Of a stretch of 64,000 bases of DNA, positions 1-64,000 are shown one piece after another. Below the pieces are notes generated by a model, which saw only the letters and a list, made by a program, of their open reading frames with translations, ran no database searches and was not told where the DNA came from. How positions within the stretch are numbered: the stretch's first letter is position 1; each line of letters starts with the position of its first letter. The translations under genes were made by a program, and so were the position numbers. Source of the DNA: Pseudaminobacter soli (ex Zhang et al. 2022) (GTDB lineage: Bacteria > Pseudomonadota > Alphaproteobacteria > Rhizobiales > Rhizobiaceae); NCBI RefSeq assembly GCF_014595955.1, contig NZ_JABVCF010000004.1:186001-250000 (forward strand), given 5' to 3'.

Positions 1-1
1 G

Positions 2-721
2 TTGCTGGAGAGGTCGAAGATTGCCCTCCCCGATGACGGCCAGCTTCGGGCCGAGATCGAGGCGGAGCTTGCCGCCCTGCGCAAGACCGGCATGATCCCG
101 CACCCGGCACCTGACTGGTCGAAGCTTGCTTCTGGTGGACCCGTGTCGCCGCCGCTGCGAACGCCTAAAGAGCCGGCCGTTGTCTCGAAGCCAACGGCTG
201 CTGAGATCGTCAGCGTCATGATTTTTCGACTGCGCAGCGACAAGCGGATGCCACACATTCCCAGCAACGATGGTTGGGACGATCTCCTGCCGCTGCGCGA
301 GCGTTTTGCGGAAATCCTTGAGGCCGAGAGGAACAAGGCCGAGCAGGCGGTCATCAAATACACCCTACGGACGTATTTTGTCGGCCGCGTCACGGCTTCG
401 ATCACGCCGTGGGAGCGCGACAACTCGTTCTCCCACATCAGCGCGGGCTCGATCCATGAACTGGTGAGGTGGACCTTCTCCTCGGTTGCCGACTCCACCC
501 AGCCCTATCCGATCGACGGCGGGTTGAAGGAGCAGGTCCGCGTGCCCGAGGCGGCGCAGTCGGCGTTCGAGACAGTACGGCGCGAACTGGAAGAGAAGGC
601 CAAGCAACATATTGCCGAGGCCCAGCGCCGCGAGATGGAGCGTCGCGAGACGCTGCCGTTCGATCCGAACGCCAAGGGCGAGCCCTACACCGAGGCTGAG
701 ATTCGCGAGATGACTTCGTGA
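2..721 (+). CDS. Hypothetical prophage protein, 5' end possibly outside window
   Basis: The frame is open from the window edge, so the first visible TTG codon need not be the true start. The 239 visible residues are soluble and charged, with no signal peptide or membrane segment. A Pro-rich stretch lies near residues 35-60 and a Glu/Arg-rich helical stretch near 190-225. I recognise no family. The stop overlaps the GTG start of the next gene by 4 bases (GTGA), so the two are probably translationally coupled and this is the first visible member of a rightward operon of small phage genes. Confidence 0.6.
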   Translation: MLERSKIALPDDGQLRAEIEAELAALRKTGMIPHPAPDWSKLASGGPVSPPLRTPKEPAVVSKPTAAEIVSVMIFRLRSDKRMPHIPSNDGWDDLLPLRERFAEILEAERNKAEQAVIKYTLRTYFVGRVTASITPWERDNSFSHISAGSIHELVRWTFSSVADSTQPYPIDGGLKEQVRVPEAAQSAFETVRRELEEKAKQHIAEAQRREMERRETLPFDPNAKGEPYTEAEIREMTS

Positions 722-1140
722 AGCTCTGCACCCACCATCACTATGGCTGGCGCTCGCACAGCGCCGGCATGGAGCCCTTCGACGAAGCGGCGCTGATGTC
801 GGCTCTGCACTCAACCCACACTTTCCTCAAGCACTACGAAGGAAAGTACCGGGCCGAGATCGTGAAGACCCCGCAGTGCAACTTCGACGGACAAGTCATC
901 GTCTACTGGGATAGCGACGAGGTCAAGCAGCTTGTCGGCCGCTCGTTTCTGAGCAAGGGCGACCACTGGTTCAAGGCCTTCAACTTCAACTTCGTCGACG
1001 ACTTCGCCTGCCGGTACTGCGGCGGGACCGGCGTCGACCATTACAACCCATTAGTCTTCTGCTGGAACTGCGACGGGACCAAGAAACAGGTCCGCACGAC
1101 TCGGCCGCGAGACTACGAGCCGATCAGGAGGCCAGTGTGA
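718..1140 (+). CDS. Hypothetical protein with CxxC-CxxC zinc-binding motif
   Basis: A 140-residue protein with a GTG start overlapping the previous stop as GTGA. The C-terminal third carries CRYCGGTG and, about 17 residues on, CWNCDG. This spacing and the Gly-rich context resemble a DnaJ-type or rubredoxin-like zinc knuckle. The N-terminal part is rich in His and aromatic residues. Function is unknown; a zinc-stabilised phage accessory protein is an inference from the cysteine pairs only. The next gene again starts on a GTGA overlap. Confidence 0.65.
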   Translation: MKLCTHHHYGWRSHSAGMEPFDEAALMSALHSTHTFLKHYEGKYRAEIVKTPQCNFDGQVIVYWDSDEVKQLVGRSFLSKGDHWFKAFNFNFVDDFACRYCGGTGVDHYNPLVFCWNCDGTKKQVRTTRPRDYEPIRRPV

Positions 1141-1487
1141 CCACGTCCTTCGTCAACATCGTATTCGGTCCACCGAAGGTTGAGAACGGCGTTGTCGTCG
1201 TACCCTTCCGGATCAACCTCACGGACGACATCGCAGAGGGTCCGGTCGACGAAGTAATCACCGCGTCCAACGGATTCGCCCTGACGCTCCAGACGATTGC
1301 GAAAGGTCGTGACGCCATCCGCGACTGCGTCGAGGAATGCTTCGAGGAGCGCCGACATGATTGGGGTGCGATCACATTCAACCGCTACCGCGACGCCATG
1401 GTCGAGCACCTTACCACACTCGATCTCAGCAGATTTGCGGCTCCGCAATGGGCCTCGGCCCATCCTCAGCATCCAAGAGTGCAATGA
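1137..1487 (+). CDS. Hypothetical prophage protein
   Basis: A 116-residue protein with a GTG start overlapping the upstream stop by 4 bases and a stop overlapping the next ATG (ATGA). It is predicted to be soluble, with a beta-rich first half and an acidic helical second half (CVEECFEERR around residue 64). No family is recognised. The tight overlaps on both sides are the main support for its being a real gene. Confidence 0.6.
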   Translation: MTTSFVNIVFGPPKVENGVVVVPFRINLTDDIAEGPVDEVITASNGFALTLQTIAKGRDAIRDCVEECFEERRHDWGAITFNRYRDAMVEHLTTLDLSRFAAPQWASAHPQHPRVQ

Positions 1488-1636
1488 TGTACGACGAAGT
1501 AGACCTCGACGAAGACGCGCTGCCGATGGCTCCGCCCGACATCTGCGGATGTTGCGGCGATCCCCTGCCGCTCGATTGCGAATCTCCTTTTTGCGAGGAG
1601 TGTGAAGAAAATCTGGACAAACTCGATGCACATTGA
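1484..1636 (+). CDS. Mini zinc-ribbon-like protein (50 aa)
   Basis: The ATG at 1484 overlaps the previous stop as ATGA; a longer upstream extension in the same frame would run back through the preceding gene and is less likely. The 50 residues contain CGCCGDPLP and, nine residues on, CEECEEN, a four-cysteine knuckle in an acidic protein. This composition suggests a small zinc-binding protein, perhaps a protein-interaction factor. There is no assignable function. It is the second cysteine-knuckle protein in this cluster. Confidence 0.55.
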   Translation: MMYDEVDLDEDALPMAPPDICGCCGDPLPLDCESPFCEECEENLDKLDAH

Positions 1637-1751
1637 TGTCCTGACCCTCCTCGAAGCGGCCGTCGTGGTGATCAGCCTATCGGCGATCGGCGTCTGCGGA
1701 GCCGTGGCGCTTCGCGAGCAGATGCGACGGGTGAATATCAAATGGACCTGA
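1626..1751 (+). CDS. Small single-span membrane protein (41 aa)
   Basis: A short reading frame starting ATG CAC ATT and ending TGA at 1749-1751. It has one hydrophobic segment (about residues 5-28: LLEAAVVVISLSAIGVCGAV) followed by a basic tail with QMRR. It overlaps the preceding stop by 11 bases and the next gene by 10 bases, as is usual in this cluster. Function is unknown. Support is the positive-inside membrane topology and the gene packing; there is no homology call. Confidence 0.45.
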   Translation: MHIDVLTLLEAAVVVISLSAIGVCGAVALREQMRRVNIKWT

Positions 1752-1873
1752 CGCATTGGGCAGTCTTCCTCGCGGCCGTCGCTTGGGCCGTGTGGGTGCG
1801 CCGGCTTTGGTTCTCGAAACCAGCCAAGGATGACCCACCGCAGTGGTGGATGATCAAGGGGACAATCCGATGA
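1742..1873 (+). CDS. Small membrane protein (43 aa)
   Basis: ATG GAC CTG begins inside the end of the preceding frame; the stop TGA at 1871-1873 overlaps the next ATG (1870). An N-terminal hydrophobic segment (about residues 5-20, WAVFLAAVAWAVWV) is followed by a basic Arg-Arg and a Trp-rich tail. With its two neighbours it forms a run of three tiny membrane proteins. Function is unknown. Confidence 0.45.
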   Translation: MDLTHWAVFLAAVAWAVWVRRLWFSKPAKDDPPQWWMIKGTIR

Positions 1874-2082
1874 CGTTCACACTTTCTATCGACTGGTGGC
1901 TGCTGCCGCTGGCTGCCTCGGTGGCGGTCTGGATTTGGTTCTTCGTGGCGACCGCTGGAGAGAACATGAGAGGGTACGGCGGAGACATCGTCGGCCTGAT
2001 CTGCGGCGGATTGGCCGTCGTCATCACCCTCACGGTCTGGCTGCTCTACTGCATCTATCTGATGGTGTCCGGCAGCCCGTAA
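1870..2082 (+). CDS. Two-span small membrane protein (70 aa)
   Basis: The ATG at 1870 is preferred to the upstream ATG at 1843 because it makes an ATGA overlap and has an AAGGGGA ribosome-binding site about 8 bases upstream. The protein has two hydrophobic segments (about residues 8-27 and 40-64) joined by a short polar loop. It could be a holin- or superinfection-type membrane protein, but nothing specific supports either. It is the last gene of the first small-gene cluster. Confidence 0.5.
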   Translation: MTFTLSIDWWLLPLAASVAVWIWFFVATAGENMRGYGGDIVGLICGGLAVVITLTVWLLYCIYLMVSGSP

Positions 2083-2294
2083 TCACAGGTCCGAAGGTGC
2101 TCTACGGACGCAGGGGAGCCGAAACCCAAAGCAGGCACCAAAACGGCGATCCTTGGAACCTCGTGGTGGATTGATGAAGCCACGAGTTGAAGGGGAGCAA
2201 GGGTGATGAGCCCTCGGCGCGCGGCCGGCGCGCTTCATCTGGCTAGGACCTCGCCAGAACCGGTCTGATTTTCACTGGACAAGGAAGAGCAAAC
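2083..2294 (+). other. Structured intergenic region upstream of the GapR homologue
   Basis: No convincing gene. It holds a stem CTCGTGG (2160-2166) / CCACGAG (2180-2186) with a 13-base loop, and a very GC-rich self-complementary stretch around 2217-2233. A half copy of the phage palindrome, CTGGACA (2275-2281), lies just before the ribosome-binding region of the gene at 2295. This is probably the leader or promoter region of the 2295 operon; no clear -10 box was found. Confidence 0.35.
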
Positions 2295-2555
2295 ATGAGC
2301 GACGAAAACACCGAGAACTCCCAGACCGTGGCCGCTGGCCAGTTGCGCGCCCTGATCGAGCGCATCGAGCGGCTGGAGGAAGAGAAGCAGACGATCGCCG
2401 ACGACATCAAGGACGTGTACGGCGAGGCACGTGGGACCGGATTTGATGTCAAGGCCCTGCGCACCTTGATTCGTATGCGCAAGAAGGACTCGGCCGAGAG
2501 GCAGGAAGAGGAAGCGATCCTCGACCTCTACATGTCCGCGATCGGGATGGAATAG
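2295..2555 (+). CDS. GapR-like (DUF2312) nucleoid-associated protein homologue
   Basis: An 86-residue protein matching the DUF2312/GapR family over its whole length. It has a long N-terminal coiled coil ([17 protein letters not shown], residues 14-30), the central [20 protein letters not shown], and the C-terminal [14 protein letters not shown]. In Caulobacter, GapR is a small protein that encircles overtwisted, AT-rich DNA ahead of polymerases and assists topoisomerases. Length and the basic central block are as in cellular GapR. A phage copy may act on phage or host DNA during replication or packaging; that role is inferred. The ribosome-binding site is AAGGAAGAG. Confidence 0.85.
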
Positions 2556-2557
2556 CC

Positions 2558-2809
2558 ATGAAGTGGGATGACGCTCACAAAGTAGAATCGCTATTCAAGG
2601 AGCGTCATCGCCTTCTGGAGCAGTGGACTCATGTCGAGGCTGGCGGGTTCGACACCACGATCTACGGTCAATGCGTGATCGACCGGATGGCGGTGGAGCA
2701 TCGGGAGATGATTAAGCAGGCGCTTATCGGCTACCTCGACGGCGTGATCTCCGACATCGACACCCAGCTTGCCGCGCTTGGCGTCACGATTACGTCGGAA
2801 GAAGAATGA
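2558..2809 (+). CDS. Hypothetical helical protein downstream of GapR homologue
   Basis: An 83-residue, mostly helical and charged protein starting 2 bases after the GapR-like stop and overlapping the next gene by 4 bases (ATGA). A heptad-like pattern runs through residues 48-75 (HREMIKQALIGYLDGVISDI). No family is recognised. Co-transcription with the GapR homologue is very likely; a shared role in DNA handling is only a guess. Confidence 0.55.
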   Translation: MKWDDAHKVESLFKERHRLLEQWTHVEAGGFDTTIYGQCVIDRMAVEHREMIKQALIGYLDGVISDIDTQLAALGVTITSEEE

Positions 2810-3057
2810 AGCACGTCGACGTTACAGCCTTTGTCGTGATCGCCATCATCATCTCACTGATGGGCGCGATCGCTGCTGTTGGTGATCGGGAGGGGAGGCA
2901 GTATTCCCCTCCCGACCGGGTGGCTGATGATTGGCAGGGAGTTCAGCCACCGAGGCTTGGTATCGGCATGACGATGACCGGTAAACCGGGCATCGAGGTC
3001 GCGCCGGGCGTCATCATGAATATGGACGGAGAACTGTGGATTGGGAGCGGGTTTTGA
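2806..3057 (+). CDS. Hypothetical exported or membrane-anchored protein
   Basis: An 83-residue protein with one N-terminal hydrophobic segment (about residues 7-27: FVVIAIIISLMGAIAAV) and a Pro/Gly-rich exterior part ending in MNMDGELWIGSGF. It starts on an ATGA overlap with the previous gene. Its last 44 bases overlap the 3' end of the convergent gene on the minus strand. Function is unknown. Confidence 0.5.
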   Translation: MKHVDVTAFVVIAIIISLMGAIAAVGDREGRQYSPPDRVADDWQGVQPPRLGIGMTMTGKPGIEVAPGVIMNMDGELWIGSGF

Positions 3058-3445
3058 GTGTGATCTTCGGTCGCTCGACCGGCTCGGGAATGATCGGACC
3101 TAATCCTTCCTTGACGAACTTCGGAATGCGGAAGTAGGTCGACTTCGGATCGACCTTGAGTTCGCCGCGCCCGCGCCTGTGATCGCCGTCCTTCTTGCCA
3201 GTCTTGATCCGCTTGACCACGGCCGCGACCGCCTTCCAGTAGACGTAGGTCTCAGTCCCCTCGACATGAAAAAGAAGCCGCTCTTGGATAAACCCGAGAG
3301 CGGCTTCTGGCGTTCCATGGCGATCGATGAGAAATCGGGCCTTAACTCCGGCGTCTCGCGACGGAGGGTCTTCCCTCTCGAAGACCTCCGTCTCCAACTT
3401 CCTCCCGGAGAGCCTGTTCGGCTTCCTGACGACCTGAACCTGCAT
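3014..3445 (-). CDS. Hypothetical basic protein, lone minus-strand gene
   Basis: A 143-residue protein. The start is set at the second of two nearby ATGs because an AGGAGG site ends 7 bases upstream of it, while the first ATG would be only about 1 base away from that site. The protein is rich in Lys and Arg (KRIKTGKKDGDHRRGRG near residue 80) and could bind nucleic acid. It is the only leftward gene in the left arm and faces the portal promoter region at 3,505-3,577, so the two promoters are divergent. No family is recognised; a regulatory role is possible but unproven. Confidence 0.6.
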   Translation of the reverse strand: MQVQVVRKPNRLSGRKLETEVFEREDPPSRDAGVKARFLIDRHGTPEAALGFIQERLLFHVEGTETYVYWKAVAAVVKRIKTGKKDGDHRRGRGELKVDPKSTYFRIPKFVKEGLGPIIPEPVERPKITLKTRSQSTVLRPYS

Positions 3446-3504
3446 GTGCATTCCTCCTGTACGGGAGGGAATGTAGAGAAAGACTCGCCGTCGTCAACAT
3501 TCTC

Positions 3505-3577
3505 TTTTGAGCCGTTTTTCGAAATCGGTGGACTTTCTGTCAAGAATATCTTTACAATGCCACAAATTTCCTTGACA
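3505..3577 (+). promoter_or_regulatory. Late promoter/operator P1, upstream of portal
   Basis: TTTTGAGCCGTT at 3505-3516 is followed by the palindrome TGTCAAG-AATAT-CTTTACA at 3538-3556, with one mismatch between the arms. An extra half-site CTTGACA lies at 3571-3577. TTTACAAT (3551-3558) could serve as the -10 box, with TGGACT (3529-3534) as a weak -35 box. The block is shared with P2 and P3. Confidence 0.55.
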
Positions 3578-3590
3578 GCGTCGCGGTTTT

Positions 3591-5390
3591 ATGAGTGCGC
3601 ACCCACTAGACAATGATCCCGGCCTCGAAGCCGGCACGCTGAGCCGGCTGCGGACGCACCGCAACCCGACCACGCTCGTTACCTATCCGGTGTGGGCTCA
3701 CCCGGAGGTCCACTACTGGGCCGAGACGTGGCAGATGATTCGCGACTGCTGCCTCGGCGAGCAGGAGGTCAAGGACAAGCAGGACCTCTACCTCCCGCCG
3801 CTCGACGAGATGACCAACAAGGAATATCTCGACTATCTGGAGCGCGCCGTCTTCTTCAACATGACCGGCCGCACGGTCTCCGCCCTCACCGGCATCGTTT
3901 TCCAGCGCCGCGCCAAGGTTAGCGGCCTCGACAAGAAGCGCGAGGCCGGCTTCAAGATTCCGTCGCGCGACAATCTCACCTTCGATTCCTTCCTCAAGAA
4001 GGTCTGCCGCGAACTGATCTCGATGGGCCGCTACGGCGTCCTCGTCGACATGGATCAGAAGCCGGGCGTGGCCGGCGTGACCGCCTTCCCGTACTTCACC
4101 GGCTACAAGGCCGAGGACATCCTTGACTGGGTGATCACCAAGATCGACGGCAAGCTCGTGCCGACCGAGGTCGTGCTGCGCGAGATGGCCGAGAAGCCGC
4201 GTGAGTTCGGCAAGGCGCGCGAGGCCCAGACCATCGTGCGCCGGCTGACCCTCGAATGGTCCGAGGAGCGCGGCAACTGGGTGTACAGTCAGTACGTCTA
4301 TGAGGTCGACAACATCCACACCGATCTCAACACGGTACTTCCCGAAAAGATCACGCCGACCCGCAACGGCGCACCCTTCAATCGCATTCCGTTCCGATTC
4401 TTTGGCGCACTCGAAAACACCTGCGAGGTCGATCGCAGCCCGCTTTCCGATATCGCCGCCCTGAACGTTTCCCACTACCGTTCGTACGCCCAGCTTGAGC
4501 ATTCCCGGCACTACACGGCGATGCCTGTCTGGTATGCGCAGGTGCCGGCCGGCCAGTCCGAGCGCACCTACCGCGTCGGGTCCGGCACCGTGTGGGAGTG
4601 CGCGCCCGGCGAGAAGCCCGGCCTGCTCGAAATGAACGGCCACGGCCTCAACGGCCTGATTGCCGCCTGTGAGCAGAAGGAAGACCAGATTTCCGCACTC
4701 GGTGGTCGCCTTATGTCGGGCAAGACCCGTGCCGTCTCCGAGAGTGACAACAGCCTGCGCCTCAAGGAAGGCAACGAGCGCTCGATCCTCCTCAACATCG
4801 TGTTCTGCGTCAACGAAGGCATGAGCGATCTCCTGAAGCTCTGGGCGCACTGGTCCGGTCAGGACAAGATCGACGACATCGAAGTTGAACTGAACACCGA
4901 GTTCCTGACCGACCAGCTTGGCGCGCGCGAACTTCGTGCTGTGTACGCCATGTATGTCGACGGCGTCGTTCCGGTCACCGTCCTTCATCACTATCTCCAG
5001 AAGGCCGAGGTTGTGCCAGACTGGATGGAGGTCGACCAGTTCAAGGCGCTCCTCGACGACGAGTCCGAGTTCAAGAACCAGCCGGACGTGATCGCCAAGA
5101 TGAAGGGTTTCGCGACCGCCAAGGATCGCGTCGCCAAGAATCAGACGAACCGCCAGATGCGCCTCACCGAGAAGCAGGTCGAGGCCAGCATCGCCCAGAT
5201 GGAGGAGGACGCTCGGTCGACCAAGACCTACGAGGACTTGGACGCCGAGAAGAACGAGATCGCGTGGGAGCAGCTTGCGATCTCGCAGCAGCAGGCCGAC
5301 CAGCAGGTCGAGATCGCCAAGGAGAACGCCAAGGCGAAGGCCCAGCAGGCAGCACAACGTCCCGCAGCACCAAAGAAGCCGGCCGGATGA
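3591..5390 (+). CDS. Portal protein (DUF4055 family)
   Basis: This 599-residue protein should form the dodecameric ring at the capsid vertex through which DNA enters and leaves. The family match is DUF4055, a portal family of tailed phages. Visible marks are the N-terminal HPEVHYWAETWQMIRDC region, the wing and stem region up to about residue 500, and a C-terminal Gln/Lys-rich coiled coil (about 515-590) that usually lies in the clip or crown. The start lacks a good ribosome-binding site, but no better ATG lies near. It is the first structural gene here; the large terminase normally found just upstream is not in the window. The stop overlaps the next ATG. Confidence 0.85.
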   Translation: MSAHPLDNDPGLEAGTLSRLRTHRNPTTLVTYPVWAHPEVHYWAETWQMIRDCCLGEQEVKDKQDLYLPPLDEMTNKEYLDYLERAVFFNMTGRTVSALTGIVFQRRAKVSGLDKKREAGFKIPSRDNLTFDSFLKKVCRELISMGRYGVLVDMDQKPGVAGVTAFPYFTGYKAEDILDWVITKIDGKLVPTEVVLREMAEKPREFGKAREAQTIVRRLTLEWSEERGNWVYSQYVYEVDNIHTDLNTVLPEKITPTRNGAPFNRIPFRFFGALENTCEVDRSPLSDIAALNVSHYRSYAQLEHSRHYTAMPVWYAQVPAGQSERTYRVGSGTVWECAPGEKPGLLEMNGHGLNGLIAACEQKEDQISALGGRLMSGKTRAVSESDNSLRLKEGNERSILLNIVFCVNEGMSDLLKLWAHWSGQDKIDDIEVELNTEFLTDQLGARELRAVYAMYVDGVVPVTVLHHYLQKAEVVPDWMEVDQFKALLDDESEFKNQPDVIAKMKGFATAKDRVAKNQTNRQMRLTEKQVEASIAQMEEDARSTKTYEDLDAEKNEIAWEQLAISQQQADQQVEIAKENAKAKAQQAAQRPAAPKKPAG

Positions 5391-5506
5391 TGCGCCGCCA
5401 GATCATAGTAGCGGCCTTCGTCGCCTACATCGCGGTCTCTGACCTGTTCGGCAGTCTTTCTGCGTGGATCGAAAGCATCTGGAACAAGGACAAGAAGACT
5501 CGATGA
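5387..5506 (+). CDS. Small single-span membrane protein (39 aa)
   Basis: ATGATG at 5387 overlaps the portal stop, and the stop at 5504-5506 overlaps the next ATG. One hydrophobic stretch (about residues 5-20, QIIVAAFVAYIAVSDLF) sits between basic ends (MMRRQ and WNKDKKTR). No family is recognised. Tight coupling to the portal gene is the main evidence that it is translated. Confidence 0.45.
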   Translation: MMRRQIIVAAFVAYIAVSDLFGSLSAWIESIWNKDKKTR

Positions 5507-5679
5507 GTCGGAATAACAGACTCCCACGGAACCCACTGATCATTGATCCGGATGATTGTGATCCACTATTCGACGACATACTGGACGATGAACAGGAACT
5601 TCGCGACGATCGCGGCGCATTCGATGTCCTCCCGACCGGGGCAAAGCGCAGAAAACCGATCATCCATGACGATTTTTGA
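5503..5679 (+). CDS. Small acidic hypothetical protein (58 aa)
   Basis: Starts on an ATGA overlap. It has a strongly acidic centre (DPDDCDPLFDDILDDEQE) and a basic C-terminal patch (GAKRRKP). Size and charge fit a head accessory or regulatory peptide, but nothing specific is seen. Its last codons run into promoter P2, whose GAGCCG block spans the stop codon. Confidence 0.45.
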   Translation: MSRNNRLPRNPLIIDPDDCDPLFDDILDDEQELRDDRGAFDVLPTGAKRRKPIIHDDF

Positions 5680-5727
5680 GCCGTTGTCAAGAAAAACTTG
5701 ACGAATACGTCGAGAAAATTGTAACAT
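5674..5727 (+). promoter_or_regulatory. Late promoter/operator P2, upstream of the scaffold and capsid genes
   Basis: TTTTGAGCCGTT (5674-5685) runs directly into the palindrome TGTCAAG-AAAAA-CTTGACG (5685-5703). The right arm supplies a -35 box TTGACG (5698-5703). TAACAT (5722-5727) is a candidate -10 box at 18-bp spacing. Confidence 0.65.
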
Positions 5728-5800
5728 TCGAAATCATCGGAGGACGGTGTCCTCGCGATCTTTTCCCGACACAACCCAATGAAAGCGAGATCGGTGATCT

Positions 5801-6574
5801 ATGCCTGAACTGTTTTTTGATACGCTCGACGCACTTCCGGAGGAACTGCGAGAGGGTGCAACGACCACCGAAGATGGTCGTGTGAAGATCAACGTTGTCG
5901 AAGCGACGAAGCTCAAGGAGTTCCGCGACAACAACATCAAGGTCGTGAAGGAGCGCGACGACCTCGCAGCCCTTCTCGGTAAGGCCAAGGACATCATCGG
6001 CAACGATGACTTCGAGGCTGCGGCCAAGGACATCGGCGACCTGCGCGGCATTGCCCAGCGCGTCAAGGATGGCCAGTTGGTTGAGAACAAGGGCCTCGAC
6101 GAGGCCATTCAGGAACGCACGAAGACCATGCGCGAAGGGCTGGAAGCCCAGATTCGGCAGCACGCTACCGAGAAGGACGCATGGAAGACGAAGTTCGAGC
6201 AGGCCGATGGACGACGCCGGCAGGGTGTTGTGGATCGAGCCATCGCGTCGCTGGCCGTCGACGAGACCATCGGGATGCACCCGACTGCGCTCGCCGACAT
6301 TCAGGTTCGCGCTCGCAGCGTCTTCGAGGTCGATGACAATGACGGACTGACGCCGAAGAGGAACGGCGAGGTCCTGTACGGTGGCGACGGCGCGACGCCG
6401 ATGTCGATCAAGGAGTGGGTGAACGTCCTGCGCGACGAGGCTCCGCACTTCTTCAAGGGATCGAGCGGTGGCGGATCAGGCGGCGATGGTAACGGGTTCC
6501 GTGGCAAGTCGGCAAGCGACATCGCCAAGATGGACCCGATGACCAAGCTGCGTCTGGCAAACGGCGAGCTTTAA
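5801..6574 (+). CDS. Scaffolding-type coiled-coil head protein (candidate)
   Basis: A 257-residue, highly charged, largely helical protein placed directly before the major capsid gene, where scaffold genes lie in most tailed phages. Residues about 30-150 form a coiled coil (KVVKERDDLAALLGKAK, ERTKTMREGLEAQIRQ). A Gly/Ser linker near residue 225 is followed by a short conserved-looking tail, DIAKMDPMTKLRLANGEL, typical of the capsid-binding end of such proteins. No protease motif is visible. The ribosome-binding site is weak. Its role in capsid assembly is inferred from composition and position. Confidence 0.65.
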   Translation: MPELFFDTLDALPEELREGATTTEDGRVKINVVEATKLKEFRDNNIKVVKERDDLAALLGKAKDIIGNDDFEAAAKDIGDLRGIAQRVKDGQLVENKGLDEAIQERTKTMREGLEAQIRQHATEKDAWKTKFEQADGRRRQGVVDRAIASLAVDETIGMHPTALADIQVRARSVFEVDDNDGLTPKRNGEVLYGGDGATPMSIKEWVNVLRDEAPHFFKGSSGGGSGGDGNGFRGKSASDIAKMDPMTKLRLANGEL

Positions 6575-6586
6575 TTTTCATAGGCT

Positions 6587-6611
6587 GGATGTCCAGAATT
6601 ACTGGACATCC
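6587..6611. promoter_or_regulatory. Perfect palindrome GGATGTCCAG-N5-CTGGACATCC
   Basis: Two perfect 10-base arms flank AATTA in the 192-base leader between the scaffold candidate and the capsid gene. It is the best example of the TGTCCAG-N5-CTGGACA family (others at 10408, 14185 and 40926). It could be an operator, or a hairpin acting in the transcript; there is no T-run, so it is not a standard terminator. Confidence 0.6.
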
Positions 6612-6766
6612 GCCCGCAGGTTTCAAGCCCAGAGCACCACGGGGTGGAGCGCGGGCGGTCACTGCACCGCAACAGCGGAGCTTTGGCCAAACCCGCTCCG
6701 GAGACGGACTGACCGGAGCACTCAAACCACTCAGTCCTGAACCAAACAGCAACCGAGGAGATATCC

Positions 6767-7693
6767 ATGGCTGTTACCCTGTTGGAGGCATCCAAGCTGG
6801 TTTCTGGCGACGTGAAGCGTCAGGCCATCATCGAGATGTTCCCGCGCAACTCTGACCTTCTGGCGGCTATGCCGTTCATCAACGTCAGCGGCGGCGCATA
6901 CGTCTACAACCGTGAAGGCAAGCTGCCGGGCGTGGCTTTCCGTGGCTTCAATGAGGGCTACACGGAGTCGACCGGCGTCATCAATCCGGAGAGCGAAATC
7001 CTTCGCATCGCCGGTGGTGAACTCGACGTTGACACGGCCATCATCAAGACCCGTGGCTCGGGCGTCCGCTCCTCGCAGGAGGCGATGAAGGTCAAGGCGA
7101 AGGCGCTCTACCTCGCCGACAAGCTCATCAACGGCGACTCCGAGGCTGATCCTCGCGAGTTCGACGGCCTGCGCAAGCGTATTGCCGGCGCTCAGCTTTT
7201 CCAGCCGACGATGGCTCAGAACGCCTCTGGCGCACTCTCGCTGGAAGTGCTCGACGCCGCGATCGACGCGGTCGACAGCCCGACCCATCTCGTCATGTCC
7301 AAGGCGCTTCGTCGTAAGCTGACCAAGGCTGCGCGCGAGAACAAGGGCGGCGAGATCACCTACACGACCGACTCCTTCGGCCGTCAGGTGACGCAGTACA
7401 ACGACCTGCCGATCCTCATGCCCGATGTCAACGACCTCGGCCAGCGGATCATCGACTTCAACGAAACCGGCGTTGACGCCGCGCCAAGCACGACCTCGCT
7501 CTACGTCGTGTCGCTCGGCGAGGACAAGATCGTCGGCCTCCAGAACGGCATCATGGAAGTCCGTGATCTGGGCGAACTCCAGTCGAAGCCGTGCTACCGC
7601 ACGCGAGTCGAGTGGCTGGTCGGCCTCGCGGTTCTCCACGGTCGTGCGGCAGCCCGCATCGCCTCCATCACCAACGCGGACTTCACCGGCTAA
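6767..7693 (+). CDS. Major capsid protein (HK97-like fold expected)
   Basis: A 308-residue protein in the major capsid position (portal, scaffold, capsid, cement). It starts MAVTLLEASKLVSGDVKRQ, typical of short, unprocessed capsid proteins with a helical N-arm. The middle contains RSSQEAMKVKAKALYLADKL, resembling the spine helix, and the end PCYRTRVEWLVGLAVLHGRAAARI is typical of the P-domain strand and C-terminal helix. A strong GAGGAG site lies 7 bases before the ATG. No prohead protease gene is seen, so assembly probably does not need cleavage. Confidence 0.85.
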   Translation: MAVTLLEASKLVSGDVKRQAIIEMFPRNSDLLAAMPFINVSGGAYVYNREGKLPGVAFRGFNEGYTESTGVINPESEILRIAGGELDVDTAIIKTRGSGVRSSQEAMKVKAKALYLADKLINGDSEADPREFDGLRKRIAGAQLFQPTMAQNASGALSLEVLDAAIDAVDSPTHLVMSKALRRKLTKAARENKGGEITYTTDSFGRQVTQYNDLPILMPDVNDLGQRIIDFNETGVDAAPSTTSLYVVSLGEDKIVGLQNGIMEVRDLGELQSKPCYRTRVEWLVGLAVLHGRAAARIASITNADFTG

Positions 7694-7697
7694 TAAC

Positions 7698-7715
7698 GGA
7701 GCGCTTCGGCGCTCC
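7698..7715 (+). other. UUCG-tetraloop hairpin right after the capsid gene
   Basis: GGAGCGC-TTCG-GCGCTCC, a perfect 7-bp stem closed by the very stable UUCG loop, begins 5 bases after the capsid stop codon and has no following T-run. Such a hairpin would stabilise the 3' end of the capsid message or weaken read-through. Confidence 0.6.
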
Positions 7716-7753
7716 CCCACCGCCTGTGACCCACAACCATTGAGGACCTGAAA

Positions 7754-8194
7754 ATGGGCATGAACTCCAAGAACCGCTTCGTCCCGGACGCCGCATTCTG
7801 CCTGCGTGACGCTGACGCTGCTGCAATCTCTGCCGACCTTGCGATCAAGGCCGGCGAACTGAAGACCCCGCTCGGCGCGGTCTGGAACGCTGAGGTCGCT
7901 GACGGCGACGTGGCGATCAAGATCAAGGCCTCGGACATGGATACCACGACTGCTGACGAGACCTACGCGGTCAGCGTCATCACGTCGGAGAGCGCGGACA
8001 TGTCCGCTCCGGTCGTCCACGAGACCAAGACGCTGGTCGCCGGCTGGGCCAACGAACTCCTCGTCGACCAGCACGCCCTCGCCTACCGTGCGCCTTCGCA
8101 CAAGTATTGGGGCGTCCAGATCGATGTCGGCGGCACCACGCCTTCGGTCAAGGCCGAGATTTACGTCCTGCCGAACTCCGGCAAGGCCGTCTAA
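7754..8194 (+). CDS. Candidate capsid cement protein (Bbp16-like)
   Basis: A 146-residue, beta-rich protein directly downstream of the capsid gene. The N-terminus NSKNRFVPDAAFCLRDADA and the body with VSVITSESADMSAP and YWGVQIDVGG resemble the Bbp16 family of jelly-roll cement proteins that stabilise phage heads (Bordetella phage BPP-1). The assignment rests on length, position and general sequence look rather than an alignment. It would sit on the outer capsid surface at the symmetry axes. Confidence 0.6.
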   Translation: MGMNSKNRFVPDAAFCLRDADAAAISADLAIKAGELKTPLGAVWNAEVADGDVAIKIKASDMDTTTADETYAVSVITSESADMSAPVVHETKTLVAGWANELLVDQHALAYRAPSHKYWGVQIDVGGTTPSVKAEIYVLPNSGKAV

Positions 8195-8216
8195 TCCACC
8201 CACCTATCAGTCGGTT

Positions 8217-8236
8217 CGGCCGGGGTAACCCGGCCG
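8217..8236 (+). other. GC-rich hairpin between cement gene and next gene
   Basis: CGGCCGGG-GTAA-CCCGGCCG, a perfect 8-bp stem, with no T-run. It is the second strong hairpin between head genes and may tune read-through or mRNA decay. Confidence 0.55.
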
Positions 8237-8273
8237 GATCGATCCTGTCCGACTCCCGACGCGAGATTACCTC

Positions 8274-8732
8274 ATGAGTGCACCGACATACGCCGTCCGC
8301 AATCCCGAGACCGGCGACATCATCCCGAATCTTTCTTGGGCCAACGCCTCCGAACAGGTACGCCTCTATGGCAAGGAGTGGGTCCACGACTACCCGGAAG
8401 TCCTGAAGAAGGCACAGGAAGAGGCCCGCAAGAACTCCAATACCGAAGGCAACACGCGCAAGCTGTCGCCCGAGGAAGAGGCCAAGATCAATGCCCCGGA
8501 CATGTTCGCCGCCGCTCAGGTTGCGGTCGCTGGACTGGCCGAGATGGGTTCGAGCGATTTGGCCGACCTGACCCGCGAGGAGCTTTTCGAGATGGCCGAA
8601 GATAAGTACGGCCTGAAGATCGACAGGCGTACGGGTCATGCGAAACTGGTCGAGGCGATCGAGAAGGCGCGCGCCGCAGAACCTGCCGCTGACGCTGCCG
8701 AGACGACCGAAGAGACCTCCGTCGAGGAGTAA
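8274..8732 (+). CDS. Head-region protein with C-terminal SAP/HeH-like motif
   Basis: A 152-residue protein. The first 60 residues are polar with aromatic pairs. Residues about 97-135 (LADLTREELFEMAEDKYGLKIDRRTGHAKLVEAI) have the helix-extended loop-helix look of SAP or HeH domains, which bind DNA and are common in small phage head proteins. An Ala/Glu tail follows. It probably acts in head completion or DNA contact; this is inferred. Its ribosome-binding site is weak. Confidence 0.5.
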   Translation: MSAPTYAVRNPETGDIIPNLSWANASEQVRLYGKEWVHDYPEVLKKAQEEARKNSNTEGNTRKLSPEEEAKINAPDMFAAAQVAVAGLAEMGSSDLADLTREELFEMAEDKYGLKIDRRTGHAKLVEAIEKARAAEPAADAAETTEETSVEE

Positions 8733-8736
8733 GTGC

Positions 8737-8928
8737 ATGGCGCACTACAGGATGGTTTGGTCGCCCGAGGGCGTACCGTTTGAAGTGACGCCGGACAAGG
8801 CGGATGATCTGGTCCTGAACAAGGGCTGGTTCAACTCCAAGCCGGTGTATGAGTCCGTAATCGTCGGGGACGAGAAGGCACCTGAACCGCCCCGCAGGGG
8901 CAAGAAGTTCACCCCTGAGCCCTCGTGA
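8737..8928 (+). CDS. Small hypothetical head-region protein (63 aa)
   Basis: The ATG at 8737 is chosen because it is 5 bases after the previous stop; longer starts in this frame would lie inside that gene. The 63 residues contain a compact beta-like half (FEVTPDKADDLVLNKGW) and a basic Pro-rich tail (PEPPRRGKKFTPEP). No family is recognised. Position suggests a head-tail accessory protein. Confidence 0.5.
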   Translation: MAHYRMVWSPEGVPFEVTPDKADDLVLNKGWFNSKPVYESVIVGDEKAPEPPRRGKKFTPEPS

Positions 8929-8954
8929 CGTAGGAGGGCGTGAGGAGTCCTCAA

Positions 8955-9281
8955 ATGTCCTTCTTCCGAGGGTCTTTTTCGAGCATTGGCGAGGCGCTGA
9001 AAACCATCAGCCTCGCCATTGCCGTTTTGGGAGCCATGTTGTCCGGCATCAGCTACGTCTATGGCACTCTGTCGGCGCAGAGCGCAATGGCCTCGGACCT
9101 GTCGAAGCTCAATGAGCGGGTGATGGTGATGGAGGAGGCCGGGAAGGATGCGAAGCTCTGGATGTATCGAGTCGAGCAGACTGAGATCGGCGTATCGGCG
9201 GCAAACCAAAAACTCGACCGGGTCGAGAGTGCTCTTCAGGACCTCCGGGTTGTGATCGAGGGCAAGCGCGCGAGCAAGTGA
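8955..9281 (+). CDS. Membrane-anchored coiled-coil protein
   Basis: The ATG at 8955 is preferred to GTG 8940 because GAGGAG ends 7 bases upstream. The 108-residue protein has one membrane segment (about residues 14-38: ALKTISLAIAVLGAMLSGIS) followed by a coiled coil (DLSKLNERVMVMEEAG, ANQKLDRVESALQDLR). This layout resembles small phage membrane proteins involved in lysis or superinfection control, but no family is certain. It ends just before a hairpin and T-rich stretch. Confidence 0.5.
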   Translation: MSFFRGSFSSIGEALKTISLAIAVLGAMLSGISYVYGTLSAQSAMASDLSKLNERVMVMEEAGKDAKLWMYRVEQTEIGVSAANQKLDRVESALQDLRVVIEGKRASK

Positions 9282-9330
9282 GACCTCCGAGGTCGGAGTT
9301 AGAAACACTCCGTTTCTAAGTTCTTCTTGC
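9282..9330 (+). terminator. Probable transcription terminator
   Basis: GACCTC-C-GAGGTC (9282-9294) is followed by TTAGAAAC-ACTCC-GTTTCTAA (9299-9319), a perfect 8-bp stem with a 5-base loop, then the T-rich GTTCTTCTTGC. It is the clearest terminator-like signal in the head region and separates the head operon from the PhoH and neck operon. Confidence 0.5.
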
Positions 9331-9419
9331 AAGTTTTTCTGTCATGTGTACTGCTGGTGATAAGGCCGAGTGCGGTCGACACCAAACCAAAAGAAGCGGG
9401 ACACGGGCGGGCATTCTGG

Positions 9420-9716
9420 ATGAAAGCTGCGGCATCTTCAATCGTTATCGAAGAAGACGAGTACGAGGTACTAGAGTTCAAATGGGCTTTGGCGATGGGC
9501 GAGGTCCACACCGAAGCAGGTAATCTCGTGGTCAGGGGGATTTCTGACGCGAGCGACGTGATCGAGGCGATTGACGACCTCGATGCGCTCATTGCAAAGC
9601 TCCAGCGCGTCAAAAGTGAGCTTCAGAAGTGTGGCAGTAACATTGATGGAACTTTCGGACGTGTTCGAGGCGGAGTCCCCGCCGACCTCGAAGCCCTCGA
9701 AGCGAGAACAGCGTAA
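9420..9716 (+). CDS. Hypothetical protein overlapping phoH start
   Basis: The start ATG 9420 (MKAAASSIVIEEDEYEVL) is chosen because the protein character begins there; the sequence in front is AT-rich and non-coding in appearance. It has 98 residues, beta-rich then a coiled coil (IDDLDALIAKLQRVKSEL). The 3' end overlaps the first 71 bases of the PhoH gene in another frame. No family is recognised. Translational coupling to phoH is likely because the phoH start has no clear ribosome-binding site. Confidence 0.45.
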   Translation: MKAAASSIVIEEDEYEVLEFKWALAMGEVHTEAGNLVVRGISDASDVIEAIDDLDALIAKLQRVKSELQKCGSNIDGTFGRVRGGVPADLEALEARTA

Positions 9717-10458
9717 AGCTGACAAGGAAGCGAGACGCCCCAAGCCGTTGGAGGCGAGAAACCTTCGGCAGAAGGAACTCATTCAGCAGCTTAACGCATT
9801 CCCGGTCGTCATTGCCTTGGGGCCGGCCGGCTCGGGAAAGACTTACGTAGGGGCGCGTCACGCCCTCGATCGACTGCTCCGCAAGACGATCGACCGGATC
9901 ATCATCGCGAGACCTTCTGTGTCGGCTGCGCGGCACAGAATGGGCTTCCTCCCCGGCGACGGGGACAAGAAGATGAAGCCTTGGCTTGTCCCGATCGTCG
10001 ACGCCTTCAAGGAGGGAACCTCCGGAGCCGAGGTCGACAGGTTGACAGCCACGAAGCAGATCGAGGTCCTACCGTTCGAGCATATGCGTGGACGCACCGT
10101 CAAAGACGGCGTCTTCCTCCTCGATGAGGCGCAGAACTGTACGCTGGCCGATCTGGAAATGTTCCTGACCAGAATCGGCGACAATGCGCAGGCGATCATC
10201 TGCGGCGATCCCGACCAGTCCGACATCGGTCGCGACAGCGGCTTGCGAACCATCGCCGAGATGGTTTCCCGACACGGTCTGAACGCAGGCATCACTTTTT
10301 TCCGAGAGGAAGATGTGGTGCGCTCCGCGACGGCCAAGGAGTGGGTCATGGCGTTCGCGGCAGAGCGTTCTCACCTGAGCCCCGGTCCTGATTTTTCGGG
10401 CGATTGGCGTCCAGCGTTTCTGGACAAGGGAGTGGAAAATGGTCGACCTTGTGGTTGA
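9646..10458 (+). CDS. phoH: PhoH-like P-loop ATPase
   Basis: A 270-residue ATPase of the PhoH family. Walker A GPAGSGKTYV (about residue 65), a Walker B-like GVFLLDEAQN (about 162), and the late motifs ICGDPDQSDIG and GITFFREEDVVRS are all visible. An N-terminal Lys/Arg-rich segment (SKREQRKADKEARRPKP) precedes the ATPase core. PhoH proteins are widespread in phages; RNA-related helicase or nuclease-linked functions have been proposed, without a settled role. Here it lies between head genes and neck genes, apart from any visible replication genes. The start at 9646 is one of several possible. Confidence 0.85.
   Translation: MELSDVFEAESPPTSKPSKREQRKADKEARRPKPLEARNLRQKELIQQLNAFPVVIALGPAGSGKTYVGARHALDRLLRKTIDRIIIARPSVSAARHRMGFLPGDGDKKMKPWLVPIVDAFKEGTSGAEVDRLTATKQIEVLPFEHMRGRTVKDGVFLLDEAQNCTLADLEMFLTRIGDNAQAIICGDPDQSDIGRDSGLRTIAEMVSRHGLNAGITFFREEDVVRSATAKEWVMAFAAERSHLSPGPDFSGDWRPAFLDKGVENGRPCG
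10408..10426. promoter_or_regulatory. Palindrome CGTCCAG-N5-CTGGACA inside phoH 3' end
   Basis: CGTCCAG-CGTTT-CTGGACA with the same 7-5-7 geometry as the sites at 6590 and 14185. It lies 13 bases before the start codon of the next gene, within the last codons of phoH. Confidence 0.5.
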
Positions 10459-10951
10459 GGATGGCAGCATCGTAGCCGGCGCGAACACCTATGTGGATGT
10501 TCCGTGGGCTGATGCGTATCTCGCAATCGACCCTCATGCCGGCCCGATCTGGGCCGGCTTCGACGACGAGCGCAAGACCATGCTGCTCGCCTACGCGACG
10601 CGCTGGATCGACGAGAACGTCATCTGGTACGGCCGCAAGGTCGAGAAGGACCAGCCGCTCGCGTGGCCGCGCCACGGCATGCACGACGGCGAATATCCCG
10701 TCGCCTCCACCATCATCCCGGAAGCGCTCAAGCGCGCGGTGGCGCTCGCCGCCGTGTTCCTGCATCAGGAAAACCCGACCGAACTCGCCGAGGCGGTCGG
10801 CATCAAGCGCTTCCGCAACGATACGATCGAGATCGAGTTTCAGGACGGAGTCACCCAGAAGGCGACGCCGGACTGGTTGTCGCGCCTTCTGCGGGTCTTC
10901 GGCACCGGGCCGGGCGATCGCGGATTCAAGCCGATCACGCGGGTGCGCTGA
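10439..10951 (+). CDS. Head-tail adaptor, DnaT-like family
   Basis: A 170-residue protein of the phage family annotated as DnaT-like ssDNA-binding (PF20557), which occupies the head-completion or adaptor position in many siphoviruses. Typical features are the N-terminal ANTYVDVPWADAYLA, the helical GFDDERKTMLLAYATRWID, and WPRHGMHDGEYPV. It most likely forms a ring under the portal; the DnaT name reflects a family label, not a shown replication role. AAGGGAG precedes the ATG. The stop overlaps the next ATG (TGATG). Confidence 0.75.
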   Translation: MVDLVVEDGSIVAGANTYVDVPWADAYLAIDPHAGPIWAGFDDERKTMLLAYATRWIDENVIWYGRKVEKDQPLAWPRHGMHDGEYPVASTIIPEALKRAVALAAVFLHQENPTELAEAVGIKRFRNDTIEIEFQDGVTQKATPDWLSRLLRVFGTGPGDRGFKPITRVR

Positions 10952-11328
10952 TGAATCTCGGCAGCCTCGCAAAGGTCCTGATGCGAAAGACGGTGGCGCT
11001 CTCCGGCGATGCGGCCAAGGACGTGTCCTTGGTCCTCATTACCGGGACAGCCTACGATGTCGCGACCGGCGAACCGGTCACCACTGTCGAGATCGTGCCC
11101 CTCGGCAAAGCGCTCTTCGGCGCGATCAGCGAGGCGGAGTCTGCCAAGTACAAGGTCGCCGCCACCAGCCACAAGGCCGTCATTCCCATGCTAAACTGGC
11201 AGGCGAGCGGCGCGCGCATGCTAGAGACCTCGGATCGTATCCTTGTTGGTGCTGACGAATGGCTGGTCGAGAAGGCGGTCATGGACTCCGTCGAAGCCTC
11301 ACTCATCGTCTTCATGTGCAGGCCCTGA
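10951..11328 (+). CDS. Neck/head-closure protein (candidate)
   Basis: A 125-residue protein starting on TGATG overlap with the adaptor gene. It is beta-rich (VSLVLITGTAYDVATGEPVTTVEIVPLGKAL) and ends in a short compact domain, similar to stopper or head-closure proteins of siphovirus necks. The call rests on its place between adaptor and gp10-like genes and its length; sequence similarity was not testable here. Confidence 0.5.
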   Translation: MNLGSLAKVLMRKTVALSGDAAKDVSLVLITGTAYDVATGEPVTTVEIVPLGKALFGAISEAESAKYKVAATSHKAVIPMLNWQASGARMLETSDRILVGADEWLVEKAVMDSVEASLIVFMCRP

Positions 11329-11329
11329 C

Positions 11330-11767
11330 ATGTACACGTCCAACATCGACGAGATCATCGCACGCCTGTCCAACGTTCCGGCCGACATCGAGAAGCGTGT
11401 CTCCCGGATCGTTATGAAGGTGGTGCACGAGATCGACATGCGCATCCATCCGAAGACGCCGGTCTGGTCTGGCGCGGCCGTGCGCAACATGATCTGGACG
11501 AGGGGCAAGCCAAACCAGACGGAGTTCGATCCGGTCGGCTCGGACGGAACCGGTGAGCAGAACCGCGCCGCGAACACCGCTGCCGCGCGACAGAGCTTGC
11601 ATGCTTTGACATTCGACAAACCCTTCGCGGTCTACTATCTCACCAACAACGCCAAGCACATCCGTGGACTGGAGGCGGGCCTTCTGCCCTATCCGGGCAA
11701 GCATCCCGTCGATGGTATGTTCGGCATGACCTATGCAGAGGTCGTGGCAAAGCTCGGGAGCCTCTGA
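11330..11767 (+). CDS. HK97 gp10-like tail-completion/neck protein
   Basis: The ATG at 11330 (MYTSNIDEIIARLSNVP) lies 1 base after the previous stop; the longer frame upstream is a shadow. The 145 residues show the gp10 pattern: an N-terminal helix with RVSRIVMKVVHEIDMRIHPKTPVWSG, the TPV-x-SG turn typical of the family, and a C-terminal YYLTNNAKHIRGLEAG. Such proteins join head and tail. The stop overlaps the next ATG. Confidence 0.7.
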   Translation: MYTSNIDEIIARLSNVPADIEKRVSRIVMKVVHEIDMRIHPKTPVWSGAAVRNMIWTRGKPNQTEFDPVGSDGTGEQNRAANTAAARQSLHALTFDKPFAVYYLTNNAKHIRGLEAGLLPYPGKHPVDGMFGMTYAEVVAKLGSL

Positions 11768-12213
11768 TGAACGTCGACATCCTTGATCACGACCACTTCC
11801 GCCAGCTTGTCGAGGACAAGGTTCTCGGTGCCGTGCAACAGCATGCGTCGGAATATCCTGTCCAGATCAGCAACAACCCGTTCAAGCAGCCGAAGGACAG
11901 TAAGTGGGTCTCGCTGGTGATCAAGAGTGGTGAGAGCGTGACGCGCTCGCTCGGCAAGAAGTTCATCGAGCGCACGCCGGGCTTCGTCCAGATCGACATC
12001 ATGCACCCGGCCGAGACCGGCCACGCCGCGCCGAAGAAGCTCGCTCACAAGCTCGCCGCGTCGCTCTACCCGAACAAGTTCGCCTACGCCACGGTCACAC
12101 AGGCGAATTTCTGGAAGAAGCTGGTCGACGAAGCTCCGACCACTGGTTCCTACTTCCGGATCATGGCGCGGGTGTTCTTCTGGTACGATGGATTTGTCGA
12201 ACGCCAGTCTTGA
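11767..12213 (+). CDS. Tail terminator-like protein
   Basis: A 148-residue protein in the tail-terminator position, just before the tail tube gene. The pattern of an N-terminal helix, VSLVIKSGESVTRSLG, GFVQIDIMHPAETGHAAP and ANFWKKLVDEAP followed by a final RIMARVFFWYDG strand fits the gpU/DUF4128-type terminators that cap the growing tail tube. The assignment is by order and fold-like pattern. Confidence 0.65.
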   Translation: MNVDILDHDHFRQLVEDKVLGAVQQHASEYPVQISNNPFKQPKDSKWVSLVIKSGESVTRSLGKKFIERTPGFVQIDIMHPAETGHAAPKKLAHKLAASLYPNKFAYATVTQANFWKKLVDEAPTTGSYFRIMARVFFWYDGFVERQS

Positions 12214-12225
12214 GGCGCTGCAATG

Positions 12226-12279
12226 TTTTGAGCCGTTTGTCAAGAATTTCTTGACGCCTTAGCCTGCTTTATCTATCAT
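12226..12279 (+). promoter_or_regulatory. Late promoter/operator P3, upstream of tail tube
   Basis: TTTTGAGCCGTT (12226-12237), palindrome TGTCAAG-AATTT-CTTGACG (12238-12256), -35 TTGACG (12251-12256), 17-bp spacer, -10 TATCAT (12274-12279). This is the best-formed member of the family and starts about 64 bases before the tube gene ATG. Confidence 0.75.
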
Positions 12280-12342
12280 TCGCCTACACAGGATGAGTGG
12301 GACTCGTCCTTACCAATCCCATTCGTTCTGTAGGAGAATGCC

Positions 12343-14178
12343 ATGGCGGGCACTTTCGCCGATTCCAATCGCGCGTCCCTTCGTTACATCGCTGAAGACT
12401 CTGCTGCATGGGGCGTGACGCCGGCCAACGGATCGCCGCGCGAAATGCGCATCACCGGGTCGCAGCTTGCACCGCAGAAGGAGACGCGGACTTCCGACGA
12501 GCTTCGTTCGGACCGCATGGTGCCGTCGATCGCCGAGGTCGGCGCGAGCGCCGAAGGCGAGATCAACTTCGAACTGTCGGCCGGCGCTATCGACGACTTC
12601 CTCGCGGCCTTCGTGTACGGCCTGTGGAGCCGTCCGATGACCTTCGACATGTTCAAGGGCAAGGCGGTCTCGATCAAGGCAGCCGACCAGATCACCATCG
12701 GGGGCGATGTTCAGCCCTACCTCACGGTTGGCCGGACCATCAAGACCGAAGGCTTCCTCAACCCTGCCAACAACACCTACGCGTCCATCTCGGCCGTGGC
12801 CTACGCTGGCGGCGTCACCACCATCACCGTGACCAGCGCTGCCTTCGTCGCGGAGGCCGGAAACGACTTCTGCCGCGTCCTCGACGCCAATGACGTTCTG
12901 GTCCTCAAGGATACGAACATTCGTTTCGGCACGGACGGCGCGTCGACGATCGATTCCAACGCCAACAACGCCTTTGCTGCCGCGATTGCAGCGGGCCAGT
13001 TGAAGATCGGTCAGAAGATTCACGTCGACGGCCTCGGCTTCGAGACCGGCTCGGTCACCATCACCGGGGTTCCGGGTGCCGGCACCAACGTCGTCGTCTC
13101 GGACGGTGTCAATCAGAAGACCTTCCAGTGGGGCGGTGTCGTCCCGGCCGGTGTGGTCGCCATGGCTGCCGGCGCTGATGCTACCGAGGCCGGCGACAAC
13201 CTCGTCGCGGCCATCATGGATCAGGTCTCGCGCGGCAATCTTGCGCTCAAGGCAGTGAACGCGGTCGGTGTCGTCACGATTACCAACCTCGAAGAGACTT
13301 CCGGTGGCGCGATCGTCAAGGGCGCTGACCCGTCCAATGCTGTCGCCGTCGCCAACTTCGCAGGCGCGGTCAACTCGATCCGTGGAATCTTCACCATCAC
13401 GTCGGTTTCCGACGACGTGCTTGGCGTCAGCCCGGCTCCGGCGACCAACGACAACGTCGGCGGCGCGACCATCACCGTCAAGGGCTCGATGCTGCGCAAC
13501 CCGTCGAACGTCAACGACTTCATTCGCCAGTCCTTCACTGTCGAAACTTCGTTCGAGGACGTGAATCAGCACTTCGTCGCGACCGGCCTGCGCGTCGGCA
13601 CCTTCGAACTGAGCATGGAATCCGGCGAAATCTCGACCGGCTCGATCTCGATGATGGGTCGTGCCATGGAACGTCGCAAGACGCAGACCTCGCTTCTGCG
13701 CAATGCGCCGTACACGCCGAAGGACGCGCCGGCCCACGATGTCATGAACGCGACCTCGAACGTCGGCAATCTGGCGATTGACGGCGTGGCGGGTGCTGCC
13801 TTCCTCCAGTCGATCTCGATTTCCGGCGACGCTTCGCTGCGTGAGCAGCGCGCGGTCGGCAACAAGTACGCCGTTGGTATCGGCGTCGGTCGCTTCCAGT
13901 TGACCGGCTCGTTCTCGGCCTACTTCGAGACCGGTGAACTGTTCGACAAGTTCGTCGATCACGACACGATCAGCCTGTCGTTCTTCTACCACGACAACCA
14001 GCGCAACCGCTACGACTTCACGATCCCTGCGATCAAGCTGACGGCGGACCCGGTTGCTCCGGAAGGCATCGATCAGGACGTGATCGAGGCGATCGAGTGG
14101 GAAGCTCAGCGCGACCCGGCGACCGCCTGCATGATCCAGATCGACCGCTTCTCGTCGACCATGCCAGCAATGGCTTGA
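12343..14178 (+). CDS. Major tail tube protein
   Basis: This 611-residue protein should polymerise into the tail tube. The N-terminal NRASLRYIAEDSAAWG with IAEVGASAEGEINFELS, and the C-terminal region with FSAYFETGELFDKFVDH and the closing DRFSSTMPAMA, match the phage tail tube family found next to terminator and chaperone genes in Proteobacteria siphoviruses. Residues about 185-380 form an extra, Gly/Thr/Val-rich part likely to be inserted Ig-like domains decorating the tail surface; this explains the large size. AGGAG lies 7 bases before the ATG. It has its own promoter P3. Confidence 0.8.
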   Translation: MAGTFADSNRASLRYIAEDSAAWGVTPANGSPREMRITGSQLAPQKETRTSDELRSDRMVPSIAEVGASAEGEINFELSAGAIDDFLAAFVYGLWSRPMTFDMFKGKAVSIKAADQITIGGDVQPYLTVGRTIKTEGFLNPANNTYASISAVAYAGGVTTITVTSAAFVAEAGNDFCRVLDANDVLVLKDTNIRFGTDGASTIDSNANNAFAAAIAAGQLKIGQKIHVDGLGFETGSVTITGVPGAGTNVVVSDGVNQKTFQWGGVVPAGVVAMAAGADATEAGDNLVAAIMDQVSRGNLALKAVNAVGVVTITNLEETSGGAIVKGADPSNAVAVANFAGAVNSIRGIFTITSVSDDVLGVSPAPATNDNVGGATITVKGSMLRNPSNVNDFIRQSFTVETSFEDVNQHFVATGLRVGTFELSMESGEISTGSISMMGRAMERRKTQTSLLRNAPYTPKDAPAHDVMNATSNVGNLAIDGVAGAAFLQSISISGDASLREQRAVGNKYAVGIGVGRFQLTGSFSAYFETGELFDKFVDHDTISLSFFYHDNQRNRYDFTIPAIKLTADPVAPEGIDQDVIEAIEWEAQRDPATACMIQIDRFSSTMPAMA

Positions 14179-14181
14179 TCT

Positions 14182-14206
14182 GGTTGTCCAGATTTTCTGG
14201 ACATCC
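14182..14206. promoter_or_regulatory. Palindrome GGTTGTCCAG-N5-CTGGACATCC
   Basis: Arms of 10 bases with one mismatch around ATTTT, starting 3 bases after the tail tube stop codon. It shares the long arm GGATGTCCAG with the site at 6587. There is no T-run. Confidence 0.6.
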
Positions 14207-14255
14207 AGTACATAAAGGAGCCCGACATACTCCTGCGCTTTTGCGCGCGCGAAAC

Positions 14256-14286
14256 GGGGCCGGACTTTGTCGGGAGGTCCGGCCCC
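14256..14286 (+). other. Strong hairpin before the tail chaperone gene
   Basis: GGGGCCGGAC / GTCCGGCCCC, a perfect 10-bp stem with an 11-base loop, followed by a C/A-rich stretch and then the chaperone gene. Without a T-run it is more likely an attenuating or mRNA-protecting structure than a full terminator; it would lower chaperone expression relative to the tube protein. Confidence 0.55.
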
Positions 14287-14315
14287 ACCCCATCCCGAAC
14301 CCCGACAGGTGAAAT

Positions 14316-14750
14316 ATGGCACGTTTTTCTGACAACTATTCCCACGACAAGACCGCAGCGGAAGAGGGCACTTGGGCTCCGATCGGCGGCGGCATCGAAG
14401 TCAAGGTCCGCTCGTTCGAGTCCGCTCACACCCGCGCCCTCCGCAAGAAGCTGAATGAGCCCTATGCGGCGCTGCTGCGCCTCGGCAAGGACATTCCCGA
14501 GGACGACCAGAACGAAATCTTCATCAAGCTGATTTCGCACTCCTCGATGATCGACTGGAACCTCACCGAGGGGACCGGCGAGAAGGATGCCAACGGCAAG
14601 GAGATCGAGCGTCCGATCCCGTTCTCGGCCGAGATCGCCGAGAAGTACCTGCGCGACGAGCCGCAGTTCCTTCGTGACGTGATCACGGTCCTGACCTCCA
14701 CCGAGACGTTCAAGAAGCGCGCTCGGGAACTCGACGCAAAAAACTTCTAA
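14316..14750 (+). CDS. Tail assembly chaperone (short form, G-like)
   Basis: A 144-residue protein between the tail tube and the tape measure, equivalent to lambda gpG. It is charged and helical (RALRKKLNEPYAALLRLG, AEKYLRDEPQFLRDVITVL) and is expected to coat the tape measure during tail assembly. The last codons, GCA AAA AAC TTC TAA, contain the heptamer A AAA AAC in the proper X XXY YYZ phase, so part of the ribosomes should shift to the -1 frame and make the long form. Confidence 0.8.
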   Translation: MARFSDNYSHDKTAAEEGTWAPIGGGIEVKVRSFESAHTRALRKKLNEPYAALLRLGKDIPEDDQNEIFIKLISHSSMIDWNLTEGTGEKDANGKEIERPIPFSAEIAEKYLRDEPQFLRDVITVLTSTETFKKRARELDAKNF

Positions 14751-15169
14751 ACTGGCTGGCTCGGAGTTTCCACCAGCCGGAAGCCAGTAAAAAGGCTAAG
14801 AACCGGAAGTGGATCAACGAGCTACGCCAGAAACAAGGCAAGCCCCCACTTCCCTCTAATGAGCCGGAACAGGTGGATGAGCAGGAGTTTCTTCCTGCTC
14901 ATCTGCACCCGATTTGGACCGCATTTACGGTCCTGTCCCGAAGTCGAAACGTCAACCAGATCGGCCCGCAGCCGATCCAGATTGGCGAGGTCCGCCACTA
15001 CTGCGACCTCGACGGCGTGATCGACGAAGAAGACCGCCGCGAACTCCTCTTCCACGTCATGGAACTCGATGCCGAGTGGATGACCCGGAAGTACGCCGAG
15101 ATCGAGACGGAGCGGGACAAACTCAAAAAGCAAGCTGAGAAGAACGGTACGAGGGGCCGTCGTCGATGA
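14316..15169 (+). CDS. Tail assembly chaperone, -1 frameshift product (GT-like)
   Basis: The product expected after a -1 slip at 14738-14744. Reading then continues CTT CTA AAC TGG in the -1 frame without a stop to 15169, adding 141 codons to the first 143. The added part contains NWLARSFHQPEAS, a basic linker, and the acidic, helical end with EEDRRELLFHVMELDAEWM. The part after about 14,873 has no independent ribosome-binding site that would explain it as a separate gene. The stop overlaps the tape measure ATG by 4 bases. This matches lambda gpGT in layout. Confidence 0.75.
14738..14788 (+). promoter_or_regulatory. Programmed -1 frameshift site with downstream stem
   Basis: Slippery heptamer A AAA AAC (14738-14744), a 6-base spacer, then a stem ACTGGCT (14751-14757) / AGCCAGT (14782-14788) extended inside by GGCT (14758-14761) / AGCC (14775-14778), with GGA bulged out. 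Heptamer, phase, spacer length and stem all fit a stimulated -1 frameshift. Confidence 0.8.
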
Positions 15170-18100
15170 GCGACAACTACAACATCAAGATTGGCGTCGA
15201 CTCGCGCTCCGGCGCGCGCGGTGTCAAGCAATTCTCGTCGGCCCTCGGCGAAGCACTCCGTACGCTGCGCGAGTTCGACAAGCGCTCGCGCAGCGCCTTC
15301 GACGGTCTGAAGAAGCTCGCCTCCGTCAACATCCCAGACATCGCCAAGAAGACGAAAGCCGTCCAGAAGGCGATCGAGACGCTGAATCGCGTCCAGATCA
15401 ATCGCCGGATGATCAACGATCTCCAGCGCCTCCAGAACGCGCTCGCCGGCTTCCGCTTCAACGCCAAGGCGATCTCGAAGGTGCCTGAGGCCCTGCGCGG
15501 ACTGTCGAACCTGAAGATCGACACGTCCTTCGTCTCCACTCTCAACCAGATCAAGGCAGCACTCAAGGGCTTCCGTGGCCCTCCGAAGGCGCTTGCGCAG
15601 TGGGCTGGCGCGTTCACTCCGTTCGCCAAGGTCAAGATCGATTCGACGCTCGCGCCGCGTCTGACCGCACTCAAGGCGGCGCTCAAGGGCTTCCCCGGCC
15701 TTCCCAAGGGGCTTGTAAACCTCCCGACATTCCTCCGTGGCATTTCCCGCAACCGAATCCCGCCTTCGGTGGCGCAGGGCATCGCGTCCCTGAAGACAGC
15801 ACTCGCCGGCTTTGCCGGGCCGTCCGCTGCCGCAACCCGTAATCTGTCCGCCCTCGTCGCCGCTTTGGCTCGGGTCAGCCCCGGTCATCTCGCGCAGGTG
15901 GCGGCGGCGCTCGCGCGCCTCAACGGCCTGAACATCAATGTCCGTGGCCTCGGCTCGATGAACAACGCCGCGCAGCGCGGCGCGGGCATCTGGACCAACA
16001 TGGGCAATTCGATCCGGAACACGACCAACGCGTTCCGTGGTCTCAACAATCAAATCTCGCTGACCCATCACGCGTCGACGCTGCTCGCGACCGCGCTCGG
16101 ATCAGTGTCGCTCGGCACCTTCGTCAACAGCGTCTACGAGGCCGGTAGCGCCCTCATCAACCTGAAGCGCACGATGGGTGCGATCGCCGGGACGCCGACC
16201 GAGGTCAACGACCATCTTTCCTTCCTGAAGGACCTCACCAACGAGCTTCCCGTCTCGCTGGACGCTGTCGCTCGCTCGTACGGTAAGTTTGCTGTCGCCG
16301 CGCGCCTGTCCGGTACGTCGGTCGCGGATACCCAGAAGGTCTACAAGGGCTTTGCGACCGCGCTGTCGGCCATGGGTGTCTCCGCCGACAACCAGAAGTA
16401 CGCCTTCCTCGCCTTGGAGCAGATGTTCTCCAAGGGAACCATCCAGATGGAAGAACTCCGCGTTCAGTTGGGTGACCACATCCCCGGCGTGGTGCCGATG
16501 CTGGCCGAGGCTCTGGATGTCTCGACCTCGAAGCTCCTGAAGATGATCGAGGCCGGTGAAGTTGGTTCGGACGCACTGATCAAGCTCGCCGAAGTCATGC
16601 AGAGCCGGTTCGGTCCGGCCGTTGCGGCGGCAATGAACACGTCCGCAGCCCAGATCACATCGCTCCAGAACGCGTGGACCGAGTTCAAGCGTATCCTCTT
16701 CGACAGCGGCTTCAACGCTGGCCTCGGCGCGATGGCGCGTCAGTTCGCGGAAATTCTCCGATCGGATGACTTCAAGAAGTTCGCGGCCGACCTCGGCCGG
16801 GCGATGGGCGAGGCATTCAAGCTGATCGGCGCGCTCGGCAAGGTCCTTGCCGACAACCGCGACAAGGTCATCACGTTCGCCAAGGCGCTCGCAGGCGTCA
16901 TGGTCGCCTATTCGATCGTCGGTGTTCTCCGTCTGTTGGTGGCCCCGCTGTCGGTGGTCGGCGGACTGTTCTCGTTTGCCGCGACCGCCGTGCGCCTGTT
17001 TGGCGGCGCACTCGCCCTGCTCGCGGGTGGTAAGGCGGTTGCCGCCGTTGCCAACATCGCCAAGTCGATCGGCGTCCTGACCGGTAAGGTCATGGCAGCG
17101 GTCGCCGCCTTTGGCTTGCTGGCGATCCTGTCCAACGAAATCCTTGGCGACGGTAAGTTGGCCGCAAGCTTCGGCAACATGCTCGACGCCTTTGGCAAGC
17201 GCGTCGGCAAGATGATCGGCGAGATGACGGGCGGCGTCACGGAGATGTTCGATCTCTCCGGCGTCGACGGCTTCAGCGAGTACATGAAGGAGGCGGACGA
17301 ATACGCCAAGAAGATTCAGGACGCCAACCAGATCAACGCGGAAAGCATCGAGAAGAATGCCGAGCGTTACGCCAAGCTCGAAGAGCAGAAGAAGCGCGCA
17401 CTTACCACCGAACAGCAGAAGCTGTGGGACGAAATCAACGCGATCGGTAAGGCGAACGAGGAATATCAGAAGCAGTTGCTGCTCATCGACGAGATCGCGA
17501 AGAAGCGTGGTTTCGACCCGAAGAGTGCCGAGGTTGATCGGTGGCGCAAGATGCTCGCCGAGAACACGCTGGACGACCGCAACCCGGCCGGCGCGATGGC
17601 GCGCGACTACCGGCAGGAACTGGCCATGATGAAGGCCAAGACCGCCGAGCAGAAGGCCTTGGCGTCGGCGCAGGAGGATTACAACGAACTCCTGAAGAAG
17701 GGCCAGGATGTCGGCAAGGAGGGGCTGGAGGCCCTTCGCCAGTACCATGAGGGTATCGCCCGCATGAACGGTGAGATCGGCAACGGCGTCGAGCGCTGGG
17801 CCGCGTCCGTTGGCGACTTCAACGATCAGGTTCAGGAAGCAATCAAGGACGGCATCAGCAGCCTTTCCGACGAGATCACCAACTTCGTCACCGGAGCCGA
17901 GGCGGATTTCGCCAGCCTCGGCCGCTCGATCCTGAAGACCTTCGTCAAGATCAGTCTCGACTCGATGCTGAAGGACATCGCTGGCTGGATGGGTATGGAC
18001 GGCGAGAAGAAGGGCGCGTCCATGGCCGAGAAGGCGATGGAAAAGCTCGCCGGCATTGGTGAGAACATCACCACGGCGATGACCAACGTCTACACCAACG

Positions 18101-19917
18101 GTCTGACCATAAATGGCGAGCCGGTGACCGGCGCTGGTGGTGGCCCGAATGCCGGCATGTCGCTTGCCGAACAGTATGCGTCCTATGGCGCGGGCAAGGC
18201 CCAGTCGAATGCCGCGAAGCAGGCGGGCATCACTCGTGCGCCGCTGCCTGACATTCCGGGCACCAATGTCGCGCCGGCCGGACCGTCCACAAACGATCGT
18301 TTCGCGACCGAGCCGGGCTTCGTCAAGCCGATGAAGACGCTCAACGACGGCGTGCGGGAATTGGATCGCAGCCTCAAGTCCATGCCTGATGGATGGGGAC
18401 CGGGCGGCATCATCGGCGCGAACACCACGGCGAAGACCAACCGTGTCGGCTTTGTTGACCCCGAGCGCTTCGCGCCGGGCGTGAACCCCAACGCAAACCT
18501 CGGTCTGCGTGGCGCGATCGATCCTATCACCACGTCGGCACTGCCGGCTGGTGGTGGCGTGTCGCCAACCATCAACGGCTTCACCTTCTCGAAGTTCTCG
18601 GAGGCGTCGTACCAGCAGATTTCCAACCAACTGATGGACCGGTTGAAGCAGGACTTCAACCTGACCGACAATCAGGCTGGTGGCATCGTCGCGAACCTCG
18701 CGCACGAGTCCGTAGGCTTCCGCAAGTTGCAGGAAATGAAGCCGCTGGTTCCGGGCTCGCGTGGTGGTTATGGCATCGCGCAGTGGACCGGTCCGCGTCG
18801 TCGCGAGTATGAGGCTTTCGCAGCGCAGGGCGGCTGGACGACCGATTCTCCCGAGGCTCAGTACCAGTTCCTCAAGCACGAGTTGATGGGCAAGGAGTCC
18901 CGTTCTCTGTCGCACCTGCGTCAGCAGTCCGGCTTGGGCGAGTCTGTCGTGTCGTTTCAGGACAAGTTCGAGCGGCCGGGCATCCCGCACACGGCAAGCC
19001 GTATGACGCACGCCGACCGGATCATGAACGGCTATCAGCCCGGCACAGGGTTGCAGCCGGGAGTTGACCCGACCGCGACGGCCGGCATCGATCAGATGAA
19101 GGCGAAGGTGACTGAGGTTGGACAGGCTGCGCAGCAGGCCACGCCGGCTATGGACCAGATGAAGTCCAAGCTGAGCGAGACCGGCACGTCGGCGCAGACC
19201 GGTGCGTCCCAGACGCAGATGGCCAACCAGATGAAGACCCAGTCCGAGTTGCAGATGGGCTTGACCGCTCAGCAGACCGGTATTCAGGTCCAGTCGGCGG
19301 GCACCATGGCGGCGTCGGCCGGTCCGCAGTTCCAGCAGGCAGGTACAGCGATCCAGCAGGCCGGTACGCAGGCGCAGATGGGCGCGCAGCAGGCACAGTC
19401 CGCAACGCCGGGCCTCGGCCAGTTCGGTCAGGGCATCTCGCAGCTTCTCGGCCCGCTGTCGTCGGTCATCCCCGGCCTCGGCCAGTTTGGCAGCATGATC
19501 TTGCAGCTTCTCCAGCAGTTGATGACTGGTGGTATGGGCGGCATGGGTGCTGGCCTCTTCTCCGAGGGTGGATACTCCGACTCGCCGGTCACTCGCGCCC
19601 GCGTCAGCGCGGCTCCGTTCATGGGTGCTCCGCATTACTCCGAGGGCACGCCGAACACGAGTGGTGGCATGCCAGCGATCCTGCACGACAATGAGGCGGT
19701 GATCCCTCTGACCCGTGGCCGCAAGGTCCCCGTCGAGATGAACGAAGGCGATTCTTCGCGAGCCGGTCGTCAAGATTATCTTGACAGAAGTGGTCCACCG
19801 AATCTAACGTTCCACCTGCACGGTGTGAAGGACGCCGACAGCTTCAAGAGATCGAAGAGCCAGATCGGCAACGCCATGACGACGGTGCAGCAGCGCTCGC
19901 GTATCCGCGACGGATAG
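15166..19917 (+). CDS. Tape measure protein with lysozyme-like domain
   Basis: A 1,583-residue protein that sets tail length. Residues about 40-270 hold roughly five degenerate 45-residue repeats with the pattern LKAALKGFxGxPKAL. Residues about 325-480 match the conserved tape measure domain (LINLKRTMGAIAG to LAEVMQSRFGPA). Hydrophobic segments at about 565-665 may enter the membrane on infection. Residues about 1,140-1,290 (LTDNQAGGIVANLAHES, GIAQWTGPRR) match the phage tail lysozyme family, which should open the peptidoglycan for DNA entry. The rest is a Gln/Met/Ala/Gly-rich region ending in ILHDNEAVIPLTRGRKVPV, as in many siphoviruses. Promoter P4 lies inside the 3' end. Confidence 0.9.
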   Translation: MSDNYNIKIGVDSRSGARGVKQFSSALGEALRTLREFDKRSRSAFDGLKKLASVNIPDIAKKTKAVQKAIETLNRVQINRRMINDLQRLQNALAGFRFNAKAISKVPEALRGLSNLKIDTSFVSTLNQIKAALKGFRGPPKALAQWAGAFTPFAKVKIDSTLAPRLTALKAALKGFPGLPKGLVNLPTFLRGISRNRIPPSVAQGIASLKTALAGFAGPSAAATRNLSALVAALARVSPGHLAQVAAALARLNGLNINVRGLGSMNNAAQRGAGIWTNMGNSIRNTTNAFRGLNNQISLTHHASTLLATALGSVSLGTFVNSVYEAGSALINLKRTMGAIAGTPTEVNDHLSFLKDLTNELPVSLDAVARSYGKFAVAARLSGTSVADTQKVYKGFATALSAMGVSADNQKYAFLALEQMFSKGTIQMEELRVQLGDHIPGVVPMLAEALDVSTSKLLKMIEAGEVGSDALIKLAEVMQSRFGPAVAAAMNTSAAQITSLQNAWTEFKRILFDSGFNAGLGAMARQFAEILRSDDFKKFAADLGRAMGEAFKLIGALGKVLADNRDKVITFAKALAGVMVAYSIVGVLRLLVAPLSVVGGLFSFAATAVRLFGGALALLAGGKAVAAVANIAKSIGVLTGKVMAAVAAFGLLAILSNEILGDGKLAASFGNMLDAFGKRVGKMIGEMTGGVTEMFDLSGVDGFSEYMKEADEYAKKIQDANQINAESIEKNAERYAKLEEQKKRALTTEQQKLWDEINAIGKANEEYQKQLLLIDEIAKKRGFDPKSAEVDRWRKMLAENTLDDRNPAGAMARDYRQELAMMKAKTAEQKALASAQEDYNELLKKGQDVGKEGLEALRQYHEGIARMNGEIGNGVERWAASVGDFNDQVQEAIKDGISSLSDEITNFVTGAEADFASLGRSILKTFVKISLDSMLKDIAGWMGMDGEKKGASMAEKAMEKLAGIGENITTAMTNVYTNGLTINGEPVTGAGGGPNAGMSLAEQYASYGAGKAQSNAAKQAGITRAPLPDIPGTNVAPAGPSTNDRFATEPGFVKPMKTLNDGVRELDRSLKSMPDGWGPGGIIGANTTAKTNRVGFVDPERFAPGVNPNANLGLRGAIDPITTSALPAGGGVSPTINGFTFSKFSEASYQQISNQLMDRLKQDFNLTDNQAGGIVANLAHESVGFRKLQEMKPLVPGSRGGYGIAQWTGPRRREYEAFAAQGGWTTDSPEAQYQFLKHELMGKESRSLSHLRQQSGLGESVVSFQDKFERPGIPHTASRMTHADRIMNGYQPGTGLQPGVDPTATAGIDQMKAKVTEVGQAAQQATPAMDQMKSKLSETGTSAQTGASQTQMANQMKTQSELQMGLTAQQTGIQVQSAGTMAASAGPQFQQAGTAIQQAGTQAQMGAQQAQSATPGLGQFGQGISQLLGPLSSVIPGLGQFGSMILQLLQQLMTGGMGGMGAGLFSEGGYSDSPVTRARVSAAPFMGAPHYSEGTPNTSGGMPAILHDNEAVIPLTRGRKVPVEMNEGDSSRAGRQDYLDRSGPPNLTFHLHGVKDADSFKRSKSQIGNAMTTVQQRSRIRDG
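19760..19810 (+). promoter_or_regulatory. Late promoter/operator P4, inside tape measure 3' end
   Basis: GAGCCG (19760-19765), palindrome CGTCAAG-ATTAT-CTTGACA (19768-19786), -35 TTGACA (19781-19786), 18-bp spacer, weak -10 TAACGT (19805-19810). It lies in coding sequence, 111 bases before the tail-tip operon, with the same GAGCCG-to-GTCAAG spacing as P3. Confidence 0.55.
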
Positions 19918-19920
19918 TAA

Positions 19921-20526
19921 ATGTTTCACGACGTTAGATTCCCAGAAGACATCAGCTATGGATCGAAGGGAGGACCCAAATTCTCCACTTCGGTCATTAC
20001 GCTCGCCTCCGGCAAGGAGCGCCGCAACATCAACTGGCGGCTCGCCCGCGCCGAATACGATGTCTCGCACGGCATCAAGGATGAGGCGCAGATGGATGAC
20101 CTGCGCGACTTCTTCTATGCGCGCGTCGGCATGGCCTATTCGTTCCGGTTCAAGGACTGGGGCGACTACAGCGCGATCTCGCAGGAGATCGGCAAGGGAG
20201 ATGGCACCAAGAAAGAGTTCTTTCTGTCCAAGGGATACCAGTCCGGCAATTGGAAGTACGTGCGGCCGATCACCAAGCCCGTGGTTGAAACGGTCACTCA
20301 GGTTCTGGTCGGTGGATTGCCGGCCGCAGAGTTCACCGTCGATGGTGCGACCGGAAAGATCACACTTCCCGAGGCTCCGGTCGCGAACGCGAAGGTCGTG
20401 GTTCCGTACTTCGAGTTCGATGTTCACGCCCGCTTCGACATCGACCACTTCGACCCGGTTCACGAGTTCTGGCTGACTCAGACTTGGCAGTCGATCCCCG
20501 TCATTGAGATCAAGGACGAGGATTGA
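19921..20526 (+). CDS. Tail tip protein, DUF2460 (distal tail protein role)
   Basis: A 201-residue protein that matches DUF2460 along its length. It begins FHDVRFPEDISYGSKGGPKFSTSV, continues with RRNINWRLARAEYDVSHG and FFYARVGMAYSFRFKDWGDY, and ends FDVHARFDIDHFDP. In the Rhodobacter gene transfer agent the equivalent (gp12) is the distal tail protein at the tail tip. It is followed by DUF2163, NlpC/P60 and hub genes in the same order as there. The stop overlaps the next ATG (TGATG). Confidence 0.85.
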   Translation: MFHDVRFPEDISYGSKGGPKFSTSVITLASGKERRNINWRLARAEYDVSHGIKDEAQMDDLRDFFYARVGMAYSFRFKDWGDYSAISQEIGKGDGTKKEFFLSKGYQSGNWKYVRPITKPVVETVTQVLVGGLPAAEFTVDGATGKITLPEAPVANAKVVVPYFEFDVHARFDIDHFDPVHEFWLTQTWQSIPVIEIKDED

Positions 20527-22196
20527 TGCCCAAGAACATCACTCCGGCGATGAAGACGCATCTGGCGCAGGACGTGACCACGCTCACGACCTGTTGGAAG
20601 ATCACACGCACGGACGGCAAGGTCTTCGCCTACACCGAACTGGACAAATCACTCACCTACAAAGGCGTGAGGTATTCGTCGATCGGCGGCTTCAACAAGT
20701 CGGCGATCCAGTCGACCGCGACCTTCTCCGTTGACAACATGGAAGTCTCCGGATTCCTCTCCGACGACACCATCCCCGACGAGGAGATGCGTAACGGAGC
20801 CTTCGACTACGCCGAGGTCGAGGTCTTCATGGTCAACTACATGGACCTCTCGGCGAACATGGGCGACATCAAGCTGCGCTACGGAAAGTTCGGGGAAGTG
20901 AAGCGCGCACCATCCGGCGCGTTTCTGGTCGAGCTTCGCGGCCTGATCCAGCTTCTCAGTCAGAAGGTCGGCCAGATTTTCCAGCCCGAGTGCCGGGCCG
21001 ACTTTGGCGACCACCGCTGCAAGATCAACCTGTTCTATCCGATCCGCAAGAGCGGTTTCTTCTACAAGAAAGGGGAGCGGGTTCGCGTTGCCGACATCTC
21101 TTTCGGATACCGGCCGGAGACCAGCATCGGCATCCTGAATGACAATTTTCAGGAGGGCGACGTTAAGTGGACCCGCAATTATGGAACCGCAGTCAGCGAG
21201 GGAACGCTTCAACTCGACCCTCCGGATGATCAGAAAAACTTCATCCGCATCACCGGCATTGAAGCTGGAGGCGGAAACACCACTGGTCTCTGGCAGACGC
21301 GCACATTGTTGAGTGACGGAGTCAGTGTAGACGACATCTCGACGGGTGAATTGAAGCTCAGGGTCGCCGTCACCGCCGCACAACTACAGTACGGCTCCGG
21401 ATGGCGAGTGGACCTCACCTATTACAGGCTCGACTCGCGGGGCGGACTTCTCGTGACCACGACGCGTCGGTGGATTCCTCCGCGCGCCATCGTCCTCAAT
21501 GAGTGGGACGTGTACACCCACGATTTCGATCTGCCACCTGACACGCGTTCGGTGCAGGTCCGAATCAACACTCACCAGCGCGATGAAGGACAGGCAATCG
21601 ACTTTGGCATCGCCAAGGTAAAGGGCTCGATCGTCTTTCCGAACTCGACCAAGACCGAGGTTGAAGACTACGTCTTCTTTGGTGGAGTCGAATACGTCGC
21701 TTTGAATGACGGCGTCACGGCAACCGGTCAGCCTGAGTTTTCCCGGACCCCCGGTGACGAGGTCGTCGACGGGGAAGTCACGTGGCAGTGTGCCGACCCG
21801 GTCTATGTCTACATGGACGCAGCGGCCGTCGACGCGACGCGCTCGGCGACGATCACGGCGGCGACGCTCGATAAGCCGGACGACTATTTCAAGTATGGTG
21901 TGATGACCTTCCTCGAAGGGGAGAACATCGGACGGCGTGTCGAAATCCTTGGATGGAACAACCTCACCAAGGAGTTCAAGCTGGCTCTGCCGATGCCACG
22001 CAAGACGCTGGCAGGCGAGCGTTTCCAGATCGCCAGAGGCTGCGCCAAGACACGACAGGCATGTCGGGCGCACGGCAACATCATCAACATGCGAGCGGAG
22101 CCGGACATCCCCGGTATGGGACAGTATTTCCGCGTCGCCGGAACGGGCACAGGAAGTCCGAAGACGTGGAGAGACGACAGTGACGAAGCCGAGTAG
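20526..22196 (+). CDS. Tail tip protein, DUF2163, with large inserted domain
   Basis: The ATG at 20526 is chosen over TTG 20523 because of the TGATG overlap. The first 190 residues match DUF2163 (VTTLTTCWKITRTDGKVFAYTE, then FQPECRADFGDHRCKIN). The last 85 match its end (RFQIARGCAKTRQACRAH, PDIPGMGQYFR). In the Rhodobacter gene transfer agent this is gp13, a hub component with an iron-sulfur site; the cysteines CRADFGDHRC, GCAK and ACRAH are present. The usual length is about 290 residues. Here residues about 195-385 form an extra beta-sandwich-like domain (IRITGIEAGGGNTTGLWQT, GSGWRVDLTYYRLDSRGG), possibly carbohydrate-binding. Confidence 0.85.
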   Translation: MPKNITPAMKTHLAQDVTTLTTCWKITRTDGKVFAYTELDKSLTYKGVRYSSIGGFNKSAIQSTATFSVDNMEVSGFLSDDTIPDEEMRNGAFDYAEVEVFMVNYMDLSANMGDIKLRYGKFGEVKRAPSGAFLVELRGLIQLLSQKVGQIFQPECRADFGDHRCKINLFYPIRKSGFFYKKGERVRVADISFGYRPETSIGILNDNFQEGDVKWTRNYGTAVSEGTLQLDPPDDQKNFIRITGIEAGGGNTTGLWQTRTLLSDGVSVDDISTGELKLRVAVTAAQLQYGSGWRVDLTYYRLDSRGGLLVTTTRRWIPPRAIVLNEWDVYTHDFDLPPDTRSVQVRINTHQRDEGQAIDFGIAKVKGSIVFPNSTKTEVEDYVFFGGVEYVALNDGVTATGQPEFSRTPGDEVVDGEVTWQCADPVYVYMDAAAVDATRSATITAATLDKPDDYFKYGVMTFLEGENIGRRVEILGWNNLTKEFKLALPMPRKTLAGERFQIARGCAKTRQACRAHGNIINMRAEPDIPGMGQYFRVAGTGTGSPKTWRDDSDEAE

Positions 22197-22605
22197 AGAC
22201 GAGATAGTCGCGGCGGCGCGTGAATATTTGGGCGTTCCCTTCAAGAAGGCAGGTCGCGACAAGTTCGGCCTCGATTGCGTCGGCCTGATCATCTTGGCCG
22301 GCCGCAATTGCGGTCTCGAAATTTACGACACCACCAAGTACACGATGGGTCCTCACCCGGAGTTGCTGCACGAATTTCTATACCCGCAGACCGAGCGACT
22401 TCCCGGCAACCGCCTCGTCCACGGCTCGATCGCAATCCTGCGGGATTCGATCTTCCCGATGCACACCGGGATCATCACCACGGACGGCAGCGAGCCGATG
22501 ATCATCAATGCGAGCGCCAAGGCGCGTCGCGTGGTCGAGGAACCCTACAAAATCCACTGGGCAGCCAATCTGGTTGGCATGCGTGACTATAAAGGCATGA
22601 TCTGA
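22180..22605 (+). CDS. NlpC/P60-family cell wall peptidase of the tail tip
   Basis: The GTG at 22180 with a GGAG site is chosen; the longer frame upstream is a shadow of DUF2163. The 141-residue protein carries the catalytic Cys in FGLDCVGLIIL (about residue 31) and a His in MHTGIITTDG (about 88), as in NlpC/P60 enzymes that cut peptide stems of peptidoglycan. It equals gp14 of the Rhodobacter gene transfer agent. It should act at the tail tip during DNA injection, alongside the lysozyme domain of the tape measure. Confidence 0.85.
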   Translation: MTKPSRDEIVAAAREYLGVPFKKAGRDKFGLDCVGLIILAGRNCGLEIYDTTKYTMGPHPELLHEFLYPQTERLPGNRLVHGSIAILRDSIFPMHTGIITTDGSEPMIINASAKARRVVEEPYKIHWAANLVGMRDYKGMI

Positions 22606-25600
22606 ATGCAGCTTGGAGTTCTCTTCGGCGGTCAGCTTCTTGGCAGCGCGTTTGCCGGCAAGATGCTCATGTTTGGAGCATCGGTCGGCGCTTCGCTGCT
22701 GATGCGCCGCAAACAGGAGCCGCAGGGTAAGCTCAACGAAGTGCGTGTGTCGTCGTCCTCTTACGGACGCACGATCCCGAAGTGCTACGGAACCATCAAG
22801 GTCACCGGCAACCTGTTCTGGGCCACCGACTTCGAGGAGAAGAAGCGCTACATCGGCAAGAAGCAAAGCAGCAAGGGCGCGAGCAAGGGCAAGGCCGTCG
22901 AGGTCTACGACTACTACGCCAACTTTGCCATGGCACTGTGTGAGGGGCCAGTTGGACAGGTCCTGCGCGTCTGGGCCGACAACAACCTCATCTATGACAG
23001 GATGAACCCACTCAACCCGGACATTGTCGGTCAGGGTTTCACCAACCGAGGCCAGCGCGATCAAAAGGCGCAGGGCGGCAAGAAGGGTGGTGGAGAGTCC
23101 CACGGCCGCTTCGTTTTCCAATTCTACAACGGCTCTGAGAACCAGAAGCCAAACGGGTTCATGGTCTCCAAGCAGGGTGCCCAGAACGTTCCGGCGTTTC
23201 GGGGCTTGGCCTACCTCTGGTTCATGAAGTTCAAGCTCGGGGATTTCGGTAATCGCATTCCGACCATCACAGCCGAAATTTCCGTCCGTCCGGAAGTGAC
23301 CCCGCATCTGCGCATCTTCCAGAACATGGAACCAAAGGCAAAGACCTCGTTCCGGACGATTTACAACAGGATCGGTTCTGGGCGGGTTGTGGCCGATCCC
23401 TTCTACGACCCTGTACGCAAGATGTTCTATCACGAGGCGATCGACTCGACGGGACGGTATGTCATCCGAGGATTCAACGTCGACAAGGTCAAAGAGACCG
23501 TTCGCTTCTCCTATCAGAAGCCCGACGACAAGCCGTGGCTCCCGCAGGAGCAGTTGTCGATGTACGGTGATGCGATCACCCGCAACCGATTCAACTACGA
23601 GAATATCTGGCAATACTGTGGTGTTGCTGGAAACGGGAACCTCGTCTTCACCACCAATCTAGGCCCGTATCCAAATCATAAGGCGATGATCTTCGTCAAT
23701 CCGAGGTCGAAGGCCATCGAAGGTGTCTATGGCGGGACGATCAGTACGCTGTTTCCACCGTACGGCGGTGGTGCGCGATTCCCCGTCTACCATGTTTCCA
23801 GTCAGCTAACGAGCCACGAAAACGTTCGAGCCAACAGCACGTTCATCGCGGATCAGGAAGGCGTCATCCATGTCATGGATGCTCACGGAACGGGCTTCAA
23901 CGTAGCCCTTCCGGCTGGATTCAACGCACCAAACTCCGTCCAGAAAGTGTCTGCCGGCGTTCCGGGGACCAATTACGGGATCATCATCCGCGAGAAGGGA
24001 CTCTACACCCAGCGCGGACGCGTCTCGACGCTACTGCCCCGCATGATGACGGTAGGCAGCAAGTCGGATGATGCCACTCCGGACCTCCCCGAGGATCAGA
24101 AGGAGTACCCAGTGCAGGAGCCGGCTCGATTCCTGTTCGAGCTTCCCGGCTGGACCTCCAAGCGAGTCGATAGCGTCCTGTTTGCCGGCTACTGCGCTGC
24201 GGCCGATGCCATTGCCGTCCTCGCTACCACGACGGGTAATGCGAATCTGGAAAAAGGCCTCTATGCCGCACTGGTACACGCCGATCAGGGTGCAGCGGCA
24301 GTCGATGGCACTGAAAACATAATCTATCTCAAGAAGATCACTGACAACCAATTTCATTATCCGGAGGGTAACACCCATATGCCGGATTACCTCAGTGGCC
24401 CGGTGTACAGATGGATCGTTCCGAATAGTCGAACAGTATATTCGTGGGACTTTGTCGAGGGACGAGGAGACGTATATTCATATGGCACCAAGATGCCATT
24501 TTACGGCGATGATATTACGTACCAGTATTACTGGTCCGAATATGACGCTGTCCTCTACTTTTCTGAGCAGTACGAGGAAGGTCGTTGGATTCTCGGGCAG
24601 TTCCAGAAGTACAACCAGACGGGCATCTCGCTCGCCGACATCGTCGAGGATGTCTGCCTGTCGGTGAACATCCCGAAGTCGCGACTCGATGTCGAACCAC
24701 TGCGCAGCCAAGGCGTGCGCGGCTACATGATCGAATCCACCCTGCAAGCAAGTCAGGTTCTGGAGGAACTTAGCTCGGTCTACATGTTCGACGTTGTCGA
24801 GAGCGACAACATCCTCAAATTCAAGTGGCGCGACACCCCGAGCGTCGTCACCATCCCGCAGTCGAAGCTTGGTGTTGTCGAGACCGACTTCGGCGGCGAG
24901 AACGAATACTACCAGATCACCCGCACTCAGGAGATTGAACTGCCTGAACGCTGCGTGGTTCAGTACATGAACTCCAAGGAGGACTACGAGGCCGGCTCCG
25001 AGCACGCCAAGCGACCACTCCGGCCGCTGCCGGTTATGAACTCTCGGGAATCACTCGATCTCACCCTGAACATGGCGCTTGAGCCTAAGGAGGCCAAGAC
25101 CATGGCCCAGCGCATCCTCTATGCTGCGTGGGCGGAGCGTGGGCTGGGCGAGTTCGCCCTACCGCGTGACTATTTGTGGCTCGATCCGTCTGACGTGATC
25201 ACCATCCATCTCGATAATGGTGAAGCCCTCTCCGAACGCATCACCGACATCGAGATTGGTGCCAACCTGCAAATGGAGATCAAGACGGTCTCGCAGATCG
25301 AGGCTGTGTATTCGACGGTCGCGGATGTTGAACGACGCGGCGGCATCATCCCCTCCGAGAATACCGTTGCCCCGAACTGCGTGCCCGGCATCTTCAATCT
25401 GCCTTATTTGTTCGACGGTGATGCCAACTACGAGGACGGCACATTCGGGTACTATTGGGCGGCTCTGCCTTACGAAGCCGGATTCCGCGAAGGCATCCTC
25501 GTGGCGCGTAATCGCGACTCCTCCGAGGTCGAAGGCACTGCCTATGTGGAAGCTCTTTGGGGCTCGATCACCGGAATGGTGCCACCGCCTCCCGTGAGCA

Positions 25601-26385
25601 CTGATGTCACCGACACACAAACCCAGATTACGTTGAAGCCGACCTATGAGTGGAATGAGCCCGACGTGATCTACACGTGGGACTCTATCCCTGACGACGA
25701 ATGGCCGAACGACTCCAACATGGTGATCATCGGAGGCGAGGTCATCCTGTTCAAGAATGTCGTCGAACATGATGACGGATCGGCGACGATCTCGCACCTG
25801 ATCCGAGGATATCGCGGGACGACCAATGCAGCCTACACGCATAGGCCGGGCGAGAATTTCGTGCTGGTTACTGCGGACGCGATGCGCATCGCTGATGAGC
25901 CGGTCGCCAAGGTTGGGGAAGTTCGCAATTACTCGGTCCTGTCGTCGGCTCAGATGACGATCGAGACGCCGGCAAACCTGAACGCCGCGTCTCGTCGACC
26001 GTGGCCGGTTGGTGGCGTAAAGCGCACCAACAACGTAGTCGACGACACGATCACAGTGACGTGGAAGCGTTCGACCCGCTTCGGCGGCACGCTGATGAAC
26101 AGCACAGGCGCAGTCCCTCTCAATGAACAGGAAGAAGAATACGAAGTCTTCCTTCTGAAGGCTCCGTTCGACCCGAACACCTTCAACCCTGAAAATGCAG
26201 CCATGTATTGGCACGCATCCGGACCCATCTCGACTCAGTCGTACACCTTTACAAAGGCTGCGTTGGCGGCTGCGGGACTTACGCACAAGTCCGATGTGCA
26301 CGTCGTAATTTATCAGAACTCTCAGGCAGTCGGACGCGGCTTCGCACGCGGACTGTCACTCCGGTACTCGATGTTTGGAATTTGA
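22606..26385 (+). CDS. Tail hub / host-specificity protein (gp15/J-like)
   Basis: A 1,259-residue protein that begins directly after the peptidase stop. The N-terminus (GQLLGSAFAGKMLMFGASVG, then SYGRTIPKCYGTIKVTGNL) and the region around residues 670-760 (DIVEDVCLSVNIPKSRLDVE) match the hub family with the phage-tail_3 domain. Residues about 240-620 replace the usual TIM-barrel-like part by a beta-rich stretch of repeated short strands with GNLVFTTN, GVIHVMDAHG and RWIVPNSRTVYSWD, which looks like a beta-propeller. The C-terminal 300 residues contain fibronectin-like segments. It should form the tail tip cone and carry the fibres. Confidence 0.8.
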   Translation: MQLGVLFGGQLLGSAFAGKMLMFGASVGASLLMRRKQEPQGKLNEVRVSSSSYGRTIPKCYGTIKVTGNLFWATDFEEKKRYIGKKQSSKGASKGKAVEVYDYYANFAMALCEGPVGQVLRVWADNNLIYDRMNPLNPDIVGQGFTNRGQRDQKAQGGKKGGGESHGRFVFQFYNGSENQKPNGFMVSKQGAQNVPAFRGLAYLWFMKFKLGDFGNRIPTITAEISVRPEVTPHLRIFQNMEPKAKTSFRTIYNRIGSGRVVADPFYDPVRKMFYHEAIDSTGRYVIRGFNVDKVKETVRFSYQKPDDKPWLPQEQLSMYGDAITRNRFNYENIWQYCGVAGNGNLVFTTNLGPYPNHKAMIFVNPRSKAIEGVYGGTISTLFPPYGGGARFPVYHVSSQLTSHENVRANSTFIADQEGVIHVMDAHGTGFNVALPAGFNAPNSVQKVSAGVPGTNYGIIIREKGLYTQRGRVSTLLPRMMTVGSKSDDATPDLPEDQKEYPVQEPARFLFELPGWTSKRVDSVLFAGYCAAADAIAVLATTTGNANLEKGLYAALVHADQGAAAVDGTENIIYLKKITDNQFHYPEGNTHMPDYLSGPVYRWIVPNSRTVYSWDFVEGRGDVYSYGTKMPFYGDDITYQYYWSEYDAVLYFSEQYEEGRWILGQFQKYNQTGISLADIVEDVCLSVNIPKSRLDVEPLRSQGVRGYMIESTLQASQVLEELSSVYMFDVVESDNILKFKWRDTPSVVTIPQSKLGVVETDFGGENEYYQITRTQEIELPERCVVQYMNSKEDYEAGSEHAKRPLRPLPVMNSRESLDLTLNMALEPKEAKTMAQRILYAAWAERGLGEFALPRDYLWLDPSDVITIHLDNGEALSERITDIEIGANLQMEIKTVSQIEAVYSTVADVERRGGIIPSENTVAPNCVPGIFNLPYLFDGDANYEDGTFGYYWAALPYEAGFREGILVARNRDSSEVEGTAYVEALWGSITGMVPPPPVSTDVTDTQTQITLKPTYEWNEPDVIYTWDSIPDDEWPNDSNMVIIGGEVILFKNVVEHDDGSATISHLIRGYRGTTNAAYTHRPGENFVLVTADAMRIADEPVAKVGEVRNYSVLSSAQMTIETPANLNAASRRPWPVGGVKRTNNVVDDTITVTWKRSTRFGGTLMNSTGAVPLNEQEEEYEVFLLKAPFDPNTFNPENAAMYWHASGPISTQSYTFTKAALAAAGLTHKSDVHVVIYQNSQAVGRGFARGLSLRYSMFGI

Positions 26386-26387
26386 TC

Positions 26388-28016
26388 ATGGCGCTATCTC
26401 CTATCCTCGCGATCCCACTTTTGTCGGCCAACCAGTCGGCCAAGGAAGCTACCATCAATGACGCTATCAGCTTCCTTGAGCAGGCGAGTAACAGGGCGCG
26501 CGATCTCGACTTCGCGGCGGGCGACGTTGTGCTGCCGGTTCTGGACCTCCAGCGCTACTTCATGTTCCGGTGCAAGAACGTCACCGGTCTCCGCGCGCTG
26601 ACGATCCCGGCGACATCGAGGGTTTTCGTCGTCGACAATTCGACCGGGACCAACATGGTCAACGTCGTGCGCGGCGCGGCGACGCTACCGCTACCGACCG
26701 GAACGACGGCCGTGTTCTACGTCGACGGAAATTACCTCATCTACCTCTACTTCTCAGACAATGGCGGCACGATTCCTTTCACGAGCCTGTCGGACACGCC
26801 GGTCAACTACTCCGGCATGAAGGGCCGCTTCATGCGGGTCAAAGACACTGAGGACGGGGTCGAGTTCGCGCCGGCCGGCGCGTCGATCTCGAATTTCACT
26901 GACCTTTCCGACACGCCCGTCGACTATACCGGAAGCGCCGGCATGGCGGTTCGCGTCAACGCGGCGGGGACAGCCCTGACGTTCACCAATGAGAGCGGAA
27001 GTCTCCGCGACCTCAACGACGTGCCGGATTCTTACGCAGGGGCAGCACACCAATACCTCCGGATCAAGGCGGATGAGACCGGGATCGAATTTGTGCCGTC
27101 CGGCGATCTGATCTCCATGTTCAGAGACCTCACCGACACGCCAGTGACCTATGAAGGTTATGGTGGCTTTGTCGTGCGCGTGCGCGAAGATGAATCCGGT
27201 CTGGAGTTCGTGGCGGGCGGTGGAGGCATCACCGAGTTCACGGAACTGACAGACGCTCCGAACAGCTTCACCGGCTTTGAGGGGGCGTACCTGCGGGTCA
27301 AGAATGACGGAACTGGGATCGAGTTTGTCTACTCCGGCGACTCTCTGGAAGACTTCACCGATCTCGCGGACACGCCGGACACTTTGTCTGGGGCTGGCGG
27401 TATGGTCGTTCGGGTCAAGGAGGATGAATCCGGTCTGGAGTTTTACGGTCTGCCGACTGGAGGCGGAGGCGGCGCGGGGACCTTCCTCGAATTGGCCGAC
27501 ACGCCTGACAATTTCACAGACGCTGGTGGAAAGTCGGTCCGCGTCAAGGCGGATGCAACCGGTCTGGAGTTCTTTGACCAGCCGGCCAGCGGCGCGAAAA
27601 CCTTCCTCGGACTGACCGACACGCCGGCAGACTACAGCGGTCAGGCTGGCAAGACGGTCCGGGTCAACAGCGCAGCCGATGGTCTCGAATTTTATAATCC
27701 ATCGGGTCTGACGGTAACCACCAAGACGGCCAACTACACCCTCGCGCTGCCCGACGCCTCTGGATACGTCCGCATGAACGTGGTCGCGACAAACACCCTG
27801 ACCGTGCCGCCGAACTCGGTAGTAGCATTTCCAATCGGTACGGCGATCCCGATCCGCCAGATCGGAGCAGGCCAGACCACGGTCGTGGCTGGGACCGGCG
27901 TCGTCGTTAATACGTCCGAGACCCTGAAGCTGCGCAAGCAGCATTCCGGCGCGACCCTCATCAAGGTCGCTACTGATGTGTGGGACTTGGTTGGTGATGT
28001 GGAGTTGCTGCCGTGA
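26388..28016 (+). CDS. Tail fibre with eight short tandem repeats
   Basis: The ATG at 26388 is 2 bases after the hub stop; the longer frame is a shadow. The 542-residue protein has an N-terminal attachment part (SAKEATINDAISFLEQA, about residues 17-33), then eight tandem repeats of about 38-43 residues with the core DLxDTPxxYxGxxG and RVxxDExGLEF, and a C-terminal beta domain. This repeat is typical of trimeric phage fibre shafts. It starts the fibre gene group. Its stop overlaps the GTG start of the next gene. Confidence 0.75.
   Translation: MALSPILAIPLLSANQSAKEATINDAISFLEQASNRARDLDFAAGDVVLPVLDLQRYFMFRCKNVTGLRALTIPATSRVFVVDNSTGTNMVNVVRGAATLPLPTGTTAVFYVDGNYLIYLYFSDNGGTIPFTSLSDTPVNYSGMKGRFMRVKDTEDGVEFAPAGASISNFTDLSDTPVDYTGSAGMAVRVNAAGTALTFTNESGSLRDLNDVPDSYAGAAHQYLRIKADETGIEFVPSGDLISMFRDLTDTPVTYEGYGGFVVRVREDESGLEFVAGGGGITEFTELTDAPNSFTGFEGAYLRVKNDGTGIEFVYSGDSLEDFTDLADTPDTLSGAGGMVVRVKEDESGLEFYGLPTGGGGGAGTFLELADTPDNFTDAGGKSVRVKADATGLEFFDQPASGAKTFLGLTDTPADYSGQAGKTVRVNSAADGLEFYNPSGLTVTTKTANYTLALPDASGYVRMNVVATNTLTVPPNSVVAFPIGTAIPIRQIGAGQTTVVAGTGVVVNTSETLKLRKQHSGATLIKVATDVWDLVGDVELLP
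26779..27700 (+). repeat. Eight coding tandem repeats of the fibre shaft
   Basis: Eight in-frame repeats of roughly 115-130 bases encoding the DTPxxYxGxxG...GLEF unit. DNA copies are diverged, so recombination between them is likely to be old. Repeat borders are given to within about 10 bases. Confidence 0.7.
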
Positions 28017-29395
28017 TCCCTTATCCGATTCTGATGGGAGCCAGCGCGGCGGCAATCCTAGCCGCTGTCGCCGGCAAGGAAGCACCACCTGCTGGCGGGC
28101 CGCTGGGCATCTACGACCAGACCAGCGCAGTTTCTGACGTTGATGCTTCGACCATTGCCGTAGCGCGGCCGGAGCGCGTGGTGGCCGGTACGTTGATGGT
28201 GGCCTTTGTCGCCACTGGAGCGAGTATTTCCTCCGTCACCCCGCCATCCGGTTGGGAGGTAGTTGTCAACCGGAAGGACGGGCGCTCCTACGGCGGGTGC
28301 TTTTATCGATACGCCACTGGTTCTGAGCCGAACTACTACACTTTTACATGTACCGGAGCGGCACAAATTAATGCCGTAGTTTTTGCCATCGGCGGCGCTG
28401 CGCTGACTTCGCCGATCAACGCGTTCGGAACTAATGGGGCTCCAGCCAATAATCCTACTCACGTCGTCCCGAGCCTTACTACCACTGTTGACGGCTGTCT
28501 CGTTCTCAGCGCAGCGATCGCAGGCTGGTCCGGCGTAACCTACACCGATCCGGGCGGCGTCACGCGAATATTCTACCAGCGCCCTACTGGACCATCCGGT
28601 GGGCAGTCCAACGCTCTCGTGATATGCAAAGAGGAAAAGACGACAGCAGGCGCGACTGGTACGCGGACGTACACCCCTAGCGAAGCCACCGAGTTTACGG
28701 CCTTTGGCATTGCAATTGCCCCCGGTAATTCTCCCATCGGCCCGGCGAAGTCGTTTCTCACGCCAGTCGTCGGCGCGATTTCAACGCTCAATCAGAATAC
28801 GACCGGGACTACTGGCACCATCAATAAACCTGCTGGTGCTCAGGAAGGCGACCTTCTCGTGGCTCACATTAGCCTCGGGGTTTCCGCGACCGCTCTGGCT
28901 ACGCCGTCCGGCTGGACATTGATAGATCAAGGCATCTACGGTAGCGCGCGGTCGTTCCTTCTGTACAAGGTAGTGACGGCCTCGGAGCCGTCCAGCTATA
29001 CATTCACGTGGACTGGCACGACGCGGTGCTGCGCGGCCATCATGCAGGTGCTGAACGCCAACCCAAATAGGCCGATCCTACAGCACTCGCGCTATGGCGG
29101 ACCAACGAACTCTAACCCTTTCATAGTCGGCGTTGGCGCGATCAATGGTGACAACAGACTGGTCCTCGCGATGGTTGATGGAGGTTGGGGAGGGCAGTCC
29201 ATCACCACCGGGCCGTCTGGGTACACGAAGCTGTACGACTTCGCGACGGCAACTGCAGGTGGTGACGGCGTGACGGCAGCCGCCTTTTCGCGTGTGTATA
29301 ACAGCCCCGGTTTCGTCAACTCCCTGTCGATAGTACCTGTCACAGGACTCAACTACGCCGCCTTCAGTTTGGTCATTAACCCGAGAACGGAGTAG
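28013..29395 (+). CDS. Tail-associated protein with duplicated beta domain
   Basis: A 460-residue protein with a GTG start overlapping the fibre stop (GTGA). After a short hydrophobic start (ILMGASAAAILAAVAG) come two copies of one domain of about 200 residues. The pair SGWEVV / YRYATGSEPNYYTFT in copy 1 matches SGWTLI / YKVVTASEPSSYTFT in copy 2. This jelly-roll-like module is common in phage and bacterial surface proteins and is likely a receptor-binding or decoration part. Its receptor is unknown. Confidence 0.65.
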   Translation: MIPYPILMGASAAAILAAVAGKEAPPAGGPLGIYDQTSAVSDVDASTIAVARPERVVAGTLMVAFVATGASISSVTPPSGWEVVVNRKDGRSYGGCFYRYATGSEPNYYTFTCTGAAQINAVVFAIGGAALTSPINAFGTNGAPANNPTHVVPSLTTTVDGCLVLSAAIAGWSGVTYTDPGGVTRIFYQRPTGPSGGQSNALVICKEEKTTAGATGTRTYTPSEATEFTAFGIAIAPGNSPIGPAKSFLTPVVGAISTLNQNTTGTTGTINKPAGAQEGDLLVAHISLGVSATALATPSGWTLIDQGIYGSARSFLLYKVVTASEPSSYTFTWTGTTRCCAAIMQVLNANPNRPILQHSRYGGPTNSNPFIVGVGAINGDNRLVLAMVDGGWGGQSITTGPSGYTKLYDFATATAGGDGVTAAAFSRVYNSPGFVNSLSIVPVTGLNYAAFSLVINPRTE

Positions 29396-29452
29396 CCAGC
29401 ACTTTATCGGGGTGAGCCACTGAGGATTTTTCGGGACTTTTCAGGCGATATG

Positions 29453-29494
29453 TGTCAAGATTTGCTTGACATATATCGACTGATTTTCTTTACA
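29453..29494 (+). promoter_or_regulatory. Late promoter/operator P5, upstream of lysis genes
   Basis: Palindrome TGTCAAG-ATTTG-CTTGACA (29453-29471), extended on both sides to 12-base arms with one mismatch. -35 TTGACA (29466-29471), 17-bp spacer, -10 TTTACA (29489-29494). The start codon follows 13 bases later, so the leader would be very short. The GAGCCG block of P1-P4 is absent. Confidence 0.7.
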
Positions 29495-29507
29495 CGAAGA
29501 TTCCGCC

Positions 29508-30314
29508 ATGAACATCACTGGTCACAAACTCAGCGGGGTGCCGTACATCCCGGCACGCACGATCGGACGTGTGATCAATCCGACCTTCCTCGTCATGCAC
29601 TACACGGCAGGATACACGGCCGCGTCGGCGATCGGCACCTTCCGGAGCACGGAGATCGCCGCCCATCTGGTGATCGATCGTGACGGCAAGGTGACGCAGA
29701 TGGTGCCATTCAACTGTCGCGCCAACCACGCAGGGCCGTCCAAATGGGCCGGCGTCGAGATGCTGAACAACCACTCGATCGGATTCGAGTTCGTCAACAT
29801 CGGATGGGCCAAGATGCGGGCGGATGGGCGTCTGGTGGATGCCTACGGAAAGGTTGTGCCTGAGGATCAGGCCAAAGAGTACATCGAGGCCCCGAACGAG
29901 CGCGTAGGTCCCGGCCGCATCTTCTGGTGCCCATACACGCCAGCCCAGATCGAGATCGGGATCGAGATCACCAAGGCGCTCCTCGATCGTTATCTGATCC
30001 GCGACATCGTCTCCCACGAGGAGATCGATACCCGTGGATGGAAGACGGACCCCGGCCCGGCATTCCCGATGAACCGCTTCACCGCGCTGATGCGCGGCGT
30101 ATCCGACCCGATCAAGTCGCCGACGCCTAACGTCGTTGTAGTCGACACCGATGTTCTGAACGTCCGCTCCGGCCCCGGAACCGCTTACCCGATCGTGGGG
30201 CAGACGAAGCGCGGCTCCAGACTCGGTGTGATCTCAGTTCAGGACGACTGGACGAACGTCCATACCCTCAACGGAAACGCGTGGGTTTCCTCTCGCCTCG
30301 TGAAAGCTGCCTGA
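29508..30314 (+). CDS. Endolysin: N-acetylmuramoyl-L-alanine amidase with SH3 domain
   Basis: A 268-residue enzyme. Residues about 22-165 form an amidase_2/PGRP domain with the zinc ligands in VMHYTAG and SHEEIDTRG and the motif AAHLVIDRDG. Residues about 200-268 form an SH3-like domain (DVLNVRSGPGTAYPIVG). It cuts the bond between muramic acid and the stem peptide at the end of the lytic cycle. There is no signal peptide, so it depends on the holin encoded next. Its own promoter P5 precedes it. Confidence 0.9.
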   Translation: MNITGHKLSGVPYIPARTIGRVINPTFLVMHYTAGYTAASAIGTFRSTEIAAHLVIDRDGKVTQMVPFNCRANHAGPSKWAGVEMLNNHSIGFEFVNIGWAKMRADGRLVDAYGKVVPEDQAKEYIEAPNERVGPGRIFWCPYTPAQIEIGIEITKALLDRYLIRDIVSHEEIDTRGWKTDPGPAFPMNRFTALMRGVSDPIKSPTPNVVVVDTDVLNVRSGPGTAYPIVGQTKRGSRLGVISVQDDWTNVHTLNGNAWVSSRLVKAA

Positions 30315-30607
30315 TGGAAAACGACCCTAAGGACATCGTGAATCGCACCCGGCGAGCCCTATTCGTGTTCATCACGGTCGCATTCTGCCTGACCGTGGTG
30401 ACGGTTATGGGCTTCAATCCGGAACTGACTGGCAAGGTCAGCGAGGTCGTCGCGGACGGCCTGCTCTCGCTCGCAATGTTCCTGTCGATCTCCTACGTCG
30501 CCGGCTCGACAATCGATTACTCGGGCGTACTCGCCCGCTTCGCCCAGCCACGCAGAATGGCGCTTCCCACTTCTGAACCGGAAGAGTTCAAGGGAGGTGT
30601 GGGCTGA
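30314..30607 (+). CDS. Holin (candidate)
   Basis: A 97-residue membrane protein whose ATG overlaps the endolysin stop (TGATG). It has two hydrophobic segments (about residues 15-34, FVFITVAFCLTVVTVMG, and 50-68, LLSLAMFLSISYVAG) and a charged N-terminus. Size, topology and position behind the endolysin fit a class II-type holin. The family is not identified. Its stop overlaps the next gene. Confidence 0.65.
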   Translation: MENDPKDIVNRTRRALFVFITVAFCLTVVTVMGFNPELTGKVSEVVADGLLSLAMFLSISYVAGSTIDYSGVLARFAQPRRMALPTSEPEEFKGGVG

Positions 30608-32799
30608 TGGTCTCGTTTATGAACCCGATCGGCATTTCCCCGGTCTCGATCGCCCTTCCCAATCGCAGGAACTCGTCGGCCCCGCCGATCGTCATCGAGC
30701 CCACTGCTCCGATCAACACAGGCAAGCCGATGATCTCCGGCGAGCCACGCGAAGGCGTCACCCTCGTGGCGACGCGCGGCGTGTGGAGCACTGGAGGCGT
30801 AGGTATTTCGAGTTACGAGTATCAGTGGTTGCGCGAGGGAGAGCCGATCCAAGACGCAACCAGTGAGACCTACACACTCACAGCCGACGACAATTACAAC
30901 GCACTCTCCGTCGAAGTAATCGCTCGAAATGCCCTCGGCTTGGGCATCGCCGAGAGCGATCCAACAGGCCGTGTAGCGCCGGCTCCGCATGCGCCAGTCA
31001 ATACTGAACTGCCCACGATCACAGGTATCGCTCGATCTCAGGAAGTGCTTGCGGCGAACTCCAACGGTCAGTGGACAGGTAACGGAGACGAGCTACTGGA
31101 TTTCAATTACCAGTGGCTCACCGATGGCGTCGCTATGCCGGGCAAAACCGGAACCACGATTCTCCTCACCGACAACGAGGTCGGAAAGCGTATCAGCCTG
31201 CGCGTCACCGCAATCAACTCGGTCGGCGCTACAGTCGTGGAAAGTCTCCAGACTGCGGCCGTGATCGCAGCGCAGTTCCAGCCAGCCATCGTAAGCCGAC
31301 CGACGATCACAGGCGTCGCGCGCTCCTCCTACACGCTGACCGTATCGACCGGTACATGGAATAATGGTGGGTCTCCGATCCACACCTACACCTATCAGTG
31401 GTTCGCTGACGACGTAGCGATCGCTGGGGCGACCACCAACACGTTCACGATCACGGACGCTGAGCTTGGAAAGAGAATCCGAGCCGAAGTGACGGCAATC
31501 AACGCGGTCGGCAGCATCACGGCTACAACGGTGCCAACAGCGGTTGTCGCTGAAGCCGTCTTGCCTCCGTCTGTCATCACGGCTCCGAGGATCACCGGCA
31601 CCGCGCGTCAGTACGAGACGCTGACCGTTTCTGATGGCGAGTGGAACGCGAACGATGGGACGATCTCCGGATACACTTACGAGTGGAAGCGCTCGGGAGT
31701 GGTGATCCCCGGTGAGACCGGCAACACCTACACCCTCACGGCGGACGATGTTGGCAAACGCATTCAGGCCTTCGTGACGGCCACGAACGAAGCGGGCTCG
31801 ACGACGCGTGCAACGTCACAGACATCGACTGTTACGCTGCCTCTGAAGCCCGTCGCCATTACCAAGCCCGTCGTCTCGGGAACGGTGGCCGTGGGCGAAG
31901 TCCTTACCACCACGGATGGTGTGTGGAACGACAACGGCAACCCAATTACGGCTATCATCTATCAGTGGCGTGCCGGTAGTACGAACATCGCCGGAGCGAC
32001 CAACAACACATACACGGTTCAGTCTTCGGACATTGGTAAGCGCCTCAGCGCCACTGTCACAGCGATCAACGAAGGTGGAGGGACTTCCTCCATAACGGAT
32101 CAGACGATCATCGTCCCCGTGCCTCCGGAAGCGCCAACGGTCATCACCAATCCCGTCATCACCGGACTGGCTAAGGGTGGGGTACTGTTGACGGCTTCCA
32201 CCGGCACGTGGAATGTAAATGGCTCCCCGATCACGGAATACCTCTTCCAGTGGTACGCGGGCGGTCTGGAGATCGCAGGGGCTACGGCGGCAAACTTCAC
32301 ACCAGACGACAACCACGCCGGATCGGTCATCACAGTCGGCGTCCGGGCGATCAATGCCTTGGGAACTTCCGAGGAAGCGCGCAGCGCCGGCACTGCCCCG
32401 GTACGTCCGACCGTTGAACCTCCTACGAACAGGACACTGCCATTTATCACCCCGACCAACGCGTCTCCGGACAGCCTGCTTGATGCAGATTCTGGAAATT
32501 GGGACGGCAATGGTGAAGACCCTGTCTTCTCCTATCAGTGGTGGAAGGACGGTGTCGAAATCCCCGGTGCGAGCGCGATAACGCATCAGCTTACCGAGGA
32601 CGACATCGGAGCGTTCTTCCACGTCGTGGTGACGGCAACCAACTCGGCAGGCTCCAAGTCGGCAAACTCCAGTCAGATCGGTCCGGTCACGTCGTCGATC
32701 TCGTCGAATCTGGTGCTCGACTACCGAGTTTATGATCTCGCCGGGATGCCCAAGGTGAACGTGTCCCTTCCACTGGATTACGAAATTCTCGCAGTTTGA
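30607..32799 (+). CDS. Large protein of seven Ig-like repeats
   Basis: A 730-residue protein built of seven repeats of about 90 residues with the core YQWxxDGxxIxGAT, TYTLTxxDxGKRI and VTAxNxxGS, an Ig-like fold frequent in bacterial surface proteins and phage fibres. A short unrelated C-terminal part (NLVLDYRVYDLAGMPKVNVS) closes it. There is no signal peptide. It starts on an ATG overlapping the holin stop. It is likely a side fibre or capsid/tail decoration; the Ig fold can bind cell-surface glycans weakly. It is placed between lysis genes, unlike the main fibre genes upstream. Confidence 0.65.
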   Translation: MVSFMNPIGISPVSIALPNRRNSSAPPIVIEPTAPINTGKPMISGEPREGVTLVATRGVWSTGGVGISSYEYQWLREGEPIQDATSETYTLTADDNYNALSVEVIARNALGLGIAESDPTGRVAPAPHAPVNTELPTITGIARSQEVLAANSNGQWTGNGDELLDFNYQWLTDGVAMPGKTGTTILLTDNEVGKRISLRVTAINSVGATVVESLQTAAVIAAQFQPAIVSRPTITGVARSSYTLTVSTGTWNNGGSPIHTYTYQWFADDVAIAGATTNTFTITDAELGKRIRAEVTAINAVGSITATTVPTAVVAEAVLPPSVITAPRITGTARQYETLTVSDGEWNANDGTISGYTYEWKRSGVVIPGETGNTYTLTADDVGKRIQAFVTATNEAGSTTRATSQTSTVTLPLKPVAITKPVVSGTVAVGEVLTTTDGVWNDNGNPITAIIYQWRAGSTNIAGATNNTYTVQSSDIGKRLSATVTAINEGGGTSSITDQTIIVPVPPEAPTVITNPVITGLAKGGVLLTASTGTWNVNGSPITEYLFQWYAGGLEIAGATAANFTPDDNHAGSVITVGVRAINALGTSEEARSAGTAPVRPTVEPPTNRTLPFITPTNASPDSLLDADSGNWDGNGEDPVFSYQWWKDGVEIPGASAITHQLTEDDIGAFFHVVVTATNSAGSKSANSSQIGPVTSSISSNLVLDYRVYDLAGMPKVNVSLPLDYEILAV

Positions 32800-32810
32800 C
32801 AGGTATATCA

Positions 32811-34241
32811 ATGGTAGCAGCAGCAGATGTGAAATGGCGGTTGTCGGGAGGGGTGGCTAACAACAACCCCCACGCCTCTTTGGGCGGCGAGATGTCCGCC
32901 GTCGATGTCACACCCGGAGTCCTGAACAACCTGTTCGACCCAGTTTCCTCTCCGGAAGCGCAAAACGGGAAGACGGAGTACCGCTGCGTCTATGTCCTGA
33001 ACAATCACGCGTCGGACACTTTGATCGACGTTCGCGCGTATATCCAAGCGCAGACACCGAATACCGGGACGACGATCGACATCGCACTTGCCCCTACCAG
33101 CGGCGCTGCTCCAACAGGAAGCGAAAACAGAACCCCGGCCGATCCTTCGGCAGGATTGCAGGCGACCGCAGGAAATCTCCAGAGCAATATGGTCTGGTAC
33201 TGCGTCGATTATGCACCGGAGCTTGGACTGTTCGTCGCCCTTTCACTCGGTGGCGGTACTTCCTCAGACGTGCGTGCGGCGACTTCTCCAGACGGACTGA
33301 ACTGGACCGCCGCAGGCGCGACCGCCGACATCACGAAAAACTGTAACTGGCGCGACATCTCTTGGTCGCCAAAACTTAAACTGTTTGCTGGTGTTGCGGA
33401 CTCTGGAACCACCCGTATTGCCATCAGCGCAGACGGCGTCTCTTGGGGCCAGCGCGTGACCAACTACATAGTCAAGGGCGTCAAATGGTTCCCGGAACTC
33501 GATGCCTTCCTCTACGTCCGCCTTGCCACAAACCATTTTGTCGGCGTTTCGCATGACGGCATGGACTGGTCCGTTGGTGTACAGTCCCCGGTCGCCTTGG
33601 GAGACAAAATTGGATTTGCCTATTCTCCGCCCCTCGGCCGCACCGTGATCTGCGGAGGAACCAGCATCATCCACTCGACCACTCCACTGGAAGGAGGGTG
33701 GGTGGCGGGCATCACCGTCCCCAGTGCAAATTTTAGCGGCGTTGCGTGGTCACCAAAGCTCGGAATGTTCATCGCATCAAATAGTGGGTCGGGAGGCAGC
33801 AAACTCTACAAGAGTGTGGACGGGATTAATTGGACACCATTGATTACATACGCTTTCCCTCCTGTACTCTACCACGCTAACTGGTCGGAAGGTCTAAGTG
33901 CATTTGTCGTCTGCGGGCTGAGCTTTGCTGCTATGTCTTTCGATGGTGTTGTTTGGACGGAGATCACCGTACCCGCATCCACAGGCTACCAGAGACTTCT
34001 TCCGGTCGGCACCAAGACCTATACGGTTGGTAACACAGGCACTGCCCGCAACTACGTCCTAGAGGCTCCGGAACTGGTTTTCAGTTCCCCGGCAGATGCC
34101 GAGAACGGTCTGGAGATCGGTGATCTCGGACCGGGGCAGCGGCGCGCCGTCTGGGTCCGGCGCACGGTTTCGCCCGGCGCGCCTGCGGTAGCCAACGACC
34201 CATTCACCCTCGCAATTCGCGGCTTCCCGCCGCTGGCCTAA
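32811..34241 (+). CDS. Beta-propeller-like fibre protein (BNR-type repeats)
   Basis: ATG 32811 is preferred to TTG 32796, with a weak AGG site 7 bases upstream. The 476 residues include about six repeats with the pattern (W/Y)SPxLxxFxA followed by SxDGxxW, as in BNR/sialidase-type propellers (SPDGLNWTAAG, SADGVSWGQ, SVDGINWTP). A C-terminal domain follows, with GLEIGDLGPGQRRAVWVRR. No catalytic sialidase residues can be asserted. It probably serves as a tail spike or receptor-binding propeller. Confidence 0.6.
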   Translation: MVAAADVKWRLSGGVANNNPHASLGGEMSAVDVTPGVLNNLFDPVSSPEAQNGKTEYRCVYVLNNHASDTLIDVRAYIQAQTPNTGTTIDIALAPTSGAAPTGSENRTPADPSAGLQATAGNLQSNMVWYCVDYAPELGLFVALSLGGGTSSDVRAATSPDGLNWTAAGATADITKNCNWRDISWSPKLKLFAGVADSGTTRIAISADGVSWGQRVTNYIVKGVKWFPELDAFLYVRLATNHFVGVSHDGMDWSVGVQSPVALGDKIGFAYSPPLGRTVICGGTSIIHSTTPLEGGWVAGITVPSANFSGVAWSPKLGMFIASNSGSGGSKLYKSVDGINWTPLITYAFPPVLYHANWSEGLSAFVVCGLSFAAMSFDGVVWTEITVPASTGYQRLLPVGTKTYTVGNTGTARNYVLEAPELVFSSPADAENGLEIGDLGPGQRRAVWVRRTVSPGAPAVANDPFTLAIRGFPPLA

Positions 34242-34259
34242 TCCAAAGGAGAACCATCC

Positions 34260-34574
34260 ATGGCCTTCAAAACACGTCTTGAGTTCTGGAGACTGTCGAC
34301 GACCGATGACGGCGTGAAGACCGTCGTCCTCGACGAGCCGATTGCCGACTCGATCGAAATCGACGCCAACATGGCTGACCCCATCGAGCTACCTGTCCTC
34401 GTCAACCGCGAGGCTTATGGCGTGTCGATCTACGGCGTCGCCGGCAATGCTACCGTGGAGATCACGGAGACGCCGACGAAGAGCCCTCTGCGCGGCCGAC
34501 TGATCGTCGAAGGGTCGCAGCACTGGATCATCGCCAAGGGCGGCAAGTCGGTCTTCATCACCGAATACGTCTGA
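34260..34574 (+). CDS. Hypothetical small beta-rich protein
   Basis: A 104-residue protein with a good AAGGAG site. It is predicted mostly beta (VEITETPTKSPLRGRLIVEG, HWIIAKGGKSVFITEYV). No family is recognised. Its position between the propeller protein and the spanin genes suggests a fibre accessory protein. The stop overlaps the next ATG (TGATG). Confidence 0.5.
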   Translation: MAFKTRLEFWRLSTTDDGVKTVVLDEPIADSIEIDANMADPIELPVLVNREAYGVSIYGVAGNATVEITETPTKSPLRGRLIVEGSQHWIIAKGGKSVFITEYV

Positions 34575-34948
34575 TGTTCAACCCGCTCAGCCTCTTCTCC
34601 ACCTTGAAGTCCGGAGTGATCACGGTCGCCGTGGTCGCCGGACTGACCCTTGTTGGGTCCTTGTGGGTCCAGAAAAACTTGGCAGAGAAGAGGATTGAAT
34701 CCTTACAGATTGAGAAGGTCAACCTCCAAAACACTGTTATCGCTCGTGAGGTCGAGGTCAAGGGCCTGAAGATCGCCATCGAGTCCTTGGAGGATACCTT
34801 CCGCAGGATCGACGAACACAGAGGGGTCGAGGAAGAAATAAGCAGGGAAATCGAGAATGCGCCAAGTGAAAACGATGGTCCTGTCGCTCCTGTACTGCGT
34901 GATGCTATCCGCAGCGTTGAGCGGCTGTACAACCCCAACAAAAACTGA
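34574..34948 (+). CDS. Inner-membrane spanin (Rz-like)
   Basis: A 124-residue protein with one N-terminal membrane anchor (about residues 13-31: SGVITVAVVAGLTLVGSLW) followed by a periplasmic coiled coil (KRIESLQIEKVNLQNTV, KGLKIAIESLEDTFRRI). This is the layout of i-spanins, which span the periplasm and fuse inner and outer membranes after the wall is cut. The lipoprotein gene starting inside its 3' end supports the call. Confidence 0.75.
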   Translation: MFNPLSLFSTLKSGVITVAVVAGLTLVGSLWVQKNLAEKRIESLQIEKVNLQNTVIAREVEVKGLKIAIESLEDTFRRIDEHRGVEEEISREIENAPSENDGPVAPVLRDAIRSVERLYNPNKN

Positions 34949-35171
34949 CGTTTTCGTCGCATCTCCGACGATCCCAGATAGTCTGCGCACGTGCAGGAAC
35001 GCGCCCGGCGCACCGAGGGAGCCCTACACCCAGAAGGACGTTGCGCGCTTTATCAATGGGTTGGCCGGAGCCCATCTTGACTGCCGGGAAAAGTTGTCCG
35101 GCGTTGTCAGAATCGTCGACCAGACAGAAAAATCATCTAAAAACGTTCCTAACTCCAATAGAGTTCCCTAA
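34857..35171 (+). CDS. Outer-membrane spanin lipoprotein (Rz1-like), overlapping
   Basis: A 104-residue protein starting inside the Rz-like gene in another reading frame, after an AGGGAA site. The signal peptide (about residues 1-22) ends in a lipobox LSGC, so Cys 23 should be lipidated and the protein anchored in the outer membrane. The overlapping arrangement is the hallmark of Rz/Rz1 pairs. The mature part (PSTI-like PTIPDSL, CRNAPGAP, FINGLAGAHLDCREKL) is longer than in lambda Rz1, with two further cysteines. Confidence 0.75.
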   Translation: MRQVKTMVLSLLYCVMLSAALSGCTTPTKTDVFVASPTIPDSLRTCRNAPGAPREPYTQKDVARFINGLAGAHLDCREKLSGVVRIVDQTEKSSKNVPNSNRVP

Positions 35172-35220
35172 GCCGAAAGAGGTACACTTGATTCGGTTTC
35201 GCTTAAACGAATCCTTACCT

Positions 35221-35308
35221 TGTCAAGAGCCAAAGGATTCTTTTCTGACAGAAAGCCTTGACAGCCTCGTAAAGCCGTTCTAACTGTTTCGCATCGCACA
35301 AAAGTGCG
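35221..35308 (+). promoter_or_regulatory. Repressor promoter/operator region
   Basis: Half-sites TGTCAAG (35221-35227) and CTTGACA (35257-35263) flank the palindrome TTTCTG-A-CAGAAA (35242-35254). TTGACA (35258-35263) is a good -35 box; the -10 near 35281 (TAACTG) is weak. A small hairpin CGCAC-AAAA-GTGCG (35295-35308) lies in the leader. The layout suggests self-control by the repressor. Confidence 0.5.
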
Positions 35309-35331
35309 GGGACAACGGGACAGGGAAACCA

Positions 35332-35994
35332 ATGGAAGGTGCTGTAAAAAGAACTACAAAACCAACTCTGGACAGAGAAGGGTGCATCGCGTTTGGCAGA
35401 CGACTAAGTCATGCCAGAGAAGCAGCGGCACTCACTCAAGCAGAATTGGCGCGCCGTCTCGGGTTTTCTCGATCTGCAATTGGTCAGTGGGAACTCGGGA
35501 ACACCTACCCATCCATCGACAACGTCAAAAGCCTTGCGGATGCTGTCCGCTCGACTCCGGAATTTCTTCTCTTCGGCGTCGAGAATAGCAATCCCGAAAG
35601 AATGGCGAATGCTATCCCTTTGATCGACAAGATCGACGGCAAGGAGCGTGTCGTCACGTCTATCGTCCTGCCGAGGGACGCTCTCCAGCGCATCGGTTTG
35701 ACCGGCGAGGAGAAGCTGCGGGCCGTCACCGTATTCTACGACGACGAGATCGAAGGCATGAAGGCCGGCGACATCGTCGTGGTCAATACGGAAGACAAGG
35801 ACATCCGAGGCAAGGGGACCTTCGTTCTGGACAACCACGACCGCACGGCCATTGGTGAAGTCCAAGCGGTGCCGGGCTCCCATGACAAGATGATGCTCGT
35901 CAAGATCGGCGGCAACGACTTCGAGGTGCCGGTCGGCAGACTGCCGATCGTCGGCCGTGTGGTCAGTAGCGTACTCGTCGGCCGGCCACACTAA
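35332..35994 (+). CDS. CI-like phage repressor (XRE HTH plus S24-like domain)
   Basis: A 220-residue protein. Residues about 18-72 form an XRE helix-turn-helix (LTQAELARRLGFSRSAIGQWE). Residues about 105-218 match the LexA/CI S24 fold (AGDIVVVNTEDKDIRGKG, RLPIVGRVVSSV). Where active family members have the catalytic serine in GDSMEP, this one has YDDEIEG, and the expected lysine region reads GEVQAV, so self-cleavage is unlikely. It should keep the prophage silent. It is transcribed rightward with the late genes and convergent to the leftward operon, its stop 1 base from that operon's end. A terminator follows. Confidence 0.85.
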   Translation: MEGAVKRTTKPTLDREGCIAFGRRLSHAREAAALTQAELARRLGFSRSAIGQWELGNTYPSIDNVKSLADAVRSTPEFLLFGVENSNPERMANAIPLIDKIDGKERVVTSIVLPRDALQRIGLTGEEKLRAVTVFYDDEIEGMKAGDIVVVNTEDKDIRGKGTFVLDNHDRTAIGEVQAVPGSHDKMMLVKIGGNDFEVPVGRLPIVGRVVSSVLVGRPH

Positions 35995-35995
35995 G

Positions 35996-36244
35996 TCAGG
36001 ACTTGGGTACATCGATTACGCTCTGGCCGGGGTCACTCCCGGCCTTTTCGTTTCTGCACTCAACCCGCCATTCCCCCTCCTCAAGGTCGATTTCCTTGCG
36101 GGCTGCTTGGATGACAGGGTCAGACGAATCCTTGACGACAAGGCCGCAGTACCACTTGATGGGAAGCGGACCGGTCGTCTCTTTGTCGGGGATGAGTTCA
36201 GAGGTAACCGTGCCGGCGTCCAGATCGATCGTGGTCAGTCTCAT
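35996..36244 (-). CDS. Hypothetical protein, last gene of leftward operon
   Basis: 82 residues; the ATG at 36244 overlaps the upstream gene's stop (ATGA). It starts MRLTTIDLDAGTVTSELIPDKE and is acidic with a short beta-rich start. No family is recognised. Its 3' end contains the terminator of the convergent repressor gene. Confidence 0.55.
   Translation of the reverse strand: MRLTTIDLDAGTVTSELIPDKETTGPLPIKWYCGLVVKDSSDPVIQAARKEIDLEEGEWRVECRNEKAGSDPGQSVIDVPKS
36025..36048 (+). terminator. Rho-independent terminator of the repressor gene
   Basis: GGCCGGG-GTCACT-CCCGGCC followed by TTTT, 30 bases after the repressor stop. It lies within the last codons of the convergent minus-strand gene. Confidence 0.8.
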
Positions 36245-36567
36245 CAGACGAACATCCAGAGCCCGTCTTCGTCCTCGGAGGCGAAGACACCACACGCTTC
36301 CAATTCCTCGATCTGCTCCTTGGTGATGACCTCGGCCAACTTCCTCACGTCGACCTCAAGCCAAATTTTGTCGTGCTCGGCCGCAGTCACCATGTCCATG
36401 ACGTGACCATTTTCGTTCACCTGCTCGGGCAGGATCGACTCCAGCAGCATGAAGGCGTGCAGGTCGTTGCGCTTGGTGCCGAAGCGACCGTCGCAGGCGA
36501 AGTTGACGCCTGTGTTTGGCCGGTTGCTTGCTGCCTCGAAGGCCTCGATCATCTCGTCGACGGTCAT
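36244..36567 (-). CDS. Hypothetical acidic protein
   Basis: 107 residues from ATG 36567, which overlaps the upstream stop. It is acidic and helical (MTVDEMIEAFEAASNRP at the start; ITKEQIEELEACGVFASEDED near the end). No family is recognised. It is translationally coupled on both sides within the leftward operon. Confidence 0.55.
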   Translation of the reverse strand: MTVDEMIEAFEAASNRPNTGVNFACDGRFGTKRNDLHAFMLLESILPEQVNENGHVMDMVTAAEHDKIWLEVDVRKLAEVITKEQIEELEACGVFASEDEDGLWMFV

Positions 36568-36839
36568 ATCAACCACTCTCCAGTTTGCCAGTCGATCCGA
36601 CCTTCGCGGACTTCTCTCTGCGTGTGCATGGCGTCCACCAATCGATTCCAAATCAGACGCCAATCATCCCGGATAAAAATCCGATGCAGGGACTCTAAAT
36701 GATACGTAGTTGCCATTTCCCCGAACCGCACCCTGTCCCAGTTACGGGCGTCGTAGATATGCGCCACTGTCAACACGTCGCCATAATCGGCGTCGAACTC
36801 TCGCGCGATGCGCAGGAATGGGTAGCTCTCCGGCTTCAC
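36564..36839 (-). CDS. Hypothetical protein
   Basis: 91 residues from a GTG at 36839 overlapping the upstream stop as GTGA. It contains HLESLHRIFIRDDWRLIWNR and ends WQTGEWLI. No family is recognised; mixed helical character. The longer upstream frame is a shadow of the neighbouring gene. Confidence 0.5.
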   Translation of the reverse strand: MKPESYPFLRIAREFDADYGDVLTVAHIYDARNWDRVRFGEMATTYHLESLHRIFIRDDWRLIWNRLVDAMHTQREVREGRIDWQTGEWLI

Positions 36840-37066
36840 GTCGCCACCCTCAGCCACTTCTTGCCGCTGTAGACGATCACGCCGGCCTTGCGCCACTTCT
36901 GCAACAGCCTGTCGGCCACGCGATCGGCGATCCAGTCCATGCGGGGCACGCCAAGCTTGACCAGCACGGCACTCAGTTCGCTTGCTCTGAACGAGCGACC
37001 GACCGGAAACCATGCCGCGACCGTGTCGATCGTCGCCTGCGGGACCTCGAATCCGTTGACCTTCAT
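36836..37066 (-). CDS. Small winged-helix-like protein (possible DNA binding)
   Basis: 76 residues. The pattern of RASELSAVLVKLGV, then WIADRVADRLLQKWRKAGVIVY and a final SGKKWLRV strand pair has the helix-helix-wing look of small winged-helix domains, basic at the wing. A regulatory role in the phage is possible. The assignment is by pattern only. Confidence 0.5.
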   Translation of the reverse strand: MKVNGFEVPQATIDTVAAWFPVGRSFRASELSAVLVKLGVPRMDWIADRVADRLLQKWRKAGVIVYSGKKWLRVAT

Positions 37067-37362
37067 AGAACCCTCTCAGACTGAACCATCTCCCAGACGC
37101 TCTCTAGGATCGCGTGCGACACCTGATCCGGGAATTTCGGATCGTCGATGATGCCTTTTTCGTTGGGTGCAGCGCTCGCATTCGTGTGCGGGTTGTCAGC
37201 GTCCCAGAACCGGTAGCGGTTGCGGATGAACATGCCGACCGTCGAGTGGAACCGGACCATACCAGCGGCGCTCTCGACCTTGGCGATAACCTCCTTCTCC
37301 TCATCTCGAAGCTCGGAGAACAGATGCTTCGCGATCTCGTCAGGCGATGGATATTGGGTCAC
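37063..37362 (-). CDS. Hypothetical protein
   Basis: 99 residues from GTG 37362, chosen for the AGGAG site 6 bases upstream and the GTGA overlap with the upstream gene. It begins VTQYPSPDEIAKHLFSEL and contains the aromatic-rich VGMFIRNRYRFWDADNP. I have the impression that similar proteins occur in rhizobial phages, but no function is known to me. Confidence 0.55.
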   Translation of the reverse strand: MTQYPSPDEIAKHLFSELRDEEKEVIAKVESAAGMVRFHSTVGMFIRNRYRFWDADNPHTNASAAPNEKGIIDDPKFPDQVSHAILESVWEMVQSERVL

Positions 37363-37523
37363 GTCGCACTCCTGTAAACACACCAACCGATGATCCCGCT
37401 GCCGATCGCCGCGAAGCATTCTCCGGCCGTTGTCGGCGGCAGGCCGGCAAGAGACACGGCGACGCTGAATAGGCACGTGCCGAAGATCGCCGAGCCCGCC
37501 ACCACCTGCACCGTCGTCACCAC
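37359..37523 (-). CDS. Small membrane protein (54 aa), GTG start
   Basis: A short frame with two possible GTG starts (37523 or 37520) after GGAGG (37528-37532). Two hydrophobic segments, VVAGSAIFGTCLFSVAVSLAG and CFAAIGSGIIGWCVY, are joined by PPTTAGE. Its stop overlaps the next GTG. It fits the packing of the operon exactly. Function is unknown. Confidence 0.5.
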   Translation of the reverse strand: MVTTVQVVAGSAIFGTCLFSVAVSLAGLPPTTAGECFAAIGSGIIGWCVYRSAT

Positions 37524-37810
37524 AAATCCTCCGAAAACAGATCAGTCATGTTGTAGTCGCGACTGCTCGTCTGCCCAGCCAGTGAGGCTATGGCGCGCGC
37601 CTCGCGCCGGCCGACGAAGCGCCCATGCGACGTGACGAATCCCTGCTCCTCGGGGAGGATCACGAACTCAGGATTACCCTTCTGGTAGAGCGAATTGACC
37701 AGCCGGATCACTTCGCCGTGGCGCGCCGGAGGTAGGAGGGAATAAGTGCAGTTGTCGCGCTCCAGACGGACGGCTGCGGCGACGATGCACTCTTCTTCGT
37801 TCTTGTTCAT
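37517..37810 (-). CDS. Conserved-looking hypothetical phage protein
   Basis: 97 residues, starting on an ATGA overlap with the upstream gene. Features: RHGEVIRLVNSLY, EEQGFVTSHGRFVGRREARAI, and the end DLFSEDLW. This pattern (a GFVTSxGRFVGRxEA core and a terminal SEDLW) recurs in many proteobacterial phages, where it has no assigned function. Confidence 0.6.
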   Translation of the reverse strand: MNKNEEECIVAAAVRLERDNCTYSLLPPARHGEVIRLVNSLYQKGNPEFVILPEEQGFVTSHGRFVGRREARAIASLAGQTSSRDYNMTDLFSEDLW

Positions 37811-38037
37811 GTGAACTCCACCTTGTCGACGCCGGACCTGTACGCGGTGCCGCTTTTCAGGTTGATGTAGACCCGCTCACCGTCGAAGTGCATGTAACAG
37901 CCGGTGAAGGTCACGCTCGTCCCGGTATCGTCGTCTACGACATCAACTGTGTAGGTCGCGGTAGGGTTGAACTCGTCATTGACTTGAATGAGTGCAGAGA
38001 TGGTCAGTTGGGTCTCTTTGGTGACGGTGATGTTCAT
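37807..38037 (-). CDS. Hypothetical beta-rich protein
   Basis: 76 residues from ATG 38037, overlapping the upstream stop. Almost all beta (TVTKETQLTISALIQV, TYTVDVVDDDTGTSVTFTG). No family is recognised; possibly a small Ig-like fold. Confidence 0.5.
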   Translation of the reverse strand: MNITVTKETQLTISALIQVNDEFNPTATYTVDVVDDDTGTSVTFTGCYMHFDGERVYINLKSGTAYRSGVDKVEFT

Positions 38038-38606
38038 GTGTCCGTCTCCAGATCGAAGAGCCACCTGCCATGCACAGAGTTCCTGTAGACCAAGCTGAGA
38101 TCGCTCCAGCAGTAGCGGCGCAGCCTCTCCGAATGATCGACCGGCTTGTAGAAGAGGCCCTTCAGCTTCTCCATGGTCAGAGGCTCCGGCTCTGCACTCA
38201 TCTGGTTCGTTGTCGTGCCATAAAGAGCAAGCAGACTGTTTTCGAGGTACTGGAGGATGCGCTGTTCGATCGCGCTGTAGTCGATCCCAACGCCGTTTCC
38301 GTGGCGGTTGATCTCAATCGCTTCGTCGAGGTCTTGGGTGACGCGGCAGCGCCCGCCGTAGAACTCCTTGTAGACAGAGATCGCAGCCTCGTGGCGATCC
38401 CGCTTGAGTTCGTGCATCTCGAACCCGTCCATGGGTACAAGGCGTCCAGTCGGCGTCGTCTTGAACTCGATCATGGTGCCGTCGTCGAGCATCGCATCAG
38501 GTATGGGGCAGAGGTCCCAGTCGGGCCAATAAACCGGCACGTCTAGGAAATCACACAGCGCCGAGGCCGAGACGGTTGAGAGCAGAGCATTGGTAGGGAG
38601 AGCCAT
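38034..38606 (-). CDS. Hypothetical protein of the leftward operon
   Basis: 190 residues. The middle part GTMIEFKTTPTGRLVPMDGFEMHELKRDRHE and the later DYSAIEQRILQYLENSLLAL give a mixed alpha/beta protein. No motif was recognised that would name an activity. It is one of the largest in the operon and is followed by ATGA coupling to the next gene. Confidence 0.5.
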   Translation of the reverse strand: MALPTNALLSTVSASALCDFLDVPVYWPDWDLCPIPDAMLDDGTMIEFKTTPTGRLVPMDGFEMHELKRDRHEAAISVYKEFYGGRCRVTQDLDEAIEINRHGNGVGIDYSAIEQRILQYLENSLLALYGTTTNQMSAEPEPLTMEKLKGLFYKPVDHSERLRRYCWSDLSLVYRNSVHGRWLFDLETDT

Positions 38607-38610
38607 CAGA

Positions 38611-38676
38611 TCACCAGCGCAGAAGGAGGATCACGGCAATAATCACCACGAGGGAGGGGAGGAGAATCGGGTCCAT
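38611..38676 (-). CDS. Possible 21-residue membrane peptide
   Basis: ATG GAC CCG to TGA, encoding MDPILLPSLVVIIAVILLL followed by RW: one pure membrane span. It fills the gap between two coupled genes exactly, 4 bases from each. It is too short to be certain; the composition is the only support. Confidence 0.3.
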   Translation of the reverse strand: MDPILLPSLVVIIAVILLLRW

Positions 38677-38679
38677 CAG

Positions 38680-38913
38680 TCACACCCCCTGCCACGAGAT
38701 GACGACGAGGAAGACCGCCCCGTAGATGAGGTAGGCGATGCTTGTGACCTTGAGACCGGCCCACTGAGCGTGCCCGAGGGCGAGACCCTGACTCTCCTTC
38801 TTCTCCGAGACGAGGTGGCCGAGGTAGAAGGGGAAGAAGAAGACGCAGAGAGCACCTACACCTGCGACGAGTCCTAGCGTGTTACGACCTAGTGCGAAGA
38901 GGAAATCAGACAT
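38680..38913 (-). CDS. Two-span membrane protein
   Basis: 77 residues from ATG 38913 (MSDFLFALGRNTLGLVAG). Hydrophobic segments lie at about residues 10-33 and 54-72, with a charged loop VSEKKESQGLALG. It overlaps the end of the upstream gene by 8 bases. Function is unknown; possible superinfection or envelope role. Confidence 0.5.
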   Translation of the reverse strand: MSDFLFALGRNTLGLVAGVGALCVFFFPFYLGHLVSEKKESQGLALGHAQWAGLKVTSIAYLIYGAVFLVVISWQGV

Positions 38914-39658
38914 AAGTCCAGTCCATCTGCTTCGCGAGTTCGCGGGCATGCTCGATCGAGTCCGCGACGACAGGTCGCCAGTTCTTGGACCACGATGCCG
39001 ACAAACCACCTTGCTGGATAAAGAAGGCCGCATCCTTGACGAAGGGGCCTCCACCTGTACTCGTGACGAGCACGTAGTGGGTCGGGCTATCCGCCTTGCG
39101 AAGAGGCTCTCCGACAGGGCGTACCTGACTCATGTCGATCGTCTTGGAATCCGAGCGTATGTCGGCGTTGCGGGTGCCTCGTCTCTCCGCCTTCACGACG
39201 GCAGCGGCCAGTTCATCAAGAATCGCAGGTTCGCCTTCATCGTGACTGCGATCCAAGCTGTCGTAGTAGGCAAGCGTCGCTTTTGCGGCAGCCAGTAGTT
39301 CAGGATCGGCGGTGCTGCTGCTGCTGCTGCTGCGTGGATGACCGAAGTCCTTCAGCGCGAAGTCGCGGAACGCCTTCTTGTCGTGATCCCATGCGCGGAG
39401 CAGCCACTGCGACTCCGGGTGCCACTCAGTCGAGCCCCAGTAGATATGGTCCGGCGTGATCGTGCGCTCGGCCGTCTCACCCTTCCAGTTGGTGTAGGTG
39501 AGCTTGATGGAGTGCTCGACGGACATGCTGAAGGCTTTGGGAGGCTCGTGAGGGCAGCGCTGGCCAAGTCGCCGATCACACGCATTGCAGCCGCTGCGCG
39601 GGTACGACTTACCTTCAGCCTGAAGGCGGTTGCGGCAGTTGTGCGGACGGTTATCCAT
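38906..39658 (-). CDS. Zinc-finger plus WYL-like domain protein
   Basis: 250 residues from ATG 39658. Residues about 8-37 carry four cysteines and nearby His (NCRNRL, GCNACDRR, RCPH), a likely zinc knuckle. Residues about 45-105 (IKLTYTNWKGETAERTITPDHIYWG, WLLRAWDHDKKAFRDFALKDFG) resemble a WYL domain, which binds ligands or nucleotides and often controls defence or DNA-damage genes. A run of serines encoded by (GCT)6 on the plus strand separates this from a C-terminal region that includes HYVLVTSTGGGPFVKDAAF. It may sense a signal and regulate phage or host genes; this is inferred. Confidence 0.55.
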   Translation of the reverse strand: MDNRPHNCRNRLQAEGKSYPRSGCNACDRRLGQRCPHEPPKAFSMSVEHSIKLTYTNWKGETAERTITPDHIYWGSTEWHPESQWLLRAWDHDKKAFRDFALKDFGHPRSSSSSSTADPELLAAAKATLAYYDSLDRSHDEGEPAILDELAAAVVKAERRGTRNADIRSDSKTIDMSQVRPVGEPLRKADSPTHYVLVTSTGGGPFVKDAAFFIQQGGLSASWSKNWRPVVADSIEHARELAKQMDWTYV

Positions 39659-39660
39659 GA

Positions 39661-39942
39661 TCAGCCCCACACCATCCAAGAGGAATAGAAGAACCAGTAG
39701 ACCGGCCAGAAGATCGCCGAGATCAGCGCGGGGAAGGCAACAGCGCGCAGAGCGAGAGCGGAGTAGACCTCCAAGGCGTGGGCGAAGGTGAGCCACGCGC
39801 CGATCATATAGGCGACGGCGAAGTAGCGACCGTCGTTGAAGATGTGCCAGAAAAGGCCCTTGGCGGTCTTCCAGATTGAGATGCGCATGCGCTGGTCCTT
39901 CTTGGCGAGCCCGAAATAGCGGGAGTATTCGTCGGCGTTCAT
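39661..39942 (-). CDS. Membrane protein of leftward operon
   Basis: 93 residues. A basic N-terminal part (LAKKDQRMRISIWKTAKG) is followed by two to three hydrophobic segments (YFAVAYMIGAWLTFAHAL, ALRAVAFPALISAIFWPVYWFF). No family is recognised. Its stop is 2 bases before the start of the zinc-finger/WYL gene. Confidence 0.5.
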   Translation of the reverse strand: MNADEYSRYFGLAKKDQRMRISIWKTAKGLFWHIFNDGRYFAVAYMIGAWLTFAHALEVYSALALRAVAFPALISAIFWPVYWFFYSSWMVWG

Positions 39943-39950
39943 GGGGAGCC

Positions 39951-40469
39951 CTAGTTGGTGATCGCGACCCAGCGGCCGGCGTGAGACGCGTCCTGCCGCT
40001 TGAGGAAGGTGTAGTTGCTTTCCGACCAGCGCTTGATCTCGTTGGTCAGGTTGTCGAGGATGAGATCGCCTTCACTGGTCCGCATCGTCAGCACGGCATG
40101 ACCTTCGCCATCCGGCTTGCGCACGACCGTGATCAGGAGATTGGAGAGCGGGACGAGTCGCGACAGCGCCTTGCGCTTCTCCAGCACGATGTCCTCGCAG
40201 TCGCCGACGTTCTGGACGGGATAGGTCCAGAACTCTTCCTGTCCGTAGGTCTCGTGGTCGGTCCTCGGGCTGACCCGCAGATTGACGCCGATGTTGATCT
40301 GCTCGATCCGCTGGAACAGCTTCTTCGTCAGGTCGATCGGTGCGGCCGGCTGCATGGGACCACACTCGGCCGGCACGCGCCGGCAGAAGTCGTAGTGACC
40401 GTACGGGATCGAGGTCTGCCCGCCGATCGACATCGCGTAGAGAGCTATGGCCGCGAGCGCCGATTCCAT
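39951..40469 (-). CDS. Bacterial transglutaminase-like cysteine proteinase (BTLCP)
   Basis: 172 residues from ATG 40469 (MESALAAIALYAMSIGG), which overlaps the upstream stop by 1 base. The catalytic triad of the BTLCP family (PF06035) is visible: Cys in NVGDCEDIVLEKRKAL, His in GEGHAVLTMRT, Asp in LILDNLTNEI. Cellular relatives such as LapG cleave surface adhesins in the periplasm. The hydrophobic N-terminus may be a short export signal. A phage copy could trim host surface proteins or process a phage protein; there is no direct evidence for either. Confidence 0.8.
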   Translation of the reverse strand: MESALAAIALYAMSIGGQTSIPYGHYDFCRRVPAECGPMQPAAPIDLTKKLFQRIEQINIGVNLRVSPRTDHETYGQEEFWTYPVQNVGDCEDIVLEKRKALSRLVPLSNLLITVVRKPDGEGHAVLTMRTSEGDLILDNLTNEIKRWSESNYTFLKRQDASHAGRWVAITN

Positions 40470-40729
40470 CACACGGCCTCCATCTGGAGATGCCGGCACA
40501 GCGCCTCGACGTAATCCTTGCGGATCGAATACTGGCCGAATTTGACGGCGGGAAAGAGTTGCTGGTAGACGACCGTCTTCCACCAGCGGTGGTTGAGCTT
40601 CTTCAGTCCCTTGGCCGCGCAGAGTTTCGCAGCCTCGGAGACGGTCACCATTTCAGTGTCCGGATGTCCGTCGCCGGCCGATTTGCGACGGATCGCGGCG
40701 ACGATGTCGGGGAGGTCATTTATGTTCAT
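40469..40729 (-). CDS. Hypothetical protein, first gene of leftward operon
   Basis: 86 residues from ATG 40729; the ATG at 40765 lacks a ribosome-binding site, while AAAGG lies 8 bases before 40729. NDLPDIVAAIRRKSAG, VSEAAKLCAAKGL and IRKDYVEALCRHLQ suggest a helical, basic protein with a possible MerR/Xis-like HTH in EMVTVSEAAKLC. An excisionase-like or early regulatory role fits its place next to the attachment site, but this is inferred. Confidence 0.55.
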   Translation of the reverse strand: MNINDLPDIVAAIRRKSAGDGHPDTEMVTVSEAAKLCAAKGLKKLNHRWWKTVVYQQLFPAVKFGQYSIRKDYVEALCRHLQMEAV

Positions 40730-40755
40730 TTCGGGCCTTTTCAGGTGTCCTTCGC

Positions 40756-40784
40756 TGTTAAGCATTTCTGGACGAAGCTGTCAA
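40756..40784 (-). promoter_or_regulatory. Promoter of the leftward operon
   Basis: On the minus strand: -35 TTGACA (40784-40779), 17-bp spacer, -10 TTAACA (40761-40756), 27 bases before the first gene's ATG. The -35 box belongs to CTTGACA, and CGTCCAG lies in the spacer, so half-sites of both phage palindromes overlap this promoter. Confidence 0.65.
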
Positions 40785-40952
40785 GCGCAGCTATCCATTC
40801 AAAAAATTCTGCCCTGTTTCCATTCAAAAACCCCTAAAAATAGGCAGTTTTGTCCAGATACGCTATCCGCCTACAACGACTCGGAGGTAAGCCAAGTGTC
40901 TGATTTTATTAACTAAATCGGCTTACGTCCAGAAACTCTGGACAATGAATGT
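40785..40952. other. Non-coding region next to attR with repeats and operator
   Basis: No gene. It holds two direct copies of TCCATTCAAAAA (40794-40805 and 40819-40830), a half-site TGTCCAG (40851-40857), and the palindrome CGTCCAG-AAACT-CTGGACA (40926-40944). The 12-bp repeats 25 bp apart could be arm-type binding sites for integrase or excisionase. Confidence 0.5.
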
Positions 40953-41002
40953 ACGAACTTCGAATCCGTAGGTTGCAGGTTCAAGTCCTGCCGAGCGCGC
41001 CA
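40953..41002 (+). other. attR: 3' part of a tRNA gene (reads as tRNA-Arg, anticodon TCG)
   Basis: From the anticodon stem to CCA: stem strand ACGAA (one mismatch), loop CTTCGAA with anticodon TCG (40960-40962), variable loop AGGTT, T-stem GCAGG / CCTGC around TTCAAGT, acceptor strand CGAGCGC, discriminator G, CCA. No D-arm or 5' acceptor strand precedes it. This is what integration into a tRNA 3' end leaves at one junction. The identity is uncertain if the crossover lies inside the anticodon arm. Confidence 0.8.
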
Positions 41003-41040
41003 CCCTCCGACCACACCCGAAGATATGCGTCGGCCGCACC

Positions 41041-43194
41041 TTACCGCCACATGCCGCGCATGCGGGCTTTCAGGTCGACGCGGATATCGGGCTGTGGCGC
41101 GCGGGCCGCACCTGCGGATGAAGGCGGCGGCCAGGCGACCCGCGAAAAGCGGTCGAGCATGTGGTCAGGGATGAAGCGGGTGCGCGAGGCATAGACGTGG
41201 CGGTCGCCGCGCGTGGCCTGGCCGTGGACGAAGAAGCGCTGGGGCGTGACCAGATGCAGCGACTCCTTTGCCCGTGTCATGGCGACATAGAGCAGCCGCC
41301 GCTCCTCCTCGATCTCCTCCCGCTCGCCGGTGGCGAGGTCGGACGGGATGCAGCCGTCCACCGCGTTGAGGACGAAAACTTTTGTCCACTCCTGCCCCTT
41401 GGCCGAATGGATGGTGGAGAGGATCAGGTAGTCTTCGTCGAGAAGCGGTGGCCCGGCCTCGTCGCTGGTCGCGTCCGGCGGGTCGAGGGTGAGTTCGGTG
41501 AGGAAACGTTCGCGGGAGGGGTAGCCGGACGCGATCTGCTCAAGCTGGATGAGATCGGCGCGGCGCACCGTGGCATCTTCGTGGATGCGCTCCAGATGCG
41601 GCTCGTACCAGAGGCGCACCCGCTCCAGGTCGGCTGGCCAGGCGGATTTCGTGCGCATCTGCGAGAACAGCTCGACGAATGAAGGCCAGTCGGCCTCCGC
41701 CCGCGCCGGAGCCTTGAAGAACTGCAGCCCTAGCGCCGGGTCGAGCGCCCGCTCCATGGCTTCCATCGCCGCCGCGGCCGACGAAGGCCCGATGCCCGGC
41801 ATCAGTTGCATCACGCGGAAGGCCGCCACGCGATCGCGCGGGTTCTCGGCAAAGCGCAGCACGGCGAGCAGATCCTTCACATGCGCCGAATCGAGGAATT
41901 TCAGCCCGCCGAACTTCACGAAGGGGATGTTGCGCCGCGTGAGTTCGATCTCCAGCGGACCCGAATGGTGCGAGGCGCGGAAGAGCACCGCCTGTTGCTT
42001 CAGCGCCGTGCCCGCCTCGCGCTCCTGAAGCACCTTCTCGCACACATAGTTCGCCTGCTCGGCCTCATCGCGCACGGTCACCAGCAGCGGCTTCTCCGCC
42101 GAGCGGCGCTCGGTCCAAAGGTTCTTGGTGAAGCGTTCCGCCGCCTCGCCGATCACCGCGTTGGCGGCATCGAGGATGGCGTCGGTCGAGCGGTAGTTAC
42201 GATCGAGCGTGACGATCCGCGCCGGCTCAGGAAACAGCGACGGGAAGTCGAGGATGTTCCTCACCTCCGCCGCTCGGAAGGAATAGATCGACTGCGCGTC
42301 GTCGCCGACCACGGTCAGTCCGCGCCCCTCGGGTTTGAGCGAGGTCAGGATCGCCGCCTGCAGCCGGTTGGTGTCCTGGTATTCGTCGACGAGAATATGG
42401 TCGAAGCGCGAGCCGAGATGTTCGGCGATCGCCGGCTCTGCGCACATCTGCGCCCACCAGAGCAGCAGGTCGTCGTAGTCGAGCACGTTCTCAGCCTGCT
42501 TGGCGTCGACATAGCCGGCGAACAGTTTTTTCAGGTCCTCCGCCCAGCCGGCGCACCAGGGAAAATACTTGCCGAGGATCGGCTCGAGCTCGGCCTGCGC
42601 GTTGACCACGCGCGAGTAGATGGCAAGGCAGGTGCCCTTGGCGGGAAAGCGGCTCTCCGTCTTTGACAGGCCGAGTTCGTGCCGCACCAGGTTCATCAGG
42701 TCGGCGGAATCCTCGCGGTCGTGGATGGTGAACGCCGGATCGAGGCCGATCTCCAGCGCATAGTCGCGCAGGAGCCGCGCCCCGATAGAATGGAACGTGC
42801 CCGCCCAGGAAAGCCCCTCGGTCAGCACCGCGGCCTTGTCGCCCATCACCTCGGCCGCGATGCGCTCGACGCGCCGCGTCATCTCGGACGCCGCCCGGCG
42901 CGAGAAGGTCATCAACAGGATGCGGCGGGGATCGGCGCCCTTGACGATCAGATGCGCGACCCGGTGCGCCAGCGTGTTGGTCTTCCCGGACCCCGCCCCG
43001 GCGATGATCAGCAGCGGCTCGGCGACCGCACCGTCGCCATGCTCCACCGCGGCCCTTTGCTCAGCGTTCAGGCGCGCCAGATGGTCTTTCGGCTGGGGTT
43101 GGGCCGGCGAGGGCAGAGTCGAATCACGAAGGGCGATGTCCATCTCGGGACTGAAGCCCGTTTCGCTTTTGTTCGCAATGGCCGGCGCGGGCAT
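41041..43194 (-). CDS. UvrD/Rep-family ATP-dependent DNA helicase
   Basis: 717 residues (699 if the ATG at 43140, MDIALRDSTLP, is used; neither start has a clear ribosome-binding site). Superfamily 1A motifs in order: AGAGSGKTNT (Walker A), TFSRRAASEMTRR, DHILVDEYQDTN (Walker B), VVGDDAQSIYSFRAAE, LDRNYRST, STIHSAKGQEW and LLYVAMTRAKESL. It unwinds DNA 3' to 5' in repair or fork restart. It is shorter than E. coli UvrD and lacks an extra C-terminal domain, so it is likely a second UvrD-like helicase. It is the first host gene next to the attachment site. Confidence 0.9.
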   Translation of the reverse strand: MPAPAIANKSETGFSPEMDIALRDSTLPSPAQPQPKDHLARLNAEQRAAVEHGDGAVAEPLLIIAGAGSGKTNTLAHRVAHLIVKGADPRRILLMTFSRRAASEMTRRVERIAAEVMGDKAAVLTEGLSWAGTFHSIGARLLRDYALEIGLDPAFTIHDREDSADLMNLVRHELGLSKTESRFPAKGTCLAIYSRVVNAQAELEPILGKYFPWCAGWAEDLKKLFAGYVDAKQAENVLDYDDLLLWWAQMCAEPAIAEHLGSRFDHILVDEYQDTNRLQAAILTSLKPEGRGLTVVGDDAQSIYSFRAAEVRNILDFPSLFPEPARIVTLDRNYRSTDAILDAANAVIGEAAERFTKNLWTERRSAEKPLLVTVRDEAEQANYVCEKVLQEREAGTALKQQAVLFRASHHSGPLEIELTRRNIPFVKFGGLKFLDSAHVKDLLAVLRFAENPRDRVAAFRVMQLMPGIGPSSAAAAMEAMERALDPALGLQFFKAPARAEADWPSFVELFSQMRTKSAWPADLERVRLWYEPHLERIHEDATVRRADLIQLEQIASGYPSRERFLTELTLDPPDATSDEAGPPLLDEDYLILSTIHSAKGQEWTKVFVLNAVDGCIPSDLATGEREEIEEERRLLYVAMTRAKESLHLVTPQRFFVHGQATRGDRHVYASRTRFIPDHMLDRFSRVAWPPPSSAGAARAPQPDIRVDLKARMRGMWR

Positions 43195-43202
43195 GAGAAA
43201 GC

Positions 43203-43239
43203 AGAAGCCCCGCTCCGATGAAGCGGGCCTTCGGCTTCT
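43203..43239 (-). terminator. Terminator between Hint gene and helicase gene
   Basis: Read leftward: a stem with CCCGCT / AGCGGG (core arms at 43222-43227 and 43209-43214, 7-base loop), extended by outer AGAAGC / GCTTCT, then TTCTGCTTTCTC. It should end transcription from the Hint gene. Confidence 0.6.
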
Positions 43240-43256
43240 GATCGGCAGAGGAAGGC

Positions 43257-44144
43257 TTAGCCGGCGAGTTCTTCCGCCCGCAGCGCCAGTTTCCGACGCG
43301 CGTCCCCGACGGGATCGCGTATCTGAATAAAGGGGTATACCGCGAGGCTCAGAAGCGCCTTCAGGTGTGTCCGGCCACTCTCGCTGCCGGCAAGGTGGGC
43401 ATGGGACCTCATCCTAAGTCCGATTCGATCGGGGTAGAGGCGCTCGTACTCGACGAAGTTCGTGAAGCACTCATAGTTGCGGTCCCACGCCCGGAAGGTC
43501 TCGGCGGGAGCGCCCTCGGCCAGGATCACCTTGTGGGTGGCGAGCACAACATGAAAATACTCGATCTCTTCCATATCATGCAGCGCGGGGGCGATCGAAG
43601 TGCCGTTGACCAGTTCCTTTACCGTGATGAGAACACCGTCGATCAGCACAGCATGGCCGGGCGATAGGTACAGATCCGAGTGCGGCGTCTGTTCGGCCAA
43701 GGCGCCACGCGCCACGCGGATGGGCATCACCTCCTTCGGCCAAGAAGAGCCGCTTCTGCGGTAGGCCCGGCGGCCGATCCACATCACCGGCAAGGTCTCG
43801 CCGTCCACCGTTACGACCAGATCGCCTTTCTCAAGATCCTCAACCCGCACCGCGCCCGATGAGGTCATGATCGAGGTGCCGCGAAGGAAACAGGCCGGAC
43901 CTCCGCTATGGCCTGGACCACCGCCGGGCGAACCCGTGCCGCCGCTATTATGGCCGCGGCCACGACCGCGCCATCGCCCCATGGCATTTGCCGACGATGG
44001 CAGGACCATTGCAGTCAGCGAACCGAGCGCAGCAGCTCTGGCCGCCAGTGCTGCCGAGAGGCCAAGGAAATGACGACGTGCCTCATCGACTCGGCGCACG
44101 GACTTGTTGCCTTGAGGATCATGATTCTGCGTGGATTGAGTCAT
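43257..44144 (-). CDS. Hint-domain protein with Tat-type signal
   Basis: 295 residues. Near residue 23 ARRHFLGLSAALAARAAALG looks like a Tat-dependent signal, followed by a Gly-rich linker. Residues about 83-240 form a Hedgehog/intein-type (Hint) domain of the large family seen in Alphaproteobacteria: CFLRGTSIMTSSG (catalytic Cys), VEDLEKGDLVVTVDG, LYLSPGHAVLIDG. Such domains can cleave the chain at the Cys, but the function of stand-alone bacterial members is unknown. It is exported and transcribed leftward. Confidence 0.75.
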   Translation of the reverse strand: MTQSTQNHDPQGNKSVRRVDEARRHFLGLSAALAARAAALGSLTAMVLPSSANAMGRWRGRGRGHNSGGTGSPGGGPGHSGGPACFLRGTSIMTSSGAVRVEDLEKGDLVVTVDGETLPVMWIGRRAYRRSGSSWPKEVMPIRVARGALAEQTPHSDLYLSPGHAVLIDGVLITVKELVNGTSIAPALHDMEEIEYFHVVLATHKVILAEGAPAETFRAWDRNYECFTNFVEYERLYPDRIGLRMRSHAHLAGSESGRTHLKALLSLAVYPFIQIRDPVGDARRKLALRAEELAG

Positions 44145-44488
44145 TGGTTTAGTTCTCTCTGCAGAGACGCCCCAACGATTTAAATAGTCGAGCTTGCCTG
44201 CTGTGAACCTCTTCTTTTGATGATCGATTACACGGTCGACTACATCACATTGCTGACTTCGATAGGGGCCAAAGTCCTATGCAATGGGAACAGAAGCTGC
44301 GTGTTGCCCGGCCACCGAGCACTTTCCCAGCTCCGAAGAGGGCGGGGCGTCTGGTCGGCCACGAACAAGTGCACCAGCTACCGGCCGGACGACCGCGTGG
44401 GGCGTCTCATTCAGTGAGTGCCGCTAGAATCCATCCTCCCCCACGCCGAGAGGGATTTTGCCTCCAGGGCCGAACCGGTCACCACGCC
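44145..44488. other. 344-base intergenic region without recognised gene
   Basis: Upstream of the Hint gene and downstream of the dehydratase gene. A 66-codon frame (44,217-44,417) exists but has no ribosome-binding site and no coding character. No strong hairpin or repeat was seen. It should contain the Hint gene promoter near 44,150-44,230. Confidence 0.4.
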
Positions 44489-45994
44489 CTATAGCGTGGC
44501 GCCGAGGTGCCAGGGCACGAACTCGTTGTCGCCGTAGCCGAACAGTTCGCTCTTGGTCTTGCGGCCCGATGCGGTCTCGACGATCAGGTCGAAGATCTCG
44601 CGGCCCATCTGCGGGATCGTCTTCTCGCCGCTGGCGATCACCCCGCAGTTGACGTCCATGTCCTCTTCCATCGAATTGTAGAGCGCCGTGCTGGTGGCGA
44701 CCTTGATCGACGGCGTCGGATGGGAGCCGAAGCAGGAGCCGCGGCCGGTGGTGAACACGATCATATTCGCTCCGCCCGCCACCTGCCCGGTGGCGGACAC
44801 CGGGTCGTAGCCGGGGGTATCCATGAAAACGAGACCGCTTCCGCTCACCTTCTCGGCATAGGCAAAGACGCCGTTGAGAGGCGTCTGCCCACCTTTGGCA
44901 ACGGCGCCGAGTGATTTTTCCAGGATCGTCGTCAGCCCACCGCGCTTGTTGCCGGGCGAAGGATTGTTGTCGATCGAGGCGCCGTGCTTGGCGGTGTGGT
45001 CCTCCCACCACTTGATGTAGCCGTCGAGCTTCTGGGCGATCTCCGCGCTCGCGGCGCGATAGGCGAGCAGATGCTCGGCGCCGTAGATCTCGGTCGTCTC
45101 GGACAGGATGCCGATGCCGCCGACGCCGGCCAGGATGTCCACGGCGGCGCCGAGCGCCGGGTTGGCGGTGATGCCGGACATGCCGTCGGAGCCGCCGCAC
45201 TGCAGGCCGACGACGATCTCGCTGACCGGGATCGGCTCGCGCTTGAGATGGCCGACCTCCTCGCAGATCTCCTGCAACACGCCCATCGCCCGCTCGACCG
45301 ATTTGCGCGATCCGCCCGCGTCCTGGATGTTGAAATGGCGTTTTCCTGCTGCGATGCCCTTCTGGCCGTAGAGCGTGAGCTGGTTGACCTCGCAGCCCAG
45401 CCCGACCATCAGCACGCCGCCGAAATTCGGGTGTCGTGCATAGCCGGCGAGCGTGCGATGCAGGATTTGCATGCCCTCCCCGGTGCTGCTCATCCCGCAG
45501 CCCTGGCCGTGCACGATCGGCACGAAGCCATCAATGCCCGGATAGTTCGGCAGAAGTCGCTTGTTGGCCTCGTTGGCGATGGCGTGGCATACCGTGGCCG
45601 AGCAGTTCACGCTGGCGACGATGCCGACGAAGTTGCGCGTGCCGGCCCGGCCGTCGGCGCGGCGATAGCCCATGAAGGTGCGCGCGCGCTCCTCATCCGT
45701 CGCCTCGACCGGCGCCGACGGCGGGACGACCGGCATGCGCCCGGATTCGAACACCAGATTGTGGGAGTGCACGTGCGAGCCGGCCGCGATGTCGCTGGTC
45801 GCGCGTCCGATCGCCTGGGCGTATTTGATCACCGCCTCGCCCGCCGCGATCGGCCGGATGGCGATCTTGTGGCCCGGGTCGATCGCTTCCCTTGCCAAGA
45901 CACCGCGGGGAAGCTCCTCACCGGCTTCGATCCGGCCGTTGGCGACGGCGACATTGTCGGCTTTCGACAGGACGATGCATTTCGCGGCGGACAC
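44489..45994 (-). CDS. uxaA: Altronate/galactarate dehydratase (UxaA/GarD family)
   Basis: 501 residues from GTG 45994, chosen for AGGAAA 8 bases upstream and the usual family length. The N-terminal SAF domain (GHKIAIRPIAAGEAVIKYAQ, HVHSHNLVFE) and the C-terminal dehydratase part (GTRNFVGIVASVNCSATVC, GQGCGM, GLQCGGSDGMSGITANPALG, GRGSCFGSHPTPSIKV) are complete. The enzyme removes water from a hexonate or hexarate such as D-altronate, giving 2-keto-3-deoxygluconate. UxaA and GarD cannot be told apart by eye. It is divergent from a GntR-family regulator that probably controls it. Confidence 0.8.
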   Translation of the reverse strand: MSAAKCIVLSKADNVAVANGRIEAGEELPRGVLAREAIDPGHKIAIRPIAAGEAVIKYAQAIGRATSDIAAGSHVHSHNLVFESGRMPVVPPSAPVEATDEERARTFMGYRRADGRAGTRNFVGIVASVNCSATVCHAIANEANKRLLPNYPGIDGFVPIVHGQGCGMSSTGEGMQILHRTLAGYARHPNFGGVLMVGLGCEVNQLTLYGQKGIAAGKRHFNIQDAGGSRKSVERAMGVLQEICEEVGHLKREPIPVSEIVVGLQCGGSDGMSGITANPALGAAVDILAGVGGIGILSETTEIYGAEHLLAYRAASAEIAQKLDGYIKWWEDHTAKHGASIDNNPSPGNKRGGLTTILEKSLGAVAKGGQTPLNGVFAYAEKVSGSGLVFMDTPGYDPVSATGQVAGGANMIVFTTGRGSCFGSHPTPSIKVATSTALYNSMEEDMDVNCGVIASGEKTIPQMGREIFDLIVETASGRKTKSELFGYGDNEFVPWHLGATL

Positions 45995-46095
45995 GGGCAG
46001 TTTTCCTGGTTGTTGAAGCTGGCTGAAGCTTTCAGGTAGCCAATACCCTGGTCGTCTCGGTCGGCCAAAGAGCGACCGCAAGACATTCCGGGTGC

Positions 46096-46145
46096 TTGAC
46101 TCCCGTTAGGTTCGAAGTACTGTCTTTTATGTTAAAAATACAGTT
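46096..46145 (+). promoter_or_regulatory. Divergent control region of uxaA and GntR regulator
   Basis: -35 TTGACT (46096-46101), 16-bp spacer, -10 TACTGT (46118-46123) reading toward the regulator gene. An interrupted palindrome ACTGT (46119-46123) ... ACAGT (46140-46144) with inner TGTTAAAAATACA is a likely regulator site. Confidence 0.5.
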
Positions 46146-46202
46146 TAGCGTCAACCGCTTTCCAGATCAGCGCGGCTGTCCAAAGGGGCATGGAAGCTTG
46201 CG

Positions 46203-47087
46203 ATGTCCAGGACCAGTATTGTCTTCAAGCAGACCTACAACCGCTGCCTGACCATGCTCGGGCGGTGCGAGCACCTGCCCTCCGAGCCGGAGCTCGGCAC
46301 CGCTCTCGGCGTCAGTCGCACGACGGTGCGCGCCGTGCTGGCACGGCTTGCCGAGACCGGCCTGATCCGCTGGGACAAGCGGTCCAAGCCGCGCCTGAGG
46401 CCGCCTTCGCCCGAGGACTACTTTCCGCCCGAGGAGACTGATTCGCCCGCCGAGATCGTCGAGCGACGCTTCATGCGGCGGCTCTTGAAGCATGGGGTGG
46501 CGCCGGGGAGCCATATCAGCGAGGTCGAGTTAGCCCGCGAGGCAGGCGTCGGAACCACCAGCGTTCGCGAGTTCCTGATCCGCTTCAGCCGCTTCGGACT
46601 GATCGAGAAGCGGCCGAACAGCCGCTGGCTGCTCAAGGGATTTACGCGGGAGTTCGCGCTGGAGCTGGCGGATATCAGGCAGATGTTCGAGCGGAACTCG
46701 GCGGCCGCATTCCTGGCACTTGCGGACGACCATCCGGCCTGGTCCGCGCTTGACCGGATAAGAGCGGAGCACGTCGCGATGGCCGCATCGATCGACGATC
46801 GCTACGAAGAGTTCCCCGAACTCGACGAGCGCTTTCACCGGCTCGTCCACAATGCGTCGAGCAACCGCTTCATCATCGATTTCTACGATCTGATCGCGAT
46901 GATCTTCAATTACCACTACCAGTGGAACAGGGCGGGCGAGCGCGAGCGCCACGCCAGCGCCATCCAGGAGCATATCGCCTATATAGACGCGCTGAGGTCG
47001 AAGGATCCTGAGCGCGTGCGATCAGCCTTCCTGGCCCATATGGTGTCGGCGCGCTCGACCCTTCTCCGTTCGCTGCCCGCCAGCTGA
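46203..47087 (+). CDS. GntR/FadR-family regulator with two winged helices
   Basis: 294 residues. Residues about 8-66 (LPSEPELGTALGVSRTTVRAVLARL) form one GntR-type winged helix. Residues about 84-150 (GSHISEVELAREAGVGTTSVREFLIRF) form a second. Residues about 155-285 form an FCD ligand-binding domain (DIRQMFERNSAAAF, DERFHRLVHNAS, EHIAYIDALRSKD). Most family members have only one winged helix. It is divergent from uxaA, so a hexuronate or hexarate intermediate is the likely ligand. Confidence 0.85.
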   Translation: MSRTSIVFKQTYNRCLTMLGRCEHLPSEPELGTALGVSRTTVRAVLARLAETGLIRWDKRSKPRLRPPSPEDYFPPEETDSPAEIVERRFMRRLLKHGVAPGSHISEVELAREAGVGTTSVREFLIRFSRFGLIEKRPNSRWLLKGFTREFALELADIRQMFERNSAAAFLALADDHPAWSALDRIRAEHVAMAASIDDRYEEFPELDERFHRLVHNASSNRFIIDFYDLIAMIFNYHYQWNRAGERERHASAIQEHIAYIDALRSKDPERVRSAFLAHMVSARSTLLRSLPAS

Positions 47088-47205
47088 CTTGATCCGCACC
47101 ATTGTGCCCGGGCGCCTTATTGCGAACTCAGTTTCAGGTTGAAGGAACGTTCAAGCTTATGCCGCGTTGTCTACGAACGTGGTCCGACTCCGTGGGAGGC
47201 GCAGC

Positions 47206-47511
47206 ATGGATACGACGGCCTTTCGTATTTCCGTAAGACTATCCCTTGGTGGCGATGTGGTGGAGGTCGACACGCTGAACGAGGCGGCTGAGTTTCTGCG
47301 GCACTGGCCGGCGGCTCGCCGCGGCCCGGTCTACACTTGCGCACTAAAGGGCTGTGAGGCCGCGCTCGGCGGCACCATGAAGGTGGAAGACGCCCGCAGG
47401 GCATTCGAAAGCTTCGCGCGGATCACCGGCATTCTGGTCAACAGCCGCCGCATCGCTGTCGGGCCCGGCGCGACGGGGCTTTCCTTTCCCGGAACCGCAG
47501 TTCGCCATTGA
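47206..47511 (+). CDS. DUF982 protein
   Basis: 101 residues from ATG 47206, with GGGAGG 7 bases upstream. It matches the rhizobial DUF982 family: NEAAEFLRHWPAARRGPVYTCALKGCEAAL and the ARRAFESFARITGIL end. The family is small, multi-copy in Rhizobiales and of unknown function. It stands alone between the GntR regulator and the convergent aglR. Confidence 0.75.
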   Translation: MDTTAFRISVRLSLGGDVVEVDTLNEAAEFLRHWPAARRGPVYTCALKGCEAALGGTMKVEDARRAFESFARITGILVNSRRIAVGPGATGLSFPGTAVRH

Positions 47512-47515
47512 ACCC

Positions 47516-48538
47516 TCACGGCGGCACGCCGGCGACGGAGCCGCGCACCACGAGATCCACCGGCCAGACTTCACCCCTGCTACCGTCCTCCAGGCCGGAG
47601 ATGCGGGCGGCGAGACGTTCGGCTATGCGCGCCCCCGCGGCTCGGATCGACGAGCGGGTGGTCGACAGCGGAACCGGGAAGTTCTCCGGCTTGAGCCACG
47701 GAAAGACGTCGTCGTGAGCGATCAGCGACACGTCGTCCGGCACCGATAGCCCGGCTTCCCTGAGCGCACGCGACACGCCCAAGGCCATGATCAGGCTGGA
47801 GCATAGGATCGCGGTCGGCGCCTGCTCACCCTCGAGCAGGCTTCGGGCAGACAGGTAGCCGTTCTCTTCCGTCATCTGGACGGACCGTATCATAGACGGC
47901 GCGAGTTCTAATCCGCCGCCGGCCAGGGCGCGCCTTGCGCCGCGCTCGCGGAAAATCGCGAAGGTCTGGCGCTCGTCGCCGTTGATGAGCGCGATCCGCC
48001 GATGCCCCAGTTGGACGAGCAGCCTCCCCGCCTCGTGGAAAGCGCCTTCATTGTCGATGTCGATGTAGGGATAGGCGAAGTCGAGGCCTTCGGAGCGGCC
48101 ATGCACGATGAAGGGAAGGCCGAGTTGGTGCAGCAGCGCGATGCGCGGATCGTTCGGGACCGGCACCGATACATAAACGGCGTCGACATTCTTTGCGGCC
48201 GCGACGCGCCGGTAGGTCGTTTCCTCATCATCGGCTTCGGCGGGGCTGAGCACAAGGTCGAGTTCATGCGAGCGGGCATAGTCCCCGAGGCCAGACAGGA
48301 ACTCGACGAAATGCGGGTCGATGTCGACGCTGGCTCCGGTCGGCATCACGTAGCCAATCATACCGGCCTTGCCGGTGGCCAGTCGCCGCGCGCTCGGATT
48401 GGGACGATAGCCATGCCGGCGCGCGGCATCCGCGACACGGCGTCGGGTCTCCTCGTTCACCTCGGGATAGCCGTTGAGCGCGCGACTGACAGTGGTCTGC
48501 GACAGGCCGAGCATTGAGGAGAGCTGCTTCAGGTTCAC
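47516..48538 (-). CDS. aglR: LacI-family repressor of the alpha-glucoside locus
   Basis: 340 residues. N-terminal LacI HTH (MNLKQLSSMLGLSQTTVSRALNG) with the minor-groove hinge helix (NPSARRLATGKAGMIGYVMP), then a periplasmic-binding-type sensor domain (LGHRRIALINGD, PDDVSLIAHDD). The position divergent from aglE is that of aglR in Sinorhizobium meliloti. It should bind the two 14-bp operators in the intergenic region and release them with an alpha-glucoside or glucose-derived signal. Confidence 0.85.
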   Translation of the reverse strand: MNLKQLSSMLGLSQTTVSRALNGYPEVNEETRRRVADAARRHGYRPNPSARRLATGKAGMIGYVMPTGASVDIDPHFVEFLSGLGDYARSHELDLVLSPAEADDEETTYRRVAAAKNVDAVYVSVPVPNDPRIALLHQLGLPFIVHGRSEGLDFAYPYIDIDNEGAFHEAGRLLVQLGHRRIALINGDERQTFAIFRERGARRALAGGGLELAPSMIRSVQMTEENGYLSARSLLEGEQAPTAILCSSLIMALGVSRALREAGLSVPDDVSLIAHDDVFPWLKPENFPVPLSTTRSSIRAAGARIAERLAARISGLEDGSRGEVWPVDLVVRGSVAGVPP

Positions 48539-48900
48539 CGCACGTTCTCAAAGCGCTTTGAAGGAGACCTGCCAGAGGGAGCTTGGGGGCGGGGTCACCG
48601 GAATACGAACAAAAGTCAGACGCAGCAACTAGAACCCCGAAGCAAGCATCTTTGCCAGCGAAAAACATGCTGCACTGCCGGAAAACATGCTCGACAGGTT
48701 TCCTTCGAAATAAAGCTTCTTCTTGACTCGTTTCGAGCGATCATGGTGAGATGAGGGGCCAAAGCGCTTTGGAAATGCCTCGCATTGGCTGCCTGACGGT
48801 CTGCTCACTGGACCCGGGAAGAGGGAGGGTTCAATGTAGCCCCGGAGGCAAAGGGGACGGAGATTTCAATTACGCTTTTGATCGGCAGGGAGGAAAACCG
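48539..48900. promoter_or_regulatory. aglR-aglE control region with two operators
   Basis: Two perfect 14-bp LacI-type palindromes, TCAAAGCGCTTTGA (48548-48561, just before aglR) and CCAAAGCGCTTTGG (48759-48772, before aglE). A candidate aglE promoter is TTGACT (48723-48728), 18-bp spacer, TGAGAT. Two near copies of AAAACATGCT lie at 48661 and 48681. No gene is in this region; aglE starts at the ATG at 48901 after GGGAGG. Confidence 0.8.
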
Positions 48901-50256
48901 ATGAGACGAAGCCTGTTTGCAGGCGCGGCGAGCGCTGTGCTCGCCATGACCTGGCCGGCCGCGGCCGAGCTGAAATTCGCTCCAGGCGAGGACGCCCGCT
49001 TCACCTGGCAGAACTACGAGGACCTCAAGAAGGTCGACCTGAAGGGCGAGACGCTGTCGATCTTCGGTCCCTGGCGCGGCGAAGACGAGGCGCTGGTGCG
49101 CAGCGTCCTCGAATATTTCCAGGAGGCCACCGGCGCGACGATCAACTATTCCTCCTCCGAAAACTACGAGCAGCAGATCGTCATCGACACGCAGGCCGGC
49201 AGCCCGCCCAACATCGCGATCCTGCCGCAGCCCGGCCTGCTGCAGGACCTGGCCTCGAAGGGCCTGCTGGTGCCGCTCGGCGACGAGGTCGCCGGGTTCG
49301 TCAAGGAGAACTATGGCGCCGGCCAGTCCTGGGTCGATCTCGGCACCTACAAGGACAAGGACGGCACGGAAAAATTCTTCGCCTTCCCCTATAAGGCCGA
49401 CCTAAAGTCGCTGGTCTGGTACGTGCCGGAGAATTTCGAGGAAGCCGGCTACCAGGTTCCGAAGACCTGGGAGGATCTGCAGGCGCTGACGGACAAGATC
49501 GTCGCTGACGGCGGCGTGCCTTGGTGCATCGGCCTGGGGTCGGGCGGCGCCACCGGCTGGCCGGCGACCGACTGGGTCGAGGACATCATGCTGCGCACCC
49601 AGCCGCCGGAAGTCTACGACAAGTGGGTGCGCAACGAGATACCGTTCAACGACCCGGCCGTGGTCAATGCGCTGAAAATCTTCTCGGACATCGCCACCAA
49701 CGACAAATATGTGGACGGCGGCCGGGCCGCCGTGGCGGCGACCGATTTTCGCGATAGCCCGAAGGGCCTCTTCGGCATCCCGCCGAAGTGCTACCTGCAC
49801 CGACAGGCCTCGTTCATCTCCTCCTTCTTCCCGGAGGGCACGAAGCTCGGCGAGGACGCGGACTTCTTCTACCTGCCGCCCATGGCCTCCAAGCCGGAGC
49901 TCGGGCAGCCGGTGCTCGGCGCAGGCACGCTGGTCGCGATCACCAAGGACTCCAAGGCGGCGCGGGAGTTCATCAACTTCCTGGAGATGCCGCTCGCGCA
50001 TGAGATCTGGATGGCCCAGTCCGGCCTGCTCACCGCGCTGAAGACCGCCAACAAGGACGCCTACGCCAACGAGCAGTTGAAGAAGCAGGGCGACATCCTA
50101 GTCAACGCCTCGACCTTCCGCTTCGACGGCTCCGACCTGATGCCGGGCAAGATCGGCGCCGGCGCCTTCTGGACGGGCATGGTCGACCTCGTCGGCGGCA
50201 AGTCGCCGGAAGAGGTGGCTTCCGACATCCAGAAGAGCTGGGACGCGATCAAGTAG
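48901..50256 (+). CDS. aglE: Alpha-glucoside ABC transporter, substrate-binding protein
   Basis: 451 residues with a signal peptide (about 1-22, RRSLFAGAASAVLAMTWPAAA). It is an extracellular solute-binding protein, cluster 1 type: GETLSIFGPWRGEDEALVR, YSSSENYEQQIVIDTQAG, PNIAILPQPG, FPYKADLKSLVWYVPENFEEAGY, and EFINFLEMPLAHEIWM near the end. It captures sucrose, maltose or trehalose-type alpha-glucosides in the periplasm. First gene of aglEFGAK; 294 bases with a mosaic repeat separate it from aglF. Confidence 0.9.
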   Translation: MRRSLFAGAASAVLAMTWPAAAELKFAPGEDARFTWQNYEDLKKVDLKGETLSIFGPWRGEDEALVRSVLEYFQEATGATINYSSSENYEQQIVIDTQAGSPPNIAILPQPGLLQDLASKGLLVPLGDEVAGFVKENYGAGQSWVDLGTYKDKDGTEKFFAFPYKADLKSLVWYVPENFEEAGYQVPKTWEDLQALTDKIVADGGVPWCIGLGSGGATGWPATDWVEDIMLRTQPPEVYDKWVRNEIPFNDPAVVNALKIFSDIATNDKYVDGGRAAVAATDFRDSPKGLFGIPPKCYLHRQASFISSFFPEGTKLGEDADFFYLPPMASKPELGQPVLGAGTLVAITKDSKAAREFINFLEMPLAHEIWMAQSGLLTALKTANKDAYANEQLKKQGDILVNASTFRFDGSDLMPGKIGAGAFWTGMVDLVGGKSPEEVASDIQKSWDAIK

Positions 50257-50271
50257 GATCGCGCGCTGCTA

Positions 50272-50487
50272 GGTCGTGCGTCCTTCGACAAGCTCAGGAT
50301 GAGGGGCGTTGGTGCGGCCCCTCAGATATTGGTGCCGCTCCTCAACGTCCCCCCACACACGGGGATAGGGGGGCATCTGCGTCGCGGCCGGCTTCCCGCT
50401 CCCCGTCTTTCACGGGCAAAAGGTCCCGGCAGGGTGAGGGGCAGCGCCAACCTCCCTCATCCTGAACTTGTCGAAGGACGCACGACC
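50272..50487. repeat. RIME-like mosaic intergenic repeat between aglE and aglF
   Basis: A 33-base arm (50272-50304, containing TCCTTCGACAAGCTCAGGAT) is repeated in inverted form at 50455-50487 with one mismatch. Between them lie further GC-rich inverted pieces. This sequence type is common between genes of Rhizobiales. Confidence 0.75.
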
Positions 50488-50550
50488 AACAAAACGGCCA
50501 ACTGAGGCAGTGCTCAAACAAAATATTCGGTCGGAGGTGGGGAGGAACCT

Positions 50551-51564
50551 ATGGCTGCTCAGATACTCTCGGCCATCATCGTCATCATCGTCGGGGTCGG
50601 CGGCTGCGTCGCCTATTTCTGGGGCGCCAACAAGGTCCTTGACCTCATCTTCCCGTCCCGCGGGGTGAAGGGCGAGAAGGCGATCGACAATTTGCGCAAG
50701 CAGGCGATGATCCGGCCCTGGCTGTTCATCGGCCCGGCCATGCTCGTGCTGGTCGTCTATCTGATCTATCCGGTCATCCAGACGGTCTATCTCTCCTTCC
50801 ACGACCGGTCGGGCGAAAACTTCGTCGGGCTCTCGAACTATGCCTGGGCCTTCGGTGACCGTGAGTTCCGCAGTTCCATCCTCAACAACCTGCTCTGGCT
50901 GCTGGTGGTGCCGGCGGCCTGCACCTTCTTCGGGCTGATCATCGCGGTGCTCACCGATCGCATCTGGTGGGGTGCGATCGCCAAGAGCCTGATCTTCCTG
51001 CCGCTCGCCATCTCCTTCGTCGGCGCGAGCGTCATCTGGAAGTTCATCTACGAGTATCGCGACGCCGGGCAGACACAGATCGGCGTCCTCAACGCCATCG
51101 TGCAGGCCCTCGGCGGCAATCCGCAGTTCTGGATCTCACTGCCGTTCTGGAACAACTTCTTCCTGATGGTCATCCTGATCTGGATCCAGACCGGCTTCGC
51201 CATGGTGATCCTGTCGGCCGCGCTGCGCGGCATTCCCGAGGAGACCATCGAGGCGGCGGTGATCGACGGCGCATCGCCGTTCCAGATCTTCTGGAAGATC
51301 ATGGTGCCGCAGATCTGGGGCACGATCGCGGTCGTCTGGACCACCATCACCATACTGGTGCTGAAGGTGTTCGACATCGTGCTCACGATGACCAACGGCC
51401 AGTGGAACAGCCAGGTGCTGGCGAACCTGATGTTCGACTGGATGTTCCGCGGCGGCGGCGATTTTGGCCGCGGCGCCACGATCGCGGTCATCATCATGCT
51501 GGCGGTGCTGCCGATCATGATCTGGAACATCCGCCAGGCCAACCGCGAAACGGGAGGGCACTGA
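50551..51564 (+). CDS. aglF: Alpha-glucoside ABC transporter permease
   Basis: 337 residues with about seven membrane spans, including an N-terminal one (ILSAIIVIIVGVGGCVAYF). The permease signature EAAVIDGASPFQIFWKI (about residue 230) is the EAA loop that contacts the ATPase. MalF/UgpA type. It works with AglG as the membrane channel. It ends 1 base before aglG. Confidence 0.9.
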   Translation: MAAQILSAIIVIIVGVGGCVAYFWGANKVLDLIFPSRGVKGEKAIDNLRKQAMIRPWLFIGPAMLVLVVYLIYPVIQTVYLSFHDRSGENFVGLSNYAWAFGDREFRSSILNNLLWLLVVPAACTFFGLIIAVLTDRIWWGAIAKSLIFLPLAISFVGASVIWKFIYEYRDAGQTQIGVLNAIVQALGGNPQFWISLPFWNNFFLMVILIWIQTGFAMVILSAALRGIPEETIEAAVIDGASPFQIFWKIMVPQIWGTIAVVWTTITILVLKVFDIVLTMTNGQWNSQVLANLMFDWMFRGGGDFGRGATIAVIIMLAVLPIMIWNIRQANRETGGH

Positions 51565-51565
51565 G

Positions 51566-52720
51566 ATGGGCACCCCTTCCGGACGCTCCACCGCCGGCCG
51601 CATCGGCGTCCATCTAGCCGTTCTGTTCTTCGTCGCGGTCTGGACGATCCCGACGCTTGGCATCCTGGTCTCGTCGCTCCGGGACAAGGACCAGATCATC
51701 GCGTCGGGCTGGTGGAGCGCCTTCACCGGATCAGCGCAGACCGAGGCCGGGCGCCTGGCCCCCGCCTCCGCCCAGCAGGAGAAGGACGGCAAGTTCGTCA
51801 TCGCCGGCAACCTGTTCGAAACCCCAGGCGAGCGCGAAGTGACCGCCTTCGGGACCCGCGTACAGGCGCCCTCCGACTACGAGGCCGGCAGCGTCGCCGA
51901 ACTGAAGGACGGCGTGACGCTGCAGGTGAACGCAGACGGAAGCTATGTGCTTGCCTCGCCGAAGGCCTTCGAGGGGGACCGCGGCCAGCGCGTCTATTAC
52001 GCGGTGACCGCGCCGCCGCGCTTCACCACCGAGAACTACGAGACCGTGCTGTTCTCGGAAGGGATCGGCCGCTCCTTCATCAACTCGCTGACGGTGACTG
52101 TTCCCGCGACCATCATCCCGATCATGGTCGCCGCCTTCGCGGCTTACGCGCTGGCCTGGATGCGCTTTCCCGGCCGGGCGCTGATCATCGCCGTGATCAT
52201 CGGGCTGCTTGTCGTGCCGCTGCAGATGGCGCTCATCCCGCTGCTCCAGCTCTACAACGGCGTCGGCGCCTTCTTCGGGGTGCCGTCGAAGACCTATCTC
52301 GGCATCTGGCTGGCGCATACCGGCTTCGGCCTGCCCTTCGCCATCTACCTTCTCAGGAGCTACATGGCCGGCCTGCCGCGCGAGCTGATGGAATCGGCGC
52401 GCATGGACGGCGCCAGCGACTTCGAGATCTTCATCAAGATCGTGCTGCCGCTGTCGCTGCCGGTGCTCGCCTCCTTCGCCATCTTCCAGTTCCTCTGGGT
52501 CTGGAACGATCTCCTCGTGGCGATGGTTTTCCTGGGCTCGGGGGCAGACCAGCTGGTGCTCACCGGCAAGCTCAATGCGCTCCTGGGCTCGCGCGGCGGC
52601 GACTGGGAGATCCTCACGACATCGGCCTTCGTCACCATCATCGTGCCGTTGATCGTGTTCTTCTCGCTGCAGCGCTATTTCGTCCGCGGCCTGCTCGCGG
52701 GATCGGTGAAGGGAGGCTGA
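51566..52720 (+). CDS. aglG: Alpha-glucoside ABC transporter permease
   Basis: 384 residues. One N-terminal span, then a periplasmic insert of about 130 residues (KFVIAGNLFETPGEREV and following), then five further spans. The EAA loop is ESARMDGASDFEIFIKI (about residue 272). MalG type with the larger periplasmic part typical of AglG. Second channel subunit. Confidence 0.9.
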   Translation: MGTPSGRSTAGRIGVHLAVLFFVAVWTIPTLGILVSSLRDKDQIIASGWWSAFTGSAQTEAGRLAPASAQQEKDGKFVIAGNLFETPGEREVTAFGTRVQAPSDYEAGSVAELKDGVTLQVNADGSYVLASPKAFEGDRGQRVYYAVTAPPRFTTENYETVLFSEGIGRSFINSLTVTVPATIIPIMVAAFAAYALAWMRFPGRALIIAVIIGLLVVPLQMALIPLLQLYNGVGAFFGVPSKTYLGIWLAHTGFGLPFAIYLLRSYMAGLPRELMESARMDGASDFEIFIKIVLPLSLPVLASFAIFQFLWVWNDLLVAMVFLGSGADQLVLTGKLNALLGSRGGDWEILTTSAFVTIIVPLIVFFSLQRYFVRGLLAGSVKGG

Positions 52721-52741
52721 GCATGGTGAACGCCATTGGCT

Positions 52742-52877
52742 CCCACCACTTACCCCTCCCAACGAGGGAGAGGGAGAACGTCATCGTACGCGCCCTTCTG
52801 TCCAACTGTTCGGAAGGTCAGGCGGGAACGCCTATGCCCCCCTCCACCTTGTTGGGCAGGGTTAGGGGTGGGCGTAT
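52742..52877. repeat. Inverted mosaic repeat between aglG and aglA
   Basis: An arm around CCACTTACCCCTCCC (from 52744) pairs with the sequence around AGGGTTAGGGGTGGG (to about 52872), with the rest of the element between. It is of different sequence from the repeat before aglF. Confidence 0.6.
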
Positions 52878-52899
52878 TCCCAAACACTAGGAAATCCGC

Positions 52900-54555
52900 A
52901 TGACTGCAAATCAGAAAACCCCCGGCACTCCCGACCGCGACTGGTGGCGCGGCGCGGTGATCTACCAGATTTATCCGCGCAGCTACCAGGATTCCAACGG
53001 CGACGGGGTCGGCGACCTCAGGGGCATCATCCAGCGACTGCCCCACATCGCCGCGCTCGGCGCCGACGCGATCTGGATTTCGCCGTTCTGCAAGTCGCCG
53101 ATGAAGGATTTCGGCTATGACGTCTCCGATTACTGCGACGTCGACCCGCTGTTCGGGACGCTCGCCGACTTCGACGCGCTGATTGCCGAGGCGCACCGGC
53201 TCGGCCTCAAGGTGATGATGGACGAGGTGATCTCGCACACCTCGGAGGAACATCCCTGGTTCAAGGAGAGCCGCTCCAGCCGCACCAACCCGAAGGCGGA
53301 CTGGTATGTGTGGGCCGACGCCAAGCCGGATGGCACGCCACCGACCAACTGGCTGTCGATCTTCGGCGGCTCGGCCTGGCAGTGGGACACCCGCCGCCAG
53401 CAGTACTACATGCACAACTTCCTGGCGGAGCAGCCGGACCTGAACTTCCATAATCCGGAAGTGCAGCAGGCTCTGCTCGATGTCACCCGGTTCTGGCTGG
53501 ATCGCGGCGTCGACGGTTTTAGGCTCGACACGATCAACTTCTACTTCCACAGCCAGGGGCTAGAGGACAACCCGCCGCTCGCGCCCGAACTGCGCAACGA
53601 CCAGACCGCACCCTCGGTCAACCCGTACAACTACCAGGATCACCTCTACGACAAGAGCCGGCCGGAGAACCTCGACTTTCTCCGCCGCTTCCGCGCGCTG
53701 CTCGACGAGTACCCGGCCGCCGCGGCGGTGGGCGAGGTCGGCGACTCGCAGCGCGGCCTGCAGGTGGTGGCCGAGTACACCGGCGGCGGCGACCGCGTGC
53801 ACATGTGCTACGCCTTCGACTTCCTGGCGCCGCAGAAGATCAGCGGCACGAAGGTCAAGACCGTGCTCGAGGATTTCGGCCGGGTGGCGAGCGACGGCTG
53901 GGCCTGCTGGGCCTTCTCCAACCACGACGTGAAGCGGCACGCTTCGCGCTGGGGCGAGGACGAGCCAGACCGCGGCGCCTATCTCAAGGTCGTCGCGGCG
54001 CTGCTTATGTCGCTGCGCGGGTCGGTCTGCATCTACCAGGGCGAGGAACTCGGCCTGACCGAGGCGGACCTCGCCTTCGAGGAACTGCAGGACCCCTACG
54101 GCATCCGCTTCTGGCCGGAATTCAAGGGGCGCGACGGCTGCCGCACCCCGATGGTCTGGGTCGCCACGGCACCGAATGGCGGCTTTTCCACCGCGAAACC
54201 CTGGCTGCCGGTCCCGGCCGAGCATCTGGCGATGGCCGTAAACCGCCAGGAGGGCGATCCGGCCTCGCTGCTGGAGCACTATCGCCGCTTCCTTGCCTTC
54301 CGCCGGGCGAACCCCGCCTTGGTGAAGGGGGACATCGAATTCCTGGCGGCGGACGAAAACGTCGTCGTCTTCATCCGCGAATACGGCAACGAGCAGATGG
54401 TCTGCGCCTTCAATCTCGGCGCACGCCCGGCGAGCGTCGACCTCGGCGACGAGACCGGGCTGGAAGCGGTCGAAGGCCATGGCTTCGCCGGCAAGGCGGA
54501 AGGCGGGAAGATCAAGCTCGGCGGATACGGCGCCTGGTTCGGGCGGTTTCTCTGA
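52900..54555 (+). CDS. aglA: Alpha-glucosidase (GH13)
   Basis: 551 residues, cytoplasmic, no signal. GH13 regions: WWRGAVIYQIYPRSYQDSNG (start), the region II motif GVDGFRLDTINFY with the catalytic Asp, VGEVGDSQ with the acid Glu, and FSNHDVKRH. The usual barrel and C-terminal beta domain are complete. It hydrolyses the imported alpha-glucosides to glucose plus the second sugar. Members in agl operons act on sucrose, maltose and trehulose-type substrates. Confidence 0.9.
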   Translation: MTANQKTPGTPDRDWWRGAVIYQIYPRSYQDSNGDGVGDLRGIIQRLPHIAALGADAIWISPFCKSPMKDFGYDVSDYCDVDPLFGTLADFDALIAEAHRLGLKVMMDEVISHTSEEHPWFKESRSSRTNPKADWYVWADAKPDGTPPTNWLSIFGGSAWQWDTRRQQYYMHNFLAEQPDLNFHNPEVQQALLDVTRFWLDRGVDGFRLDTINFYFHSQGLEDNPPLAPELRNDQTAPSVNPYNYQDHLYDKSRPENLDFLRRFRALLDEYPAAAAVGEVGDSQRGLQVVAEYTGGGDRVHMCYAFDFLAPQKISGTKVKTVLEDFGRVASDGWACWAFSNHDVKRHASRWGEDEPDRGAYLKVVAALLMSLRGSVCIYQGEELGLTEADLAFEELQDPYGIRFWPEFKGRDGCRTPMVWVATAPNGGFSTAKPWLPVPAEHLAMAVNRQEGDPASLLEHYRRFLAFRRANPALVKGDIEFLAADENVVVFIREYGNEQMVCAFNLGARPASVDLGDETGLEAVEGHGFAGKAEGGKIKLGGYGAWFGRFL

Positions 54556-54590
54556 AGGGCAGGCGCGAACGGTCGTATGGGAGGGAAGAC

Positions 54591-55700
54591 ATGGCCGATC
54601 TGACGCTCAGGAACATCAAGAAGGCATACGGCAACCTGTACACCCTTCACGGCATCGATCTCGACATCCAGTCGGGCGAGTTCATCGTCTTCGTCGGACC
54701 GTCGGGCTGCGGGAAGTCGACGCTTTTGCGCACCATAGCGGGGCTGGAGGAGATCACCTCCGGCGCGCTGGAGATCGACGGGCAGATGATGAACGACGTG
54801 CCGCCGTCGAAGCGCGGCATCGCCATGGTCTTCCAGTCCTACGCGCTCTATCCGCACATGACCGTCTACGACAACATGGCGTTCTCGATGCGCATCGCGC
54901 GCGAAAGCAGGCAGGAGATCGACAAGCGGGTGCGAGCGGCCGCGGAGATCCTGCAACTGACAAAGCTGCTCGACCGATTGCCGAAGGCCATGTCCGGCGG
55001 CCAGCGCCAGCGCGTCGCCATCGGCCGCGCCATCGTGCGCAATCCAAAAGTGTTCCTGTTCGACGAGCCGCTGTCGAACCTGGACGCAGCGCTGCGCGTG
55101 GCGACCCGCATCGAGATCGCCAAGCTGAAGGAATCGATGCCGAACACGACGATGATCTACGTCACCCACGACCAGGTGGAGGCGATGACACTCGCCGACC
55201 GCATCGTCGTGCTGAAGGACGGCCGCATCGAGCAGGTCGGCACGCCGATGGAGCTCTACCAGCATCCCGGCAACCTGTTCGTCGCCCAGTTCATCGGCTC
55301 GCCGGCGATGAACATGCTGCCGGCGACGATCATGAAGCCGGGCGTGACCAGCCTCGTCGAGGTATCGGGGCGCAGGATCAGCGTACCCGTCTCCACGCCG
55401 CCGGAAGCCGCGGGGGCGGCGATCAGTTTTGGCGTGCGGCCGGAGGATCTTGGGATCGCTGCCGCAGGCGAGCCGCTGTTCGAGGGCCGGGTGGACTACA
55501 TCGAGCAACTCGGCGAGGTGCAACTCGTCTATGTCGACATCGGCCGGGAAAACCAGCCGATCGTCGCCAAGCTGCCGGGCTCGGCCCATGTCACCCGCGG
55601 CGAGACGATGCGGCTTTCGGCCGACGCGGGCCGCCTGCACATCTTCGACGCGAACGGGTTGTCCTACGCGCGCCCGCGCATCCAGGCGAAGGCGGCCTGA
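54591..55700 (+). CDS. aglK: Alpha-glucoside ABC transporter ATPase
   Basis: 369 residues from ATG 54591 after GGGAGGGAAG. Walker A GPSGCGKST, Q-loop FQSYALYPHMTVYDN, signature MSGGQRQRVAIGRA (Met in place of the usual first Leu), Walker B VFLFDEPLSNLDAALR, H-loop YVTHDQVEAMT, and a C-terminal TOBE-type domain (about 240-365). MalK/UgpC type. It powers AglF and AglG. Last gene of the operon. Confidence 0.92.
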   Translation: MADLTLRNIKKAYGNLYTLHGIDLDIQSGEFIVFVGPSGCGKSTLLRTIAGLEEITSGALEIDGQMMNDVPPSKRGIAMVFQSYALYPHMTVYDNMAFSMRIARESRQEIDKRVRAAAEILQLTKLLDRLPKAMSGGQRQRVAIGRAIVRNPKVFLFDEPLSNLDAALRVATRIEIAKLKESMPNTTMIYVTHDQVEAMTLADRIVVLKDGRIEQVGTPMELYQHPGNLFVAQFIGSPAMNMLPATIMKPGVTSLVEVSGRRISVPVSTPPEAAGAAISFGVRPEDLGIAAAGEPLFEGRVDYIEQLGEVQLVYVDIGRENQPIVAKLPGSAHVTRGETMRLSADAGRLHIFDANGLSYARPRIQAKAA

Positions 55701-55730
55701 CCCCATCCTCCCGTCCGGCGCCTTCGTGCG

Positions 55731-55754
55731 GCGGGCTCCCGAGAGGGAGCCCGC
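55731..55754. terminator. Terminator between aglK and mntH
   Basis: GCGGGCTCCC-GAGA-GGGAGCCCGC, a perfect 10-bp stem 30 bases after aglK and 36 bases before the mntH stop. It can serve both convergent genes, although the following T-runs are short. Confidence 0.75.
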
Positions 55755-55790
55755 CTGCATTTGTGGTGGGGTTCTTACAGGCGCCGTCGG

Positions 55791-57131
55791 CTAACCCACG
55801 AAGAAATCGAACAGCAGCTTCACGTTGAGCAGGGCAATGACGACCGCAATGAAGCCGGCGAAGGCGACCAGCCAGCCTGGCGCCACCAGCGCGCCCATCT
55901 TGGCCTTGCTTGCCGTGAACATGACCAGCGGGAACACGGCGAAGGAGAGTTGCAGGCTGAGGACCACCTGCGTGAGGATGAGCAGGTGCGCGGTGCCGCT
56001 CTCGCCGTACCAGATCGTCACGATCGCCGCCGGGATGATGGCGATGGCGCGGGTGATCAGCCGGCGCAACCAGGGCGGCAGCCGGATGTCCAGGAATCCC
56101 TCCATGACGATCTGTCCGGCCAGCGTCGCCGTGACCGTCGAATTGATCCCGCAGCAGAGCAGGGCAAGGCCAAACAGCGTGGGCGCAATCGCCAGGCCGA
56201 GGATCGGCGCAAGCAGGCTGTGGGCTTCGCCCAGTTCCGCAATCTCAGTCCGACCGGATGCGTTGAAGGTGGCAGCCGCCAGGATGAGGATCGAGGCGTT
56301 GACAAGGAGCGCGAACATCAACGCCGCGGTCGAATCGATGGTCGCGTATCTCAGCGCCTGCCGCTTCTCGGGAAGGCTGTTTCCATAGGCGCGGGTCTGG
56401 ACGATGCCCGAATGGAGATAGAGGTTGTGCGGCATCACCGTGGCGCCAAGGATGCCGAGCGCGAGATAGAGCATCTCCGGATTGGCGACGATCTCGGTCG
56501 TCGGCGCGAAGCCGCGGATCACGCCACCCCAGTCCGGGTCGGCCAGCGCGATCTGGATCGCAAAGCAGGCGGCGATTACGCCCAGAAGCGATATGATCAG
56601 CGCTTCCACCCAGCGGAAGCCGAGCCGCTGGAGGTAGAGAATCAGGAACACGTCGAGCGCGGTGATGACGACGCCGATCTCCAGCGGAACGCCGAAGATG
56701 AGATTGAGGCCGATGGCGGTGCCGATCACCTCGGCTATGTCGGTCGCGATGATGGCGATCTCGGCAAGCAGCCACAAGCCGTAGGCCACAAGCTGTGGGA
56801 AGGCGTCGCGGCAGGCCTGTGCAAGGTCGCGGCCGGAGGCGATGGCCAGTCGCGCGCACAGCGATTGCAGCACGATGGCCATGATGTTGGAGACCAGCGC
56901 CACCGACAGAAGGGTGTAGCCGAACTTGGAGCCGCCGGCGAGCGAGGTCGCCCAGTTTCCCGGGTCCATGTAGCCGACTGCGACCAGATAGCCGGGGCCG
57001 ACGAAAGCAGCGGCCTTCCGCCACTGGGACTTGCCCGCATGAACCGCGATCGAGCGGTGGACATCCGACAGCGAAGGCTCGCCGCGGGTTTGGCGCCAGC
57101 CCTGGTCAGGGGAGGTTGCGCGAAAGTCCAT
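55791..57131 (-). CDS. mntH: Nramp-family manganese transporter
   Basis: 446 residues from ATG 57131 ([12 protein letters not shown]), with AGGGTGATC upstream; the longer frame would run through the Mur box. The Nramp motifs DPGNW (in [10 protein letters not shown], first span) and MPHN (in [10 protein letters not shown], sixth span) form the metal site, and eleven spans are seen. It imports Mn2+ with protons. Its promoter carries a Mur box, so it is likely repressed by manganese-loaded Mur. Confidence 0.92.
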
Positions 57132-57167
57132 GTGATCACCCTGGGGTTCGTTCCCTAGGATGGCCGG

Positions 57168-57217
57168 TTTGTAGCCGGAGAACGCCAACTTGTCAATGCA
57201 AATGCAAATCGTTTGCA
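57168..57217 (-). promoter_or_regulatory. mntH promoter with Mur box
   Basis: Read leftward: Mur box TGCAAATCGTTTGCA (57203-57217, palindromic arms TGCAAA/TTTGCA), -35 TTGACA (57196-57191), 17-bp spacer, -10 TACAAA (57173-57168). The same box stands before sitA. Confidence 0.85.
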
Positions 57218-57379
57218 ACTGATGAGCTTCGGGCGTTCCATTCCCCTCCGCCGCTTGGTCGGATGCCAGCACCGAGGGTGCCGTGCACCTTGCTCGCCCC
57301 ACGCGCGTTTAGGTCGTGCGAACCAACGCGCGCGGGCTCTCGACGGGAAGTCCGCCCGCTTGTCGTTAGCTCGTGAGCC

Positions 57380-58225
57380 TCACACTCCGGCGTTGACGAC
57401 CTTCCGCTCCGCGCGGGCGATGGTGATACGCGAATAAAGAAAGGCGCCGACAAAGCCGATGCTCATCAGCAGCACGATGGTGGGCGCCGGCGCCGAGTTC
57501 AGGAAGAAGCTCAGATACACGCCGAGCATGGAGGCGGTTGCAGACACAGCTACCGCGGTCATCAGCATGCGATCGAAGCGGCTGGTGAGCAGGAAGGCGA
57601 TGGCGCCTGGGCCGATGAGCATGGCGATCGCCAGGATGATGCCGACCGCCTTCAGCGCCCCGACGATTGTGAGCGAGAGCACCGCGAGCAGCCCGTAGTG
57701 AAGCAGGCGAACCGGCAGGCCGACGGCGCGCGCATGCTGCGGATCGAAAGCGTGCAGCAGCAGGTCGCGGCGGAAGGAAAGCACGAGCCCAGCGGAAATC
57801 GCCGCGACGATGCCGCTCTGGGCGACATCGCCCCAGGTGATGCCAAGCATGTCGCCGAACAAGATATGGTCGAGATGCATGTCGGACTGGATCTTGGTGT
57901 AGAGCACGATGCCCAGGCCGAACATGCCGGAGAACACCACGCCCATCACCGTGTCCTCCTTGACCCGGCTGTTCTCCTTGAGGAAACCGGTGCCGAGCGC
58001 GCAGACCATGCCCGCTGCGAACGCGCCGACGGCGAGCGGGATGCCCGCCAGGTAGGCGAGCACGACGCCTGGCAGCACCGCATGGCTGATGGCGTCGCCC
58101 ATCAGCGACCAGCCCTTGAGCACGAGGAAGCAGGACAGAAGCGCCATCGGCACGGCGACCAGCAGTGCGATGGCAAAAGCCTGCTGCATGAAGCCGAACT
58201 GGAAGGGCTGGAGGAGGTCGGTCAC
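57380..58225 (-). CDS. sitD: Manganese/iron ABC transporter permease SitD
   Basis: 281 residues from GTG 58225, which overlaps the sitC stop (GTGA), with GAGGG upstream. ABC-3 family permease with about eight spans (ALLVAVPMALLSCFLVLKGW, DAISHAVLPGVVLAYLAG). Forms the channel with SitC. Last gene of sitABCD. Confidence 0.9.
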   Translation of the reverse strand: MTDLLQPFQFGFMQQAFAIALLVAVPMALLSCFLVLKGWSLMGDAISHAVLPGVVLAYLAGIPLAVGAFAAGMVCALGTGFLKENSRVKEDTVMGVVFSGMFGLGIVLYTKIQSDMHLDHILFGDMLGITWGDVAQSGIVAAISAGLVLSFRRDLLLHAFDPQHARAVGLPVRLLHYGLLAVLSLTIVGALKAVGIILAIAMLIGPGAIAFLLTSRFDRMLMTAVAVSATASMLGVYLSFFLNSAPAPTIVLLMSIGFVGAFLYSRITIARAERKVVNAGV

Positions 58226-59082
58226 AATCCCTCCCTCAGCGCTTCCCGCGCCTTCCTCCGCGCAGCAAGCATGCCGTGCTTGGGTGCGAAGACGAAGGCG
58301 GTGAGGAAGACCAGCGTCTGCAGGACGACGATGATCCCTCCCGTCGCCCCGTCGAGGAAATAGCTCGCATAGGCGCCGACAAGGCTGGTGAGCGTGCCGA
58401 TGGCGACGCTTATGCAGATCAGCCGCGGGAAACGGTCGGTGAGTAGGTAGGCGGTCGCGCCCGGGGTGACCACCATCGCGATCACCAGGAAGGCTCCCAC
58501 CGTCTGCAACGCGGCGACGGTGCAGGCGGACAGCAGCGTGAAGAAGAGGACCTTTAGCAGGTCGGGATTGAGACCGATCGTGCGGGCATGATTCTCGTCG
58601 AAGAAGACGACCATCAGGTCCTTCCATTTGACTAGCAGGATGGCGAGCGAAATGCCGCCGATCAGGACAAGCTGCAGCGTATCGCCCGGGGTGACTGCCA
58701 AAATGTTGCCGAGCACGATGGTCTGGATGTTCACGGAGGTAGGCGACAGCGACACCATGAACAGGCCGAGGCCGAAGAAGGAGGTGAAGATAAGGCCGAT
58801 AATGGCGTCTTCCTTGAGCTTCGTGCGCTGGTTGAGGAACAGCATGGCGCCGGCCGCGAGCCCTCCCGCGATGAAGGCGCCCAACGAGAAGGGAAGGCCG
58901 AGCATGTAGGCGCCGGCCACGCCCGGCACGATCGAATGCGAGAGCGCATCGCCGATCAGCGACCAGCCCTTCAGCATCAAATAGGCGGAGAGGAAGGCGC
59001 AGACGCCGCCGACCAGCGCCGACACCCACATGGCATTCACCATGTAGCCGTACGCGAAGGGCTCGAGCAGGGTCTCGATCAC
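58222..59082 (-). CDS. sitC: Manganese/iron ABC transporter permease SitC
   Basis: 286 residues, ABC-3 family, with about eight spans ([39 protein letters not shown]). It is clearly paralogous to SitD. The start overlaps the sitB stop by 4 bases (ATGA). Confidence 0.9.
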
Positions 59083-59990
59083 CTGCCACCTTCCCCGCCG
59101 TCCGACTCGTCGCGCCGGTCGGCGCCGCGGTCGTAGATGACGAAGGGCCGCTCGTCGTCCGTGAGCACGGTGACGCGGCGCGGGTCGGCATCGTCGTGAA
59201 GCTCGGCGCCGCCCAGTGTGTACTGGCGCAGGACGCCGCCGAAGGCATGCTCCAGGTTGGCGTGGGTGAACACCTCCGCCGTCGGCCCGTACGCCAGGAC
59301 GGTGCGGTTGATCAGCACCGCCCGGTCGCAGAAACGCGGCACGCTGCCGAGATTGTGGGTCGAGACCAGCATCACGCGGCCCTCCCCGCGCAATGCGCGA
59401 AGCAGCGTGATGATGGCCTCCTCTGTCCGGACATCGACGCCGGTGAACGGCTCGTCGAGGAGGATGATGTGCGCGTCCTGCGCGAGCGCACGGGCAAGGA
59501 ACACGCGCTTTTTCTGGCCTCCGGAAAGCTCGCCGATCTGGCGCTTGCGGAAATCCGCCATGCCCACCCGCGCCAGTGCGTGCTCCACCGCCTCGCGGTC
59601 GGCCGCGCGAGGGATGCGCAGAAAATTCATGTGGCCGTAGCGGCCCATCATCACGACGTCTTCGACCAGGACGGGGAAGTTCCAGTCGACATCCTCGCTC
59701 TGCGGCACATAGGCGACCTCGTTGCGCCGAAGCGCCTCCTCGGCAGGTTTGCCGAGAATGCTGACGCGCCCGGCCGCGAGGGGGACGAATCCCATGATCG
59801 CCTTGAACAGCGTCGACTTGCCGCTGCCGTTTACACCCACCAGAGCGGTGATCGTGCCGCGGGGAATGGCGAAGCTGGCGTCCCTGAGCGCAGTGTGACC
59901 GTTGCGATAGGTGACGGTTACCTGCTCGACGGCGATACCGTCGGCTTGGTTGGCTGGCGTCAGGCCCTTTCGAGGCCTCGGCGCCGTCAT
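59079..59990 (-). CDS. sitB: Manganese/iron ABC transporter ATPase SitB
   Basis: 303 residues. Walker [12 protein letters not shown], signature [15 protein letters not shown], Walker [14 protein letters not shown]-loop LVSTHNLGS. The C-terminal 60 residues beyond the ATPase core include an Asp/Glu-rich tail. It energises SitC and SitD. Overlaps sitA by 4 bases. Confidence 0.92.
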
Positions 59991-60892
59991 TGCGCCAGCG
60001 CCTTGGCGACGGTCTGCGTGGTTACGCGCAGCATGTCGAGATAGGCCGGAACGGACCCGCCGGGGTCGCTCAGAGAATCCACGTAGAGCACCCCGCCATA
60101 TTTCGCGCCCGTCTCGCGCGCAACCTGCTGGGCCGGATCGGCCGAAACCGTGCTTTCGGAGAAGACAGCCGTAATCCGGTTTGCCCGTACCGCATCTATG
60201 ACTTTGCGGACCTGCTGCGGAGTCCCCTGCTGGTCGGCGTTGATCGGCCAGAGATAAAGCTCCTTCAGGCCGAGATCACGAGCCAGGTAGGAGAAGGCCC
60301 CCTCGCTGGTGACCAGCCAGCGCCGCTCGTCGGGGATCGAGCCGATTGCCGCCCGCGCGGGCTCCACCGTGGCATGGATTTTCTCCACATAGGCCTTGGC
60401 GTTGGCGGCGTAGGTCCCGGCATTCTTCGGATCGTGCTGGGCGAGCGCCTTGCGGATGTTCTCAACGTAGATCACGCCGGCTTCAGGCGACATCCAGGCG
60501 TGGGGGTTGGCCTTGCCCGAGTAGGGGCCTTCAGAGATGCTCATAGGCACGACGCCATCTGAGAGCACGGCGCTCGGAACTTCTTCCAGATTGCTGAAGA
60601 ATTTCTCGAACCAGAGTTCGAGATTGAGACCGTTCCACAGGATCAGGTCGGCCTTCTGCGCCTCGATCAGGTCGCCGGGCGTGGGCTGGTAGTTGTGAAT
60701 CTCGGCGCCGGGCTTGGTGATTGAAACGACCGTAGCGGCGTCCCCTGCGACATTGCGGGCCATGTCGGCCAGAACAGTGAAGGTGGTCACGACGACCATC
60801 TTTCCGCCCGCCTCGGCCCGTCCAGGCTCGTCCGAGCATGCGGCAAGCAGAGGAATACTGAGAAAGAGGGCCAGAAGCGTGCGACGATGCAT
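59987..60892 (-). CDS. sitA: Manganese/iron-binding lipoprotein SitA
   Basis: 301 residues from ATG 60892; the longer frame would pass the promoter. Signal [19 protein letters not shown] ends in a lipobox (LAAC). Metal ligands of cluster A-I binding proteins are in place: His in EIHNYQPTP, His in NPHAWMSPE, Glu in [12 protein letters not shown], Asp in YVDSLSD. It delivers Mn2+ to SitCD. First gene of the operon. Confidence 0.92.
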
Positions 60893-60922
60893 GGCAGTTA
60901 TGTCCCCCGATTCTCGAGGGTC

Positions 60923-60972
60923 AACATAGGGATGGGGTCGATGGCTGTCAATGCAACTGCAAATCGTTTGCA
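60923..60972 (-). promoter_or_regulatory. sitA promoter with Mur box
   Basis: Read leftward: Mur box TGCAAATCGTTTGCA (60958-60972), -35 TTGACA (60951-60946), 17-bp spacer, -10 TATGTT (60928-60923). The box is identical to that of mntH. Confidence 0.87.
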
Positions 60973-61091
60973 ACTGCGATTCGGCGCGCGCTCGACAGCC
61001 GCCCGGCAGGATCCGACCTCAAGCCTGAGGATGCCGTGCATCCTAGTGGCGTCATGTGCGTTTAGGTGGTTCCAACCAGCGGAGAATGGTT

Positions 61092-61358
61092 ATGGCTGAC
61101 CTGAGCAGCGTGCGCGAGCACATGGAAATAATCGGGGCCGACGGGGTACATGTCGGGACGGTCGACAGGGTCGAGGGCGACCGCATCAAGCTGACCCGCG
61201 CCGACAGCGGCGAAGGCGGCCATCGGGGGCACCATCACTATCTCCCTGGCGCTCTCATCGCCGAAGTGGAGGGCAACAAGGTCCGGCTTTCTGCGAACGG
61301 CGACGTTGCCGCCGAGATGTTCGAGGAGGAGCAGCCAGGCTCTCCGGCCGCGGGCTGA
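61092..61358 (+). CDS. DUF2171 protein
   Basis: 88 residues from ATG 61092. It matches DUF2171: VREHMEIIGADGVHVGTVDRVEGDRIKLTRAD, HHHYLPGALIAEVEGNKVRLS. A small PRC-barrel-like beta protein common in Rhizobiales, often stress-related; function unknown. Its promoter may lie in the 119 bases shared with the sitA Mur box. Confidence 0.8.
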   Translation: MADLSSVREHMEIIGADGVHVGTVDRVEGDRIKLTRADSGEGGHRGHHHYLPGALIAEVEGNKVRLSANGDVAAEMFEEEQPGSPAAG

Positions 61359-61477
61359 TTACTCGCCTCCCGCTCGCGAAGCTCCTTCGGTCAACCGATT
61401 GTTCCTGCTGGGTCTGACGGGCTCTAGTGGAGCACGCCTTGTTTGCAACTGGGTGTCATCTGGCGCATAGTCGCGCC

Positions 61478-61906
61478 ATGGCGAAGCAGAAGAAGAACAA
61501 GCCCGATCATGAGAAGGCGTTGCGTCGGCAGGGGATCCGCATAACCCGTCCGCGCAAGGTGATTCTCGGGATTTTATCGGGCATGGAGGACCATCCGGAC
61601 GCGCTGGAGATTTTTCGCCGCGCTGTCGCGATCGATCCGGCCATCTCGCTGTCTACGGTCTATCGCACAATGAAGCTGCTGGAGGAAAAGGGCGCGATCC
61701 AGCGCCATGCGTTCGAGGGCGGCCCGTCGCGCTTCGAGCGGGCCGGCGAAGAGCATCACGATCACCTGATCGATATCGAGACGGGTGACGTCATCGAGTT
61801 TCACTCGGAACGGATCGAGCAGCTCCAGGACGAGATTGCCAAGCGATTGGGCTACGACATCGTCCACCACAGGCTGGAATTGTATGGGCGCAAGAGGCGC
61901 GGGTAG
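61478..61906 (+). CDS. mur: Fur-family manganese regulator Mur
   Basis: 142 residues from ATG 61478 (no strong ribosome-binding site). The winged helix with [20 protein letters not shown] binds [24 protein letters not shown] carries the metal-binding His cluster and EFHS pattern. In Rhizobiales the protein of this type next to sit or mnt genes is Mur, which represses them when Mn2+ is plentiful. A half box GTTTGCAACTG lies at 61440-61450, suggesting weak self-control. Fur itself cannot be fully excluded. Confidence 0.85.
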
Positions 61907-62189
61907 GCACAAATGCTTAGATGGGCGCTCGTTCGCTAATCTGGTGCAGCCACCCATCCGCAGGTCATCCCGGGCGTAGCAGCAGCGGAGCGCCTGGTGA
62001 GATCCGGGATCCATTCCGGGTCGGTGGAAGGTTACGGAATGGCTTCCGATACGCGCTTCGCTGCGCTCGCTCGGCCGGAACGTCGAAAGAAATCGCGGCT
62101 CGCCGCGACCGGCTCTCCCGTTGACCGTGGCGGCAGACAGCGTCAAAGCTTCGGATCACTCGGCAACCAGCCCTATAGGAGATGACACC
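61907..62189. other. Intergenic region with mosaic repeat-like sequence
   Basis: No gene. It contains the inverted pair CATTCCG (62012-62018) / CGGAATG (62035-62041) and surrounding GC-rich pieces (CGGGCGTAGCAGCAGCGG) of the kind found in intergenic mosaic repeats. The gnd promoter was not identified. Confidence 0.4.
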
Positions 62190-63611
62190 ATGAGCAAGGC
62201 GGAAATCGGTCTGATCGGCCTCGGCACCATGGGCTCCAACCTGGCGCTGAACATCGCCGAAAAGGGGCACAGGATCGCCGTCTACAACCGCACGATGGCG
62301 CGGACCGAGGAGTTCGCCGCCAATGCAGGTCCTCTGCGCGACATGGTGGTGCCCTGCGAGACCATCGAGGCGCTGGCCGAAGCAATCGAGCCGCCCCGCC
62401 CTGTCATCATCATGACGGTCGCCGGCACGCCGGTCGACGAGCAGATCGCGCTGCTGCGCCGCGTGCTTTCGGCCGGCGACATCATCATTGACGCAGGCAA
62501 CGCCAATTTCCGCGACACGATGCGCCGTTTCGCCGAACTCGAGGGCTCGGGGCTCACCTTCATCGGCATGGGCGTCTCGGGCGGCGAGGAAGGCGCGCGG
62601 CACGGCCCCTCGATCATGGTGGGCGGCACAGAGCAGTCCTACCGGCGCATCGAGAAGGTGCTGCTCGACATCTCGGCCAAGTATCATGGCGAGCCCTGCG
62701 CCGCCCTGATGGGACCGAACGGCGCCGGCCATTTCGTCAAGACCATCCACAACGGCATCGAATATGCCGACATGCAAATGATCGCCGAGATCTACGGCAT
62801 CCTGCGCGACGGGGTGGGCATGGCGCCGAAGGAGATCGGCGAAATCTTCGCGCGCTGGAACGAGGGGCGGCTCAACTCATACCTCATCGAGATCACGGCG
62901 AAGGTGCTTGCCGCAGACGACCCGAAGACCGGCAGGCCGATGGTCGACATGATCCTCGACCGGGCCGGCCAGAAGGGAACCGGCAAATGGTCGGTGATCG
63001 AGGCGCAGATGCTGGGTGTCCCGGCCACGGCAATAGAGGCTGCGGTCGCGGCGCGCGTGCTCTCCTCGATGCGCGACGAGCGGCTGGCGGCCGAGAAGGC
63101 CTATGGCACGCAGACGACAAACCAGTTCACCGGTGACAGGCAGGCCCTCCTGGCCGACCTCGAGCTCGCGCTCTTCGCCGGCAAGATTGCGGCTTATGCG
63201 CAGGGCTTCGCCGTCATGGACGCGGCTTCGCGCGAGTTTTCCTGGGACATCCCGCTGCCCACGGTCGCCAAGATCTGGCGGGCCGGCTGCATCATCCGCT
63301 CGCAGTTCCTGGGCACGCTGGCAGAAGCCTTCACCGGCGAGAAGGTCGCCAACCTTCTGATGGCGCCGGCCTTCGTGGAGATGATGAAGGGCGCTCACCC
63401 GTCGCTGCGCCGGGTCATCGCCGGCGCCTCGGAAGCCGGGCTTCCGGTCCCGGCGCTATCGTCGGCGCTTGGCTATTTCGACCTCTACCGGCAGGGCCGC
63501 GGCACCTCGAACCTCCTGCAGGCGCAGCGCGACTTCTTCGGCGCTCACGGGTTCGAGCGGGTGGACGAGCCGGGCGCATTCCATGGGCCATGGGGCAGCG
63601 GCTCGCTGTGA
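62190..63611 (+). CDS. gnd: 6-phosphogluconate dehydrogenase
   Basis: 473 residues from ATG 62190, with AGGAGA upstream. NADP-binding GLIGLGTMGSNLALNIAEKG, the signature MGPNGAGHFVKTIHNGIEYAD, catalytic Lys and Glu in HFVKTIHNGIEY, and the C-terminal GFERVDEPGAFHGPWG. It oxidises 6-phosphogluconate to ribulose 5-phosphate in the pentose phosphate pathway. Length is typical of the long dimeric class. Confidence 0.93.
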   Translation: MSKAEIGLIGLGTMGSNLALNIAEKGHRIAVYNRTMARTEEFAANAGPLRDMVVPCETIEALAEAIEPPRPVIIMTVAGTPVDEQIALLRRVLSAGDIIIDAGNANFRDTMRRFAELEGSGLTFIGMGVSGGEEGARHGPSIMVGGTEQSYRRIEKVLLDISAKYHGEPCAALMGPNGAGHFVKTIHNGIEYADMQMIAEIYGILRDGVGMAPKEIGEIFARWNEGRLNSYLIEITAKVLAADDPKTGRPMVDMILDRAGQKGTGKWSVIEAQMLGVPATAIEAAVAARVLSSMRDERLAAEKAYGTQTTNQFTGDRQALLADLELALFAGKIAAYAQGFAVMDAASREFSWDIPLPTVAKIWRAGCIIRSQFLGTLAEAFTGEKVANLLMAPAFVEMMKGAHPSLRRVIAGASEAGLPVPALSSALGYFDLYRQGRGTSNLLQAQRDFFGAHGFERVDEPGAFHGPWGSGSL

Positions 63612-63690
63612 GCGGGCCGCGCTCGCTTCAACCTGCCCTCCTCACCGAGCAGCATGGACATGCCTCCTCACCCCGGCCCCAACACCAAAA

Positions 63691-63753
63691 GGCGCCGGAG
63701 CCGTAGCTCCGCCGCCGTTTCGGATGGTTCTGGAACTCCCCCTTGAGGGGAGT
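63691..63753. terminator. Hairpins between gnd and the convergent DUF6481 gene
   Basis: CGGAGC-CGTA-GCTCCG (63696-63711) with extra GC pairs outside, followed by GTTT; then ACTCCCC-CTTGA-GGGGAGT (63735-63753), which ends right at the stop codon of the minus-strand gene. Likely a bidirectional end of transcription. Confidence 0.55.
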
Positions 63754-64000
63754 CTAGCCGCGGCCGCGCTTGCTCTTGCGTGCGGCGTAGCGCGCGTCGC
63801 GCTTTGCCTTGCGCTCGGCCTCGAGAGCAAGCTCCTGAGCGATGCGCTCAACTTCCTGCTGCTCGCGCACCAAAGCCTCTGCGGCCAGCCGCTCTTCCTC
63901 TTGCCGGCGGCGCTCCGCTTCCTCGGCCTCGCGGCGAGCACGCTCGGCCGCCTCGAGAGCCTCGCGCTCCTTGCGCAGCCTTTCCCGTTCAGCCTCGCGC
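63754..64000 (-). CDS. DUF6481 family protein (N-terminus outside window)
   Basis: 82 codons to the TAG at 63754. The visible part is one long Glu/Arg/Ala-rich helix (ALEAAERARREAEEAERRRQ) with the family end KAKRDARYAARKSKRGRG. Matches the rhizobial DUF6481 proteins; unknown function. Confidence 0.7.
   Translation of the reverse strand, partial: REAERERLRKEREALEAAERARREAEEAERRRQEEERLAAEALVREQQEVERIAQELALEAERKAKRDARYAARKSKRGRG

Follow-up and report, generated by a model that had tools for sequence, protein, structure and literature searches.

The window, 64,000 nt of a Pseudaminobacter soli contig, raises the question of what one palindrome, TGTCAAG-N5-CTTGACA, does ahead of several separate gene modules of a phage. 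Five copies, at 3538, 5685, 12238, 19768 and 29453, had been regarded in a sequence-only reading as the marks of a phage-specific late regulon, in which one factor controls modular promoters; on re-reading of the sequence, all five are present at these positions. We consider it probable that the palindromes are operators, placed prophage-wide, of a phage repressor of the CI/C2 type, most likely the product of 35332-35994, and that separate promoters are thereby silenced in the lysogen.

The phage DNA of the window is part of an integrated prophage (contig coordinates are prefixed C34):

1..40956, no strand: right part of the prophage, recognised by a 46-bp att repeat, integrase and portal likeness; the whole is C34:98240-226956
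40957..41002, no strand: attR, identical to C34:98194-98239, the 3′ end of tRNA-Arg(TCG)

Host DNA begins at window position 41003, and the integrase gene (C34:98358-99629) lies just inside attL. The portal is 79% identical to that of phage Cp1R7A-A1, and the 213 gene calls gave 121 reciprocal best hits with this phage at a median identity of 61%; the gene caller found 203 of the 218 annotated Cp1R7A-A1 stops and miscalled the start of the repressor gene discussed below (221602 for 221332). By this common gene set the element is a Cp1R7A-A1-like phage, here integrated with att repeats.

The site at 29453 is a perfect TGTCAAG-N5-CTTGACA, and each of the other four is one letter off. At up to three mismatches the window contains 14 matches, compared with a mean of 1.7 and a largest value of 5 in 100 shuffles. 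With the relaxed motif TGTCMAG-N5-CTKGACA at up to two mismatches, 12 sites were found in the window, including seven beyond the original five:

1601..1619, no strand: operator-like palindrome, 1 mismatch, within predicted genes
3538..3556, + strand: putative operator before portal, covering the spacer and -10 of TGGACT-18-TACAAT; centre 44 bp upstream of the portal start codon, 3591
5685..5703, + strand: putative operator on the -35 of the promoter ahead of gene 5801-6574; centre 107 bp upstream of start codon 5801
6590..6608, no strand: TGTCCAG-N5-CTGGACA, interior site ahead of the major capsid gene, without clear promoter
10408..10426, no strand: operator-like, 1 mismatch, close to a gene end; not conserved in Cp1R7A-A1
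12238..12256, + strand: putative operator on the -35 of the tail-tube promoter; centre 96 bp upstream of start codon 12343
14185..14203, no strand: TGTCCAG-N5-CTGGACA, interior site between the tail-tube gene and the chaperone gene
19768..19786, + strand: putative operator within the 3′ end of tape-measure gene 15166-19917; centre 144 bp upstream of start codon 19921 of a DUF2460 protein
29453..29471, + strand: perfect putative operator ahead of the amidase (lysis) gene; centre 46 bp upstream of start codon 29508
34666..34684, no strand: weak match, 2 mismatches, in a gene; doubtful
40756..40774, - strand: operator-like, 2 mismatches, where the leftward operon after the repressor gene begins
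40926..40944, no strand: putative operator, 1 mismatch, 12 bp ahead of attR

A further 36 sites lie in the prophage part left of the window, giving 48 over 129 kb. The related Mesorhizobium phage Cp1R7A-A1 carries 41 at the same threshold, and shuffling (10 per phage) yielded means of 0.9 for the prophage and 1.0 for Cp1R7A-A1. At up to one mismatch, 31 of the 32 places in the 6.1-Mb genome are inside the prophage and a single one is in host DNA, so that host DNA does not hold the motif at a similar density; many copies throughout the phage with nearly none in the host is the pattern of dispersed operators. Most sites are intergenic (38/48 in the prophage, 38/41 in Cp1R7A-A1), and those within genes (10 and 3, respectively), which count against operators, include some that overlap by only a few bases. 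Exact-pattern matches in viral contigs, one per contig among the matches listed, were taken as chance and left unused.

For 25 of the 121 orthologous gene pairs, both phages have a site upstream (p 1e-12), a count in which one site can be counted for two adjacent genes. The palindrome thus precedes the same orthologues in a related phage, for example that of gene 5801-6574 (107/106 bp) and the tail-tube gene (96/103 bp for 12238). Viral contigs searched with the repressor and the portal gave nothing beyond the prophage itself, three other genomes of the genus gave weak HTH matches only, a single partial HTH match came from genome contigs, and nothing was recovered in a scan started from the Mwe-JY26 protein. 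Portal matches occurred in 10 of 394 genomes of the family, nine of them distant (24-28% identity). As these searches found no further close relative, close conservation is read from the comparison with Cp1R7A-A1 only. The sequence itself shows which sites exist, that they are confined to the phage, where they lie and that they are conserved, and also to which family the repressor belongs.

Within the structural region, 6590 and 14185 are perfect CTGGACA-armed palindromes directly after a stop codon, are found at the same place in Cp1R7A-A1 (168/168 bp and 122/129 bp), and have no convincing promoter. Some sites, chiefly these two, are tentatively suggested as roadblocks for elongating RNA polymerase, like the stoperators of L5. 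We regard this variant of the operator explanation as possible rather than probable, since L5 sites are asymmetric and act in a single direction (available text of PMC9283540) but this palindrome is symmetric, and the leader after 6590 or 14185 could contain an unrecognised promoter.

The proposed binder of the operators is encoded near the right end of the prophage:

35332..35994, + strand: putative CI/C2-type repressor, proposed palindrome binder, from HTH_3, HTH_31, PHROG 4, Foldseek and a Cp1R7A-A1 orthologue

The N-terminus is a Cro/C1-type HTH (HTH_3, 45 bits with a cut-off of 23; HTH_31, 48.2 with a cut-off of 27), and PHROG 4, 'transcriptional repressor', matches residues 19-214 (E 1.4e-18). 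Among PDB entries the family profile matched P22 C2 best, and it also matched LexA 3k2z. In Foldseek the structure model was closest to a 186 CI hybrid and also resembled lambda CI and LexA, at TM-scores of 0.33-0.48, with some unrelated entries in the list and a C-domain pLDDT of about 40-73; a first model (pLDDT 45) was set aside. PHROG 4, the LexA profile match and Foldseek together indicate a C-terminal S24/LexA-like domain. Pfam Peptidase_S24 was not reported for this protein and was reported in three of nine family members. The Cp1R7A-A1 orthologue is 62-64% identical. Alignment with L234, which keeps GDSM and KRL, revealed that both the catalytic Ser and the catalytic Lys of self-cleaving CI/LexA repressors are replaced in the 35332 protein, Lys being replaced in all 10 relatives and Ser in nine, with the RpAliso relative alone keeping it. 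The orthologues in RcXuper, RpAliso, MAL1, DSS3P8 and Mwe-JY26 adjoin or sit near an integrase gene. In six of seven phages the 400 bp ahead of the repressor gene contain no site; a 3-mismatch site upstream of this gene in Cp1R7A-A1 counts on the other side. The 35332-35994 protein is thus a likely candidate, and we infer that it binds the palindromes and that binding represses.

Further DNA-binding proteins are shared among these phages, which counts against the 35332 protein as the binder. It is rather unlikely that the operators belong to one of these, a 98-aa HTH protein (C34:106905-107201) or a 218-aa tyrosine-recombinase-like protein (C34:125186-125842). Cp1R7A-A1 and each of the four tested roseophages encode homologues of the two proteins, and the SPbeta master repressor MrpR has a tyrosine-recombinase fold (available text of PMC10516654). 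However, HTH matches of the 98-aa protein are sub-threshold only, the 218-aa protein belongs to the integrase family and is also present in Lacusarx, a phage without the TGTCA palindrome, and CI-like architecture is absent from both.

Four roseophages with orthologues of the repressor carry dispersed TGTCA-N7-TGACA (RcXuper, 52; MD18, 52; RpAliso, 75; DSS3P8, 70). YGTCAG-N5-CTGACR occurs 13 times in non-coding DNA of Mwe-JY26 (shuffle mean 1.45, largest 5), and Lacusarx has its own set, AGTTA-N3-TAACT (14 vs 0.15), both contrasts being flattering because the patterns were chosen after viewing the data. Lacusarx had been classed by BLAST as lacking the regulator, which was overturned when a profile search found a remote orthologue. 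Another Mwe-JY26 palindrome, TAGTGC-N5-GCACTA, has 28 sites, and in 18 of them a TTG-type -35 match lies no more than 14 bp away (17 of these at 2 bp; background 7%); it was dropped as the orthologue's operator, YGTCAG-N5-CTGACR being more dispersed in non-coding DNA. EliS-L02 and RXM have remote repressor orthologues, yet beyond one zone neither shows a clear dispersed set of sites; conversely, 26 palindromes occur in CcrRogue, whose orthologue has an interrupted HTH. The pairing of motif and regulator across phages is thus imperfect. High-scoring TTAACC-N12-GGTTAA (prophage and Cp1R7A-A1), TGTTA-N4-TAACA (EliS-L02) and CGTTA-N4-TAACG (RXM) were rejected for clustering nearly all in one zone and look CtrA-related.

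Re-reading of the sequence agreed with the -35/-10 pairs ascribed to four sites: TTGACG-18-TAACAT at 5685, TTGACG-17-TATCAT at 12238, TTGACA-18-TAACGT at 19768 (three mismatches in the -10) and TTGACA-17-TTTACA at 29453. GAGCCG was found, as claimed, ahead of the first four sites:

3509..3514, + strand: GAGCCG, 14 bp ahead of TGGACT, the -35 of the portal promoter
5678..5683, + strand: GAGCCG, 14 bp ahead of TTGACG
12230..12235, + strand: GAGCCG, 15 bp ahead of TTGACG
19760..19765, + strand: GAGCCG, 15 bp ahead of TTGACA

The predicted second element marking several late promoters is GAGCCR, 14-15 bp before the -35. Relative to GAGCCR-N14/15-(-35)-N17/18-(-10), the palindrome covers either the -35 or the -10, and its distance to the leader word GTCAACGC is 6-10, 28-30 or 41-42 bp (8, 10 and 4 of 22 cases). 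Against fixed promoter landmarks it coincides with the -10 or the -35 or lies immediately upstream, shifting relative to the core promoter in 18-20 bp steps. Gene direction was used for orienting sites, -35 likeness alone having been dropped, and of 39 asymmetric intergenic sites with a single gene direction, 33 have the -35-like arm on the gene side (p 2e-5). The sites are at promoters and conserved between relatives, the individual promoters being predicted. Of the 62 oriented sites, however, no more than 16% have a good -10 at spacer 17, with 8% at each of 16 and 18 and 0-3% at other spacers, which counts against the operator reading and leaves most promoter assignments as predictions.

In both phages, sites precede not only structural and lysis genes but also small early genes, genes for nucleotides and NAD, and the beginning of the replication region, and therefore they do not form a late regulon. 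One phage-specific factor and modular promoters survive from the sequence-only reading, given the single host place and the conservation, while 'late' does not. Activation of modular late promoters by a phage factor via the palindrome is accordingly quite improbable. The sites ahead of portal, capsid, tail and lysis genes are genuine, and the palindrome centre is near the class II activator position when the arm is the -35. In such sites the centre is near -39, and lambda CI activates from a position close to -39, so that -35-type sites might serve activation at some promoters. However, many sites are ahead of early and metabolic genes, and the varying placement, with the -10 included, fits occlusion by a repressor at its operator better than a late activator site. 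A palindrome is also upstream of Cp1R7AA1_019, whose promoter is reported to be CtrA-dependent and active in Caulobacter without phage proteins (available text of PMC9437464). RNA hairpins (terminators or stability elements) or chance have next to no probability: each palindrome could fold into a stem of at most 7 pairs, but the hairpin reading was rejected on the mispairing of the arms at position 5 in 54 of 89 sites (42.5 expected for independent arms), and shuffles yield about 1 site per phage.

With the palindromes as dispersed operators of one repressor, a repressor dimer would occupy each site in the lysogen. As the sites cover the -35, the -10 or the bases directly upstream, RNA polymerase would be denied access to many individual promoters, whether of early, structural, lysis or nucleotide/NAD genes. 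Loss or inactivation of the repressor would free the modules, probably not by RecA-type self-cleavage, which is unlikely because the catalytic Ser and Lys are replaced. Timing after release would be set by other inputs, namely host CtrA at early promoters and another factor, acting at GAGCCR, at several late promoters. A doubtful, more speculative extension is that CbK-related alphaproteobacterial phages of 100-220 kb, some described as lytic, share a single lineage of non-cleavable, 186-CI-like repressors that has dozens of palindromic operators, whose letters and spacing co-changed with the recognition helix; silencing in lysogens would be unit by unit, including a roadblock in the structural operon, and oligomers of the repressor may draw operators far apart together and so condense the silent prophage. 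If true, a very large prophage would be kept silent without a single master promoter, a phage group so far discussed via host CtrA control would have an immunity system, and natural repressor-operator pairs, with helix and operator differing between relatives, would provide a test bed for the evolution of immunity specificity.

Among known repressors, 186 CI, lambda CI and P22 C2 appear most like the 35332 protein, with an HTH_3 N-domain and an S24/LexA-like C-domain and the best structural or sequence matches; they act at one or few operator regions, compared with dozens of sites here. Host CtrA control of CbK-like phages involves the same phage, Cp1R7A-A1, and partly shared promoters; unlike the proposed phage repressor, CtrA is a host protein and binds TTAA-N7-TTAA, and the palindrome is unmentioned in the available part of this account (PMC9437464). 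Dispersed operators are already known, with phage P1 C1, SPbeta MrpR and mycobacteriophage L5 as precedents, the likeness being one of site layout. P1 C1 is likewise one repressor with 22 widely dispersed operators that shuts lytic genes unit by unit (available text of PMC8546580), but its operator is 17 bp and asymmetric and its prophage is a plasmid. MrpR (YopR) and its SPBRE element offer a large integrated prophage, a repeated promoter element and a master repressor, with ten binding peaks, every one within the SPbeta prophage; unlike here, MrpR has a tyrosine-recombinase fold, a 15-bp motif and fewer sites (available text of PMC10516654). L5 has more than 20 sites in promoters and short intergenic spaces genome-wide, bound by a monomeric repressor at 13-bp asymmetric sequences (available text of PMC9283540), whereas the prophage sites are palindromic and mostly promoter-proximal.

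All five palindromes of the sequence-only reading were found in the window (3538, 5685, 12238, 19768 and 29453), and the relaxed form TGTCMAG-N5-CTKGACA matched 12 window sites at ≤ 2 mismatches. A scan of the 6.1 Mb genome at ≤ 1 mismatch located 32 places, 31 of them between positions 100493 and 226944 of C34, the contig carrying the window, and one elsewhere; with one of the 32 places in the host genome, the motif is phage-specific rather than random in host DNA, as had been proposed. The stretch holding the 31 palindromes is a prophage (C34:98240-226956, 129 kb): it is bounded by a 46-bp perfect repeat, the 3′ end of a tRNA-Arg (window 40957-41002, identical to C34:98194-98239), and carries an integrase gene directly inside attL. 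Host DNA starts at window base 41003, and IMG/VR entry IMGVR_UViG_2920292642_000002 (128,860 bp) covers nearly the same stretch. Other features of the prophage and its flank are as follows.

C34:140.1-148.5 kb: 26 tRNA genes within the prophage; Mesorhizobium phage Cp1R7A-A1 has a similar tRNA cluster
15166-19917: tape measure, carrying a tail lysozyme domain in its interior
39951-40583 (-): cysteine protease of the bacterial transglutaminase-like type (Peptidase_C93, E 2.8e-56), in the prophage near attR
43257-44144 (-): Hint_2 domain protein (E 8e-44), on the host side

The portal protein shows 79% identity to that of Cp1R7A-A1 (MT188704.1; hereafter Cp1), the one close relative found. At ≤ 2 mismatches, the prophage contained 48 sites and Cp1 41, against means of 0.9 and 1.0 in ten dinucleotide shuffles per phage, and six arm-shuffled control palindromes occurred 0-10 times in a 190-kb contig stretch and 0-5 times in Cp1. 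Cp1 had 33 places at ≤ 1 mismatch, and at the same threshold a palindrome of this form was absent from all ten other large phages scanned. The sites were intergenic in 38 of 41 cases in Cp1 (intergenic share 11%, deposited annotation) and in 38 of 48 in the prophage (non-coding share 15%, our own gene calls). Of the 121 gene pairs that were reciprocal best hits, 25 had a site ≤ 250 bp upstream of both members, 10 of the prophage gene only, 6 of the Cp1 gene only and 80 of neither (p 1e-12), in line with the expectation that sites would be conserved in related phages. Many site-to-gene distances agreed within a few bases (prophage/Cp1: 45/45, 107/106, 168/168, 84/84), and some differed (133/57, 144/21). 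By the Cp1 annotation, the site-sharing pairs include capsid and tail genes, small genes of the early region, dNMP kinase, NMN adenylyltransferase and (p)ppGpp synthase/hydrolase. Cp1 site 67069 lies upstream of a gene run with DNA polymerase, and sites 103056 and 103142 lie upstream of holin. The proposed restriction to a late regulon was therefore abandoned: early, nucleotide/NAD and DNA polymerase gene groups are also preceded by sites, and the palindrome set is phage-wide.

At four of the five sites, the right arm had been read as a -35 box. Among intergenic asymmetric sites with a single gene direction, plus/minus counts were 18/3 for C-left/T-right sites and 3/15 for A-left/G-right sites (p 2e-5), so the -35-like arm points to the gene. 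Only 16% of the 62 sites had a good -10 at spacer 17 (8% each at spacers 16 and 18, 0-3% elsewhere), and the -35 reading thus covers only part of the sites. At early genes, the gap between the palindrome and the leader word GTCAACGC was 6-10, 28-30 or 41-42 bp in 8, 10 and 4 cases, one of these 22 cases being inside a gene and probably due to chance; the three gap classes correspond to a palindrome over the -10, over the -35 or immediately upstream. In both phages, late promoters follow the frame GAGCCR-N14/15-(-35)-N17/18-(-10), in which GAGCCR precedes a TTGAC-type -35 by 14-15 bp at the following positions.

3509, 5678, 12230 and 19760: GAGCCR in the prophage
125951, 118696 and 55312: GAGCCR in Cp1R7A-A1

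In this frame, the palindrome covers the -35 (TTGACG) at the scaffold-position gene and the tail tube gene in both phages; it lies over the spacer and -10 at the portal promoter (TGGACT-18-TACAAT, 9/12 matches) and at Cp1 55312 (TTGACT-18-TAACAT). The palindrome shifts while the promoter frame stays fixed, always at a blocking place; such variable placement is what a repressor needs, and the sites are predicted operators. GAGCC stands 0-2 bp ahead of the palindrome in 15 of 89 sites. In several late units, GAGCCR appears to form a second element of the promoter, which a late activator may bind. A candidate GAGCCR factor is a 98-aa protein (C34:106905-107201) whose HTH match is weak and which is common to Cp1 and four roseophages.

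Perfect TGTCCAG-N5-CTGGACA sites at 6590 and 14185 directly follow stop codons in the structural region, at the same place in Cp1, with no convincing promoter at either. Strongly conserved non-coding leaders lie before the major capsid gene (6609-6766) and the chaperone gene (14204-14315, with a long G+C-rich inverted repeat); an Rfam scan of window 1-41100 gave no family at threshold. These two sites may act as roadblocks to elongation.

The candidate binder is a CI/C2-type protein (35332-35994, +). Its structure model, built from three sequences, had a mean pLDDT of 63 (84-92 for residues 21-60, about 40-73 past residue 80). Its closest structural matches were the lambda-186 hybrid repressor and 186 CI, followed by lambda CI, LexA and P22 C2, at low TM-scores and with unrelated enzymes also listed. 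Relatives were found in RcXuper, MD18, RpAliso, MAL1, DSS3P8, V10 and Mwe-JY26, more weakly in RXM, and a profile search added remote orthologues in Lacusarx, EliS-L02 and CcrRogue. An annotated integrase gene adjoins or is near the relative in five phages; MD18 has an unannotated gene at this position, and RXM no integrase gene within the stretch examined. In an alignment with L234, which has GDSM and KRL, all 10 relatives carry another residue in place of the catalytic Lys, and 9 of them also in place of the Ser, the exception being RpAliso. Induction therefore probably depends on an antirepressor or some other route. Six of seven phages had no palindrome in the 400 bp preceding the repressor gene, and Cp1 had one with 3 mismatches.

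Several phages with orthologues carry operator-like sets of their own. TGTCA-N7-TGACA (≤ 1 mismatch) occurs 52 times in RcXuper, 52 in MD18 and 75 in RpAliso (shuffle means 3.0-3.5), and 70 times in DSS3P8 (7.5 expected by computation); it was intergenic in 14/16 and 11/14 cases in two annotated stretches checked. Microcystis phage Mwe-JY26 (L196-L200) has YGTCAG-N5-CTGACR 13 times against 1.45 in shuffles, and Lacusarx, whose orthologue differs in the recognition helix, has AGTTA-N3-TAACT 14 times against 0.15. CcrRogue, a CbK-like Caulobacter phage (L214-L224), has 26 palindromes TGTCRTGANTCNTGACA (≤ 2 mismatches; shuffle mean 0.15). This covariation of motif and orthologue supports the 35332 protein as the binder without settling it, because EliS-L02 and RXM have no clear dispersed palindrome set, the HTH of the CcrRogue orthologue is interrupted despite the palindromes of that phage, and two further DNA-binding-type proteins are also common to these phages. 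Mwe-JY26 also contains 28 TAGTGC-N5-GCACTA sites, of which 17 lie inside the promoter spacer, at 2 bp from a match to a TTG-type -35; this set looks like a second repressor system.

TTAACC-N12-GGTTAA dyads (≤ 1 mismatch) number 26 in the prophage (C34:166.4-180.8 kb, left of the window) and 11 in Cp1 (5.1-14.1 kb). They are clustered in the early zone, often near a palindrome, and look CtrA-related. According to the available text of PMC9437464, CtrA sites are known in CbK-like phages and in Cp1R7A-A1, and the promoter of Cp1R7AA1_019, tested as a fusion in Caulobacter, was CtrA-dependent. One palindrome and a TTAAC-N-TTAACC site lie upstream of Cp1R7AA1_019. In the accessible portions of the open literature, including PMC10688885 (XRE factors, Caulobacter/CbK), PMC7643831 (MD18), PMC9127768 (EliS-L02) and PMC3556154 (CbK genomes), neither the palindrome nor a dispersed operator set was found described for phages of this group. 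Many dispersed repressor sites, as proposed here for the prophage, are known from other systems, as described in the available text of the respective sources: the 22 dispersed operators of P1 C1 (PMC8546580), the ten peaks of SPbeta MrpR (PMC10516654) and the more than twenty dispersed repressor sites of L5 (PMC9283540).
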